In this document: in pieces, positions 1-64,000 of the stretch | Layout of the letters: each line of letters starts with the position of its first letter | Position numbering within the stretch: position 1 is the stretch's first letter | DNA from: Neocallimastix lanati (nom. inval.) | Taxonomy: Eukaryota; Neocallimastigomycota; Neocallimastigomycetes; Neocallimastigales; Neocallimastigaceae | Length of the DNA: 64,000 nucleotides | Assembly: GCA_016946835.1 (NCBI GenBank) | Contig: JACVTC010000053.1 | Location: forward strand, 85,001-149,000 | Direction of reading: 5' to 3' | Program-made: the position numbers and the translations under genes | Notes under the pieces: model-generated | Databases searched by the model: none | Told to the model about the DNA's origin: nothing | The model's input: the letters and a program-made list of their open reading frames with translations, nothing else

Positions 1-1367
1 CCTTAATTTACTTTTAAAAAAAAATTTTTTTTTTTTTATTATTTTTATTTTTAATTTTATTTTTATTTTTATTTTTTATTTAATGTACAAAAGAAATATA
101 AAAAAAAAAAAAATTTGACATTTTTAAATAAATCAAAGAAATAACTCTAAAAACACACACCCAAAAAAATAAAATAAAAAAATAAAATAAAAAAAAAAGA
201 ATAAAGATAAATAAAAATAAAATCTAAAAAATTAGATCAAAAAAAAAAAAAGATAAATTTATATATAATAAATTTATAATATATATATAGATAGATTATA
301 ATAAAATAAAATGAAATGAAATGAAATATAAATATATTTAATTATATAACTTTATTTTACTTATTTATTATTTATTTACTTTATTTTAATCTTAACAAAG
401 AAAATATTTCTTTTAGACTTTACAAATAAAATTTTTTAAAATTTTTAAAATTAAAATTTAAAAAAAAAAAAATTATTTTTATTTTTATTTTTATTTCCAT
501 TCTTTTTTTTTTTTTTTTTCTTAATAAATATATATAAATTTTATTTCCTTAAAATAGTGATAATTATTATAAAGATAAATATATATTAACATTTATTAAT
601 ACATACAAATATATATATATATATTTTTTTTTTTTTCTTCCTTAAATTTTATTTATTTATTCTATTGACTTTACCTCCTTTTTTTTTTTTTTTTTTTTTT
701 TTTTGTATGAAATATAAAGTAATAAATATATATATATATATAAAATCACCTTTTACTTTATTTTTTTTTTTTCAAGAATATACTTTAATTTTACTGCCAT
801 TCAGTTTATTATTATTATTATTATTATTTTATTTTTTGTTATAAAAAAATAATATATAAATAATCATAATTTTATAAAGTTTAAATTTTTTATTTTTTAT
901 TTCATATTTTATTTTTTTTTATTTTTTTCAAGCAACCATGTCACTATGCATGTACAACTTTTTTTTTATCTATATTTTCAAAAAATATTATTTTTTTTTA
1001 TAGTTTAAAAAACTTTATTTTTTTTTGTATGAAATATAAAGTAATAAATTTATAAAAAAAAAAAATCACCTTTTACTTTTATTTTTTTTTTTTTTTTTTC
1101 AAGAATATACTTTAATTTTACTGCCATTCAGTTTATTATTATTATTATTATTATTTTTTTTTTAAAAAAAATTAATAATCATAATATATAATAATCATAA
1201 TTTTATAAAGTTTAAATTTTTTATTTTTTATTTCATATTTTTTTTTTTTTTTATTTTTTTAAGTAACCATGTCACTATGCATGTATAACCTTTTTTTTTT
1301 TTTCCTTTTTAAAAAAGTTTATTTTTTATCTATTTTTTTTTTTTTTTTAATACTAATAATGAAAAGA

Positions 1368-1399
<32 letters not shown>

Positions 1400-1783
1400 C
1401 ACCATTGACATTTAAATTTTAAAATTTTTATTAAAATGAATATTATTTATTTATTATTTATTATTCATTATTTATTATTTTATTATTTTATAACGGATAA
1501 TTACCATATTTAAAAATTTTAGTTCAGATTAAGGTTTTTAATTTTTAAATATTTTTTATTATTATTAAATTTTTTATTTTTTTATTTTTTTTTTAATTTT
1601 TTTTTTTTTTTTTATTTAAAACAATAAATAAATAATATAAATTTATATAAAAAAAAATAATAATAAAAAATCATGTCATAACTTTATGTATATATGTAGG
1701 AAGTTAACATAAAATAATAAAAAAAAAATTAAAAATTAAAAAATACAAAAATAAAATTTTACATTTTTTAAAAATTACATTTT

Positions 1784-1840
<57 letters not shown>

Positions 1841-2436
1841 CAATTTTTATTTTTTTATCCCATTTCATTAAATCTCAAATTTTTAATTTTTTTAATTTCT
1901 CCATTTTTTTTTTTTTTTTGAAAGTATTTTTTTAATATTAAACAATAAATATTACTATTAAATATTAAAATTAGTATTAAATAAAAAATAATTAAATAAT
2001 AAATAATTAAATAATAAATATAATAAATAATAAATAATAAGTAATTTAGTAATAATTAGGATTATAAATATTATATTTAATTATAGAGTTTTAAGGCAGT
2101 TAATAATAATTAAGTAAAAAAAAAAAATTTACTTAATAACTTAATAATTTTTTTTTTTTTTATTTTTATTTACTTAAAATAATAATAAATAAATATATTT
2201 ATTATATTTATTATTATATTCTATATATTTATTATTATTATAATTATTATAATTGTTAAAAAAACGTTAAGAACAATTTTTATTTAAAAATATTTTCATG
2301 TGTTTTTATAGTAGTACATAATACTAAATTACATTATTTTATGTTTACCTATTTATCATATAATATATAGATATTATTATAGTTAACAATAATAATTATT
2401 ATAATTATAATTAATATTTATATTTCAACTATTTAT
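1..2436. other. AT-rich intergenic DNA without recognisable genes
   Basis: Almost pure A/T with many homopolymer runs, including a poly-T tract of about 50 nt near 1791-1840 and several TATATA runs. No reading frame with protein-like composition is visible on either strand. The only structure is the direct duplication listed separately (704-965 and 1027-1290). Confidence 0.7.
704..1290. repeat. Direct duplication of a ~260-bp AT-rich unit
   Basis: The stretch at about 704-965 recurs at about 1027-1290 in the same orientation. Both contain, in order, GTATGAAATATAAAGTAATAAA, a CACCTTTTACTTT tract, TCAAGAATATACTTTAATTT, ACTGCCATTCAGTTTATTA, a (TTA)n run and CATGTCACTATGCATGTA. The copies differ mostly in homopolymer length. 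No coding potential is seen; function unknown. Confidence 0.8.
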
Positions 2437-2500
2437 TTTATTTTATTCAATCTGTACTTTCTTATTTAATATTCTACTATTAATTTTATTTTATTTTATT
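2437..2500 (+). repeat. Single diverged copy of the CAATCTGTACTTT satellite unit
   Basis: TTCAATCTGTACTTT followed by ATATTCTACTATT and then ATTTT pentamers matches the unit that is tandemly repeated at 17950-18480, about 15.5 kb away. It suggests a dispersed satellite or transposon-end sequence rather than a local expansion only. Confidence 0.6.
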
Positions 2501-2944
2501 TAAGTAGCACTAACAAACTCTTACTTTATTTACTATTAAAATACTATTTTGTTAATATTCTTTAAATATTCAAAATCCATTATATGTCATAATCCTAGAT
2601 TTCTATTTAGGTTAATATTAATAAAAATTGCTCTTATAGATGTACTAAGGATTCTGACTCTTTGCATAATAAATGATTGTTTACAAATCAGAACGATCAA
2701 TCACAAAATAAATACTTCTTTTGACATACTAAATAACACTACTAATACACACCGATAAGGCTATTGCGAATTTAATGAAGATTCACCCGGTAATACATTG
2801 CTTTACTATTTATTTATAATTCTTATTTTTTTTTTTTTTTGGTTATTTTTTGAACAGTCCTATGTGCATTGTGGTAAAATCATTATTCAGACCATTTGTA
2901 CGATAGAGGACGAGTTGTTCTAGTGAATATTACAATACCTATTG

Positions 2945-2976
<32 letters not shown>

Positions 2977-3848
2977 CAAAGAACCTTCTTTTACATGGTG
3001 AGTGACTCGGCTAAAAGTATAATAAATTCTATCTTTTTTTTTTTTTTTTTTTTGATTATTATATCTATATCTATATATATATGCTTTATGTTGTACTTGT
3101 TTATGTTATAGTAAAAAGTATCTTAAATTATTTAAATTATTTAAAACCAATTACGATACTAATCATTACTTATTTATTTATTTATTTAATTATTTATATA
3201 TTTAAAAATTTCATTTATCTTATAATATTTATTAACATATGACTGAATAAAAAAAAAATTATATACACAGATATATCACCCAGACATAGGATGAAAAAAA
3301 ATAAATAAAAATGTCTAATATAATTCAATTAAAATTAAATTAAAAAAGATGTAAAAAAAAAAAAAAAAAAAAAAAATTTTTTTTTTTTTTTTTTTAGCTT
3401 CATTCTTAAACTGAAAATAGAAATAAAATTGATCGTTAACGAAATTCAATCGTAAAAAAAAATATTAAATATGTCAGCTGATATAGTTTAAATGAATGTA
3501 GGAAACATTAATGTTTATGATACTAACACATGTGAAAAGGATTATCAAAAAAACGGATATCTTAGTATAAAAATGAATCATTACGAATAACCTTGGAAGT
3601 AAAAAAAAAATAAAAAAATAAAAATAAAAAAAAACTAAGGAAATTCTGAAAGGTCATAACAAAAAATAAAACAGCCTTTTCAGTTATGGGAACTACCTTC
3701 AAGAATCTTTTTACTCTTGGGGAGGAACACAGGACAAAATGATTTTTTTTTTTTTAAAAAAAAAAAATATATATATATATATATATGAACAAATAATTCA
3801 TATGAAAAAGCAACCACAATTATTTAAATAAAAATCAAATAATAGAAC
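2501..3848. other. Degenerate intergenic DNA, possible retroelement debris
   Basis: This stretch is slightly less A/T-extreme than its surroundings (2560-3030 and 3420-3740) and carries short protein-like runs broken by stops and by poly-T/poly-A tracts. It lies directly upstream, in the same orientation, of a recognisable copia integrase remnant, so it may be the decayed gag/protease part of that element. I cannot identify any domain here with confidence. Confidence 0.3.
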
Positions 3849-4448
3849 CTCTGGCATAGACGCCTCGGTCATTTTCGATTTCTCTAAAATTCAAGAAAAA
3901 TTAAACCATATTAACATAAAAGTTTAAATGTTCACCAGGCATCAACTTCCAAATTAAAAAAAAAAAATAAAATAAAAATGAAAAAAAAATCTTATAAAGT
4001 TTCAACAAAAATAATACAAGTCAAATTTTTAGAATCTTATTCATATGGATCGTGTTGGACCTGCCGTCAACTCCATTAATAACAATTAAATACTTTTCTC
4101 ACTATCTTGGATGACTATTCAAGATTCCGGTTGGGTAATCTTCACTGAAAGTAAAAAAGTAAAAAAGTAAAAAAGTAAAAATGAGGTATTCAATGTAAAT
4201 TCATTATTTGGTACAATAAAATATATAGTTCTAACAAAAAAAAAATATATATATATATATATATAACTATAAAAGCCATTCGTTCTGACAATGGAAAAAA
4301 AATTTTCAAAACAGTCAATTTCAAACTGATCAAACATCAATTCACCGTTCCGTATAATTCCTCTCAAAAAAATGGTCGAACAAGAAAGATTTAATGGTAG
4401 CCTTATTTCTATCGGCCAAAGCATTTTTTACTCAACTAAGAAAAACTT

Positions 4449-4499
<51 letters not shown>

Positions 4500-4745
4500 G
4501 GGGGGGGGAATATGCCGTCGATACTGCTAACTTTTTTCATAATAGACTCCTCACCACCAAGGTAATCAAAAATCAAAATAGAATCCCTTTTTAAAGTTTT
4601 CTATAACAAAAAAAAACCCCCTGGATTACAGTATCCTTCGGGTTTTTTTTTTTTTTTGGATGCAGGGTCTACTTCTTTGTTCCCAAAGAACTTCGTTCAA
4701 ACTTCGAATAACGACAACTCTCACCCTGGAATCTTTCTTGTCTTC
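3849..4745 (+). pseudogene. Degenerate Ty1/copia pol fragment (GAG-pre-integrase and integrase)
   Basis: Several short frames on the plus strand match the order of copia integrase motifs. At about 3849 a run reads LWHRRLGHF, the GAG-pre-integrase signature. At 4040-4135 come DRVGPAVNSI and then LDDYSRF in a shifted frame, as in the integrase catalytic core. At 4275-4430 come IRSDNGK (second catalytic Asp), HQFTVPYNSSQ and NGRT-type residues leading to the catalytic Glu region. At 4500-4740 come EYAVDTANFFHNRL, then a GCRVYFFVPKELRS-like run typical of the integrase C-terminus. The frames are separated by stops, frameshifts and inserted poly-T and poly-A tracts (for example about 45 T near 4455), so nothing functional remains. 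The assignment rests on motif order, which is well established for copia elements. Confidence 0.8.
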
Positions 4746-4834
4746 ATTAAAAGTATATATAATTAAAAATATATATTATTAAAATTAATCATTAAAATAG
4801 TTAATTAGAAACTTTTATTAAAAAAAAAAAAAAA

Positions 4835-5909
4835 ATGGAGAAAAATCAAGAAATTGAAATAAGCAAAACTAATAGAGGAAAAAAAACAAATTATTTTTAA
4901 ACAGAAAATATAAGTTTAATCTTTCATTCAAAAGGAAAGACAATTCACAAAAAATATAAATGTACAAAATATAAAACATTAAATTAATGTTCATCTTTCA
5001 TTATTTTAAATAATGAGAATCTAATCTTAGAATATGATGACGCACATAATCAGAATTATTTTCTAAAAATAAATATATTTTTTGCGGATAAATTTATATT
5101 GCACCTATATTTAGTTATCAAGTATTCATAACTAGAACCTATATTTACAGAATTAAATTGTTTTTACACTACTTCCTTTTCTATATTAAAAAATAAGAAG
5201 CAAACAACTTATGAAATATTATTTGAAGAAATAAAAAAAAAAAAAAAAAAAATTCAAGTAAATATAATAGTATTGAAATTACCCCAAAAATATTTCATTG
5301 CGATTTTGAAAAAGCTATTATCTAATGCTGCACAAAAAAGTTTTTATTAATGCAAATATTAAATATTGTATATGGTATTTTAAAAGAGCATTAGAAATTA
5401 AAAAAAAAAAAAAAAAAAAATAAAAAAAAAAAAATTATGTGGTAATAAAGTTGAAAAAATAAAAGATTTATATATTTATTATAATAATATTTCGAACTTT
5501 CCTTTTATTAATCCTGAATATATATATGATATTTATAGTAAAAGTAAAAAAGTGTGTGCCAAGAACATAATTATGTTCAATTTTTAGAATTTTTAGAATA
5601 TTTTTTAAAAAAAAAAAAAAAAACCTAGTTAATTAGCTTTGAAACTGAAAATTGGAACTACAATGATAATATTGAGCATATTACAAATAATGTTTCAGAA
5701 ACTTTTAATAAATACTTAAAAAAAATTATTTGCAAAAAAAAAAAAAAAAAACTTTTTTTTCAATTATTATCAGAATTGCAAAAAGAAGAATCAAAATATT
5801 ACATTGATTAAGAAAGGAGAACTGCTGGAATTTTTTTGAAAAAAAAAATAATTAATAAGAACTGAGGAAATCAAAGCTCTGGTTAAATATTACAAAAATA
5901 TGGAAATTC

Positions 5910-5956
<47 letters not shown>

Positions 5957-6045
5957 AAAGAGTTAGCAATGATTTCATTGAATTATGGTTGAAATGTTTC
6001 AATGATTTAAATATAAAAATTATTGATAAACTCATAAATTATTAA
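4835..6045 (+). pseudogene. Degenerate MULE transposase copy (third copy in the window)
   Basis: Starting at an ATG at 4835, the sequence matches the better preserved MULE copy at 15703-17138 base by base over short blocks: the EIEISKTNRG-like N-terminus, a FLYWCH-like segment around 4910-5060, the FADKFILH-like block near 5090 (equivalent of the ADGTF transposase motif), SILKNKKQTTYEILF near 5190-5225 and the C-terminal SETFNKYLK block near 5690-5720. Relative to that copy it lacks roughly 280 bp between the zinc finger and the transposase core, and it carries many stops and poly-A insertions. It is the most decayed of the three copies and must be inactive. Confidence 0.75.
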
Positions 6046-7185
6046 GAAATGTCAGAAAAATGGACCAAATGAATTCTGTCATATATAATAATAATAATAT
6101 TTTTAATAGTAAAAAATTATTTTTAAAAAGAGAATAAATGAATAAATACAATAATGATTAAAATATTTTTTAATCTTTATTGGATTAGGTTAGCATAAGA
6201 ACATTAAAATATATTTTTATGATAAAATATTATTATTAAAAATATTTTTATATTTATATAAATTTAAAGTTTGTTTTTCTTCATAATTATATTCAATTTA
6301 TGATTTAGTATGATCATTTAAATATATGATCCCATGAATTCATTATTGAAATAGAATTAACATAATATATTTGAAATAAATTTTATATTATTTTTATATT
6401 TATAAAAAAAAAAAAAAAAAAAAATAATTGTAAAAATTAAATAAATATATGAAAAAGTAACTAAATAAATAAAAGAATAATTAAGTATATCAATAAAATT
6501 TTCACTTTAAATTTTTTCTTATAATTATAATATACTATAAATTATATAATTTTATATATATATATAAATATTAATTTTTTTTTTTTTTTTTTTTTTAAAT
6601 TTATTTTGATTTATTTAAATTTATTTAAATTTATTTATATTTATTGATTTATTTCGTGTGGTTATTTTTTTTTTTTTATTATTTTATTTAAAAGAACGTT
6701 TATCTCATTCTAATAATTATATTTTTAATTAGTATTTTTAAATTTTTTTTTTCTAATCTCTATAACTATATTTATTTTATTTATTTATATGTTATATTTA
6801 TGAATATTTAAATATTTTAAATATAAGTTTTTACTATAATATATAAATATTTAAATTTATTAATTTATTTTTATTATATATTTAAATATTATAATATTTT
6901 ATAATTATTTTTTTTATTTTTTATTTTTTTTTTTTTTTTTTTAGTTATATTTTTGTTTTTTATTATATTAAATACGATATATTTCTTTTATTTCATTTAT
7001 GTATTATTTTTTTTTTTTTTTTTTTTTTTGGTAATTCTATTAATAATTTTAATGTTTTATATTTCAAATTCTAAAATATAAAATCATTAAATTATATTTA
7101 TTTTTTTTTTCGAATTCTAATACTATATTCTTTTTATTTATATCTTATAATTTTTTTTTTTTTTAATTTTAATTTTTTTTTTCTT
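6046..7185. other. 3' flank of gene 1, shared with genes 2 and 3
   Basis: No gene is visible. From about 6300 to 7185 the sequence aligns, with small indels, to 29450-30323 downstream of gene 3 and, from about 6480, to 19597-20302 downstream of gene 2. It holds the presumed 3' UTR and polyadenylation region of gene 1, read on the minus strand. AATAAA-like words are too common in this composition to pick a site. The block 6047-6205 is also found inverted at about 55695-55850. Confidence 0.55.
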
Positions 7186-10100
7186 TTAGCATTGAGCTGA
7201 AATAATACCACACCATTGATTAAACTCATATCCCCAGGATCCATCAGAATCCGTTTCATAGACTCTGCATCCTTTACAACATGGATATCCTAATTCTTCT
7301 GACCAACATTCACCAGAATCCTTTTGTAATGAAGAATCTTCATATACAGTTAATCCACACCATTCATTCTTAACGAAATCATAGCTCCAATCTCCATATT
7401 CATCTTGTGCATAAATGGTAGTAAATTCAGGTGAACAACATGGATATCCAATAAATTCAGATAAACATTTATTTTTATCTATAGTTTCAGATATTGGTAA
7501 TAACGTTTCTGTTTCTGTTGGCTCAAATAATGAAGTAGAAGTAGGAAGAGCAGTATCTTCAATTGAAGTAGTACTTTCAATAATTGAAGAATCAATAATT
7601 GAAGTAGTTGGATCAATAATTGAAGAATCAGTAATTGAAGTAGTAGGTTCAATACTTGAAGAATCAATAACTAAAGTAGAGGTAGGAAGAATGATATCTT
7701 CAATAGAAGAAGTTGTTTCAATGTCATTAGAATCAAATGTTGAAGTCATGGAAGGAAGAACGGTATCTTCAATAGAAGTACTGGTTTCAATGATTTCAGA
7801 ATCAAATGTTAAAGTTGAAGTAGGAGGAACGGTATCATCAATAGAAGTACTGGTTTCAATAATCGAATCAATTATTGAAGTAGTGGTAGGAAGAACGATA
7901 TCTTCTGTCGATGTATTGGTTTCAATAATATTAGTATCAAATGTTGAAGTAGTAATATCTTCAATAGAAGTAGTCATTTCAATGACAATTGAATCAAATG
8001 TTGGAGTTGCAATAAAGATTGAAGAACTTTCAGTTTCTGTTGAATATAATGATTCAATTACATTTATATCTTCATCAAGATAGTTAGGATCACATTCAAT
8101 GTTATATTCATGACAAATATCTCTATATCTCAAAAGAATAAATTCTTTCAAACCTAACGTGGAATTATTAGATTCAATGGAGGCTTCCCATTCTTCCATA
8201 GTGTAAAAAGTATTATCATTATTATTAATTCTACCAGGGTATTGGCCATCCTCATTGGGAGTTTTATCTAATTGAAGATAAGGTCTAATAAATGATTTTA
8301 TTTCATCAATTCGTGGGAATAATGTGGCAGGATTAAAAACATTAGTTACAATTTCTTTTATTATTTCAATAAAACGATCCATATTACTAGATATTAACAT
8401 ATTTAATATTTCATTTTCCATAAAATATATAAAATCTTCACTAATAAACCTTTTATAATATATATCTCCGGTACCCAAAGTAAGATCGAAATCATGAATT
8501 AAATATGTCCATTTATTATTTTTAGGATTTTTATAAATATAATAATTATGACCACTGTAGAATTGATCCCATGAAGACGTTATAAGTTCAATGGCAATTT
8601 CTTTATAAAATTGTTCAATATCAAAAATGGATTCAACATCCGCTGCTGATTTAGCTTTAGTCATTTTCAATAAAAATTTGTAGAGTTCTTTTTTTTCATC
8701 ATCTTTAGCTTCTTTATTTTCATTTTCGAAGCCATCCTTTGTACGGTACGTTAAATCACAGCGTTCACATTTATATAAATTTGTAGTATCTTTTTCTCCA
8801 TAAACATATTCAATCCAAGATTCTTTATAAGCATCTGTTAAAATATACAATCCCATGAACTCATCATTAATATATAACATGGCATAATTTGCTGAAAGTG
8901 ATGGTAATCCCAATTTATTATGAATATCACTCATCAATTTAGTTTTCAAGAAAGATGGATCTTTTGCATCACCACGAAGTTTAAATTGACGTCGTCCAAA
9001 TAATTCTTTTCCTCCTCGAATTTTTAAATTAAAAGGAGGTTTTGAAAAGGTACGTGAATATTGACCACCTAAAGAAAAAGTGATTTTATTAAATGATTTT
9101 TTTTGACTATAAATTTATTTTATATAAATGATATATAGTTTTATAAAATTTTTTTTAATAAAATATTAAAAATTCATTATAAAATATTTATTTATATTTT
9201 AAATATTATATTAATTTATTTATTAATAAACAGTTAATAATAATTATTAATTAATAACAATTAATAATTATTAATTAATAGTTAATAATAATTAATAATT
9301 AAATAAATTATAATAATAATACTAATACGAAAAATTATGATAGTATTTTTATATTCATAATATCATTATGAAAAAATAGTATTAATATTAAAATGGGTTA
9401 AATTAAAATACTTACTTATTAATTTCAACAATCATAGTAGCATTTTTGGTTTTGAATTCAATAATACCTTTTATTTCTTTTTCATTATTTGTTTTAGTAA
9501 ATTTGTAATTATCTATATGCTTCATTAAATCTGAAGTATTATAGTTATCTGTATAATCATTTATTTTACTATTATAGAAATCAGATTCTATATCATCCAT
9601 TATATAAACTAAATCTCCATTTTCATTTAAATAAACATTCTCAATATAATAGTTGATATTCTCTATAAAATCATTGATTTCTCCAAAAGAAAAAGAAGAT
9701 TCATATAAATGAGAAAGAGTATAAAAGATTTTAATTAGATTTAAATATTCATTATTATTAAAGAACTCAAAAATAAATTTTTTAAAACTCATTTCCATGT
9801 CGTCATCTTCATTACTTAGAAAATTACTATTATATTCTATACACTTTTCAAAATCAATACTTGGATGTCCATTTTCATTCATTGGTAATTCAGGTAATAT
9901 TTCTGAAAAATTAATTCCAGGGAATATTTCTGTAAAGTTTTGTTTATTTACATATTCAATAATTTCTTTGATTTCTATTAATCTTTCATCATTTAAGAAT
10001 ATAAAATTTCCATTACTATCCATAAATACTTGATTTCCGAATTTATATACATATTCCCATATTTCATCATATTTTCTTAAAGGTGTTTCCAATTCAGAAA

Positions 10101-12965
10101 GAGTATAGAAAACTTTTATTAAATTCAAGTATTCATTAGTATTAAAAATGCTAAATAAAATTTCTGTATTGCTGTTACATTCATCTTCTAAATTTCGATA
10201 TTCATCATCTGAGATAATATATTTTTTATAATCAATATTTGGATGTCCATTTTCTTTCATTGGTAACTCTGGTAATATTTTAGTAAAATTATATCCTGGA
10301 AATATTTCATTTAAGTTTTGTTTATTCAATAATTCAACTATTCCTTTAACCGTTAAAATATAACTTTCATTTTTATATTTGAAATTTCCATTATCATCTA
10401 ATTCAATACTATTTTCAAACGATTTTATATAATACCATATTTCATCATTATCATTTTTTGTTGATACATTTAAATTGTAGAGTGTATGGAACACCTTTAT
10501 CAAATTTAAATATTCATTATTATTAAAAATGTTAATTAAAATTTCTGTATTATTGTTACATTCTTCTTTTAAATTTCGATATTCATCATCAGAGATAATA
10601 TATTTTTTATAATCAATATTTGGATGTCCATTTTCATTCATTGGTAACTCTGGTAATATTTCGGTAAAATTATATCCTGGAAATATTTCATAAAAGTTTT
10701 GTTCATTTAAAGAATTAACTATTTCTTTAATATTATAAATATAATCAGTATTTCTATATGAAAAATCTTCATTATCATCTCTATGTATATATTTTAAATA
10801 TGAGTTTATAGTATCCCACATTTCATTATCTTTTTTTGTAGATACATTCAAATTAGAAAGAATATAAAAAACTTTTATCAAATTCAAATATTTATTATTA
10901 TTAAAAATGTTAAATAAAATTTCTGTAGTACTGTTACATTCATATTCTAAATTTCGATATTCTTCATCAGAGATAATATATTCTTTATAATCAATATTTG
11001 GATGACCATTTTCTTTCATCGGTAACTCTGGTAAGATTTCTGTAAAGTTATATCCTGGAAATATTTCATAAAAGTTTTGTTCATTTAAGGAATCTACTAC
11101 ATTTTTAATCATTTGGATATAATATTCATTAATATATATAAAATTTTCTTCATCCTTAATTACATGATTTCCAAAATTTTGTATATATTTCCATATTCTT
11201 TCATTATACAACGTTGTAGACGTATTTAAATTGGAAAAAATATAAAAAACCTTTATTAAATTTAAATATTCATTATTATTAAAAATGTTAAATAAAATTT
11301 CTGTAGTACTGTTACATTCATAGTTTAATTTTCGATATTCATCATCAGAGATAATATATTTTTTATAATCAATATTTGGATGTCCATTTTCATTGATTGG
11401 TAACTCTGGCAATATTTCTGTAAAATTATATCCTGGAAATATTTCATAAAAGTTTTGTTCATTTAAAAAATTAACTATTTCTTTAATATTATAAATATAA
11501 TCAGTATTTCTATATGAAAAATTTCCATTATCATCTCTATGTATATATTTTAAATATGAGTTTATAGTATTCCACATTTCATTATCTTTTTTTGTAGATA
11601 CATTCAAATTGGAAAGAGTATAGAAAACTTTTATCAAATTTAAATATTTATTATTATTAAAAATGTTAAATAAAATTTCTTTAATATTTTTATATTCATA
11701 TTCTAAAACTTGATATTCTTCATCAGAGATAATATATTCTTTATAATCAATATTTGGATGACCATTTTCTTTCATCGGTAACTCTGGTAAGATTTCTGTA
11801 AAGTTATATCCTGGAAATATTTCATAAAAGTTTTGTTCATTTAAGGAATCTACTACATTTTTAATCATTTGGATATAATATTCATTAATATTTATTAAAT
11901 TTTCTTCATCCTTATTTACAAAATTTCCATAAATTTGTATATATTCCCATATTCTTTCATTATACAACGTTGTAGACGTATTTAAATTGGAAACAATATG
12001 AAAAACCTTTATTAAATTTAAATATTCATTATTATTAAAAATGTTAAATAAAATTTCTGTAGTACTGTTACATTCATAGTTTAATTTTCGATATTCATCA
12101 TCAGAGATAATATATTTTTTATAATCAATATTTGGATGACCATTTTCTTTCATTGGTAATTCTGGTAATATTTCGGTAAAATTATATCCTGGAAACATTT
12201 CATTAAAGTTAACTTCATTTATTGAATCAACTATCTTTTTAATTTTTCCAATATAATCCAATCGATAATATAAAAAATTTCCATCATCATCCATAATTAT
12301 CCTATCTTTAAATAAATATACTATATCCCAAAAATCTGTATCAAAATCTGAGAATATCAACTCATTTTGAAACATATAGATAACTTTTATTAAATTTAAG
12401 TATTCATTATTTTTAAAAATGTTAAATATTATTTCATTAATATCACCATATTTTCTATAAAGTTTTAGATATTCTTGATAGGAAAGTAAAAATTTAGTTT
12501 CATCAATATTTGGATAACCATCATCTTTAAGTGGTAATTCTGGTAATAATTCAGAAAAATTATATTCTGGAAATAATTTTGTTAAATTTTGATGATTTAT
12601 TGAATTAATTATATCTTTTATGTTATCATTAATTATATCTAAAGGAAATATATTATTTGCAGCTCTTTTTAAACTATAAAATTCATTTCCTGGTAAAGTT
12701 ATTCTAAATATTGGAACTTCATTATCCATCATTTCAAATATTTCAGCACGTTGACCTTTTGGAAAGAAAGATATCTCCCCCAAAGCATTATAAACTATTA
12801 AAGTATAAAAATATAAAATATATAAAATATATATTATTATAATGATATTTTATATTACTATAATTTATCAAAGATTTAAAAAAAATATTTGTATTTAAAT
12901 ATATATTATTATTTAAAAAAATAATTACCACAAATAAAAAGAATAATTAAAATATTTAATTTCAT
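7186..12965 (-). CDS. Gene 1: secreted repeat-expanded CotH protein with two fungal dockerins (intact)
   Basis: Three exons, read on the minus strand: 12929-12965, 9416-12794 and 7186-9106, giving 1778 codons plus stop with no break. Exon 1 starts at the only suitable ATG and encodes [12 protein letters not shown]. Splicing (GTAATT donor, phase 1) completes a signal peptide ending near NALG. Residues about 19-77 are the N-terminal CotH strand region ([13 protein letters not shown]). Eight ~126-residue modules follow (about 78-1060), then [12 protein letters not shown]. Exon 3 joins in phase 2 after a GTAAGT donor and carries [33 protein letters not shown], a conserved Asp with HN (D1319, H1325-N1326) and the metal-binding-type DFD (1344-1346). 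A Ser/Thr linker and two Cys-rich dockerins complete the protein. CotH proteins are atypical protein kinases in bacteria; in gut fungi they are dockerin-bearing cellulosome components of uncertain role. Kinase activity here is inferred from retained motifs only. Confidence 0.9.
7189..7473 (-). other. Gene 1: two C-terminal fungal dockerins
   Basis: Two Cys-rich repeats of about 40 residues. The first begins [11 protein letters not shown] and ends NEWCGL; the second begins [14 protein letters not shown] and ends NQWCGI, followed by ISAQC and the stop. The pattern C-x2-E-x3-GYPCC ... GxWGY/WSY ... WCG(L/I) is the fungal dockerin (CBM10-like) signature, which in gut fungi binds scaffoldin cohesin-like partners. 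Confidence 0.92.
7474..8060 (-). repeat. Gene 1: Ser/Thr/Glu-rich linker with ~22-23-residue repeats
   Basis: Degenerate repeats of the type [20 protein letters not shown] separate the CotH core from the dockerins. The composition (Thr, Ser, Pro, Ile, Asp, Glu) fits an extended, probably O-glycosylated linker. The periodic codons also create a long open frame on the opposite strand, which I do not regard as a gene. Confidence 0.8.
9652..12600 (-). repeat. Gene 1: eight tandem ~126-residue modules
   Basis: Eight modules (378 bp each; one has 127 residues) share the core [18 protein letters not shown] followed by [13 protein letters not shown], then [19 protein letters not shown] and a variable acidic tail ending in a [12 protein letters not shown]-like helix. 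Modules 2+3 and 4+5 form a higher-order dimer (see the separate entry). Modules 1 and 8 are the most divergent, as expected for end units of an array that expands internally. I do not recognise the module as a named domain. Confidence 0.92.
10711..12222 (-). repeat. Gene 1: higher-order dimer repeat (2 x 756 bp)
   Basis: Modules 2-3 (11467-12222) and 4-5 (10711-11466) are two copies of a 252-residue dimer. In each, the first half ends with a NERIWEYIQ...KDEEN...[12 protein letters not shown] tail and the second with a KKDNEMW...YLKYIHRDD...[10 protein letters not shown] tail. Genes 2 and 3 contain a single copy of this dimer at the same place. Confidence 0.88.
12795..12928 (-). other. Gene 1 intron 1 (134 bp, phase 1, splits the signal peptide)
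   Basis: Donor GTAATT at 12928 and acceptor ATAG ending at 12795. The joined codon is G/TT (Val). An intron in the equivalent position is present in all five paralogs (133-150 bp). Without it the second exon has no upstream in-frame ATG before the EMMDNEV segment, which supports the splice model. Confidence 0.85.
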
Positions 12966-13107
12966 TTTTAGTCATATAACAACAACTATTTATTAAAAAA
13001 AAATTGTTATTTTATTTATAGTTATAAAATAATTTATAATTTATAATCTTATATAAAAAAGTTTTTTTTTATTTTTTTATATTATATAATATTTTGTTTT
13101 TTATAAT

Positions 13108-13145
<38 letters not shown>

Positions 13146-14839
13146 ACTAAAATTAGAAAAATTTAAGCATATTTATATATTTTTTTTGTAATATATTAAT
13201 ATAATTTTATTTTCTATTAATAAAATCGTTAATTAATAAAAAATTCTTTTTAAAAAAAAAATTAAATTAATATTATTATATAATAAATTTATATAAAATA
13301 AAATTTTACTATTTATTAATTTTTGTAACTTGATTAAAATAGAAATAATTGATTGGATAAATAAAAATTATTTTGATTCATAATAAAATAAAACAGTTCT
13401 TAGTTTCTTCTATGAATTATAAATACTTAACATTTTTTTTTTTTTTTTTGTTAATAATACATCTAATATAATTCTTAGTTCTTTCTATGGACTATTTACC
13501 TTTTTCAATTTTTTTTTTTTTTTATTTTGTTAAAGTTTACTTAAACTATTTAGTTATATTAAAAATATATTTTTTTAATTAAATTTTAATAAATAAGAAT
13601 TAAAAGTTTAAAAATTTTTTTTTTTTTGTGTAATCTTTTTTTATTTATTTATTTATTATTTTTTTTTTTAATTAAAAAAAATAAAATATATTATTATTAT
13701 TTAAATAAATTTGATCAAACTTTATTTAAATTTTCTTTGATATAACTAAATAAATTAATATTTTATAATCAAAAATACAAATATTTACTCACATGTATTA
13801 TGGAAAAAGGAAATTTTCAAATATACAATATTATAATTTATCTACAAACAAAAGAAAAAAAAATGCAAACAATGTTAAAGAATAACAAAATAAGTAAATA
13901 AATAAATAAATAAATAAGTAAATAAATTTAATATAAAAAAAATAAATGTAATAATAAAAAAAATTTTACATTAAACTTTAACTTTTAATTACAATTAAAA
14001 CAATACACTACAATTAATATCTATCTGTATATTTATTCTCTCAACAACAATTATTTTACATCAAATTTTACAATACACTAAGCATCTTATTTTCAAAAAT
14101 AAAAATATAATATTTACTATCTATCTTTTAAATTAAATTTCAAAATTATAATCACATCCAAAATATATGATGTAGTAACAACGTAAAAATAAATTACTTT
14201 CAAATTGTATTTTATTCAATTCATAGTGTTAAAAACCAAAAATAAAGCAAAAAACATAATTTAAATAAATTATATTTCTACCATCTATATATAAAAAGAT
14301 TATAAAAAAGAATACAGATAAATAATTTTTTTTTTAAAACTACTTTTTAGAACTCACAAAATTATCTAATTAGATATCAATAATTATAATTATTAAATAA
14401 TACTAAGGATTTGTTTAAAGTACATCATTTTTGGGATACTAATGTTATCAAAAATACTTTAATAAAATAAAGTTTTAAAACAATTATATCCATTTATTCA
14501 AATTGTATTATAATTTACCTATATATAAAGAGCATTATTATAAATATATTTATATATATAGTATATATATAAAATTGCGTATGTAATGTAAATATTTTAA
14601 TCTTTTATACTATGAAATGACGTATCTTCTTTTTCTCAAAGACAAATATAAGCTATAATTAATACAATAACTACTATTTATACTATGAAAGCTAGGAATT
14701 CTTAATTATTTAAAACATATATATTTTTAATTTTTGAAATATAAGATTTAAAATAAAAATATTTTTAATTTCTAAGATATAAATAAAATTTAAGATTTAA
14801 ATATTTTGTTTAATCATATTATTTATGGATATAATATAT
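12966..14839. promoter_or_regulatory. 5' flank and putative promoter region of gene 1
   Basis: No gene is visible. The block aligns closely with the upstream DNA of gene 2 (25290-26915) and, interrupted by insertions, of gene 3 (35336-39480). Shared landmarks include a poly-T tract about 130 bp upstream of the ATG, an AAAGAACTAAA-TTAGAAAA stretch beside it, AATCGTTAATTAATAAAAAA, and two TTCTTAGTT-type stretches near 13390-13490. A promoter must lie here for the minus-strand gene, but no individual element can be assigned from sequence alone. Confidence 0.5.
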
Positions 14840-15208
14840 TTTTTGTTGGGGGAGTGTGCATTTCGAAAATTTTTATTACAAAAATTTGTATTTTGTTGTA
14901 TGGCTTAAATATTTTTAATTTTAAGCCACTTAATTTTATTAAAAATTTAATGAATAATAATTAATTAATTAAATAAATAAAATTACAATTCTCAAAAATT
15001 TTCATACACGTAATCATACGTGGGGCTTATATCTAATTGTATCATAATTTTGTGGCTTTTTCTACAATTTTTAAAAAGCCATATATTCACAATATGGCGT
15101 GAATAATAAATGTGGTGATATTTTATGACGAAAATTTATAAGCCACCAAGAATTTGGCGAAATTCAACTGGACGAAATTCAACTTTTGGCGAAATACAAC
15201 ACTTCAAT
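14840..15208. mobile_element. MITE-like element at the 5' end of the MULE copy
   Basis: It begins GGGGGAGTGTGCATTTCG and ends TTGGCGAAATACAACAC, whose complement reads GTGTTGTATTTCGCCAA, so the ends form an imperfect terminal inverted repeat. Several internal GTGGCTTATA / TATGGCTTAAA words are also inverted. The same sequence is found inverted at 54918-55262 next to the second MULE copy, so it either belongs to the MULE 5' end or was inserted before that segment was copied. Confidence 0.6.
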
Positions 15209-15237
15209 AAATAATAATTAGGTTAGGTATTTCTATT

Positions 15238-15475
15238 TAACATTGAAAAATAAAATAAAAAATAAATAAACATTTTATTTTTTAATGCTTAAAAAATAAG
15301 AAAACTTTTTTTTTAAACATTGAAAAATAAAATCAAAATAAGAAATAAGAAAACTTTTTTTTTAAACATTGAAAAATAAAATAAAAATAAGAAATAAGAA
15401 AACTTCTTTTTTAAACATTAAAAAATAAAATAAAAATAAATAAAAATTTATTTTTTAAGCATTAAAAAATAAAAA
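15238..15475. repeat. Tandem repeat, ~55-bp unit, about four copies
   Basis: Units of the type AAACATTGAAAAATAAAAT followed by an AAGAAATAAGAAAACTT tract repeat about four times between the MITE-like end and the transposase frame. A related, inverted array is present in the second MULE copy (about 54740-54895), so it is an internal feature of the element. Confidence 0.7.
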
Positions 15476-15702
15476 AAAAAAATAAAATAAAATAAAAAAT
15501 AAAAAATAAAAATAAAAATAAATAAATAAAATAGTAAATAAAGAAATAATAAATAATTAATAATTAAATAATTATTTAAATAATTATATTATATAATTAA
15601 TTAAAAAAAGATTTATTATTTTAAGTATTAAAAAACAAAAAGTTTTAAAACATTTAAAAGTATATTTATTAAAATATTTTATTGAAAAATTTTTAATTAT
15701 TA

Positions 15703-17138
15703 ATGGAAGACAATATAGAAATTGAAATAAGTGAAACAAATCGAGGAAATAAACAAATTATTATTAATAAAAAACACAAATTTAATTTTTCATTTCAAAG
15801 GAAAGATAAATCAAAAATTTATAGATGCACTGAATATAAGACTTTAAATAAATGTAAATCTTTAATTATTTTAAATGATAAAAAGGAGGTTTTAAAATAT
15901 GAAAGTTTACATAACCATATCGAAAAAGAAATTGATGTGTCTATATCAGTAGCAAAGCATAAAATTAAGGAAGAAATTAAGAAAAATTCAATTCCTATGG
16001 ATATAAAACCTAAACATATATTTAATGCCGTTTCTCAAGAAATGGGACTTATATGTCCCGAATATAGTACAATAGATCCCAAATAATAAGAAATATAAAT
16101 AAACAATTTCCTCCAAACATAAAAAGTTTTGATGATATTCCCATTGAATCAAAATATTATAAAACAAAAAGAAATGAAAATTTTATGATATTTAAAAACA
16201 CTGATCTAATAATCTTTCAATCACCATTCCAAGCATATTTATTTTCGAATTATCATAAAAATATATTTGCGGACGGTACATTTTATGCGGCACCGAAATT
16301 TAGTTATCAGTTATTTATAACAAGAACTTATGTTGGGGAATTTAATATGTTTTACACTACTTCCATTTCTATATTAAAAAATAAAAAACAATCTACATAT
16401 GAAACATTATTTAAAGAAATAAAAAAAAATGCAAATAAATTTAGGAGTAATACATTAATTACTACAATTAATTTTCATTGTGATTTGAACAAGGTATATC
16501 TAATGCCACAAAAAAAGTTTTTCCCAATATAAATATTAAATATTGTGTTTGGCATTACAAAAGATCATTAGAAAAACAAAAAAATATATTATGTTATCAT
16601 GAAGTGAAGAATAATAATGATGTATATATTTATTATAAAGCTATTTCGAACTTACCGTTTATAAACCCAAACTATATATTTGATATTTATATTATAATAA
16701 AAAGAATTTGTCAAAAAAAAAAGTATAATAATTTTCTGCAATTTTTAGAATATTTTAATAAAAATTATCTACTTAAGTATAATGTTAATAATTGGAATTA
16801 TTATGAAAATATAGAGCATTTAACAAACAATGCATCAGAATCTTATAATAGTTACTTAAATAATATATTTCCAAATAAACCTTTATTTTATAAATTAATA
16901 TATATATTAAAAGAAGAAGAAAACTTATCTTATAATGGATTATCAAAGGAGAACTAAAGGAAATTGGAAAAAAAAGCAAAAAATATTTAGTGCAACTGAT
17001 GAAATTAAAATTTTAATTGAAAATTACAAAAGTAAGGAAATAAATTTATTTTATAATGGATACAACAGAAATGAATTAGTTAAATTATGGGAAAAATGTT
17101 TAATTGATTTAAACGATATAAATATTAATTTAAAATAA
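15703..17138 (+). pseudogene. MULE transposase with FLYWCH-type zinc finger, decayed (best-preserved copy)
   Basis: Four successive open frames (15703-16086, 16185-16532, 16604-16957, 16935-17138) belong to one ancestral protein. The first holds a FLYWCH-like zinc finger with YRCTEY, NKCKS and HNH residues, a DNA-binding module common in Mutator-like transposases. The second holds the MULE core: IFADGTFYAAP with the first catalytic Asp, then FHCDLNKVY where the second acidic motif belongs. The third has the conserved C-terminal HLTNNASESYNSYL region. Breaks: a frame change after STIDPK, a stop after FFPI, and one extra G near 16935 that separates the last two frames. The intact ancestor encoded a cut-and-paste DNA transposase acting in the nucleus. 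This copy is inactive. Family assignment is from motif order. Confidence 0.8.
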
Positions 17139-17330
17139 ATAATCTTAATTTAAAAAAATGCTAGAAAAATAAAAATTTATTTATTTTAAATTTATATTTA
17201 TAATCGTTTAAATAATAATTAAATAATTTTAATTTAAAAAAATGCTAGAAAAATACAAATTTATTTACCTATTGTGTTTATTTAATAATCTTAATAGAAA
17301 TTATCTTTTTAGTTATTTTTATTAAATAAT
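17139..17330 (+). mobile_element. 3' end of the MULE copy with an 80-bp internal duplication
   Basis: Sequence after the last transposase frame continues to match the inverted copy (about 50926-51012) up to GTTATTTTTATTAA near 17330, where the two diverge. This marks the probable 3' boundary. Copy 1 carries a direct duplication of about 80 bp containing ATGCTAGAAAAAT, absent from the other copy. No terminal inverted repeat matching the 5' end is obvious. Confidence 0.55.
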
Positions 17331-17360
17331 TTATAACTAAAACCGATTTATTTGATACTA

Positions 17361-17535
17361 GTTAAAATTTTATTAATATCAATATCAATATTATATAATT
17401 ATAAATTTTATTAATATCAATATATATAATTATAAATTTTATTAATATCAATATCAATATTATATAATTATAAATTTTATTAATATCAATATCAATATTA
17501 TATTATTATAAATTTTATTAATATCAATATACTTT
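17361..17535. repeat. Tandem repeat, ~35-45-bp unit, four copies
   Basis: The words ATTTTATTAATATCAATAT and ATTATATAATTATAA alternate about four times with small length changes. Pure A/T composition; no coding potential. Confidence 0.75.
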
Positions 17536-17949
17536 TCAAAATTAATTATGTTATTAAAAATATTAAATTCAATAAAAGATTTTTATTATTTTATTAAAAT
17601 TATAATTGTTATTATTATATTTTAATAATAATTGATTCATATTGATCAAACATTATAAATATTACTATGCAAATAATTAATTATTTTAATAGGATCAATT
17701 ATTCAACTCTTATTGTTTTAATTTTTAATTCTTATATCATTTAAATTAATATATATATATCGTTTATGAAAATATGAATTATAAATAATTAAAATTATTT
17801 ACTTTTCATTTAAATTTTTTTATTTACTATAATAAAATATAATAATTAAAAGACAAACGTTATTATAACTAAATTTTTTTTTTTTTAAAAAAATAAATGA
17901 AAAAAAATTAAAATATATAAGATTCCTATATATATAAAATAATTATTAT
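17536..17949. other. AT-rich spacer
   Basis: No gene is seen. The last ~100 bp (about 17841-17950) resemble 50550-50650 in direct orientation, one of several short homologies linking this interval with the surroundings of the inverted MULE copy. Confidence 0.5.
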
Positions 17950-18480
17950 ATATTTTTTTTATTTTATTTTATTTTATTTTATTTTATTTTATTTTATTTT
18001 ATTTTATTTTATTTTATTTTATTTTTATTCAATCTGTACTTTATATTCATATTCTACTATTTATTTTATTTTATTTTATTTTATTTTATTTTATTTTATT
18101 TTATTTTATTTTATTTTTATTCAATCTGTACTTTATATTCATATTCTACTATTTATTTTATTTTATTTTATTTTATTTTATTTTATTTTATTTTATTTTT
18201 ATTCAATCTGTACTTTATATTCATATTCTACTATTTATTTTATTTTATTTTATTTTATTTTATTTTATTTTATTTTATTTTTATTCAATCTGTACTTTAT
18301 ATTCATATTCTACTATTTATTTTATTTTATTTTATTTTATTTTATTTTATTTTATTTTATTTTATTTTATTTTATTTTATTTTATTTTATTTTATTCACT
18401 CTGTACTTATATTTATGTTTCTACTATTTATTTTATTTTATTTTATTTCATTTTATTTTATTTTATTCAATCTGTATTTT
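17950..18480. repeat. Minisatellite: CAATCTGTACTTTATATTC units joined by ATTTT pentamers
   Basis: Long (ATTTT)n runs alternate with a conserved ~40-bp insert reading TTCAATCTGTACTTTATATT then CATATTCTACTATTTA. Four near-identical inserts (about 18027, 18119, 18199, 18282) and two diverged ones (about 18394 and 18466) are present, giving a composite period of about 80-95 bp. A further diverged copy lies at 2437-2500. Confidence 0.85.
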
Positions 18481-18499
18481 CTGTTGATAATATAAACAA

Positions 18500-19340
18500 G
18501 GTATTAATAATAATTAATAATATTTAAAATAAAATAATAAATTCTATTGAAAAAGAATTATAAAATTTTATTTTTTTTTATAAAAAATTATTTTTATAAT
18601 TGAATATTAACAAATATATATTAATAAAAGAGTATTTATTATTTATTTAATTATTATTTATTTAATTATTAAAAAACAAGTCACATACAAAAATACGCCA
18701 CATACAAAAATAAACGATTGGAAAACGCACTAAATTCTATTTTTTGTATTATTAATAATATTGAAATAGTAATGAAAAAAAATTTAGACACACATAATGA
18801 GTACCTATTTCCCATTATGACCATAACAGATATAATTGTTAAGTGTGACATACTGACATACTAGTACATCATCGCCCCTCAACACGTGGTTACATATTTC
18901 TGCTTGGAGCTATATTCCCTAACATTCCCACATATATCTCCTTTGAACACGAGCATCAGAATAGGAATCATTCACCCCTCCAGTGGGTGTAATCATTGGC
19001 GTGTGGACATATTATCATCAGTGCCTATGATTAAGTCATAGCGTAGTATCACCTGAGCTGGGTCCAATATACTGCTAAGGGAAAGCCTTTTGGATACCAC
19101 TGTGGTTTTATGATATCCCAGGATAGAAACCTTGAAGCATATTATATGGATAATCATAAACGGCCTTGGGGAAGGAACTCAGAAGATAATAGAATGAAAT
19201 GAAAAACCTGCTTAAGAAATATGGAGGCTACTTCAGGAATCTTTTACCAAAAGTATATTGAGAAGAAAGATTGAATTAAATGAAAAAATAAAAATAATAA
19301 AATTTAATATCAATACTAATAATATACTGATATTAAAATA
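18500..19340. mobile_element. Relatively GC-rich transposon-like remnant, unclassified
   Basis: From about 18830 to 19220 base composition rises sharply above the surroundings. Read on the minus strand, GTTGAGGGGCGATGATGTAC at about 18867-18886 resembles a copia polypurine tract followed by an LTR start (TGATGTACTAG). Read on the plus strand, 19140-19180 gives a DNHKRPWGRNSEDNRM-like run. No intact frame or certain domain is present. I treat it as retroelement debris with low certainty. Confidence 0.35.
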
Positions 19341-19345
19341 TTTTT

Positions 19346-19495
19346 AGCCAATTTACAAAACTTTTCCGATGAACTAGAAAAAATCGATAATGACTTACTA
19401 CAAAACACAAAAATAGATATATTGAACCGGTCATTATTCGAAAACTTAAGATTAATCAATATTTTCAATATTCTAATTGGAAAAAATATAAATTT
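19346..19495 (+). pseudogene. Short open remnant, possibly retrotransposon gag
   Basis: About 48 codons read without a stop on the plus strand (FLANLQNFSDELEKIDNDLL, then an ILNRSLFENLRLINIF-like run). The pattern resembles the helical gag region (UBN2-like) of copia elements, where LL/NF and a Leu-x-SL motif are typical, but the run is too short for a firm call. It lies in an interval that already carries retroelement-like debris. Confidence 0.3.
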
Positions 19496-19499
19496 ATTT

Positions 19500-19522
19500 T
19501 CTATAAATTAAATGGTTCACAA

Positions 19523-19554
<32 letters not shown>

Positions 19555-19690
19555 TAAAAAAATTAAATTTTCTTCATTTTATTCTTAATATTTAAAAATA
19601 TAATTAAGAATATCAATAAAAATTTTACTTCAAATTTTTTTTATAACTATAATGCACTATTTATTATATAATTTTCTATATATATACGAA

Positions 19691-19727
<37 letters not shown>

Positions 19728-20302
19728 TTTTTACTTTTAAATTTATTTAGATTTATTTAGATTTATTTAATTATTATGGTTTATTTTTTTATATTATTAT
19801 TTTATTTAAAAGAATGTTTATCTCATTCTAATAAATATATTTTTAATTTGTATTTTTAATTTTTTTCTTAATCTGTATAATTATAATTATTTTATTTATT
19901 TATGTATTATATTTATGAATATTTGAATATTTTAAATATAAGTTTTTACTATAATATATATATATATTTAAATTTATTGATTTATTTTTATTTTATATTT
20001 AAATATTATAATATTTTATTATTAATTTTTAATTTTTGATTTTTTTTTTTTTTTTTTTTTTTTTTATATTTTTGCTTTTTATTCTATTAAATATGATTTA
20101 TTTCTTTTATTTCATTTATGTATTCTTTCTACATTTTTTTTTTTTTTTGTAATTCTATAATAATTGTGTTTTATATTTTAAGTTCTATTATATAAAATTA
20201 TTATATTATATTTATATTTTCGAATTCTAATAATATAATGAATTATATTCTTTTTATTTTTATTTTATAATTTTTTTTTAATTTTTTCCTTATTTGTTTT
20301 TT
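19500..20302. other. 3' flank of gene 2
   Basis: No gene is seen. From about 19597 the sequence aligns with the 3' flanks of genes 1 and 3. It should contain the 3' UTR of gene 2 on the minus strand. Confidence 0.5.
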
Positions 20303-23300
20303 TTAGCATTTAGCTGAAATAATACCACACCATTGATTAAATTCATATCCCCAGGATCCATCAGAATCCGTTTCATAGACTCTGCATCCTTTACAACATG
20401 GATATCCTAATTCTTCTGACCAACATTCACCAGAATCCTTTTGTAATGAAGAATCTTCATATACAGTTAAACCACACCATTCATTCTTAACGAAATCATA
20501 GCTCCAATCTCCATATTCATCTTGTGCATAAATGGTAGTAAATTCAGGTGAACAACATAGATATCCAATAAATTCAGATAAACATTTATTTTTATCTATA
20601 GTTTCAGATATTGGTAATAACGTTTCTGTTTCTGTTGGCTCAAATAATGAAGTAGAAGTAGGAAGAGCAGTATCTTCAATTGAAGTAGTAATTTCAATAA
20701 TCGAAGAATCAATAATTGAAGTAGTAGGTTCAATAATTGAAGAATCAGTAATTGAAGTAGAGGTAGGAAGAACAATATCTTCAATAGAAAAAGTTGTTTC
20801 AATGGTATTAGAATCAAATGTTGAAGTTATGGTAGGAAGAACATTATCTTCAATAGAAGTACTGGTTTCAATGATTTCAGAATCAAATGTTAAAGTAGAA
20901 GTAGGAAGAACGGTATCTTCAATAGAAGCACTGGTTTCAATAATCGAATCAATTATTGAAGTAGTGGTAGGAAGAACGATATCTTCTGTCGATGTATTGG
21001 TTTCAATAATATTAGTATCAAATGTTGAAGTAGTAATATCTTCAATAGAAGTAGTCATTTCAATGACAGTAGAATCAAATGTTGAAGTTGAAATAAAGAT
21101 TGAAGAACTTTCAATTTCTGTTGAATAGAATGATTCAGTTACATTTATATCTTCACCAAGATAATTAGGATCACATTCAATGTTAAATTCATGACAAATA
21201 TCTCTATATCTCAAAAGAATAAAACTTTTTAAACCATACACGGAATTATCAAATTCAGTGGAGGCTTCCCATTCTTCCATAGTGTAAAAAGTATTATCAT
21301 TATTATTAATTCTACCAGGGTATTGACCATCTTCATTGGGAGTTTTATCTAATTGAAGATAAGGTCTAATAAATGATTTTATTTCATCAATTCGTGGGAA
21401 TAATGTGGCAGGATTAAAAACATTAGTTACAATTTCTTTTATTATTTCAATAAAACGATCCATATTACTAGATATTAATGCATTTAATATTTTATTTTCC
21501 GTAAAATTTATTAAATCTTCACTAACAAAACTTTCATAATCTTCATAACCGTTACCCAAAGTAAGATCGAAATCATGAATTAAATATGTCCATTTATTAT
21601 TTTTAGGATTTTTATAAATATAATAATTATGACCACTGTAGAATTGATCCCATGAAGACGTTATAAGTTCAATGGCAATTTCTTTATAAAATTGTTCAAT
21701 ATCAAAAATGGATTCAACATCCGCTGCTGATTTAGCTTTAGTCATTTTCAATAAAAATTTATAAAGTTCTTTTTTTTCATCATCTTTAGCTTCTTTATTC
21801 TCATTTTCAAAGCCATCTTTTAAGCGGTACGTTAAATCACAGTATTCACATTTATATAAATTTGTAGTATCTTTTTCTCCATAAACATATTCAATCCAAG
21901 ATTCTTTATAAGCATCTGTTAAAATATACAATCCCATGAACTCATCATTAATATATAACATGGCATAATTTGCTGAAAGTGATGGTAATCCCAATTTATT
22001 ATGAATATCACTCATCAATTTAGTTCTCATTGAAGATGGATCTGTTGCATCACCACGAAGTTTAAATTGACGTCGTCCAAATAATTCTTTTCCTCCACGA
22101 ATTTTTAAATTAAAAGGAGGTTTTGAAAAGGTACGTGAAAATTGACCACCTAATGAAAAAGTGATTTTATTAAATGATTTTTTTTGACTATAAATTTATT
22201 TTATATAAATGATATATAGTTTTATAAAATTTTTTTTAATAAAATATTAAAAATTCATTATAAAATATTTATTTATATTTTAAATATTATATTAATTTAT
22301 TTATTAATAAACAGTTAATAATAATTATTAATTAATAACAATTAATAATTATTAATTAATAGTTAATAATAATTAATAATTAAATAAATTATAATAATAA
22401 TACTAATACGAAAAATTATGATAGTATTTTTATATTCATAATATCATTATGAAAAAATAGTATTAATATTAAAATGGGTTAAATAGAAATACTTACTTAT
22501 TAATTTCAACAATCATAGTAGCATTTTTGGTTTTGAATTCATTAATACCTTTTATTTCTTTTTCATTATTTGTTTTAGTAAATTTGTAATTATCTATATG
22601 CTTCATTAAATCTGAAGTATTATAGTTATCTGTATAATCATTTATTTTACTATTATAGAAATCAGATTCTATATCATCCATTTTATAAACTAAATCTCCA
22701 TTTTCATTTAAATAAACATTCTCAATATAATCGTTGATATGCTCTATAAAATCATTGATTTCTCCAAAAGAAAAAGAAGATTCATATAAATGAGAAAGAG
22801 TATAAAAGATTTTAATCAGATTTAAATATTCATTATTATTGAAGAAGTCAAAAATATATTTTTCAAAACTTATATACATGTATTCATTTTCATTAATTTG
22901 AATATTGCTTTTAGATTTTATACACTTTTCAAGATCAATACTTGGGTGTCCATTTTCATTCATTGGTAATTCAGGTAATATTTCTGAAAAATTAATTCCA
23001 GGAAATATTTCTGTAAAGTTTTGTTTATTTACATATTCAATAATTTCTTTGATTTCTATAAATCTTTCATCATTTAAGTATATAAAATTTCCATTACTAT
23101 CAATAAATACTTGACTTCCGAATTTATATATATATTTCCATATTTCATCATATTTTCTTAAAGGTGTTTCCAATTCAGAAAGAGTATAGAAAACTTTTAT
23201 CAAATTCAAGTATTCATTATTATTAAAAATGTTAAATAAAATTTCTTCATTGTTTTTAAATTCATCTTCTAAATTTCGATATTCATCATCTGAGATAATA

Positions 23301-25289
23301 TATTTTTTATAATCAATATTTGGATGTCCATTTTCTTTCATTGGTAACTCTGGTAATATTTCTGTAAAATTATATCCTGGAAATATTTCATTAAAGTTAA
23401 CTTTATTTATTGAATCAACAATTCCTTTAATTGTTAAAATATAGCTTTCATTTTTATATTTGAAATTTCCATTATCATCTATTTCAATACTATTTTCAAA
23501 TGATTTTATATAATACCATATTTCATCATTATCATTTTTTGTTGATACATTTAAATTGTAGAGTGTATGGAACACTTTTATCAAATTTAAATATTCATTA
23601 TTATTAAAAATGTTAATTAAAATTTCTGTATTGCTGATACATTCATCTACTAAATTTTGATATTTATCATCAGAGATAATATATTTATTATAATCAATAT
23701 TTGGATGACCATTTTCATTCATTGGTAACTCTGGCAATATTTCTGTAAAATTATATCCTGGAAATATTTCATAAAAGTTTTGTTCATTTAAAGAATTAAC
23801 TATTTCTTTAATATTAAAAATATAATCAGTATTTCTATATGAAAAATTTTCATTATCATCGCTATGTACATATTTTAAATATGAGTTTATAGTATCCCAC
23901 ATTTCATTATCTTTTTTTGAAGATACATTCAAATTAGAAAGAATATAGAAAACTTCTATCAAGTTTAAATATTTATTATTATTAAAAATATTAAATAAAA
24001 TTTCTGTAGTACTGTTACATTCATATTCTAAATTTCCATATTCTTCATCAGAGATAATATATTCTTTATAATCAATATTTGGATGTCCATTTTCTTTCAT
24101 CGGTAACTCTGGTAAGATTTCTGTAAAGTTATATCCTGGAAATATTTCATAAAAGTTTTGTTCATTTAAGGAATCTACTACATTTTTAATCATTTGGATA
24201 TAATATTCATTAATATAAATAAAATTTTCTTCATCTTTAATTACATGATTTTTATAATTTTGTATATATTCCCATATTCTTTCATCATACAACGTTGTAG
24301 ACGAATTTAAATTGGAAACAATATAAAAAACCTTTATTAAATTTAAATATTCATTATTATTAAAAATATGAAAAAAAATTTCTGTATCGCTGTTGCATTC
24401 ATCTTCTAAATTTCGATATTCGTCATCAGAGAAAATATATTTTTTATAATCAATATTTGGATGTCCATTTTCATTCATTGGTAATTCTGGTAATATTTCG
24501 GTAAAATTATATCCTGGAAACATTTCATTAAAGTTAACTTCATTTATTGAATCAACTATCTTTTTAATTTCGTTAATAAAATTGAATTTATAATATAAAA
24601 AATTTCCATCATCATCCATAATTATTTTATTTTTAAATAAATTTAGTATATTCCATAAATCTGTATCAAAATCTGAGAATCTCAACTCATTTTGAAACAT
24701 ATAAATAACTTTTATTAAATTTAAGTATTCATTATTTTTAAAAATATTAAATATCATTTCCTTAATATCACCATATTTTCTAAAAAGATTTAGATATTCT
24801 TGATAGGAAAGTAAAAATTTAGTTTCATCAATATTTGGATAACCATCATCTTTAAGTGGTAATTCTGGTAATAATTCAGAAAAATTATATTCTGGAAATA
24901 ATTTAGTTAAATTTTGATGATTTATTGAGTTGATTATATCTTTTATTTTATTATTAATTATATCTAATGAAATTAATTTATTTGCTGCTCTTTTTATACT
25001 ATAAAATTCATTTCCTGGTAAAGTTATTCTAAATATTGGAACTTCATTATCCATTATTTCAAATATTTCAGCACGTTGACCTTTTGGAAAGAAAGATATC
25101 TCCCCCAAAGCATTATAAACTATTAAAGTATAAAAAGATAAAATATATAAAATAATAATTATTATAATGATATTTTATATTACTATAATTTAACATAGAT
25201 TTAAAAAAATATTTATATTTATATATAAATTATTATATAAAAAAATAATTACCACAAATAAAAAGAATAATTAAAGTATTTAATTTCAT
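20303..25289 (-). CDS. Gene 2: secreted repeat-expanded CotH protein with two fungal dockerins (intact)
   Basis: Three exons on the minus strand: 25253-25289, 22497-25119 and 20303-22187, total 1514 codons plus stop, fully open. Exon 1 encodes [12 protein letters not shown]; the intron positions, phases and donors (GTAATT, GTAAGT) are those of gene 1. The mature protein starts near [10 protein letters not shown] and has only six ~126-residue modules, lacking one copy of the two-module unit that gene 1 has twice. The CotH core keeps the SWD...HN segment (D1067) and DFD (1092-1094), followed by a Ser/Thr linker and two dockerins. The first dockerin has GYLCC instead of the near-invariant GYPCC. 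Its 309-bp second intron differs from that of gene 1 at only two positions by eye, while parts of the CotH exon differ far more, which suggests recent conversion or duplication with selection on exons. Function as for gene 1: a likely cellulosome-associated CotH protein. Confidence 0.9.
20306..20590 (-). other. Gene 2: two C-terminal fungal dockerins, first with Pro-to-Leu change
   Basis: The same two-dockerin layout as gene 1. In the first repeat the GYPCC motif reads GYLCC (codon near 20562), a change not seen in the other paralogs. The second repeat ([14 protein letters not shown] to NQWCGI) is unchanged. Confidence 0.88.
22733..24925 (-). repeat. Gene 2: six tandem ~126-residue modules
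   Basis: Module order corresponds to modules 1, 2, 3, 6, 7 and 8 of gene 1. The fifth starts [10 protein letters not shown] instead of [10 protein letters not shown], suggesting a junction or conversion from module 2. All keep the FPGYNF-x-E-I-LPELPM and ENGHPNID core, with a diverged version in module 1. Confidence 0.88.
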
Positions 25290-25436
25290 TTTTAGTCATA
25301 TAACAACAACTATTTATTAAAAAAAAAAATTGTTATTTTATTTATAGTTATAAAATAATTTATAATTTATAATCTTATATAAAAAAAGTTTTTTTTTTTT
25401 ATTTTATTTTATTTTATATAATATTTTGTTTTTTAT

Positions 25437-25468
<32 letters not shown>

Positions 25469-26916
25469 GAACTAAAAATTAGAAAATTTTAAGCATATTT
25501 ATATATTTTTTTTGTAATATATTAATATAATTTTATTTTCTATTAATAAAATCGTTAATTAATAAAAAATTCTTTTTAAAAAAAAAAAATTAAATTAATA
25601 TTATTATATAATAAATTTATATAAAATAAAATTTTACTATTTATTAATTTTTGTAACTTGATTAAAATAGAAATAATCGATTGGATAAATAAAAATTATT
25701 TTGATTCATAATAAAATAAAACAGTTCTTAGTTTCTTCTATGAATTATAAATACTTAACATTTTTTTTTTTTTTTTGTTAATAATACATCTAATATAATT
25801 CTTAGTTCTTTCTATGGAACTATTTACCTTTTTCAATTTTTTTTCTTTTTTTATTTTGTTAAAGTTTACTTAAACTATTTAGTTATATTAAAAATATATT
25901 TTTTTAATTAAATTTTAATAAATAAGAATTAAAAGTTTAAAAATTTTTTTTGTGTAATCTTTATTTTATTTATTTATTTATTATTTTTTTTTTTAATTAA
26001 AAAAAATAAAATATTTTATTATTATTTAAATAAATTTGATTAAACTTTATTTAAATTTTCTTTGATATAACTAAATAAATTAATATTTTATAATCAAAAA
26101 TACAAATATTTACTCACATGTATTATGGAAAAAGGAACTTTTCAAATATACAATATTATAATTTATCTACAAACAAACGAAAAAAAAAAATACAAACAAT
26201 ATTAACGAATAACCAAATAAATAAATAAATAAATAATAAATAAATAAATTTAATATAAAAAAAATAAATATAATAATAAAAAAAATTTTACATTAAACTT
26301 TAATTTTTAATTACAATTAAAACAATACACTACAACTAATATCTGTATATTTATTCTCTCTACAACATTATTTTACATTATATTTTACAATATACTAAAA
26401 TGAAATTTTCAAAAATGAAAATATAATATTAACCAACAATCTTTTACATTTGATTTCAATATTACTGTCACATCCAAAAATATATGATGTTATGATGTAG
26501 TAGCAATGTAAAAATAATTACATTTAAATAATATTTAATTCAATTCATTGATATAAAAATCAAAACCAAAACAAACAACGTAATTTAAATAAATTATATT
26601 TCTACCATTATAATTTACCTATATATAAACAGTATTAGTTATATATACATATTAATATATTATTTGTTTAAAAATAAGTAATATAATGTAAATATTTTAA
26701 TCTTTTATATTAGAAAATGAAATGATGTATCTTTCTTTTTTCCAAAGACAAATACAAGCTATAATTAATTCAATAACTACTATAACTACTATAAAAGCTA
26801 TTAATTCATAATTATTTAATACATAAATATTTTTAATTTTTAAAATATAATATTTAAAATAAAAATAAGATTTAAATATTTTATTTAATCCTTTTATTTA
26901 TTGATATAATATATAG
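25290..26916. promoter_or_regulatory. 5' flank and putative promoter region of gene 2
   Basis: Closely similar to the 5' flank of gene 1 and, apart from insertions, to that of gene 3. No gene. Contains the same poly-T tract and TTCTTAGTT-type stretches upstream of the ATG. No defined element can be named. Confidence 0.5.
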
Positions 26917-27212
26917 GAGAGTTGCTTTTCCCCAAGTTGCATTTCGCCAAGTTGCGTTTCGACAAGAGTAGTATTGATAAAAATAAATGAATAAATAAAT
27001 AAATATTCAAAATAATTTTTTTTAAAATTGTTTTTTATTCGATATTAATAATATTTAATTTTATTTATTGATTAACTTTTTTATTTAATAATTTTTATTT
27101 TGGCGAAATGCAATTAGGCGAATTTCAATTTGGTGAAATTCCACATTTTTTTAATACGCCACATGCTTTCAAAAAAATTGGCGAAATGCACCACACCATA
27201 ATATTTTTTTTC
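26917..27212. mobile_element. MITE-like insertion with TGCATTTCGCCAA ends
   Basis: The left end contains GTTGCATTTCGCCAAG and the right end TTGGCGAAATGCACCACACC, whose complement carries the same TGCATTTCGCCAA, a perfect 13-bp inverted repeat. More copies of the GGCGAAAT / ATTTCGCC word lie inside. There is no coding capacity. Flanks TAATATATA and TAATATTTT may be an imperfect target duplication. The paralogous locus upstream of gene 3 (about 39470-39520) has the same flanks without the insert, i.e. an empty site. Confidence 0.75.
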
Positions 27213-28128
27213 ATTATAACCCTAACCATCATATTTCAATAATTAAATTAAAAGAACATTCTATTTAATTGAAATAGAGAAATTTAAAAATTTTATTTTA
27301 TATTAATTTAAATTTTTATTATGATATTAATTATTTTTGTTTATATTCTTTATATATATTTTGTTTTATTATTTTAATATCATTTTTATTTTATATTTTT
27401 TATTTTTATTTAACACACAAAGTAGCCTTAATTTTGTTATACTATTAGATATATCGTAGAATTGGTATAAAGTAGATATTTAGTATATTTAAATAATTAA
27501 TAAATATAATATTAATTTTTAATTTAATAATTTTATTTAATTCTTTTTTCAAATAAGATATATCTTTTATTCCAAAAAGATTAAACTATAAAAAAAAAAA
27601 TAATTATAATAAAAAATAAAAATATTAAGTATATAAATATATGAATATTTTAAATAATTGTATTATATATATAATTTTGACAAAAAATAATTTTTAATTG
27701 TTATTGATCCTTTTCTTATTTTAAATAAAATATATTATTAATAAGGAGATCATTTTTCATAATAAATAAATAGTAAAATATATTTCCTTTTTGTGTTCTA
27801 AAAAAAAAAAAATAACATAAAATTATCTTATACTAAAAGTAAATTTAAATATACATGAAAATTAAAATTAAATTAAATTAAAATTAAACAAATTAAGTTG
27901 GAGTTAGAGTAAAATTAAAATTTTTTTTGCAAACTACTAAAAATATCATATAGAAATAAATTAAACAATTTAAAAATAAAAATAAATTAACGATTTTCAC
28001 AACATTCTAAAATTAACCCCTAACCCCTAGCAGAATATTACAGTTTGAATAAATGCTCAAAACAATGTATATGATATTTAAATCTTTTAAGGAAACTGAA
28101 TATCAATGCTAAAATAAAATAAAAAAAA

Positions 28129-28140
<12 letters not shown>
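27213..28140. other. AT-rich duplicated flank upstream of gene 2
   Basis: No gene is seen. About 27225-27680 aligns to 39515-40010 upstream of gene 3 (shared TTCAATAATTA, AAAAGAACATTCTATT, GTAGCCTTA-TTTTGTTATAC), extending the segmental duplication about 2.4 kb beyond the coding start. From 27690 on it is unique AT-rich DNA. Confidence 0.55.
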
Positions 28141-28149
<9 letters not shown>

Positions 28150-28163
<14 letters not shown>

Positions 28164-28470
28164 ATAGAAATTAATGTGGACAATAAAGCTTCAATAATCA
28201 TTGCATCAAATGAATTAACAAATCAGAAAACCAAACACATTGATATTCGTTATTACTACGTAAGGGAATTAATAAAAGAAAATAAAATTAAACTTGAGGT
28301 ATATAAATTCAAAACTGAATATTGCCTAAGGGCTCACTAAATACTTGAATAACTCATTAATGATAAATTTTAGGAACCAAATATTATTTAAATTGAATTA
28401 ATAGCATAAGACATTTTAAGACATTTTTTATTGTACAAATTTACTTTCAAAGATAGATATGAGGGGGAGT
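28150..28470 (+). pseudogene. Copia retrotransposon 3' end: RNase H tail and polypurine tract
   Basis: On the plus strand, from about 28165, a run reads RIEINVDNKASIIIASNEL followed by TNQKTKHIDIRYYYVREL and IKENKIKLE, the strongly conserved C-terminal RNase H segment of Ty1/copia pol. After a frameshift comes GLTKYLNNSL, the usual end of the polyprotein. About 60 bp later ATGAGGGGGAGTG at 28459-28471 is a classic copia polypurine tract. The rest of the element upstream is missing or replaced by AT-rich DNA, so this is a solo 3' fragment. Orientation is opposite to the flanking CotH genes. Confidence 0.82.
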
Positions 28471-28640
28471 GTTTCAAAGTATAAGATTAAGTTTAAATTA
28501 CATTGTATTATAAATAAAGTTTTATGTATTATAAGTATTATGTATTGTAATTATAACAATATTATTTATAAAAAATTTATAAAAAATTATCTCTATTTAA
28601 TTAACAGTATTTTAACAAATAAGGTTCTGCGTTCGGAACT
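28470..28640 (+). repeat. Probable copia 3' LTR (start clear, end uncertain)
   Basis: Directly after the polypurine tract the sequence starts TGTTTCAAAG, as expected for an LTR 5' TG end. The 3' CA end cannot be fixed: candidates are the TTAACA words near 28604 and 28617. No second LTR copy was found in the window. Confidence 0.5.
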
Positions 28641-28660
28641 GTACTGTTAGTAAATGTGTA

Positions 28661-28943
28661 TTAATGAGAATTAATAAAACTTCTAATTGCACTATTCCTT
28701 TGCCAAATTGGTACGATGTCGGCACTCTTGGTAATGAAAGTGTTTTTGCTAAACTTCTCAAAAAGTAAATCAAGAGAGCTACTGATGATTGATATTGTAT
28801 TAGCAAAATATTCCGTAAGCCCCACAATATACGGAACAGTAGAACCCTATGAACTTTTTAGGCGTTGTTCATTTAAATGTCTCTGTTCCCTAGTATCGAA
28901 TTGTAGCTCATCTAAATCTGAAATTCCACCAAGAAGGAATATA
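28661..28943 (-). pseudogene. Unidentified coding remnant with one internal stop
   Basis: Read on the minus strand this stretch gives about 93 codons with a single TAG. It begins IFLLGGISDLDELQFDTREQ and, after the stop, continues GSTVPYIVGLTEYFANTISI and ends near ADIVPIWQRNSAIRSF. The residue mix (few Asn/Lys/Phe runs, balanced codons) is unlike the AT-driven frames around it, so it is probably a decayed exon. I do not recognise a family; it could be from a host gene or a transposon. Longer ATG-initiated frames overlapping it in other frames look like shadows. Confidence 0.4.
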
Positions 28944-29164
28944 TAAAAAACCTGTTTATGAAATTTTCATATTCTGAAATAATAAAATAAGAAGGAAGTA
29001 ATGAAAGAATATAAAAAGATTCCCATAAGTTAAATAATGTCTTATGCACAAGCTTTGGAATGAATCAATATACTACATTTCAATTTTACAATAGCTACGT
29101 GAGAGTTTAAATAATACTATAGAAAAATGCATATTCAAAATAATGCTAAAGTAAAAAATACAAT
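28944..29164. other. AT-rich spacer
   Basis: No gene is seen; moderately less A/T-rich than average and adjacent to transposon debris. Confidence 0.4.
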
Positions 29165-29450
29165 AGATTCATTACAATGATAATATGTAAAAACTACATG
29201 ATATTATTAATTATACAATTCCAATGTTACTATATATCCAATTTAAAACAATATATAATATCAGGTTCACTTTCAATAGTCTTCCAGTATTCCAATTTAT
29301 ACTCTTCAAACTAGAAGCCACTTTAGAGAGGATAACCATCGATTATCAACAGAATCACAGAATGCTGTAATTAGTACACCTGATATAGGCTATTCTTTTT
29401 CCATCAATCCTCCATGGACCTGGAAAAACAGTTCACATCATTTTGGTATA
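29165..29450. repeat. Unclassified fragment, duplicated at 56035-56330
   Basis: The blocks ATGATAATATGTA-AAACTACATG, CAGGTTCACTTTCAATAG, AGAAGCCACTTTAGAGAGG and GATATAGGCTA recur in the same order and orientation downstream of gene 5. The sequence is GC-richer than its surroundings. Fragmentary frames are present on both strands with stops; no domain is recognised. It may be transposon debris carried along with the CotH duplication. Confidence 0.6.
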
Positions 29451-30323
29451 TTCAATTCATGATTCGGTATAATCATTAAAATTTATATAAATCTATGAAT
29501 TCATTGTTAATACAGAATGTAATATAATATACTGAAATATATATTATATATATTTTTTTATTCCTTAAAAAAAATAATAAAATAAGAACAATTGTAAAAA
29601 TGAAAAACCAATTAAATAAATAAATAAAAGAGTAAATAAATAAATAATAAACTAAATCAATAAATAAAGTAAAATTAAATTTATCAATAAAAATTTTATT
29701 TTAAAATAATAATAATAATAATAATAATAATATTAAAAAAATTTAAATTTAATAAGATTTATTTAGATTTATTTATTTATTTCGTATGGTTAATATTTTT
29801 TTAATATTATCTTATTTAAAAGAATGTTTACCTCATTCTAATAAATATTTTTTAATTTTTTATTTTTAATTATTTTTTTTTCTAACTTGTATAACTATAT
29901 TTATTTTATTTATTTATGTATTATATTCATGAATATTTAAATATTTTAAATATAAGTTTTTACTATTATATATATATATATTTAAATCTATTGATTAATT
30001 TTTTTTTTTATATTTAAATATAAAAATATTTTTTTATTATTTTTTTAATTTTTGATTTTATTTTACTAATTATTTTTTATTTTTTTTTTATAGTTAAATT
30101 TTTGTTTTTTATTTTACTAAATTTGATTTTTTTTTTTTACGTATATTTTATGTATTATTTCGTTTTTTTTTTGGTAATTGTATTGTTCTATATTTCAAGT
30201 TCTAAAATATTAAATTAGTATTTTATATTTATATTTTCGAATTCTAATACCGTAATGAAATATATTCTTTTTATTTATATCTTATAATTTTTTTATTTTT
30301 AATTTTTTCCTTATTTGTTTTTT
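29451..30323. other. 3' flank of gene 3, homologous to those of genes 1 and 2
   Basis: No gene. Aligns with 6300-7185 and 19597-20302. Contains a (TAA)n microsatellite near 29708-29731 and the presumed 3' UTR. Confidence 0.5.
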
Positions 30324-30446
30324 TTAGCATTTAGCTGAAATAATACCACACCATTGATTAAATTCATATCCCCAGGATCCATCAGAATCCGTTTCATAGA
30401 CTCTGCATCCTTTACAACATGGATATCCTAATTCTTCTGACCAACA
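30324..30446 (-). pseudogene. Stranded terminal dockerin of gene 3
   Basis: Forty codons directly downstream of the premature TGA of gene 3, in the same frame, still encode an unaltered second dockerin ([14 protein letters not shown] to NQWCGI and ISAKC, then TAA). It would be translated only by stop-codon readthrough. The lack of further damage suggests the stop is recent. Confidence 0.85.
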
Positions 30447-33400
30447 TCAACATTCACCAGAATCCTTTTGTAATGAAGAGTCTTCATATACAGTTAATCC
30501 ACACCATTCATTCTTAACGAAATCATAGCTCCAATCTCCATATTCATCTTGTGCGTAAATGGTAGTAAATTCAGGTGAACAACATGGATATCCAATAAAT
30601 TCAGATAAACATTTATTTTTATCTATAGTTTCAGATATTGGTAATAACGTTTCTGTTTCTGTTGGCTCAAATAATGAAGTAGAAGTAGGAAGAGCAGTAT
30701 CTTCAATTGAAGTAGTAATTTCAATAATCGAAGAATCAATAATTGAAGTAGTAGGTTCAATAATTGAAGAATCAGTAATTGAAGTAGAGGTAGGAAGAAC
30801 AATATCTTCAATAGAAGAAGTTGTTTCAATGGCATTAGAATCAAATGTTGAAGTTATGGTAGGAAGAACATTATCTTCAATAGAAGTAGTTGTTTCAATG
30901 ATTTCAGAATCAAATGTTAAAGTAGAAGTAGGAAGAACGGTATCTTCAATAGAAGCACTGGTTTCAATAACAGAATCAATTATTGAAGTAGTGGTAGGAA
31001 GAACGATATCTTCTGTCGATGTATTGGTTTCAATAATATTAGTATCAAATGTTGAAGTAGTAATATCTTCAATAGAAGTAGTCATTTCAATGACAGTAGA
31101 ATCAAATGTTGAAGTTGAAATAAAGATTGAAGAACTTTCATTTTCTGTTGAATAGAATGATTCAGTTACATTTATATCTTCACCAAGATAATTAGGATCA
31201 CATTCAATGTTAAATTCATGACAAATATCTCTATATCTCAAAAGAATAAAATTTTTCAAACCATACATGGAATTATCAAATTCGGTAGAGGCTTCCCATT
31301 CTTCCATACTGTAAAAAATATCATTTCTATTATTAATTCTACCAGGGTATTGGCCATCTTCATTGGGAGTTTTATCTAATTGAAGATAAGGTCTAATAAA
31401 TGATTTTATTTCATCAATTCGTGGGAATAATGTGGCAGGATTAAAAACATTAGTTACAATTTCTTTTATTATTTCTATAAAGTGATCCATATTATTAGAT
31501 ATTAATACATTTAACACTTCTTTTCTCATAAAATATTTCAATTCTTCACCTATAAATATTTCATAACCTTCATCACCATTACCCAAAGTAAGATCGAAAT
31601 CATGAATTAAATATGTCCATTTATTATTTTTAGGATTTTTATAAATATAATAATTATGACCACCGTAGAATTGATCCAATGAACAAGTTATAAGTTCAAT
31701 GGCAATTTCTTTATAAAATTGTTCAATATCAAAAATGGATTCAACATCCGCTGCTGATTTAGCTTTAGTCATTTTCAATAAAAATTTATAAAGTTCTTTA
31801 TTTTCATCATCTTTAGCTTCTTTATTCTCATTTTCAAAGCCATCCTTTGTATGGTACGTTAAATCACAGAATTCACATTTATATAAATTTGTAGTATCTT
31901 TTTCTCCATAAACATATTCAATCCAAGATTCTTTATAAGCATCTGTTAAAATATACAATCCCATGAACTCATCATTAATATATAACATGGCATAATTTGC
32001 TGAAAGTGATGGTAATCCCAATTTATTATGAATATCACTCATCAATTTAGTTCTCATTGAAGATGGATCTGTTGCATCACCACGAAGTTTAAATTGACGT
32101 CGTCCAAATAATTCTTTTCCTCCACGAATTTTTAAATTAAATGGAGGTTTTGAAAAAGTACGGGAATATTGACCACCTAAAGAAAAAGTGATTTTATTAA
32201 ATGACTTTTTTTGACTATAAATTTATTTAATATAAATGATATATAGTTTTATAATATTTTTTTTAAAATAATATTAAAAATTCATTATAAAATATTTATT
32301 TATATTTTAAATATTAAATAAATTTAATAATTAATAATAGTTAATAATAATTAATAATTAAATAAATTTTTTTAATATTCTTAAGTTAAATTTTTATATT
32401 TTTAAATTCATAAAATTAAATATCATTATAAATTAATAATATATTAATACTAATTAGGGTTAAATAGAAATACCTACTTGTTAATTTCAACAATCATGGT
32501 TGCGTTTTTGGTTTTGAATTCATTATTATCTTTTATTTCTTCTTCACTTTTTGTTTTTTTAAATTTGTAATTATCTATATGCTTAATTAAATAAGAAGTA
32601 TTTTGTTTTCTAATATAATCATTTTCTTTACTAATATAGAAATCAGATTCCATATCATCCATTTTATAAACTAAATCTCCATTTTCATTTAAATAAACAT
32701 CCTCAGTATAATAGTTTATTTCCCTTATAAAATCATTAATTTCTCCAGAAGAAAATGAAGATTCGTATAAATGAGAGAGAGTATAAAAGATTTTAATTAG
32801 ATTTAAATATTCATTATTATTAAAGAACTCAAAAAGATATTTATTGAAACTCATATCTATGTCGTTATCTTCATTACTTAGAAAATTACTATTATATTCT
32901 ATACACTTTTTAAAGTCAATACTTGGATGTCCATTTTCATTCATTGGTAATTCAGGTAATATTTCTGAAAAATTAATTCCAGGGAATATTTCTGTAAAGT
33001 TTTGTTTATTTACGTAATCAATTATTTCTTTGATTTCTATAAATCCTGCATATTTTAAGTATATGAAATTTCCATCACTATCCATACATGCTTTACTTCC
33101 GAATTTATATATATAATCCCATATATCATCAAAACTTCTTGAAAATATTTCCAAATTATAAAGAGTATAGAAAACATTTATCAAATTCAAGTATTTATTA
33201 TTATTAAAAATACTAAATAAAATTTCTTCATTATTTTTATATTCATCTTCTAAATTTCGATATTCTTCATCAGAGATAATATATTTTTTATAATCAATAT
33301 TTGGATATCCATTTTCTTTCATTGGCAATTCAGGTAATATTTTAGTAAAATTATATCCTGGAAATATTTCATTAAAGTTAACTTTATTTATTGAATCAAC

Positions 33401-35335
33401 AATTCCTTTAATCGTTAAAATATAACTTTCATTTTTATATTTGAAATTTCCATTATCATCTAATTCAATACTATTTTCAAATGATTTTATATTATACCAT
33501 ATTTCATCATTATCATTTTTTGTTGATACATTTAAATTGTAAAGTGTATGGAACACTTTTAATAAATTTAAATATTCATTATTATTAAAAATATTAATTA
33601 AAATTTCTGTATCATTGTTACATTCTTCTTTTAAATTTTGATATTCATCATCAGAGATAATATTTTTTTTACATTCTTCTTTTAAATTTCGATATTCATC
33701 ATCAGAGATAATATATTTATTATAATCAATATTTGGATGACCATTTTCATTCATTGGTAACTCTGGCAATATTTCTGTAAAATTATATCCTGGAAATATT
33801 TCATAAAAGTTTTGTTCATTTAAAGAATTAACTATTTCTTTAATATTATAAATATAATCAGTATTTCTATATGAAAAATTTCCATTATCATCTCTATGTA
33901 CATATTTTAAATATAAATTTATAGTATCCCACATAGTATTATCTTTTTTTGTAGATACATTCAAATTGGAAAGAGTATAGAAAACTTTTATCAAATTCAA
34001 ATAATTATTATTATTAAAAATGTTAAATAAAATTTCTGTATTGCTTTCACATTCCATTCTTAAATGAAAATATTCATAATCAGAGATAATGTATTTTTTA
34101 AAATCAATATTTGGATGTCCATTTTCTTTCATCGGTAACTCTGGTAATATTTCTGTAAAGTTATATTCTGGAAATATTTCATAAAAGTTTTGTTCATTTA
34201 GAGAATCCACTACATTTTTAATCAATTGGATATAGTATTCATTAATATATATATAATTTTCTTCATCCTTAATTACATGATTTCTAAAAATTTGTATATA
34301 TTCCCATATTCTTTCATCATACAACGTTGTAGACGTATTTAAATTGGAAACAATATAAAAAACCTTTATTAAATTTAAATATTCATTATTATTAAAAATG
34401 TTAAATAAAATTTCTATATTGTCGTTACATTCATCTTCTAAGGTTCGATATTCATCATCAGAGATAAAATATTTTTTATAATCAATATTAGGATGTCCAT
34501 TTTCATTCATTGGTAATTCCGGTAATATTTCGGTAAAATTGTAATCTGGAAACATTTCATTAAAGTTAACTTCATTTATTGAATCAACTATAGTTTTAAT
34601 TTTACTAATAAAATTGAATTCATAATAAAAAAAATTTCCATCATCATCCATAACTACCGTATCTTGAAATAAATTTATTTTATCCCATAAATCTGTATCA
34701 ATATCTGAGAATCTCAACTCATTTTGAAACATATAAATAACTTTTATTAAATTTAAGTATTCATTATTTTTAAAAATATTAAATATTATTTCATCAGTAT
34801 TATATTTTTCAGAAAATTTTAGATATTCTTGGTAGGAAAGTAAAAATTTAGTTTCATCAATATTTGGATAACCATCATCTTTAAGTGCTAATTCTGGTAA
34901 TAATTCAGAAAAATTATATTCTGGAAATAAATTAGTTAAATTTTGATGATTTATTGAATTAATTATATCTTTTATTTGATCATTAATCATATCTAATGGA
35001 ATTTTACTATTTGCAGCTCTTTTTAAACTATAAAATTCATTTCCTGGTAAAGTTATTCTAAATATTGGAACTTCATTATCCATCATTTCAAATATTTCAG
35101 CACGTTGACCTTCTGGAAAGAAAGATATTTCCCCCAAAGCATTATAAACTATTTGAATATAAAAATATAAAATATAAAAAATAAATATTATTATAATGAT
35201 ATTTTATATTACTATAATTTAATATTGATTTAAAAAATTTATATAAATTTATATATATATATTTTTTAACATATATTATTATATAAAAAAATAATTACCA
35301 CAAATAAAAAGAATAATTAAAATATTTAATTTCAT
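30447..35335 (-). CDS. Gene 3: secreted repeat-expanded CotH protein, truncated after the first dockerin
   Basis: Exons on the minus strand: 35299-35335, 32478-35148 and 30447-32214, giving 1491 codons to a premature TGA at 30447-30449. Signal peptide, CotH N-terminal strand, six modules, CotH core, Ser/Thr linker and first dockerin are as in genes 1 and 2. The second-exon donor reads GTAGGT rather than GTAAGT; it must be used, since the next GT lies after an in-frame TAG. Compared with gene 2, an extra six bases (tandem ATGTTG) between dockerins turn GECW into GEC-stop-CW, so the second dockerin (30324-30446) is lost. In the CotH core the SWD segment is SLD (Asp at about 1083 kept), and DFD (1108-1110) is intact. 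Module 4 has an internal 17-residue duplication. The product may still dock through one dockerin, or the gene may be at an early stage of decay. Confidence 0.85.
32654..34954 (-). repeat. Gene 3: six tandem ~126-residue modules, one with internal duplication
   Basis: The layout matches gene 2. In module 4 the segment [14 protein letters not shown] is present twice in a row (near 33620-33720; 51-bp direct duplication), lengthening that module by 17 residues without changing the frame. Confidence 0.88.
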
Positions 35336-35875
35336 TTTTAATCATATAATAACAACTTTTTATAAAAAAATTTATTATTTTATTTATTGTTATAAACAAA
35401 TTTAAAATTTATAATCTTATATAAAAAGTTTTTTTTTTATTTTATTTTTTTATATAATATTTTATTTTTTATGTTTTTATTTTTTTTTTTAAAGAACTAA
35501 AGATAAGAAAATTTTAAGAGTATTTATATTTTTTTTTTTTTACAATATAAATTAATAATTAATAAAAAAATTTTTAAAAAAAAAAAAAAAAAAAAAGAAA
35601 AAAAGAATTAGATTAATATTATTATTTAATAAATTTATATAAAATAAAATTTTACTATTTATTAATTTTTGTAAATTGAATAAAATAGAAATAATCGATT
35701 GGATAAATAAAAATCATAATAAAATAAAATAGTTCTTAGTTCCTTCTATAAACTTATACATACTTAACCTTATTTTTTTTTTTTTTTGTTAGAGTTTTGA
35801 GTAATTTCTAAACTTTGTTTATATTTAAAAATATATTTTTTTTTTTTAATTAATTTTAATAAATAAGAATTGAAG
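35336..35875. promoter_or_regulatory. Proximal 5' flank and putative promoter of gene 3
   Basis: Aligns with the 5' flanks of genes 1 and 2 (AAAGAACTAAAGATAAGAAAA, poly-T, TTCTTAGTTCCTTC). Homology stops near 35875, where an insertion begins. Confidence 0.5.
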
Positions 35876-37068
35876 GATGTAAAATGAAAATAAAAACTTT
35901 AATTATTAATAAATTATTTTATTAATAATCACATATAAATAATAATACGCAGGACTTTGATGTGTTATATATTTTTAATAGTATAATTATATTTTATTAA
36001 TATTTTTTTTATTGTATAATTATATTTTATTAATATTAATATCTTTTCCTAAAATTATAACAAAATTAACTTCTCAATATTAAATAAAAATATAAAAAAT
36101 GGATATATTTAGGATTATTTACAAATAAAAATTCTAATTGAATGATATAAATATATTTAAAAATAATATATAAGAATATAATAATATTATAAATATGAAT
36201 ATAATAAATAATATCAACTATATATATTTAATTATAATTAAAATAACTACATCTGTTTCATTATATTATAATATATAGAAGAATTATATATTTTTAATAT
36301 AAACTTTAAAATAAATAAGAATATTTAAATTATATATATAATAATATTCTTATTATATATTATGAAAAAATTAACTATTTAATTTAATATATTTAATATT
36401 ATAATTAACAATATATATATGAATATTGAATAATATATGAATAAGAAATTATTTCAAATATTATTATTGAAAGAAGAGATATTAAATTTCAATATTTAAC
36501 TAAATAATTAATTCTTATTATTTTAAAATAATTTATAATTATATAGCATCAACAACGGCGATCGAAGTAATTGAATTGGAAAATTAAGATGATGCCGTCA
36601 GTTTCACAAGCACACAAGCAACAAACAAGAAAAGTAACGTGAAATAGATTACGATGCTATCGTTTCACCAGTCCAACCATAATAGTGGCCATCAACTACT
36701 CACTGATCTGATTTGTACGGAAGCAAAAAACAAACGTCCACCCCCTATAATTACTAGGGTTATTGTTGTCTTCAATCCAGAATACTTTTTCTTTATATTT
36801 ATTCTTTGCAATTCAATGTAATCAAAATTATAATAGTAAAATTGACAAAATAAAATATTTTTTTATTAATAAAATTAGTTTAATAATATTAAAATATGAA
36901 TTTATAAAATTTAGTATTTCTTAAATAAATAATTTTAAAATAAATAAATTGATAAATAAATGTATAAATATAAATTATATTAATAAATTAAATAAATAAA
37001 TAAAATAATATTACTTCTCCCATTAAAGAGGAGTGATTATTAAAATTTTTCGAAATGCGCTACTTTAT
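35876..37068. other. ~1.2-kb insertion in the 5' flank of gene 3
   Basis: The flanks of genes 1 and 2 run straight from AATAAGAATTAAAAG to TTTGTGTAATCTTT, whereas here about 1.2 kb lies between the corresponding words. It is AT-rich apart from a GC-richer patch at about 36545-36785. A CGAAATGCGC word sits near its right end, resembling the MITE ends elsewhere in the window. It contains no open reading frame of note. Confidence 0.5.
36545..36785. other. Isolated GC-richer patch of unknown origin
   Basis: About 240 bp contain words such as CAACAACGGCGATCGAAG and GTCCACCCCCTATAATTAC, far richer in G/C than the neighbouring kilobases. Reading frames across it are broken by stops. It is probably a coding or transposon remnant; no family recognised. 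Confidence 0.4.
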
Positions 37069-38180
37069 TAAAGTTTTAAAAAATTTTTGGTGTAAATCTT
37101 TATTTTTTTAATTAAAAAAAATATTATATTAAAATATTATATTGTTATTTAAATTAAATTGATTTAAATTTTAATTAAAATTTTAATTTATAAAATTAAA
37201 TTAATAAATTAATATTGTGTAATAAAAAATACCTCATTTACTTCCCCTACAAGGAAGTTTCCTAATTCACAATATTATAATATTATAATTTATCTAAAAT
37301 CCAACGAAAAAAAAAAAAAAAAAAAAAATACATAAACAATAAACAATGTGAAGAAACAAACAAATAAGTAAATAAATAAATACATAATATGTAAATAAAT
37401 TCAGTAAAAGTAAAATTAATATAATAATAAAAAAAATCTTACATTAAATTTTTAACTTTTAATTACAATTAAAATAATACACTACAACTAATATCTATCT
37501 TTATATTAATTCTCTCAACAACAATTATTTTTACATCTTATTTTACAATACACTAAACATACGATATTCAAAAATAAAAATATAATATTTACCAACTCTC
37601 TTTTACATTACATTTCAACATTATTATAACATCCAAATGGAGATATTCACACCTTATATCCAGAATTATTTTGAATCTGAACATACGAAGAAAGTTGTTT
37701 CTATATACATGATTTATTTATGGAATAAATATTAAAATGTCAATATTTATATTATGTATCATTATATCTTAAAAAATGTAAATTAACTTATAAAATAATT
37801 GTATGCTATCAATATTTTAATAAAGCAATATTTAGAAATAAATCATAATAATAATGATTATTATAAATTTTTTGAATATTTTTAAATTATCATAAAGTTA
37901 AATCAACAAAGATCAATAACTGAATGGTATCCACACCCAGAATCAGATAAATAATTGTCAATACCAAACTACTTGGATAAAGAAAGATTTAGTATTTCAT
38001 TATTATTAAAATTTGATAATATTGATTTTTTAATAAACTTTATTTATAATAAACTTTATTTATAATAAAATTTAAATATATTACAAAGATTTAATTAAGG
38101 TAATGAGACAACAACTAATTAGTATATAAACACAATAAATGTATATATATATTTACATTTAATAATTTAATTTTTGCAAA

Positions 38181-38263
<83 letters not shown>

Positions 38264-39480
38264 TAATATACTTTCATATCAAATAATTCTCAAACTTATC
38301 AAAAAAATATATGATGTAGTACCAATGTATAAATAAATTACATTCAAATAATATTTTATTCCATTCATAGATATAAAAATCAAAGACAAAACAAGCAACG
38401 TAGTTTAAATAAATTATATTTTCTATCATCTATATATAAAAAGATTATAAATAAATAATTGTTCTTAAAGCTATTTTTTAAAACTCACAAAATTATCTAA
38501 TTAGATATCGATAATTATATTAAATAATATTATAGGATTTGCTTATAGAATTTTATCAAAATTATATAATTATATATCGATAATTATTATTAAATAATAT
38601 TATAGGATTTGATTAAAGAATTTTCAGATAGTAATGTTATCAAAGATTCTTTAATAAAATAAAATTTTAAAACAGTTATATCTATGGGGGGAGGTGCATT
38701 TCGAAAAATTTCATTTCTGAAAGTTTCATTTTGGAAAATTTACATAAAAAGTTTTCATTTCGCAAAAATTTTTTTAAAGTTAATAAATAAATAATATATT
38801 TAATTTAAATAAATAACTAAATAAATAAAAATAAATAAATAAAACTATAATAAATAAATAAATTTAAAATTAAAATTTTTTAAAAAAAAGAAAAAAAATA
38901 TATATACTTATATATAATAAATATACATTATATAATAATAAATATTCATTATAATTAAAGCTTTAAAGAAATAAAATATTTTATTATACATTTTAAACAT
39001 TTTATAATATTTCAATAAATATATATGATTAATAATAATTTTATATATATAAAAATAAGTATTAATAATTTAAAAGATGTAAAGGATGATAATTTAAAAT
39101 ATAACTATTAAAATTAAAAAATAATTATTATAAAGATTAAAAAATAATATCTAAATAATTAATTGATCATTTTACACCTTTTAAGTTCTTGTGCAGTATT
39201 TTAAAAAAAATTTAAATTAGTAATAAATTTTTTTAATAAAAGAAATATTTATAAATAATCCAGTAAAAAAAAAAAAAAAAAAAAAAAGATAAAGATATCA
39301 TAAAAAAAAGGGAGTTAAAAGTGGTATCTATTTTTTTTATTATTATTCAAATATTATTATAAGGTTTTATATCATAAATAAGATTTAAAATATAAATAAG
39401 ATTTAAAATATAAATATTTTAAATAAAATAAATATGATTTAAATATTTTGTGTAATTATACTATTTATTGACATAATATA
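37069..39480. other. Distal 5' flank of gene 3 with a second insertion
   Basis: Homology to the flanks of genes 1 and 2 resumes at about 37069 and breaks again at about 37638-38300, where a ~660-bp block containing (AAAT)n at 38178-38228 and a poly-A run of about 35 at 38228-38262 is inserted. Homology then resumes at ATATATGATGTAGTA. A further MITE-like end (GGTGCATTTCGAAAAATTTC) lies at about 38690-38770. No gene. Confidence 0.5.
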
Positions 39481-40010
39481 TATTTATTGCATTTTTTAAA
39501 TTATAAATCCCCGTGTTTCAATAATTAGATTAAAAGAACATTCTATTAAACTGAAATAAAAATATTTTCTAAAAAAAATTTTATGTTATATTTTTTATTT
39601 GTTCTATATTTTTAATTTAAATTTTTATTGTGATATTAATTATTCGTGATTAATGATTTTTTTTTTATATTCAATATATATATTTTTTATGTTATTATTT
39701 TAATATTTTGTATATTTTATATTTTTTATTTTAATATAATAGTACAACGTAGCCTTAGTTTTGTTATACAATTAATATGTTGTAGAATTAGTATATACTA
39801 GATCTTTAGTATATTTATTTAATTAATAAATATAATATTAATTTTTAATATAATAATGTTATTTAATTTTTTTTTTCTTAAAAGATATATCCTTTATTCC
39901 AAAAGGATTTAATGATAAAAAAATTAATAATAAAAAATATAAATATTAAGTATATATATATATATAAATATTTTTAAATAATTCTATTATATATAACTTT
40001 TAAATTATGA
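39481..40010. other. Duplicated flank with the empty MITE site
   Basis: Aligns with 27213-27680 upstream of gene 2. The site corresponding to the 26917-27212 MITE is uninterrupted here (GACATAATATATATTTATTG near 39470-39490). Confidence 0.55.
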
Positions 40011-40262
40011 AACAATATTAAAAATTTAAATAATTATTATAATATAGAATATAATTACTATTATATATATTCATTTATATATCTATATAGAAATACATAT
40101 TTATGAATTTTTATTTTTTTTTTTCTTATAAAGAAAAAAGAATAAAAAAATATATATATATATTTAATTAAAATAATTATTTAGTTTTTTTTTAAATTAA
40201 AAAAAAATAATATTTATTAAATAAATAATATAAATAATAATATAAATAATTATGTAAATAAC

Positions 40263-40296
<34 letters not shown>

Positions 40297-41814
40297 TTAT
40301 TTTATAGTTTTAATTTAATAAAAATATTATTTATAATTAAAATAAAAAATCAATATAAGTATGATTTTTTATCATAAAACAATGAAAAAAAAAAAAAATT
40401 ATTTTTTATTGTATTAAATAATATATATTTTTTATCATATAAAATTTAATTCATATATTTTTATAAATTGGGATTAACGATAGTAAGGCTTCCAGTCTCT
40501 CCCTTAGATGTATAAGACTAATTGAACTTTTTGCCATACCTTAAGTACAAAAAATAATAAATGCTAACTTTAAATAAAATATGAAATTTACGATATTAAT
40601 ATGATATTAAAACTTTTTTTTTATCAATTATTTCATCTCTGTTAATATTTTATCATTAGCATAAAAAATAAAAAGAATTTTTTTTTTTTATTTTTTATTT
40701 TTTTTTTTTTTAAATATTAATAAATTAAACATCATAAATATAAATATATAATATTAACTATATATATTTATTCAAATATAAATATAAAATATTAATATCT
40801 ATATATATTTATTCAAATATAAATATTTAATATTAACTATATATATTAATATTTGAATAAATAAATAAATATAAATTAAATAATATATCATTAATAAGGA
40901 AAAAGAAATAAAATTATTACAAAATATAATATAATTTTTAAAGTTTATATATTTTCTTTTCTTTTCTTTTTTTGTTGAAAAGTAAAAGGTTCGTTTATTT
41001 ATATTTATAGAAAATGAAAATCTAATTTTGTCTATTTTATTAAAAGGAGTTGTTGTAGAAGAGATTTATATTATGAAATATTTATAATTATTTTATTAAG
41101 GTTGCACAAATATATTATTGGTCTTATACTTGAAAATATATGTATTAAAATATATTACAAAACTTCTTAATATTATATATATACAAAACTTCAATATTTA
41201 TATTTTAACATTTTTTTTTTTTATTATATTTATGTTAAGTAGCTTTATTGTTAATTATATATTTTATATATATATTTGTTAAAATAATCATATTATTATT
41301 TATAGACTTTTTATGTATTTTTGTTAAGTAATCATATTATTATTTATATGCTTTTGTTAAGTTTTATTACTTTTCCATATTTATTTATTTATTTTTGTAT
41401 AAATACCCTTCTTTTAATAAAAAATTTTAAAAAAAAAAAACTTTTTATTGTTTAATAAATAAAATTGTAGTTACTTTTTATAAAAAATAATCCTTTTTTT
41501 TTTTTTTTTTTTATAATTTATGATATTTGTACCTAACTATAAAATATGCTTCAATAACATAAAACTTAATTAAAACTTTATAAATTTATAAATAAAAGAT
41601 TAACAAAATTTTTTTATTTTTTATTTTTTTTTATTCATATAAAAATTTAATATATAAGATTTTAAATTTCATATACTTAATTTAAAATATATGAAATAAA
41701 ATAATTAATAATGAAAAAATAATTATAGTATAATAATATTAATTAATATCAATTCTTCTAAAAAAAAAAAAATAATAATAAAAAAAAAAAATAAAAAAAG
41801 TTATAATATATTAG
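40011..41814. other. AT-rich intergenic DNA
   Basis: No gene is seen. A 70-bp GC-richer patch at 40475-40545 gives a 23-codon minus-strand run starting MAKSSISLIHLRERLEALL, too short to call. Several ATATTTATTCAAATATAAATAT-type near-palindromes lie at 40740-40860. Confidence 0.45.
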
Positions 41815-42720
41815 TAAATTTTCCCATAAACAAAGATAAATATTATCAAAATATTCAATTTTTAGATATTTGTTGTATTAAAAAACAATTATTACTATTT
41901 ATGTTAGATGAACTCTAAGACTTTAGTAATAAAAGTTAAATAAATAAATTAATAATAAATAAATATAGTTTATATAGAAAATAATGATTACTAATTTTAT
42001 TATATGTTCTATATATAATATTTATTTTAATAATATATATTTATATTATAATAATATTTATGATGACTATATTTTATAACTATTTAATGGTACATAAAAT
42101 ATTTTTTTTTTTTAAAAAAAAAATTTTATATTTTTTAATATATATTGTAATATTAATAATATTGAAAATTTCTTTTTAATGAATATATTTATTTATTTTT
42201 ATTTTCTTAGTATGTTAATTTTTATTAAAACATAAATAATTTTCAATATTAGCATTATAAATATATAATTTTGTAATATTATAATATAATAATATTAATA
42301 ATATTAATAATTATTAATTTTTTAATTTTTTTTTTAATTCATTTTATATTTTTAAATTTTCAAATTATTATATTTTTATATTTAACTATATTTATATATT
42401 TGTATATTTTAATATTTTTATATTTTTATATTTTTATATTTTATATTTTTAAATTTTTATATTTTTATATTTTTATAATTTCATATTTTAATTAATTTAA
42501 AATTTATTATTAAAATTAATTTTATAAAAAATTTATTATTAAAATTAATTTTATAAAATATTCTTGATATTTATATATTATTTTTTTTATGAATTATTTT
42601 TTTCTTAAAATAAAATCATTATATTGTTTTAATTGTTTAAATTGAAAAAATATTTATATATTTATATATATATTTTTATTTTTCAATTATATTAATATAT
42701 TTTATTTTTGTTTTCGTTTT
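41815..42720. other. 3' flank of gene 4, shared with gene 5
   Basis: Aligns with about 56376-57912 downstream of gene 5 (shared TTACTATTTATGTTAGATGA and later (ATATTTTT)n runs at 42360-42480). It contains the presumed 3' UTR. No gene. Confidence 0.5.
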
Positions 42721-45700
42721 TTAACAGCGGGATGATATTATACCACACCATTCATTAAATTCATATCCCCATGATCCATTTGAATCAGTTTCATAGATTC
42801 TACATCCTTTACAACATGGATATCCATATATTTCAGACCAACATTCTTCAGATTCACCTTGTTTCGAGGAATCTTCATGCTTGGCTAAACCACACCATTC
42901 ATTCTTGGTAAAATCATAACCCCAATCTCCATATTCATCTTGAGCATAAACGGTCTTAACTTTTGATGAACAACATGGATATCCATATATTTCCGACCAA
43001 CACTCATCGGAATTACCTTGACTTAATGGATCTTCATTTTTAGTTAAACCACACCATTCATTCTTGGTGAAATCATAACCCCAATCTCCATAGTCATCTT
43101 GAGCATAAACGGTTGTAAATTCAGATGAACAACATGGATATCCAATGAATTCTGAAAGACATTTAAGTGATGTTACTGCTTCTGTTGGTTCCTCTAATGT
43201 TGATGTTGCTGTAGGAAGAATAGTATCTTCAACAAAAGTAGTAGTTTCAACAACAACAGAATCAAAGGTTGAAGTAGCAGTAGAAGGAACGGAATCTTCA
43301 ATAGAAGTAGTGGTTTCATCAATATTAGAATCAAATATTGAAGTAACAGTAGGAAGAATGGTATTTTCTACAGATGTAGTTGTTTCAATATCAACAGAAT
43401 CATATGTTGAAGTAGAAGTAGAAAGAATAGAATTTTCAATAGAAGTAGTAGTTTCAATATCAACAGATTCAAACGTTGAAGTAGCAGTAGAAAGAATGGA
43501 ATCTTCAATAGAAGTAGTGGTTTCATCAATATTAGAATCAAATATTGAAGTAACGGTAGGAAGAACGGTATCTTCAATAGAAGTGGTGGTTTCAATGAAG
43601 GTAGATTCAACTGTTGAAGTTGAAGTTTCCGTTGGATATAATAATTCAGTTTCGGTTATTGTTATATTATTGTTGTTATCAAGATAGTTTGGATCACATT
43701 CAATATTATATTGTTGGCAAACAAATTTATATTTTAAGAGAATAAATTGTTTCAATCCTAATTGTGATATATCATATTCAGTTGAAGCTTCCCATTCCTC
43801 CATAGTGTAAAAAGTTCTATCATTTATATTCATTCTACCAGGATATTTACCATCCGAATTTGGTGTTTTATCTAATTTAACATAAGGTCTAATAAATGAT
43901 TTTAATTCATCAATTCTAGGGAATAATGTTGCTGGATTAAAAACTTTAACTACGATTTCTTTTAATATTTCAATAAAATGATCATAATTACTATAAATCA
44001 ATTTATACGCTACTTCATTTTCTAAATATTCTTCAAATGTTTTATATACGTCACTTTCAAAGGATGATAACGTCCAACCTAAATCAAAATCAAAATCAAG
44101 AACTAAATAAATCCATTTATTATTTTGAGGATTTTTATAAATATAATAATTATGATAACTATTAATATGATCAAAAGAAGCTGCTAAATAATCAATAGCG
44201 ACTTCTTTATAAAATTGATCAATATCAAAAATAGATTCAACATCTGTCCATGATTCAGCAGTCGTCAATTTTGCTAAAAATTCATAGAGTTCTTTCTTAT
44301 CCGTAGCTTCTTTATTTTCATTTTCAAAACCAGATCTTCCATCATATGTTAAGGAACAACTATCACATTTATATAAATTTTTAGTATCTTTTTCTCCATA
44401 AACATGTTCTATCCAAGTTTCTTTATATACATCTGTTAAAATATATAAACCTATAAATTCATCATTAATATATAATAAAATATAGTTTGCTGAAAGTGAT
44501 GGTAAGCCTAATTTATTATGAATATCACTCATTAATTTAGTTCTCATATAGGATGGTTCTGAAATATCACTACGCAATTTAAATTGACTACGACCAAATA
44601 ATTCTTTATCTCCACGAATTTTTACATTAAAAGCAGGTTTTGCATAATTACGAGAATTATGACCACCTAATGAGAAAGTAATTTTTTTAAATGATAATGT
44701 TTGACTATAAAAATTTTTAATTAAAAAAAAAAAAAAAAATAAAATAAAATAAAAATATACATTAATATAAATTTTAAATTAATTAGTTAAAAATTAAATA
44801 AATAAGTATTTATTTATATAAATTATATAATAAAACAAAATAAAATATAATATATATAAAAAGAAAGGTTTAATTTAAAAAAATAATAATAATTTAATAA
44901 AAACAAACAAATAATTATAAATAATAATAAATAATATATAAATAATAATAAAATATTAATACATATATAATAATTATATTATAAAAATTAAAATAAATAA
45001 TAATTAAATAATTAAATTAATAAAAAAATTTTATAAATAATTACTTATTAATTTCAACTGTCATAGAACCATTTTTAGTTTTATAATTATTCATATAATC
45101 TGTTTTACTTTCATTATTGGTAATATTAAAATTGTAATTTTCGAAATGTTCTTTGAAATAATTAGAATCAAATTTACTTTTCATACTATTTTCAGCATCA
45201 TCAGCACCATTATAAATAAATTCTCCATCTTTTAGAGCTGTTTGTGTTCCTAAGCGATATATATAATATTCTAATTTATCATCAACATTTTTTGATTTCA
45301 TTTTTAATTGAGAAATAGTATAAAAGACTTTGATTAAGTTTAATTTATTATTATCATTGAAAGTATTAAATAAAAATTCTAATTCATCATCTGAATCATA
45401 CAAATATTCATATTGAATACTAATTTCTAAATAATCTCTAAAATTGATATTTGGATGTCCATTTTCATTCATTGGTAATTCAGGTAATATTTCGGAAAAA
45501 TCGTATCCTGGAAATATTTCATTAAAGTTTTGTTCATTTAAGTATTCAATTACTTCTTTAATAAATTCAAATGACTTTTTCATTATTTCGAATTCTCCAT
45601 TGCTCATCTTTACTACATTATTCCCATATTCATTTATATAATTTAAGAGATCATCATCAATTATTTTAGATGTATCCATTTCTGAAAGAATATAAAATAC

Positions 45701-48554
45701 ATTTATTAAATTTAATTCCTTATTATTATTTAAGATATGAAATACTTGTTCATTGAGATTATTATATTCATAATTCAACTTCATAGAATCTTTTTCTGGA
45801 ATTAAAAATATTTTATAATCAATATTTGGATATCCATCTTCACTCATTGGTAATAACTCATTAAAATCATATTCTGGAAACATTTCTTTAAAGTTTTGTT
45901 CATTTAATGTATTAACTATTTTTTCAATTTCTTTAAAATATTCCTTATTTAAATTTAAATAATAAAAATTTCCATCATCATCCTTATGGATATTATTATT
46001 ATTAAATTTTTCTAAATAATCATATAAATCACCATCTTCTATCTCAGAAATATCTAATTCTGGAAGAAGATAAAATAATTTTATTAAATTGAAATATTTA
46101 TTATTATTAAAAATATTAAATATAATTAAATAATCATAATCATATTTCTCTTCTAATTCTTCATATTCACTTTCAGAGATTATATATTGTTTAAAATCAA
46201 TATATGGATGTCCATTTTCATTCATTGGTAATTCAGGTAATATTTCAGTATAATTAGTTCCTTTAAATATTTCATTTAAATTTTGTTTATTTAAATATTT
46301 TACGATTTTTTTAACGTCTCTGACATAATATTTGTCAATATATTGGAGATTTCCATCATCATCAATAATTACATTATCTCTAAAATCAACTATATATTCC
46401 AATGATTCATCATCTTCTATTTCAGAAGTATCTAATTCTGGAAGAAGATAAATTACTTTTATTAAATTTAAATATTTACTATTATTAAAAATATTAAATA
46501 AAATTAAATTATACCTATATTTCTCATCTAATTCATCATATTCACTTTCAGAGATTATATATTTTTTAAAATCAATATTTGGATGTCCATTTTCATTCAT
46601 TGGTAATTCAGGTAAAATTTCAGTATAATTAGTTCCTTTAAATATTTCATTTAAATTTTGTTTATTTAAATATTCTACAATTTTTTTAACGTCTTTGATG
46701 TAATGTTTGTCAATATATTGGTAATTTCCATCATCATCAATAAATACATTATTTCTAAAATCAACTATATATTCCAATGATTCATCATCTTTTATTTCAG
46801 AAGTATCTAATTCTGGAAGAATATGAATTACTTTTATTAAATTTAAATATTTACTATTATTAAAAATATTAAATAAAATTAAATGTTCATTACTATATTT
46901 CTCCTCTAATTCTTCGTATTCACTTTCAGAGATTAAATATTGTCTAAAATCAATATTTGGATATCCATTGTTTTTCATTGGTAATTCAGGTAATATTTCA
47001 GCATAATCATTTCCTTTAAATATTTCATTAAAGTTTAATTTATTTATTTTTTCTACAATACTTTTAATATATTGGTTATAATAATTTGATATATATTGGA
47101 AATTTTCATCATTATCTTTATAGACATTAAATCCGAAATTATTAATATTACTAATTAAATCATCATCAGGATTTATTTCGGATAAATCTAATTGTGAAAT
47201 AGTATTAAATACTTTTATTAAATTTAAATATGAATTATTATTAAAAATGTCAAATAAAATTTGTTCGTCTGAATATTGAGATTTTAATTCCTGATATTTT
47301 CTTTCTGTTGGTACATATTTATGAAAATCAATATTTGGATGTCCATTTTCATTCATAGGTAATTCTGGTAATGATTCATTGAAATCAAATCCTGGAAATA
47401 TTTCATTAAAATTTTGTTTATTTAAGGAAATAACTATTTTATTAATTTTTTTAATATAATCCGAAGGTGTGTATTGGAAATTTCCATCATCATCCATATA
47501 TACATGTAATCCATATTTATCAATATTTTTCGTTATATCATCAAAATTATTATTTATTTCATAGATATTCAATCCTGAGAGAGTATAAAATACTTTAATC
47601 AAATTGAGATATTCATTATCACGAAGATTCTTAAATATTATTTCATCTATGTTATAAAAATAATCATTTTCACTTTCATCTATAATGTATTTTTGATAAT
47701 CAATATTCGGATGACCATTTTCATTCATTGGTAATTCAGGTAATATTTCATTAAAATTATATCCTGGAAATATTTCTTTTAAATTTTGTCTATTTAATGA
47801 ACTTACTATTCCTTTAATATTTCTATTATATTCATTTCTTTCATATTGAAAATCACCATTATCATCCATAAAAGACCAATTAAAATATCTCTTTATATAC
47901 ATTCTTAGATTTTCATCTTCATTTAATAGATATTCATCTAATTTCGAAAGAATATAAAAAACTTTTATTAAATTTAGATGTTCTTTACTATTTAATTTAC
48001 TAAATATGATTTCTTCTGAAGAATTATAAACATTAATTAAATTTTTATATTCTTCTTCTGTGATAATATAATTATTAACATCAATATTTGGATATCCATC
48101 TTCATCAAATGTTAATTCAGGAAATAATTCATTAAAATTAGTTTCTGAAAGTATTTCATTAAAGTTATGTACATTTAATGAATAAATTACCTCCTTAATT
48201 TCATTATTAATATAATCTGCCGTAAATAAAACATTTGCTACATTCTTTATATATTTATATTCATCTTCAGGTATAGTTATTCTGACGGTAGGAACTTCAT
48301 TATCCATTTTTTCAAATAATTCAGCTCGCTGACCTTTTGGAATAAAAGGTACATCACCCAAAACATAATAAACTATAAAAAATTTAAAAACATAAGATAT
48401 TGTAATTAATTTTAATAATAAACATATATTATTAATAAAATAAATTTAGAAATAATGTTATTTAGAAATTTTATAATATTTAATTATAAAAGGTATTATA
48501 ATATAAAAAATATTTACCAAATGAAAATAGGGAAAGCAGAATAATAATTTTCAT
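42721..48554 (-). CDS. Gene 4: secreted repeat-expanded CotH protein with three fungal dockerins (intact)
   Basis: Three exons on the minus strand: 48518-48554, 45045-48372 and 42721-44704, total 1782 codons plus stop, fully open. Exon 1 encodes MKIIILLSLFSF; splicing (GTAAAT donor, phase 1) gives a signal peptide ending near VYYVLG. The mature protein starts GDVPFIPKGQRAELFE, then VPTVRITIPEDEY (CotH N-terminal strand). Eight modules follow, with NEIFKG variants in modules 4-6. The sequence then resumes KTKNGSMTVEIN, splices in phase 2 (GTAATT donor) and continues FSLGGHNSR, KIRGNKELFGR and [15 protein letters not shown]. The motifs SFD (D1300), HN (1306-1307) and DFD (1325-1327) are kept. 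A linker with six ~23-residue units and three dockerins end the protein. It represents subfamily B, with a different N-terminus and one more dockerin than genes 1-3. Likely role: a cellulosome-docked, kinase-like protein, inferred from family. Confidence 0.9.
42724..43165 (-). other. Gene 4: three C-terminal fungal dockerins
   Basis: Repeats beginning [24 protein letters not shown] and [14 protein letters not shown], each ending with WCG(L/I). The first two share YAQDxYGDWGYDF-TKNEWCGL and look like a recent internal duplication; genes 1-3 have only one of this type. Confidence 0.92.
43187..43620 (-). repeat. Gene 4: linker with six ~23-residue repeats
   Basis: Units of the type ETTTSIEDSILSTATSTFDS (69 bp), about six in tandem. 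Gene 5 has about eleven, so this tract changes length by whole units. Confidence 0.85.
45206..48178 (-). repeat. Gene 4: eight tandem ~126-residue modules
   Basis: Modules share [15 protein letters not shown] and the [12 protein letters not shown] segment. Modules 5 and 6 are near copies of one another ([20 protein letters not shown] in both). Module 7 has a shortened core, LLPMSEDGYPNID, lacking the ELP residues; this is also true in gene 5, so the change predates their split. Confidence 0.9.
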
Positions 48555-49358
48555 TTTAATTATATAGATAAACCTTTTTTTTTTTTTTTAAATTTGATTA
48601 ATACTTTTTTTCTTTTTCTTTTTTCTTATTTTCTTTTTTTTTATTTTTATTTTTTTATTATTATTATTATTATTATCTATATAAATTTAATTAATTTATA
48701 TATTATAATTTTTTTATTCCTTTTTTTTTTTTTTTTTTTTTTTTTGTGATTTTTAAAAAAAAAAAAAAAAAAGAAAATATATGAATATATATATAATTAT
48801 GATACTTAAAAATTATAATTATTAATAAACTTTAAATATATTTTTTTAGAATACAAATGTAACATTGAAAAGTTTTTTAATATTTACTATTGTTATTCAA
48901 AATCTTTATAAAAATAATTTAAAACAATAATAATTACAAAAGAATATTCTATCATTTTTTTAATTTGAAGAATATAAAAATAGTTATTTTTATCTTTTTA
49001 TGTTACTCCTGAGTACAATTAGAAAAAATATTAATATTATAATTTAAAAAAAAAATATTATAATTTTTTTTTACTATTGTTTTCCAAAATCTTTTTTTTT
49101 TTTTTATATTATTAAAATTATTAAAATAATTTAAAAATATAACTATTAAAAAAAGAATATTCTATCTTTTTTATTATTTTGAAGAATATTCCAAATTAAA
49201 AAGGTTAACATTAATTATATATTTAAATAAAATAATAATAAATAAAGTTTAATATCATAAAACAATATAAAAAATTTTCTTATTTCCTTTTTATTTTTAT
49301 TAATAAATAAATTTTATTATAATTTGTTAGAAAAATAAATATAATTTACATTAAATAA
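48555..49358. promoter_or_regulatory. 5' flank and putative promoter region of gene 4
   Basis: No gene. The first ~220 bp align with the DNA upstream of gene 5 (63760-63960), including the CTTTTTC-rich pyrimidine tract. It is not similar to the subfamily A flank. Confidence 0.45.
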
Positions 49359-49705
49359 TATGGTGCGTTTAGGAATGTGGCTTTAAAATATTTTACAAAA
49401 ATTTTCGAAATATGGCTTATATTATTTTTAGTAAATTTTTATTTATGAAATTAATATTTAAAACATTAAAATAAAAGGCACATATAATTTCTCTGAAAAA
49501 ATAATTATTAAAAATATTTAAAATGTGTTTATTATCAAAAATATATATTAAATTATGAAATTATTATAAAATTAAATATTTATTTAATTATTATTTAATT
49601 ATTAATTTATATAAAAAAATTTATATACAATACGCCATCTTAAAAAATATGTGGCTTATATTTATTCACCTGCAAGTCCGAAATGCAATATCCCCATAAT
49701 ATACA
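49359..49705. mobile_element. MITE-like element with GTGGCTT inverted ends
   Basis: The left end has TATGGTGCGTTTAGGAATGT then GGCTTTAAA; the right end has GTGGCTTATATTTATTCACC and CGAAATGCAATATCCCCATA, whose complement reads TATGGGGATATTGCATTTCG. Left and right ends form an imperfect inverted repeat and belong to the TGCATTTCG family seen elsewhere. No coding capacity. Confidence 0.6.
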
Positions 49706-49732
49706 TATATAAGCCACACTACATTTACTATA

Positions 49733-49835
49733 TAATGTTGATGGGGTGATAATTTTTATTACAAAACTTTGTATTTTATTGTAGTGCATTTCGAAAAACA
49801 TGGCATATTATGTAATAAATAAATAAATAAATAAA
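49733..49835. mobile_element. Isolated fragment of the MULE/MITE 5' end
   Basis: TTTTTATTACAAAACTTTGTATTTT and TGTAGTGCATTTCGAAAAAC closely resemble the 5' terminal region of the MULE copy at 14845-14900 but in rearranged order. It is followed by an (AAAT)n run. Confidence 0.5.
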
Positions 49836-50830
49836 TTAATAAATAAATTATAAATGAATAAATAAATTTTTAAATGATTGATAACAGAATAATATATTAA
49901 TTAATATTATAATGTTATAATTAATATTATAATATCTAAAGTGGTATTGAATTTCTAACTTTCAAGAAAGAATTGTTTTACAACTTTTAATGATAAAAAT
50001 TATATAATAAAAAAAAACTTTATTTTTTTTATTATAAAAATAAACTATTAATTTTACACAAAATTTATTTTATAAATAATTACACAAAATTTATTTATTA
50101 TTTGAAGGAGTTATATTTTCAATAATATAACTTAAAAATATTAATTATATATTATTTAATATTTTAATAACATTTCATTCTATTTGACTAATTATTTCCT
50201 CTCTTTCATAAAATTGTCCCCTTCTAAATGTTTATTTACATTTTCTTTTTATGAATAATTATTCTTTTTAGATTAATATAGTTCATAACTTAATTTAATA
50301 TATTTTTTAATAATATAATATAACAAAAATATAAAATAATATATAATAAGGTTTAAAGATAATATATTATACTAATTTATAATAATTAAAATATAGTTTT
50401 AATATAACTTTAAAGAATATAAAAATATAATTTAATATAACTTTTCTAATACATTAATTTGATACATTTGTATTGATTTTCTTTGTTTACATTTTTTATA
50501 AAATTTACTTAATATTTTGAAAATTCTTTATCAATGATAATAAAAATAATTAAGACAAACGATTATTATGACTAAAAAAATTTTTTTTTAGAAAATTAAA
50601 TAAAAAAAAAATATATATATATAATTACTGTATATATAAAATAATTATTATATTTTTTTTATTTTATTTTAAATATTATTAATTATTATTAATACCTTGT
50701 TTATATTATCTACAGAATATCATACGTAATTACATAATTGAATAATAAAAAAAAAAAATAAATATATAAATAGGTTTATAATTAGTATTTTTTATAGTAT
50801 TATATTAAAGTATTAATTTTATAAATTAAA
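49836..50830. other. AT-rich intergenic DNA
   Basis: No gene seen. The stretch at about 50550-50650 resembles 17841-17950 in direct orientation, and 50655-50715 resembles the reverse complement of about 18482-18530, a composite that suggests past rearrangement between the two MULE regions. Confidence 0.4.
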
Positions 50831-50929
50831 ATGTTTAAAAAATTATTAACTGCTTTATTAATTTCTACTGTATGCATTACTTATGTTCGTGGTATAAAAT
50901 TGGTTGGACCAGCTATATATTCAGATTAA
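50831..50929 (+). CDS. Short signal-peptide-like reading frame, probably a gene fragment cut by the MULE
   Basis: The frame encodes 32 residues: MFKKLLTALLISTVCITYVR followed by GIKLVGPAIYSD. It has a basic start, a hydrophobic core of about 14 residues and a plausible cleavage site after VRG, i.e. a typical secretory signal peptide. The ATG follows an A-rich context. The stop codon lies at the point (about 50926) where similarity to the inverted MULE copy begins, so the frame may be the first exon of a secreted protein disrupted by the insertion. No obvious continuation is visible beyond the far MULE end at 55262. It was too short for standard gene-length cut-offs. Product unknown. Confidence 0.5.
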   Translation: MFKKLLTALLISTVCITYVRGIKLVGPAIYSD

Positions 50930-51011
50930 TAAAAATAACTAAAAGATAATTTCTGTTAAGATTATTAAATAAACACAATAGGTAAATAAATTTGTATTTT
51001 ACTAGCATTGT

Positions 51012-51660
51012 TTTAAATTAAGATTATTTATTTTAAATTAATATTTATATTGCTTAAATCAATTAAACAATCTTTCCATAATTTAACTAATTCATTTCTG
51101 TTGCATCCATTATAAAATAAATTTATTTCCTTACTTTTGTAATTTTCAATTAAAATTTTAATTTCATCAGTTGCACTAAATATTTTTTGCTTTTTTTTCC
51201 AAGTTCCTTTAGTTCTCTTTTAGTAATCATTATAAGATAAGTTTTCTTCTTCTTTTAATATATATATTAATTTATAAAATAAAGGCTTATTTGGAATTAT
51301 ATTATTTACATAGATATTATAAGATTCTGATACATTGTTTGTTAAATGCTCTATATTTTCATAATAATTCCAATTATTAACATTATATTTAAGTAAATAA
51401 TTTTTATTAAAATATTCTAAAAATTGTAGAAAATTATTATACTTTTTTTTTTGACAAATTCTTTTTATTATAATATAAATATCAAATATATAGTTAGGGT
51501 TTATAAACGGTAAGTTCGAAATAGCTTTATAATAAATATATACATCATTTTTATTCTTCACTTCATGATAACATAATATATTTTTTTATTTTTCTAATGA
51601 TCTTTTGTAATGCCAAACACAATATTTAATATTTATTTTGGGAAAAACTTTTTTTGCAGC
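51012..51660 (-). pseudogene. MULE transposase, C-terminal half (inverted copy)
   Basis: Minus-strand frames match the third and fourth frames of the copy at 15703-17138: INIKYCVWHYKRS, then a 113-codon frame (51220-51561) with YYKAISNLPFINPNYIFD and HLTNNVSESYN, then TKREL-like sequence and the NLFYNGCNRNELVKLW-like tail. A CAA-to-TAA change ends the long frame after YNDY. Unlike the other copy, it does not carry the extra G at that point. Confidence 0.75.
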
Positions 51661-51674
51661 ATTAGATATACCTA

Positions 51675-53825
51675 TAACAGAATCAATAATTATTTAATTA
51701 TTTTATTATTTTTAAGTTTTATTATTTAGTTAAATTTTTTTATAAACCTATAAAATAAAAATCTAAATTTAAAAATTATTATTTCTGGTGGGGCGATTTG
51801 TTGTACTTTTTAATTTATTAATTTTTTTTTTTATTTTTTATTAATTTATTATATTTATTTATTTATTATTATGATTATTCCTTAATAATCAATTTTTATA
51901 TTTTTTTCCTATCCATCTATCTAAAAAAAATATTTTTTTATTATTATATGACTTATTTATATACATTTTTAATGTTTATGTTATATTAACAATACTCCGA
52001 CAATTATTTTAGTTTAACAATTATTTAAAAGTTATTTTTAATTTTCTAATTTACATTTTTAATTATTTATAAATAAATATAAACATTAATATTTTATAGG
52101 TTAAATACAGACAAAACTAATTATAATTAAATTTAAACATTACTAGTTTATAATTTATATTTCGACAAAAACTTATTATAATTAAATTTAAACATTAATA
52201 ATTTTTAATTTATATTCCGACAAAACATATTATAATTAAACATTAATACTAGGTTGTTATTTTATTATTTTTCATTAATTATACCTAATAAGTAAGATTA
52301 TAATATTAAATTTAAAATAAAGTTTAATATTTTATTAATCTAAAAATTAATTATGTTATTTATGTTATTTAATTAGTTAGGGATTACTCTAATGATTAGA
52401 TTCTTGTTAAATTATTAATAATTTTAATATTATTCTTGTTAAGGTTCGGAGAGAGGCAAAAATAAAAATAAGTATCAATATAAACAATAAAGAAAATAAA
52501 TAAACAAGAAAAATAATAAACAAAATAATTTTATAATTTTTATTTTTTTAAATCTTATATTAAATTTTTATTTAAAAATTACAATGTTTAAATTACAATA
52601 TATAAAAATTACATTTTTTTTTACTGTTATTTATATTTTTTTCTTAAAATAATAGAAATGGTAAAGCCATTTCTTTTTATAATAAAAATTAATTATTATT
52701 AAATATTTTATATTATTTTTTTATTATTAATATAATTATTATTTAACTTATAATAAATAATACTTATATATTAATCTATTACTGATTATTTATTACTAAT
52801 CTACTAATTATATATTTTAAAGGACCATTTTTTTATTTTACAGAAGTTAATTCTGTGGTTTAGTAATATTTATTTAATCCTAAAGTTTAATTTTACTAAG
52901 TTTAGAAAAATAATATTATTTAAATTGTTAATATAAAATTTATAATCATTTCATCAAATTTATAATATAATATTTATAATAAAACATATAATAATAATAT
53001 AACTATTTTCTTTTATGTTTAATTTTTATTAGTAATCATTAATACAATTTTATAATTTGGAATTTTCCAAAGAAATAATTAATATTGATAAGTTTAATAT
53101 TAATAAAAGAAATATTGATAAGATTTTGATAACCTATAAAAAAAAATTGATAAAATAAACTATATAATATTGATAAGGATTTTAATAATAATAAAATATA
53201 GATAAGAATAATAAAGGTAGCATATATATTAATATTAAATATACTTTTTTTTTTAAATAGTATAATTTAATTTGTACTAATTAGGAATATAGATTAATTC
53301 ATTAGAATATAGAAGGTTCCAAAAGAATAAAGAATCAAATAATTTGTTTAAGGGTTAAATGAATCATTTAGGATGAATAACTAAAAGAACATTATTTGGG
53401 CATTCTTTATCATTTTGAATGATATGTTTCACTGGTATAGTTGTTAGTAACTAATACCATGAATCAAACTACTTAGGATTCGATTCATACTTAATATTAT
53501 TTTATAAATTTATTCTAAAAGATCTTGAAGTTTCTTTATAGTTCAAGAAATTACTAGAATTTCTTGATAATTCTTGTGTTTAATTAACTAAAATTTATTC
53601 TATTATATTCTTAATTCTATTGTTTTCTATTTTTTCTAAATTTTTCGATTTTTAAGAACTTTTTTGAAACTTTTATTTTAATTTTTTAATAACTTTAACT
53701 TTTGAAAAAAATATAAATATGAGTAAAATTCTTATTAAAAAATATTCTTTTCTTTGTGTTTTTTATTTTAATTTTTTAGTTAATAAAACTTAATTTTTTA
53801 ATAAAACTTTTTTTAATATTAATAC
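51675..53825. other. Insertion inside the inverted MULE copy
   Basis: About 2.15 kb of AT-rich DNA with no open frame of note. It contains a three-fold tandem repeat at 52109-52250 (unit about 65 bp, with TTATAATTAAATTTAAACATTA and CGACAAAA words) and a less A/T-rich stretch at 53280-53480 (GGTTCCAAAAGAATAAAG, GATTCGATTCATAC). Ends show no clear inverted repeat or target duplication, so the type of insertion is unknown. Confidence 0.5.
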
Positions 53826-53849
53826 TATATAGAAATGGAAGTAGTATAA

Positions 53850-54499
53850 AACATATTAAATTCCCAAACATTAGTTCCTGTTATAAATAACTGATAACTA
53901 AATTTCGGTGCTACATAAAATGTACCGTCCGCAAATATTTTTTTATGATAATTCGAAAATTAATATGCTTGGAATGGTAATTGAAAGATTATTAGATCAG
54001 TATTTTTAAATATCATGAAATTTTCATTTCTTTTCGTTTTATAATATTTTGATTCAATGGGAATATCATCAGAACTTTTTATGTTTGGAGGAAATTGTTT
54101 ATTTATATTTATTATTATTTGGGTTCTATTTGTACTATATTCGGGACATATAAGTCCCATTTCTTGAGAAACGGTATTAAATATATGTTTAGGTTTTATA
54201 TCCATAGGAATTGAATATTTCTTAATTTCTTCCTTAATTTTATGTTTTGCTACTGATATAGACACATCAATTTCTTTTTCGAGATGATTATGTAAACTTT
54301 TTTATTTTAAAACCTCCTTTTTATCATTTAAAATAATTAAAGATTTACATTTATTTAAAGTCTTATATTCAGTGCATCTATAAAATTTTGATTTATCTTT
54401 CCTTTTAAATGAAAAATTAAATTTGTGTTTGTTATTAATAATAATTTGTTCATTTCCTCGATTTGTTTCACTTATTTCAATTTCTATATTGTCTTCCAT
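53850..54499 (-). pseudogene. MULE transposase, N-terminal half (inverted copy)
   Basis: Minus-strand frames 54302-54499 and 53960-54265 repeat the zinc-finger half of the transposase at 15703 with few changes (EIEISETNRGNEQIIINNK; YRCTEYKTLNKCKS). A nonsense change after KKEVLK (codon TAA where the other copy reads TAT) splits them. The transposase start, FADGTFYVAPKFSYQLF, is readable at 53880-53940 before the insertion boundary. Confidence 0.78.
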
Positions 54500-55262
54500 T
54501 GATAATTAAAATTTTTCAATATAATATTTTTAATAAATATACTTTTAAATGTTTTAAAACTTTTTTTTTTTTAATACTTAAAATAATAAATCTTTTTTTA
54601 ATTAATTATATAATATAATTATTTAAATAATTATTTAATTATTAATTATTTATTATTCCTTTATTTACTATTTTATTTATTTATTTTTATTTTTTTTTTA
54701 TTTATTTTTTTTTTTTTTTTTTTTTATTTTTTTTTTTTATTTTTTAATGCTTAAAAAATAAATTTTTATTTATTTTTATTTTATTATTTAATGTTTAAAA
54801 AAAAAGGTTTCTTATTTCTTATTTTTATTTTTTAATGTTTAAAAAAAAAAAGTTTTCTTATTTCTTATTTTTATTTTATTTTATAATGTTAAATAGAAAT
54901 AACCTGATTATTATTTATTGAAGTGTTGTATTTCGCCAAAAGTTGAATTTTGTCCAGTTGAATTTCACCAAATTCTTGGTAGCTTATAAATTTACGTCAT
55001 AAAATATCACCACAATTTTTATTCACGCCATATTGTGAATATATGGCTTTTTAAAATTGTAGAAAAAAGACACAAAATTATGATACACTCCCAACGTAAG
55101 ATTACGTGTTTGAAAATTTTTGTAATTTTATTTATTTAATTAATTAATTATTATTCATTAAAATTTTAATAAAATTAAGTGGCTTAATATTAAAAATATT
55201 TAAGCCATACAACAAAATACAAATTTTTGTAATAAAAATTTTCGAAATGCACACTCCCAATG

Positions 55263-56034
55263 TTGACTAAACATAAAACATTGTTAAGTACAATTTTATA
55301 TATTTTTAATATAACTAAATATTCTTTAACAATTATTTATAAATTAATTATTTATTCTATAATAAATTTATATGGTTAGATTTTTGTTTATATAATTAAT
55401 TATATAAGATTAATAATTATTATATTTGGGCTGCATTTCGTTAAGTGGCGTATTAATATTAATAAATGAATGAATAAATAAATAAAAATTCAAAATATCT
55501 TTTTTTAAACTTGTATCTTTTATATTAAATAATTAATTAAAGATATTTTTTAGTATTTTGTGGAATAATAATAAAATAAATATTTATGATTTTTAATTAT
55601 AAAAATATAATTAATTATAAAAATATATTTTAATATTTTATAAAAAGTAATATTATAATAACAATATTTTAATTATAAAAATATTTTTTATGTTTTTAAG
55701 CTAACCTAATCCAATAAAGATTAAAAATACTTTTATCATTATTATATTAATTCATTTATTATCTTTTTAAAATAATTTTTACTATTAAAAAATTATTATT
55801 ATATATGACAGAACTCATTTGGTCAATTTTCTGTCATTTCATAATAATATATTATCAATCAATAATTTTAATATTGACAAAATATTATTTTTGAATTTTT
55901 TACATCAAGGATGAATAAATTCCTTCATAATAGTATTAGCCTATAAGTATATATCACGGATAAAAATCAACCTTTTGTTGTCAATAGATGTTCCATGACA
56001 TCGAAAACTTCGGTTAATTATCTTTTCCATAATG
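55263..56034. other. AT-rich spacer with MITE end and an inverted match to 6047-6205
   Basis: A TGCATTTCGTTAAGTGGCG word at 55431-55450 is another end of the MITE family. Positions about 55695-55850 are the reverse complement of about 6047-6205, including GACAGAACTCATTTGGTC and CTAACCTAATCCAATAAAG. No gene is seen. Confidence 0.5.
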
Positions 56035-56330
56035 AACAAAAAATTCATTATAATGATAATATGTAGAAACTACATGATATTATTAATTCTTCGATTTCAA
56101 TGTTACAACATATTCAGTTTAGAATAATATAAAACGTAAGGTTCACTTTCTATAGTTTTCCTATATTCCAAAATTTTTCTCTTTGTACCAGAAGCCACTT
56201 AAGAAAGGATAATCATCGATTTTCATCAGAGTTACAGAAAGCTGTAATTAATACACCCTGATATAGACTAGTCCTTCTCCTTCAACTCTCAGTGGACCTG
56301 AAAAAGTAGTCCATTTCATTGAGGAAATTA
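56035..56330. repeat. Second copy of the unclassified fragment at 29165-29450
   Basis: Same order of blocks and orientation as at 29165-29450, with substitutions. Lies downstream of gene 5, whereas the other copy lies downstream of gene 3. Confidence 0.6.
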
Positions 56331-57912
56331 AAAAAATAAAAGAAAGAAATAACATCTGTAAAAATAGCGGAAGACATACTAAATTTTCTCTTAAAGCAAA
56401 GATAAATATTATCAAGAGATTCATAATCCATAGTTTTATTGAATTAAAAAAAAAACAGTTATTACTATTTATGTTAGATGAACTCGAAAACCTTAGTAAT
56501 ATGAGGTTTCTTTTTTTTTTTTTTTTTTTTTTCTCTTGTTAAATCTATTCAATATTAACCCTCTTGATTTCAAAATATTTATTTTTATTATACCAAATAA
56601 AATCAATCAAGAGAGTTTTTGTAAATATAAAATCCACCACTTCTAATAGTAATAATGCTATATAATTTAATTTAATTTTAATATCTTCTAAATAAAAAAA
56701 CATAAAAATTTACACATTTTTCTTTATTCCAAAAATAAATCTGTTATGAACTAATAACTCCTATTTAATTTAGTGTTGATTAAAATTTACTAAAAAAAAA
56801 TTTTTTTAATTCAAATTAAATAAAAAAAATATATCAAAACAGTTATTACAGCTTGAAAATAATCCTCTTTTCATAAAAATGAAAACAATAGATGTTCAGT
56901 TCCATTCCATTCATATATATTAATAAAAATTAAAAATTTAGTTATTTTTTTTTTATAATTAACAATCTAATAAAATATAAATTAATTTATATGTAATTTA
57001 TTAAATATATAAAAATTTTCAATACATCACTATTTTAAAAATTATTGATGATTTAAATATTAATAATTAATACTTATAAATAAATTAAAAAAAAATAAAA
57101 TAAAATAAAATAAATAGTAAAATAAATAGTAAAATAAATAAATAGTTAATAAATAAAATATTTTATATAGAAAATGATTAATTTTATTATATGTTATATA
57201 TATATATATATTAATAATATTTATTCATGATTTTTTTATTTTATAGTTATTTAATGTTACATAAAATATTTTTTATAATTTTTTTTTTTTATAAAATTTT
57301 TATATTTTTTAAAATATATTATAATATTATTAATATTGATAATTTCATTTTAATGAATATATATAATATATTTATTTTTATTTTCTAATCATGTTTATGT
57401 TTATAATAAATAATTTATTAATTATATAATTTTATTATTTTATAATAATAAAATAATATTAATAATTTAATTTAAAATTTTAAAATTCTATAATTTTAGA
57501 ATTATTTTATATATTTTATATTTTTATATTTTTATATATTTATATTTTTATATCTTTATATTTTTATATTATTATATTTTTATATTTTAATATTTATATA
57601 TTTTTATATTTATATATTTATATATTATGATATTTTTATATTTTTTATAATTTTATAATTTTATATTTTTTATAATTTTATTATTTTATAATTCTATATT
57701 TTTATAATTTCATTAATTCAAATTTTATAATTGAATATAATTTAATAAAATATTTTTAATATTTATATATTATTTTTTTTATTTTTATGAATTATTTTTC
57801 TTTTAAAAAATTATTTACTTTGTATTAATTGTTTAAATTGAAAAATTATTTGTATGTTTATTTATATTTTTTATTTTTGATTATAAATATATTTTATTTT
57901 CGTTTTCGTTTT
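56331..57912. other. 3' flank of gene 5, shared with gene 4
   Basis: Aligns from about 56376 with 41815-42720. Ends in (TATATTTT)n-like runs (57500-57700) before the stop codon of gene 5. No gene. Confidence 0.5.
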
Positions 57913-57915
57913 TTA

Positions 57916-58357
57916 ACAGCGGGATGATATTATACCACACCATTCATTAAATTCATATCCCCATGATCCATTTGAATCAGTTTCATAGATTCTACATCCT
58001 TTACAACATGGATATCCATATATTTCAGACCAACATTCTTCAGATTCACTTTGTTTCGAGGAATCTTCATGCTTGGCTAAACCACACCATTCATTTTTGG
58101 TGAAATCATAACCCCAATCTCCATATTCATCTTGAGCATAAATGTTCTTAACTTTTGATGAACAACATGGATATCCATATATTTCCGACCAACACTCATC
58201 GGAATTACCTTGACTTAATGGATCTTCATTTTTAGTTAAACCACACCATTCATTCTTGGTGAAATCGTAACCCCAATCTCCATAGTCATCTTGAGCATAA
58301 ACGGTTGTAAATTCAGATGAACAACATGGATATCCAATGAATTCTGAAAGACATTTG
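57916..58357 (-). other. Gene 5: three C-terminal fungal dockerins
   Basis: Nearly identical to those of gene 4 (for example [18 protein letters not shown] against [18 protein letters not shown]). All Cys and GYPCC motifs are intact. Confidence 0.9.
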
Positions 58358-58374
58358 AGTGATGTTACTACTTC

Positions 58375-59170
58375 TGTTGGTTCTTCTAATGTTGAGGTTG
58401 CTGTAGGAAGAATAGTATCTTCAACAAAAGTAGTAGTTTCAACAACAACAGAATCAAAGGTTGAAGTAGCAGTAGAAAGAACGGAATCTTCAATAGAAGT
58501 AGTGGTTTCATCAATATTAGAATCAAATATTGAAGTAACAGTAGGAAGAATGGTATTTTCTACAGATGTAGTAGTTTCAATATCAACAGAATCAAATGTT
58601 GAGGTAGCAGTAGAAAGAACGGAATCTTCAATAGAAGTAGTGGTTTCATCAATATTATAATCAAATATTGAAGTAACAGTAGGACGAATGGTATCTTCAA
58701 TAGAAGTAGTGGTTTGATCAATATTATAATCAAATATTGAAGTAACAGTAGGTAGAATGGTATCTTCTACAGATGTAGTAGTTTCAATATCAACAGAATC
58801 AAATGTTGAAGTAGCAGTAGAAATAACAGAATTTTCAATAGAAGTAGTGGTTTCATCAATATTATAATCAAATATTGAAGTAACAGTAGGAAGAATGGTA
58901 TTTTCTACAGATGTAGTAGTTTCAATGTCAACAGAATCAAATGTTGAAGTAGCAGTAGAAATAACAGAATTTTCAAATGAAGTAGTGGTTTCATCAATAT
59001 TAGAATCAAATATTGAAGTAACGGTAGGAAGAACGGTATCTTCAATAGAAGTAGTAATTTCATCATTATTAGAATCAAATATTGAAGTAACGGTAGGAAG
59101 AACGGTATCTTCAATAGAAGTGGTGGTTTCAATGAAGGTAGAATCAACTATTGAAGTTGAAGTTTCCGTT
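58375..59170 (-). repeat. Gene 5: linker with about eleven ~23-residue repeats
   Basis: Alternating units of two types, one with DTVLPTVTSIFDSNID and one with NSVISTATSTFDSVDI, repeated so that a two-unit (138-bp) block is visible. Five units more than gene 4. Confidence 0.85.
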
Positions 59171-60779
59171 GGATATAATAATTCAGTTTCGGTTATTGTT
59201 ATATTATTGTTGTTATCAAGATAGTTTGGATCACATTCAATATTATATTCTTGGCAAACAAATTTATATTTTAAGAGAATAAATTGTTTCAATCCTAATT
59301 GTGATATATCATATTCAGTTGAAGCTTCCCATTCCTCCATAGTGTAAAATGTTCTACTGTTTATATTCATTCTACCAGGATATTTACCATCCGAATTTGG
59401 TGTTTTATCTAACTTAACATAAGGTCTAATAAATGATTTTAATTCATCAATTCTAGGGAACAATATTGCTGGATTAAAAACTTTAACTACGATTTCTTTT
59501 AATATTTCAATAAAATGATCATAATTACTATAAATCAATTTATATGCTACTTCATTTTTCAAATATTCATCAAAAGTTTTATATATGTCACTTTCATATG
59601 AAGATAACGTCCAACCCAAATCAAAATCAAAATCAAGAACTAAATAAATCCATTTATTATTTTGAGGATTTTTATAAATATAATAATTATGATAACTATT
59701 AATATGATCAAAAGAAGCTGCTAAATAATCAATAGCGACTTCTTTATAAAATTGATCAATATCAAAAATAGATTCAACATCTGTCCATGATTCAGCAGTC
59801 GTCAATTTTGCTAAAAATTCATAGAGTTCTTTCTTATCCGTGGCTTCTTTATTTTCATTTTCAAAACCAGATCTTCCATCATATGTTAAGGAACAACTAT
59901 CACATTTATATAAATTTTTAGTATCTTTTTCTCCATAAACATGTTCTATCCAAGTTTCTTTATATACATCTGTTAAAATATATAAACCTATAAATTCATC
60001 ATTAATATATAATAAAATATAGTTTGCTGAAAGTGATGGTAAGCCTAATTTATTATGAATATCACTCATTAATTTAGTTCTCATATAGGATGGTTCTGAA
60101 ATATCACTACGTAATTTAAATTGACTACGACCAAATAATTCTTTATTTCCACGAATTTTTACATTAAAAGCAGGTTTTGCATAATTACGAGAATTATGAC
60201 CACCTAATGAAAAAGTAATTTTTTTAAATGATAATGTTTGACTATAAAAATTTTTAATTAAAAAAAAAATAAAATAAAATAAAATAAAAATATACATTAA
60301 TATAAATTTTTAATTAATTAATAAATTTATAAATAAATAAATATTAATTTATTTTTTTATTTATTTATTTATTTATATAAAAATAATAATAAAACAATAT
60401 AAAATATATAAAATATAATATATATAAAAAGAAAGGTTTAATTTAATAAAATAATAATAAATTAATAATAATAAATAATATTTATAAATAATTATAAATA
60501 ATATATAAATAATAATAAATAATAATAAATAATAATACATATAATAATTGTATTATAAAAATTAAAATAAATAATAATTAAATAATTAAAGTAATAAAAA
60601 AAATTTATAAATAATTACTTATTAATTTCAACTGTCATAGAACCATTTTTAGTTTTAAAATTACTTCTATAATCTGTTTTACTTTCATTATTGGTAATAT
60701 TAAAATTGTAATTTTCGAAATGTTCTTTGAAATAATTAGAATCAAATTTACTTTTCATATTATTTTCAGCATCATCAGC

Positions 60780-63378
60780 ACCATTATAAATAAATTCTCC
60801 ATCCTTTAGAGCTGTTTGTGTTCCTAAGCGATATATATAATATTTAAATCTATTTTTAACATTTTTGGATTCCATTTTTAATTGAGAAATAGTATAAAAG
60901 ACTTTGATTAAGTTTAATTTATTATTATCATTGAAAGTATTAAATAAAAATTCTAATTGATCATCTGAATCATACAAATATTCATATTGAATACTAATTT
61001 CTAAATAATCTCTAAAATTGATATTTGGATGTCCATTTTCATTCATTGGTAATTCAGGTAATATTTCGGAAAAATCGTATCCTGGAAATATTTCATTAAA
61101 GTTTTGTTCATTTAAGTATTCAATTACTTCTTTAATAAATTCAAATGACTTTTTCATTATTTCGAATTCTCCATTGCTCATCTTTACTACATTATTCCCA
61201 TATTCATTTATATAATTTAAGAGATCATCATCAATTATTTTAGATGTATCCATTTCTGAAAGAATATAAAATACATTTATTAAATTTAACTCCTTATTAT
61301 TATTTAAGATATGAAATACTTGTTCATTGAGATAATCATATTCATAATCCAACTCCCTAGAATCTTTTTCTGGAATTAAAAATATTTTATAATCAATATT
61401 TGGATATCCATTTTCACTCATTGGTAATAACTCATTAAAATCATATTCTGGAAACATTTCTTTAAAGTTTTGTTCATTTAATGTATTAACTATTTTTTCA
61501 ATTTCTTTAAAATATTCCTTATTTAAATTTAAATAATAAAAATTTCCATCATCATCTTTATGGATATTATTATTATTAAATTTTTCTAAATAATCATATA
61601 AATAACTATCTTCTATCTCAGAAATATCTAATTCTGGAAGAAGATAAAATAATTTTATTAAATTGAAATATTTATTATTATTAAAAATATTAAATATAAT
61701 TAAATAACCATAATCATATTTCTCTTCTAATTCTTCATATTCACTTTCAGAGATTATATATTTTTTAAAATCAATATTTGGATGTCCATTTTCATTCATT
61801 GGTAATTCAGGTAAAATTTCAGTATAATTAGTTCCTTTAAATATTTCATTTAAATTTTGTTTATTTAAATATTCTACGATTTTTTTAATGTCTCTGACAT
61901 AATATTTGTCAATATATTGGAGATTTCCATCATCATCAATAATTACATTATTTCTAAAATCAACTATATATTCCAATGATTCATCATCTTTTATTTCAGA
62001 AGTATCTAATTCTGGAAGAGTATTAATTACTTTTATTAAATTTAAATATTTACTATTATTAAAAATATTAAATAAAATTAAATAATCATTATTATATTTC
62101 CTCCTCTAATTCTTCGTATTCACTTTCAGAGATTAAATATTGTCTAAAATCAATATTTGGATGTCCATTGTCTTTCATTGGTAATTCAGGTAATATTTCA
62201 GCATAATCATTTCCTTTAAATATTTCATTAAAGTTTAATTTATTTATTTTTTCTACAATACTTTTAATATATTGGTTACAATAATTTGATATATATTGGA
62301 AATTTTCATCATTATCTTTATAGACATTAAATCCGAAATTATTAATACTACTAATTAAATCATCATCAGAATTTATTTCGGATAAATCTAATTGTGAAAT
62401 AGTATTAAATACTTTTATTAAATTTAAATATGTATCATTATTAAAGATGTCAAATAAAATTTGTTCGTCTGAATATTGAGATTTTAATTCCTGATATTTT
62501 CTTTCTGTTGGTACATATTTATGAAAATCAATATTTGGATGTCCATTTTCATTCATAGGTAATTCTGGTAATGATTCATTGAAATCAAATCCTGGAAATA
62601 TTTCATTAAAATTTTGTTTATTTAAGGAAATAACTATTTTATTAATTTCTTTAATATAATCCGAAGATGTGTATTGGAAATTTCCATCATCATCCATATA
62701 TACATGTAATCCATATTTATCAATATTTTTCGTTATATCATCAAAATTATTATTTATTTCATAGATATTCAATCCTGAGAGAGTATAAAATACTTTAATC
62801 AAATTAAGATATTCATTATCACGAAGATTCTTAAATACTATTTCATCTATGTCATAAAAATAATCATTTTCACTTTCATCAATAATGTATTTTTGATAAT
62901 CAATATTCGGATGACCATTTTCATTCATTGGTAATTCAGGTAATATTTCATTAAAATTATATCCTGGAAATATTTCTTTTAAAATTTGTCTATTTAATGA
63001 ACTTACTATTGCTTTAACTTCTCTATTATATTTATTACTTTCATATTGATAGTTACAATTATCATCCATAAAAGACCAATTAAAATATCTTTTTATATAC
63101 ATACTTAGATTTTCATTTTCATTTAATAGATATTCATCTAAATTCGAAATAATATTAAATACTTTTATTAAATTTAGATGTTCTTGACTATTTAATATAT
63201 TAAATATGATTTCTTCTGAAGAATTATAAACATTAATTAAATTTTTATATTCTTCTTCTGTGATAATATAATTATTAACATCAATATTTGGATATCCATC
63301 TTTATTAATTAATAATTCAGGTAATAATTCATTAAAATTAGTTTCTGAATGTATTTCATTAAAGTTTTGTTCATTTAT
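60780..63378 (-). repeat. Gene 5: seven tandem ~126-residue modules
   Basis: Same order as gene 4 but with one fewer module: the two near-identical modules 5 and 6 of gene 4 correspond to one module here, whose N-terminal part is closer to module 5 and C-terminal part to module 6, as expected from unequal recombination. The frameshift lies in module 4. Confidence 0.85.
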
Positions 63379-63759
63379 TGAATAAATTATCTCCTTAACT
63401 TCATCATTAATATAATCTGCTGAAAATAAAACCTTTGCTATATTCTTTATATATTTATATTCATCTTCAGGTAAATTTATTCTAACGGTAGGAACTTCAT
63501 TATCCATTTTTTCAAATAATTCAGCTCGCTGACCTTTTGGAATAAAAGGTACATCACCCAAAACATAATAAACTATAATTATATAAAAATATAAGATATA
63601 AATAAATATTAAATTTATTATTATAAATTAAAAAATTTATAAAAAATTTTATAAAAATAATATTATTTAGAAAGTTTATAATATTTATTTATAAAATATA
63701 TTTTAATATAAAAAATAATTACCAAATGAAAACAAAATAAGTGGAATAATTATTTTCAT

Positions 63760-63958
63760 TTTAATTATATAGATAAAACCTTTTTTTTTAATTTGATCAA
63801 TAATTTTTTTCTTTTTCTTTTTAATTTTATTTATATTATTATTATAATCTACATAAATTTAATTAATTTATATATTAATTTTATTATTCCAATTTTATTT
63901 ATTTTTTTTTTTTTTATTTATTATTTAATGAAATTATATATATATTTTTTTTTTTTTC

Positions 63959-64000
<42 letters not shown>
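63760..64000. promoter_or_regulatory. 5' flank of gene 5, running into a poly-T tract at the window end
   Basis: Resembles the proximal 5' flank of gene 4, with a pyrimidine tract CTTTTTCTTTTT. The last 40 bases are T, so the window (or the contig) ends in a homopolymer. Confidence 0.45.

What the first reader, a model, noticed from the sequence alone, without database searches (positions are those of the whole stretch)
7186..63759. Tandem family of CotH-dockerin proteins with a repeat array inserted in the CotH domain
Five co-directional genes each carry 6-8 copies of a ~126-residue module between the N-terminal CotH strand (VPxxRIxxPxxE) and the KTKNA-x-M-x-VEIN strand that continues into the CotH core. 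Dockerin-bearing CotH proteins are known in gut fungi, but as far as I know they are compact. Here a segment with the LPELPM / ENGHPNID core seems to have been amplified in place, giving proteins of ~1500-1780 residues. The array could be a binding arm, a spacer or a decoy surface on the cellulosome. This is my candidate for an undescribed system.
Basis: partly seen in the sequence, partly recalled or inferred. Interest (0 to 1): 0.9.

Follow-up and report, generated by a model that had tools for sequence, protein, structure and literature searches.

The report
Expandable repeat arm in fungal CotH
In what looks like the genome of an anaerobic gut fungus, neighbouring genes for secreted kinase-like proteins that carry docking tags hold a repeated protein block with no match in the libraries searched, in up to eight copies at one fixed place, which looks like an arm that evolution lengthens step by step.

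Summary
Five minus-strand genes carry 8, 6, 6, 8 and 7 copies of a module (usually 126 residues) between the motifs VPxxRIxxP and KTKN(A/G), followed by CotH, a Ser/Thr linker and fungal dockerins. One phase-2 intron joins array to CotH in all five; two intronless compact paralogs show the same join. g3 has a stop before its last dockerin; g5 has a frameshift inside module 4. They belong to a larger cluster (12 module loci in about 135 kb), and the genome holds a graded series of 0, 1, 2, 4, 6, 7 and 8 modules, insert 35 to 1079 residues. The module is thus a widespread element of this CotH subfamily, amplified apparently more than once. No accepted Pfam, NCBIfam, PDB-sequence or PDB-fold match was found; an above-cutoff Pfam hit (Biotin_carb_N) looks spurious. 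AlphaFold2 folds two modules confidently as helices with small hairpins. First half constrained (dN/dS about 0.4), second half freer (0.8). That both motifs are CotH strands is assumed: they precede the Pfam profile. Function is inferred: probably an acidic binding or reach arm on a cellulosomal CotH protein. A new variant of a known kind.

The parts
7186..12965 (-). Gene g1: 3 exons (12965-12929; 12794-9416; 9106-7186), 8 modules, CotH, Ser/Thr linker, 2 dockerins; 1778 aa predicted
9454..12588 (-). g1 module array m1-m8 (about 378 bp each, last one longer)
12691..12717 (-). g1 N-terminal motif VPIFRITLP (taken as first CotH strand; not shown)
9418..9453 (-). g1 [12 protein letters not shown] motif; continues into exon 3 after a phase-2 GT-AG intron
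8080..9093 (-). g1 CotH domain (PF08757)
7471..8079 (-). g1 Ser/Thr-rich linker, itself internally repeated
7192..7470 (-). g1 two fungal dockerins (PF02013)
20303..25289 (-). Gene g2: 6 modules (22535-24913), CotH 21161-22174, 2 dockerins; 1514 aa
30447..35335 (-). Gene g3: 6 modules (32516-34942; m4 has a 17-residue internal duplication), CotH 31188-32201, one dockerin; in-frame stop removes the last dockerin
42721..48554 (-). Gene g4: 8 modules (45083-48166), CotH 43684-44691, 3 dockerins; 1782 aa
57913..63759 (-). Gene g5: 7 modules (60657-63366, frame broken near 62095-62105 inside m4), CotH 59221-60228, 3 dockerins

Best explanation
SHOWN: these are CotH-dockerin proteins with a hydrophobic first exon, in which a module of about 126 residues, present once in related CotH proteins and predicted to fold on its own as helices with small hairpins, has been tandemly multiplied at one fixed site, between two conserved N-terminal motifs that directly precede the Pfam-defined CotH domain. 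Copy number changed by duplication of one or two modules. INFERRED: the two motifs are the first strands of the CotH fold, and the array projects from it as an acidic multi-domain arm. The conserved first half of each module keeps the fold, and the variable second half is the outward surface that contacts partners. The dockerins fix the protein to the cellulosome, and the arm extends the reach and number of contacts of the CotH domain, most likely to proteins of the complex or cell wall rather than to sugar. If both motifs do pack in CotH, the arm must bend back, or use the acidic tail after the last module, to return.
For: Copy-number ladder at one site. All five window genes and 13 of 14 other genes join array to CotH in the same intron phase. 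AlphaFold2 of two modules: pLDDT 88.4, pTM 0.63; of the whole g2 array: most blocks of modules 1-5 at 72-92 pLDDT, the last module lower, both flanks under 50 when CotH is absent, which fits flanks that belong elsewhere but is indirect. dN/dS of pooled modules in g1-g3 0.50-0.58, near the CotH core's 0.46-0.55; first 72 residues 0.41, rest 0.79. Net charge -7 to -22 in the 16 modules of g1 and g4, Trp 0.5% over the window modules, which argues against an aromatic sugar-binding face.
Against: No binding or structural experiment. g4-g5 modules show dN/dS 0.99 on few changes, and single-module pairs reach 1.2-1.7 (g1m1/g3m1, g1m7/g2m5, g2m1/g3m1; g4m1/g5m1), so part of the array may evolve freely or be diversified. 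Four of the cluster's 12 loci are damaged (g3 stop, g5 frameshift, 170-kb copy without CotH, 218-kb copy apparently cut by a retroelement), so selection on each copy is weak. The AlphaFold2 alignments are shallow (20 and 6 rows) and only from this window; pTM 0.46 means the arm's overall shape is unknown. That the flanking motifs are CotH strands was not tested: a spliced protein could not be submitted, and the match to the solved CotH starts after them.
Confidence: 0.38

Rival explanations
1. The modules are a passive spacer: they only set a distance, and sequence beyond the fold core does not matter.
For: Second half of the module is little constrained (dN/dS 0.79); copy number varies 0-8; strongly acidic composition. 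If the two motifs do not both pack in CotH, the array is simply an N-terminal extension.
Against: If both motifs are neighbouring CotH strands, an insert between them does not separate the two ends of the protein; the Ser/Thr linker already can serve as spacer. First and last modules keep their identity within each gene subfamily (supports 0.99-1.0 within subfamilies, weak between them).
Confidence: 0.27
2. Largely neutral birth and death: unequal crossing-over in tandem DNA expands a tolerated surface insert without new function.
For: Tandem gene cluster with damaged copies, dN/dS 0.99 for g4-g5 modules against 0.15 for their CotH core, recent two-module block duplication in g1 (m2-m3 and m4-m5, each pair 90% alike).
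Against: Array exons of about 600-1150 residues stay open in g1-g4 and in five four-module genes; first half under constraint; apparently amplified separately in the CotH gene on contig C5 (support 0.91).
Confidence: 0.25
3. Carbohydrate- or wall-binding array analogous to tandem carbohydrate-binding modules.
For: Dockerin-bearing protein of a presumed plant-wall degrader; CotH-dockerin proteins have been speculated to bind plant cell wall (PMC8665504, passage).
Against: Trp 0.5%, Cys 0.4%, helical model, no carbohydrate-binding family among the Pfam matches.
Confidence: 0.08
4. Decoy or immune-type variable surface.
For: Variable second halves; module 1 has dN/dS above 1 in 3 of 4 gene pairs (g1-g3, g2-g3, g4-g5; 0.83 in g1-g2), on 3-5 synonymous changes each.
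Against: Pooled dN/dS is not above 1 in any pair; small counts; no antagonist that would target it was found or looked for.
Confidence: 0.02

Closest known systems
Dockerin-bearing CotH proteins of anaerobic fungi (about 20% of dockerin proteins in five genomes, PMC8665504 passage; ATPase work of Lillington et al. 2023 seen only as a reference entry, content recalled)
   Same: CotH domain and CBM_10 dockerins; compact CotH genes without the module occur in this genome (L019, L032, L044)
   Different: No description of a 126-residue module array was found in the library searched
Spore coat protein H of Bacillus (PDB 5jd9, 5jda)
   Same: CotH core by sequence (E 3.2e-15), HNY and DxD stretches aligned
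   Different: Only 40 residues precede the aligned core in the chain, so no room for a module; whether its first strands match the two motifs was not tested
Bacterial cellulosomal CotH, e.g. CseP and the LTD-LTD-Fn3-CotH protein Cthe_0239 of Clostridium thermocellum (PMC6083626, table passage)
   Same: CotH with type I dockerin; extra domains possible
   Different: The extra domains listed there are named ones
EF-hand proteins (calcineurin B)
   Same: Weak profile resemblance over the D-x-(D/N)-G loops (E 0.33)
   Different: Not significant; no EF-hand protein among the 50 fold hits shown of 276

Membership tests
CotH kinase (PF08757) | Pfam CotH profile over curated cut-off | tested here: met
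   All five genes 133-157 bits, cut-off 23.8
CotH kinase (PF08757) | HNY and DxD residues aligned with solved CotH (their role is recalled) | tested here: met
   HNYYIYKN and DFD align with HNYALYHN and DYD of 5jd9 for g1; g4 and g5 read LDFDFDLG by eye
CotH kinase (PF08757) | Protein kinase activity | not testable with these tools
   none
CotH kinase (PF08757) | The two flanking motifs being strands of the CotH fold (array inside the domain) | not tested
   Both precede the Pfam match and the aligned part of 5jd9; flanks unfolded in the array-only model
Fungal cellulosome subunit | Fungal dockerin (PF02013) | tested here: met
   2 in g1 and g2, 3 in g4 and g5; g3 keeps one, 21.9 bits, under the 23.0 cut-off
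Fungal cellulosome subunit | Secretion signal | tested here: inconclusive
   Short hydrophobic first exon by eye; no predictor run
Fungal cellulosome subunit | Presence in isolated complexes | not testable with these tools
   none
Biotin carboxylase N-terminal domain (PF00289) | Profile match kept across the module family and a matching fold | tested here: not met
   Over the 25.5-bit cut-off in g1 (43.2), g2 (34.0), g4 (25.7) and a two-module piece of g1 (28.7), but under it in g3 (22.9); of 7 relatives 2 are weak (13.7, 18.7) and 5 have none; 0 of 14 single modules match at E 1; no such fold among hits shown
Any named domain in Pfam, NCBIfam or PDB | Significant match of the module | tested here: not met
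   14 of 31 modules scanned in Pfam and NCBIfam and as a profile in the PDB; two fold searches
EF-hand | Helix-loop-helix calcium loops | tested here: inconclusive
   Profile E 0.33-3.2 to EF-hand chains, 4 of the 5 chains listed, one Pfam member at 0.077, none among fold hits shown

The most novel reading that the evidence does not exclude
A new protein fold serves as a length- and specificity-tunable arm: CotH proteins of gut fungi have a permissive insertion site near the start of the domain where one module was taken in and then amplified independently in at least two lineages, giving a second, kinase-linked scaffold in the fungal cellulosome whose positions bind different partners.
Probability: 0.15. 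Interest if true: 0.75.

Novelty: new variant of a known kind. Interest (0 to 1): 0.5.

Why it matters
In the passages read, CotH is about a fifth of dockerin proteins in five gut fungi or among the five most abundant domains, while its role there is called unclear or enigmatic. A genome with a series of 0 to 8 modules at one site gives natural length variants for asking what the CotH domain contacts, and adds a protein domain with no accepted match in the libraries searched.

Tried and rejected
Biotin_carb_N: an above-cutoff Pfam hit (g1 43.2 bits, g2 34.0, g4 25.7, a two-module piece of g1 28.7; cut-off 25.5). Rejected because by its coordinates it spans the junction of two modules, it seems to rest on a short PGYxF stretch (profile letters recalled), it is under the cut-off in g3, weak or absent in 7 relatives, and 0 of 14 single modules show it. 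EF-hand: weak profile resemblance only, not seen in the fold hits shown. N-glycosylation: an N-x-(S/T) sequon sits at the same column in 48 of 67 near and 5 of 14 distant modules, but the +2 residue is also N or D and starts a helix, so helix capping explains it as well. Viral and prokaryote collections: 0 confirmed relatives from 36 and 249 pattern matches. Structure search: no match at E 0.001 or better for two modules in the PDB or the viral library, none for the array in the PDB. The VIA-align library was not available.

A first dN/dS pairing of g4 with the second g5 frame was out of register (rows g4-g5b) and was replaced. The module tree (FastTree, midpoint root) uses 81 modules, 67 of the array group and 14 distant; it left out matches under 77 residues or 18 bits or below, and g5 m4-m7. 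C190's two modules group together without listed support, so I claim no separate amplification there. The 1962-residue frame on contig C65 is a run of N read as X.

Full report
WHAT IS THERE. The window is bases 85001-149000 of contig C479 of a 199-Mb, 762-contig genome. On the minus strand lie five genes with the same plan: a short hydrophobic first exon, a long second exon, and a third exon with CotH, a Ser/Thr-rich linker and CBM_10 dockerins. The second exon opens with GQRAExFExMDNEVPxxRIxxP and ends with KTKN(A/G)xMxVEIN; between the two are 8, 6, 6, 8 and 7 modules in g1 to g5. First and inner modules are 123 to 144 residues, usually 126; the last, counted up to KTKN and so with an acidic tail, is 149 to 162.

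IT IS NOT CHANCE. Tandem Repeats Finder gives a 378-bp period with 7.4 copies in g1, and the anchor motif is found 8 times in the real exon and 0 times in 2000 shuffles. The 31 whole modules compared, of 35, are 30-96% identical to one another. Invariant in the 14 aligned in A1: N1, L18, G24, P26, I28, N67, L68, I69 of the first row.

THE EXONS JOIN. Within the donor and acceptor limits that I set, each of 19 genes (5 in the window, 14 paralogs with modules) has exactly one GT-AG pair that keeps both frames; in 18 of 19 the joined peptide is of the kind VEINNQ..SFxKITFSL, always in phase 2, and for the nineteenth (C5) the peptide did not fit my search pattern. Two compact CotH genes on the same contig (L019, C479 34-42 kb) have no intron there and read straight through KNATLVVEINDKEEKFxKVxFDIGG.

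WHERE IT IS INSERTED. They occur in that order in 30 gene rows, in compact genes too, but both lie before the part that Pfam's CotH profile matches and before the part that aligns with the solved Bacillus CotH. I take them as the first strands of the fold; that is an assumption.

DAMAGE. g3 carries an in-frame stop just before its last dockerin; g5 has a frameshift inside module 4. Whether these are real or assembly errors cannot be told here.

THE GENOME-WIDE PICTURE. A search with one g2 module gave 88 matches; queries with a C5 and a C10 module gave 45 and 88. The tool warns that such counts are lower bounds. Grouped by eye they form 36 loci, 12 on C479 between about 94 and 229 kb and 24 elsewhere. 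For 30 of the 36 a CotH match lies just downstream on the same strand; one (C479, 170 kb) has none in the stretch read, and five could not be judged because the CotH lists were cut short (124 of 303 candidates scored, 150 of 294). I read 40 stretches (L009-L048). In 30 gene rows where both motifs were found by pattern, the insert between them is 35 residues (two genes without module), 64-116 (eight without module), 138-180 (seven with one module, five of them weakly matching), 259-308 (four with one or two), 522-576 (five with four), 827 and 843 (g2, g3, six) and 1062 and 1079 (g4, g1, eight). Missing from that count: g5 and C65, whose frames are broken, one four-module gene (L020) whose second motif the pattern missed, and the stretches where no pair of motifs was found. 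So the module is a recurrent, often single-copy element of one CotH subfamily, and the window shows its most amplified members among those read.

HISTORY OF THE ARRAY. In a tree of 81 modules, first modules group with first and last with last inside each gene subfamily (0.99-1.0), but grouping by position between subfamilies is weak. Modules m2-m6 of g4 with m2-m3 of g5 form one group (0.94) apart from those of g1-g3, so the inner part seems to have expanded separately. g1 differs from g2 by an extra two-module block (m2 and m4 90% identical, m3 and m5 90%). The four degenerate modules of the gene on contig C5 form their own group (0.91), which suggests an independent amplification; a further array of at least three modules lies on C124 near 1,202,400-1,203,300, not read.

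SELECTION. For g1, g2, g3 pairs the pooled modules have dN/dS 0.50-0.58 and the CotH core 0.46-0.55. Single modules range from 0.21 to 1.62 there, 3 of 18 pairs above 1. Pooled over those pairs the first 72 residues give 0.41 and the rest 0.79. Between g4 and g5 six module pairs together give 0.99, or 0.75 without module 1, on small numbers of changes, against 0.15 for their CotH core. This is a simple counting method in a very AT-rich genome and should be read loosely: the first half is constrained, the second half much less, and free drift or diversification of parts is not excluded.

STRUCTURE. AlphaFold2 on two modules (20 of 29 window pairs as rows) gave mean pLDDT 88.4 and pTM 0.63: helices, a one-residue bridge across the NENGHP turn, and a small hairpin around DxxGNF. 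The whole g2 exon 2 (6 rows) gave 74.7 and 0.46; most blocks of modules 1-5 at 72-92, the last module lower, the first 44 and last 61 residues under 50. That the flanks do not fold with the array fits their being CotH strands, but it is indirect, because a spliced protein could not be submitted. Foldseek found no PDB match at E 0.001 or better for either model.

FAMILIES. Pfam and NCBIfam give nothing significant for the 14 single modules scanned. One trap is Biotin_carb_N over cut-off for exon 2 of g1, g2 and g4; reasons for rejecting it are given under tried and rejected. The PDB profile search lists EF-hand proteins first but at E 0.33 and worse.

LITERATURE. Six searches of the open library listed no title or abstract start that names such a repeat, and CotH, 'tandem repeat' and 'anaerobic fungi' together gave 0 papers. 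I saw passages only: CotH as about 20% of dockerin proteins, with wall binding as speculation (PMC8665504); counts of dockerin-CotH in tortoise fungi (PMC10978972); role unclear, structural or kinase (PMC12484212); CotH among the five most abundant domains (PMC6054980); 'enigmatic CotH' (PMC4672494). The key biochemical paper (Lillington et al. 2023) was seen only as a reference. Most subscription papers are outside the library, so I cannot say the array is unpublished, only that these searches did not find it.

HOW IT PROBABLY WORKS. The dockerins should place the protein on the fungal cellulosome (established for this domain type, recalled). If both motifs pack in CotH, the array leaves and re-enters the domain at neighbouring strands and is a loop-out arm rather than a linker. 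Acidic charge (-7 to -22 in the 16 modules of g1 and g4; -132 to -167 for the whole proteins g1-g4), lack of Trp and a helical model point to protein contacts or cation-dependent stiffening rather than sugar binding. I hold this at 0.38; passive spacer at 0.27 and neutral expansion at 0.25.

VERDICT. A real, well-defined repeat domain, not matched in the libraries or papers searched, in a known protein kind. Less exotic than proposed, because the genome shows a path from zero to eight copies, but that series is also what makes it testable.

Noticed in passing
window 15697-17135 (+) and 51031-54505 (-): Two broken copies of a FLYWCH/MULE-type transposase gene between the CotH genes (first copy: FLYWCH E 2.6e-9, MULE only weak). 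Two pieces of the second copy gave no Pfam match but read alike by eye.
   Followed up: partly
window 7471-8079, 20588-21160, 30615-31187, 43165-43683, 58357-59220: The Ser/Thr-rich linker between CotH and the dockerins is itself a tandem repeat in g1 and g2 (about 69- and 135-bp periods, list cut before the others) and differs in length; it would be a natural candidate substrate for the CotH domain.
   Followed up: no
window 7415-8083, 20532-21125, 30559-31152, 43109-43684 (+): Long open frames antisense to the Ser/Thr linker; probably a by-product of its composition, not genes.
   Followed up: no
L024:2793-4151 (C479 about 219 kb): A Copia-type retroelement fragment (read by eye) runs in frame into the second half of an array, which keeps only two modules; looks like an insertion that truncated the gene.
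   Followed up: no
L018 (contig C426) and L017 (contig C65): Array genes close to g2 (one module 97% over 101 residues, CotH 91%) and to g3, both with broken frames; C426 is a 24.5-kb contig and may be an alternative haplotype with poor polishing rather than a separate locus.
   Followed up: partly
L036 and L037 (contigs C83 and C741): Two CotH regions with the same exon 2 reading on different contigs, possibly alleles.
   Followed up: no
g3 module m4, 33380-33811: A 17-residue internal duplication (IISDDEY...EEC segment) inside one module, a small-scale repeat expansion.
   Followed up: no
modules, alignment column 10: An N-x-(S/T) glycosylation sequon at one column in 48 of 67 near and 5 of 14 distant modules; may only reflect helix capping.
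   Followed up: partly
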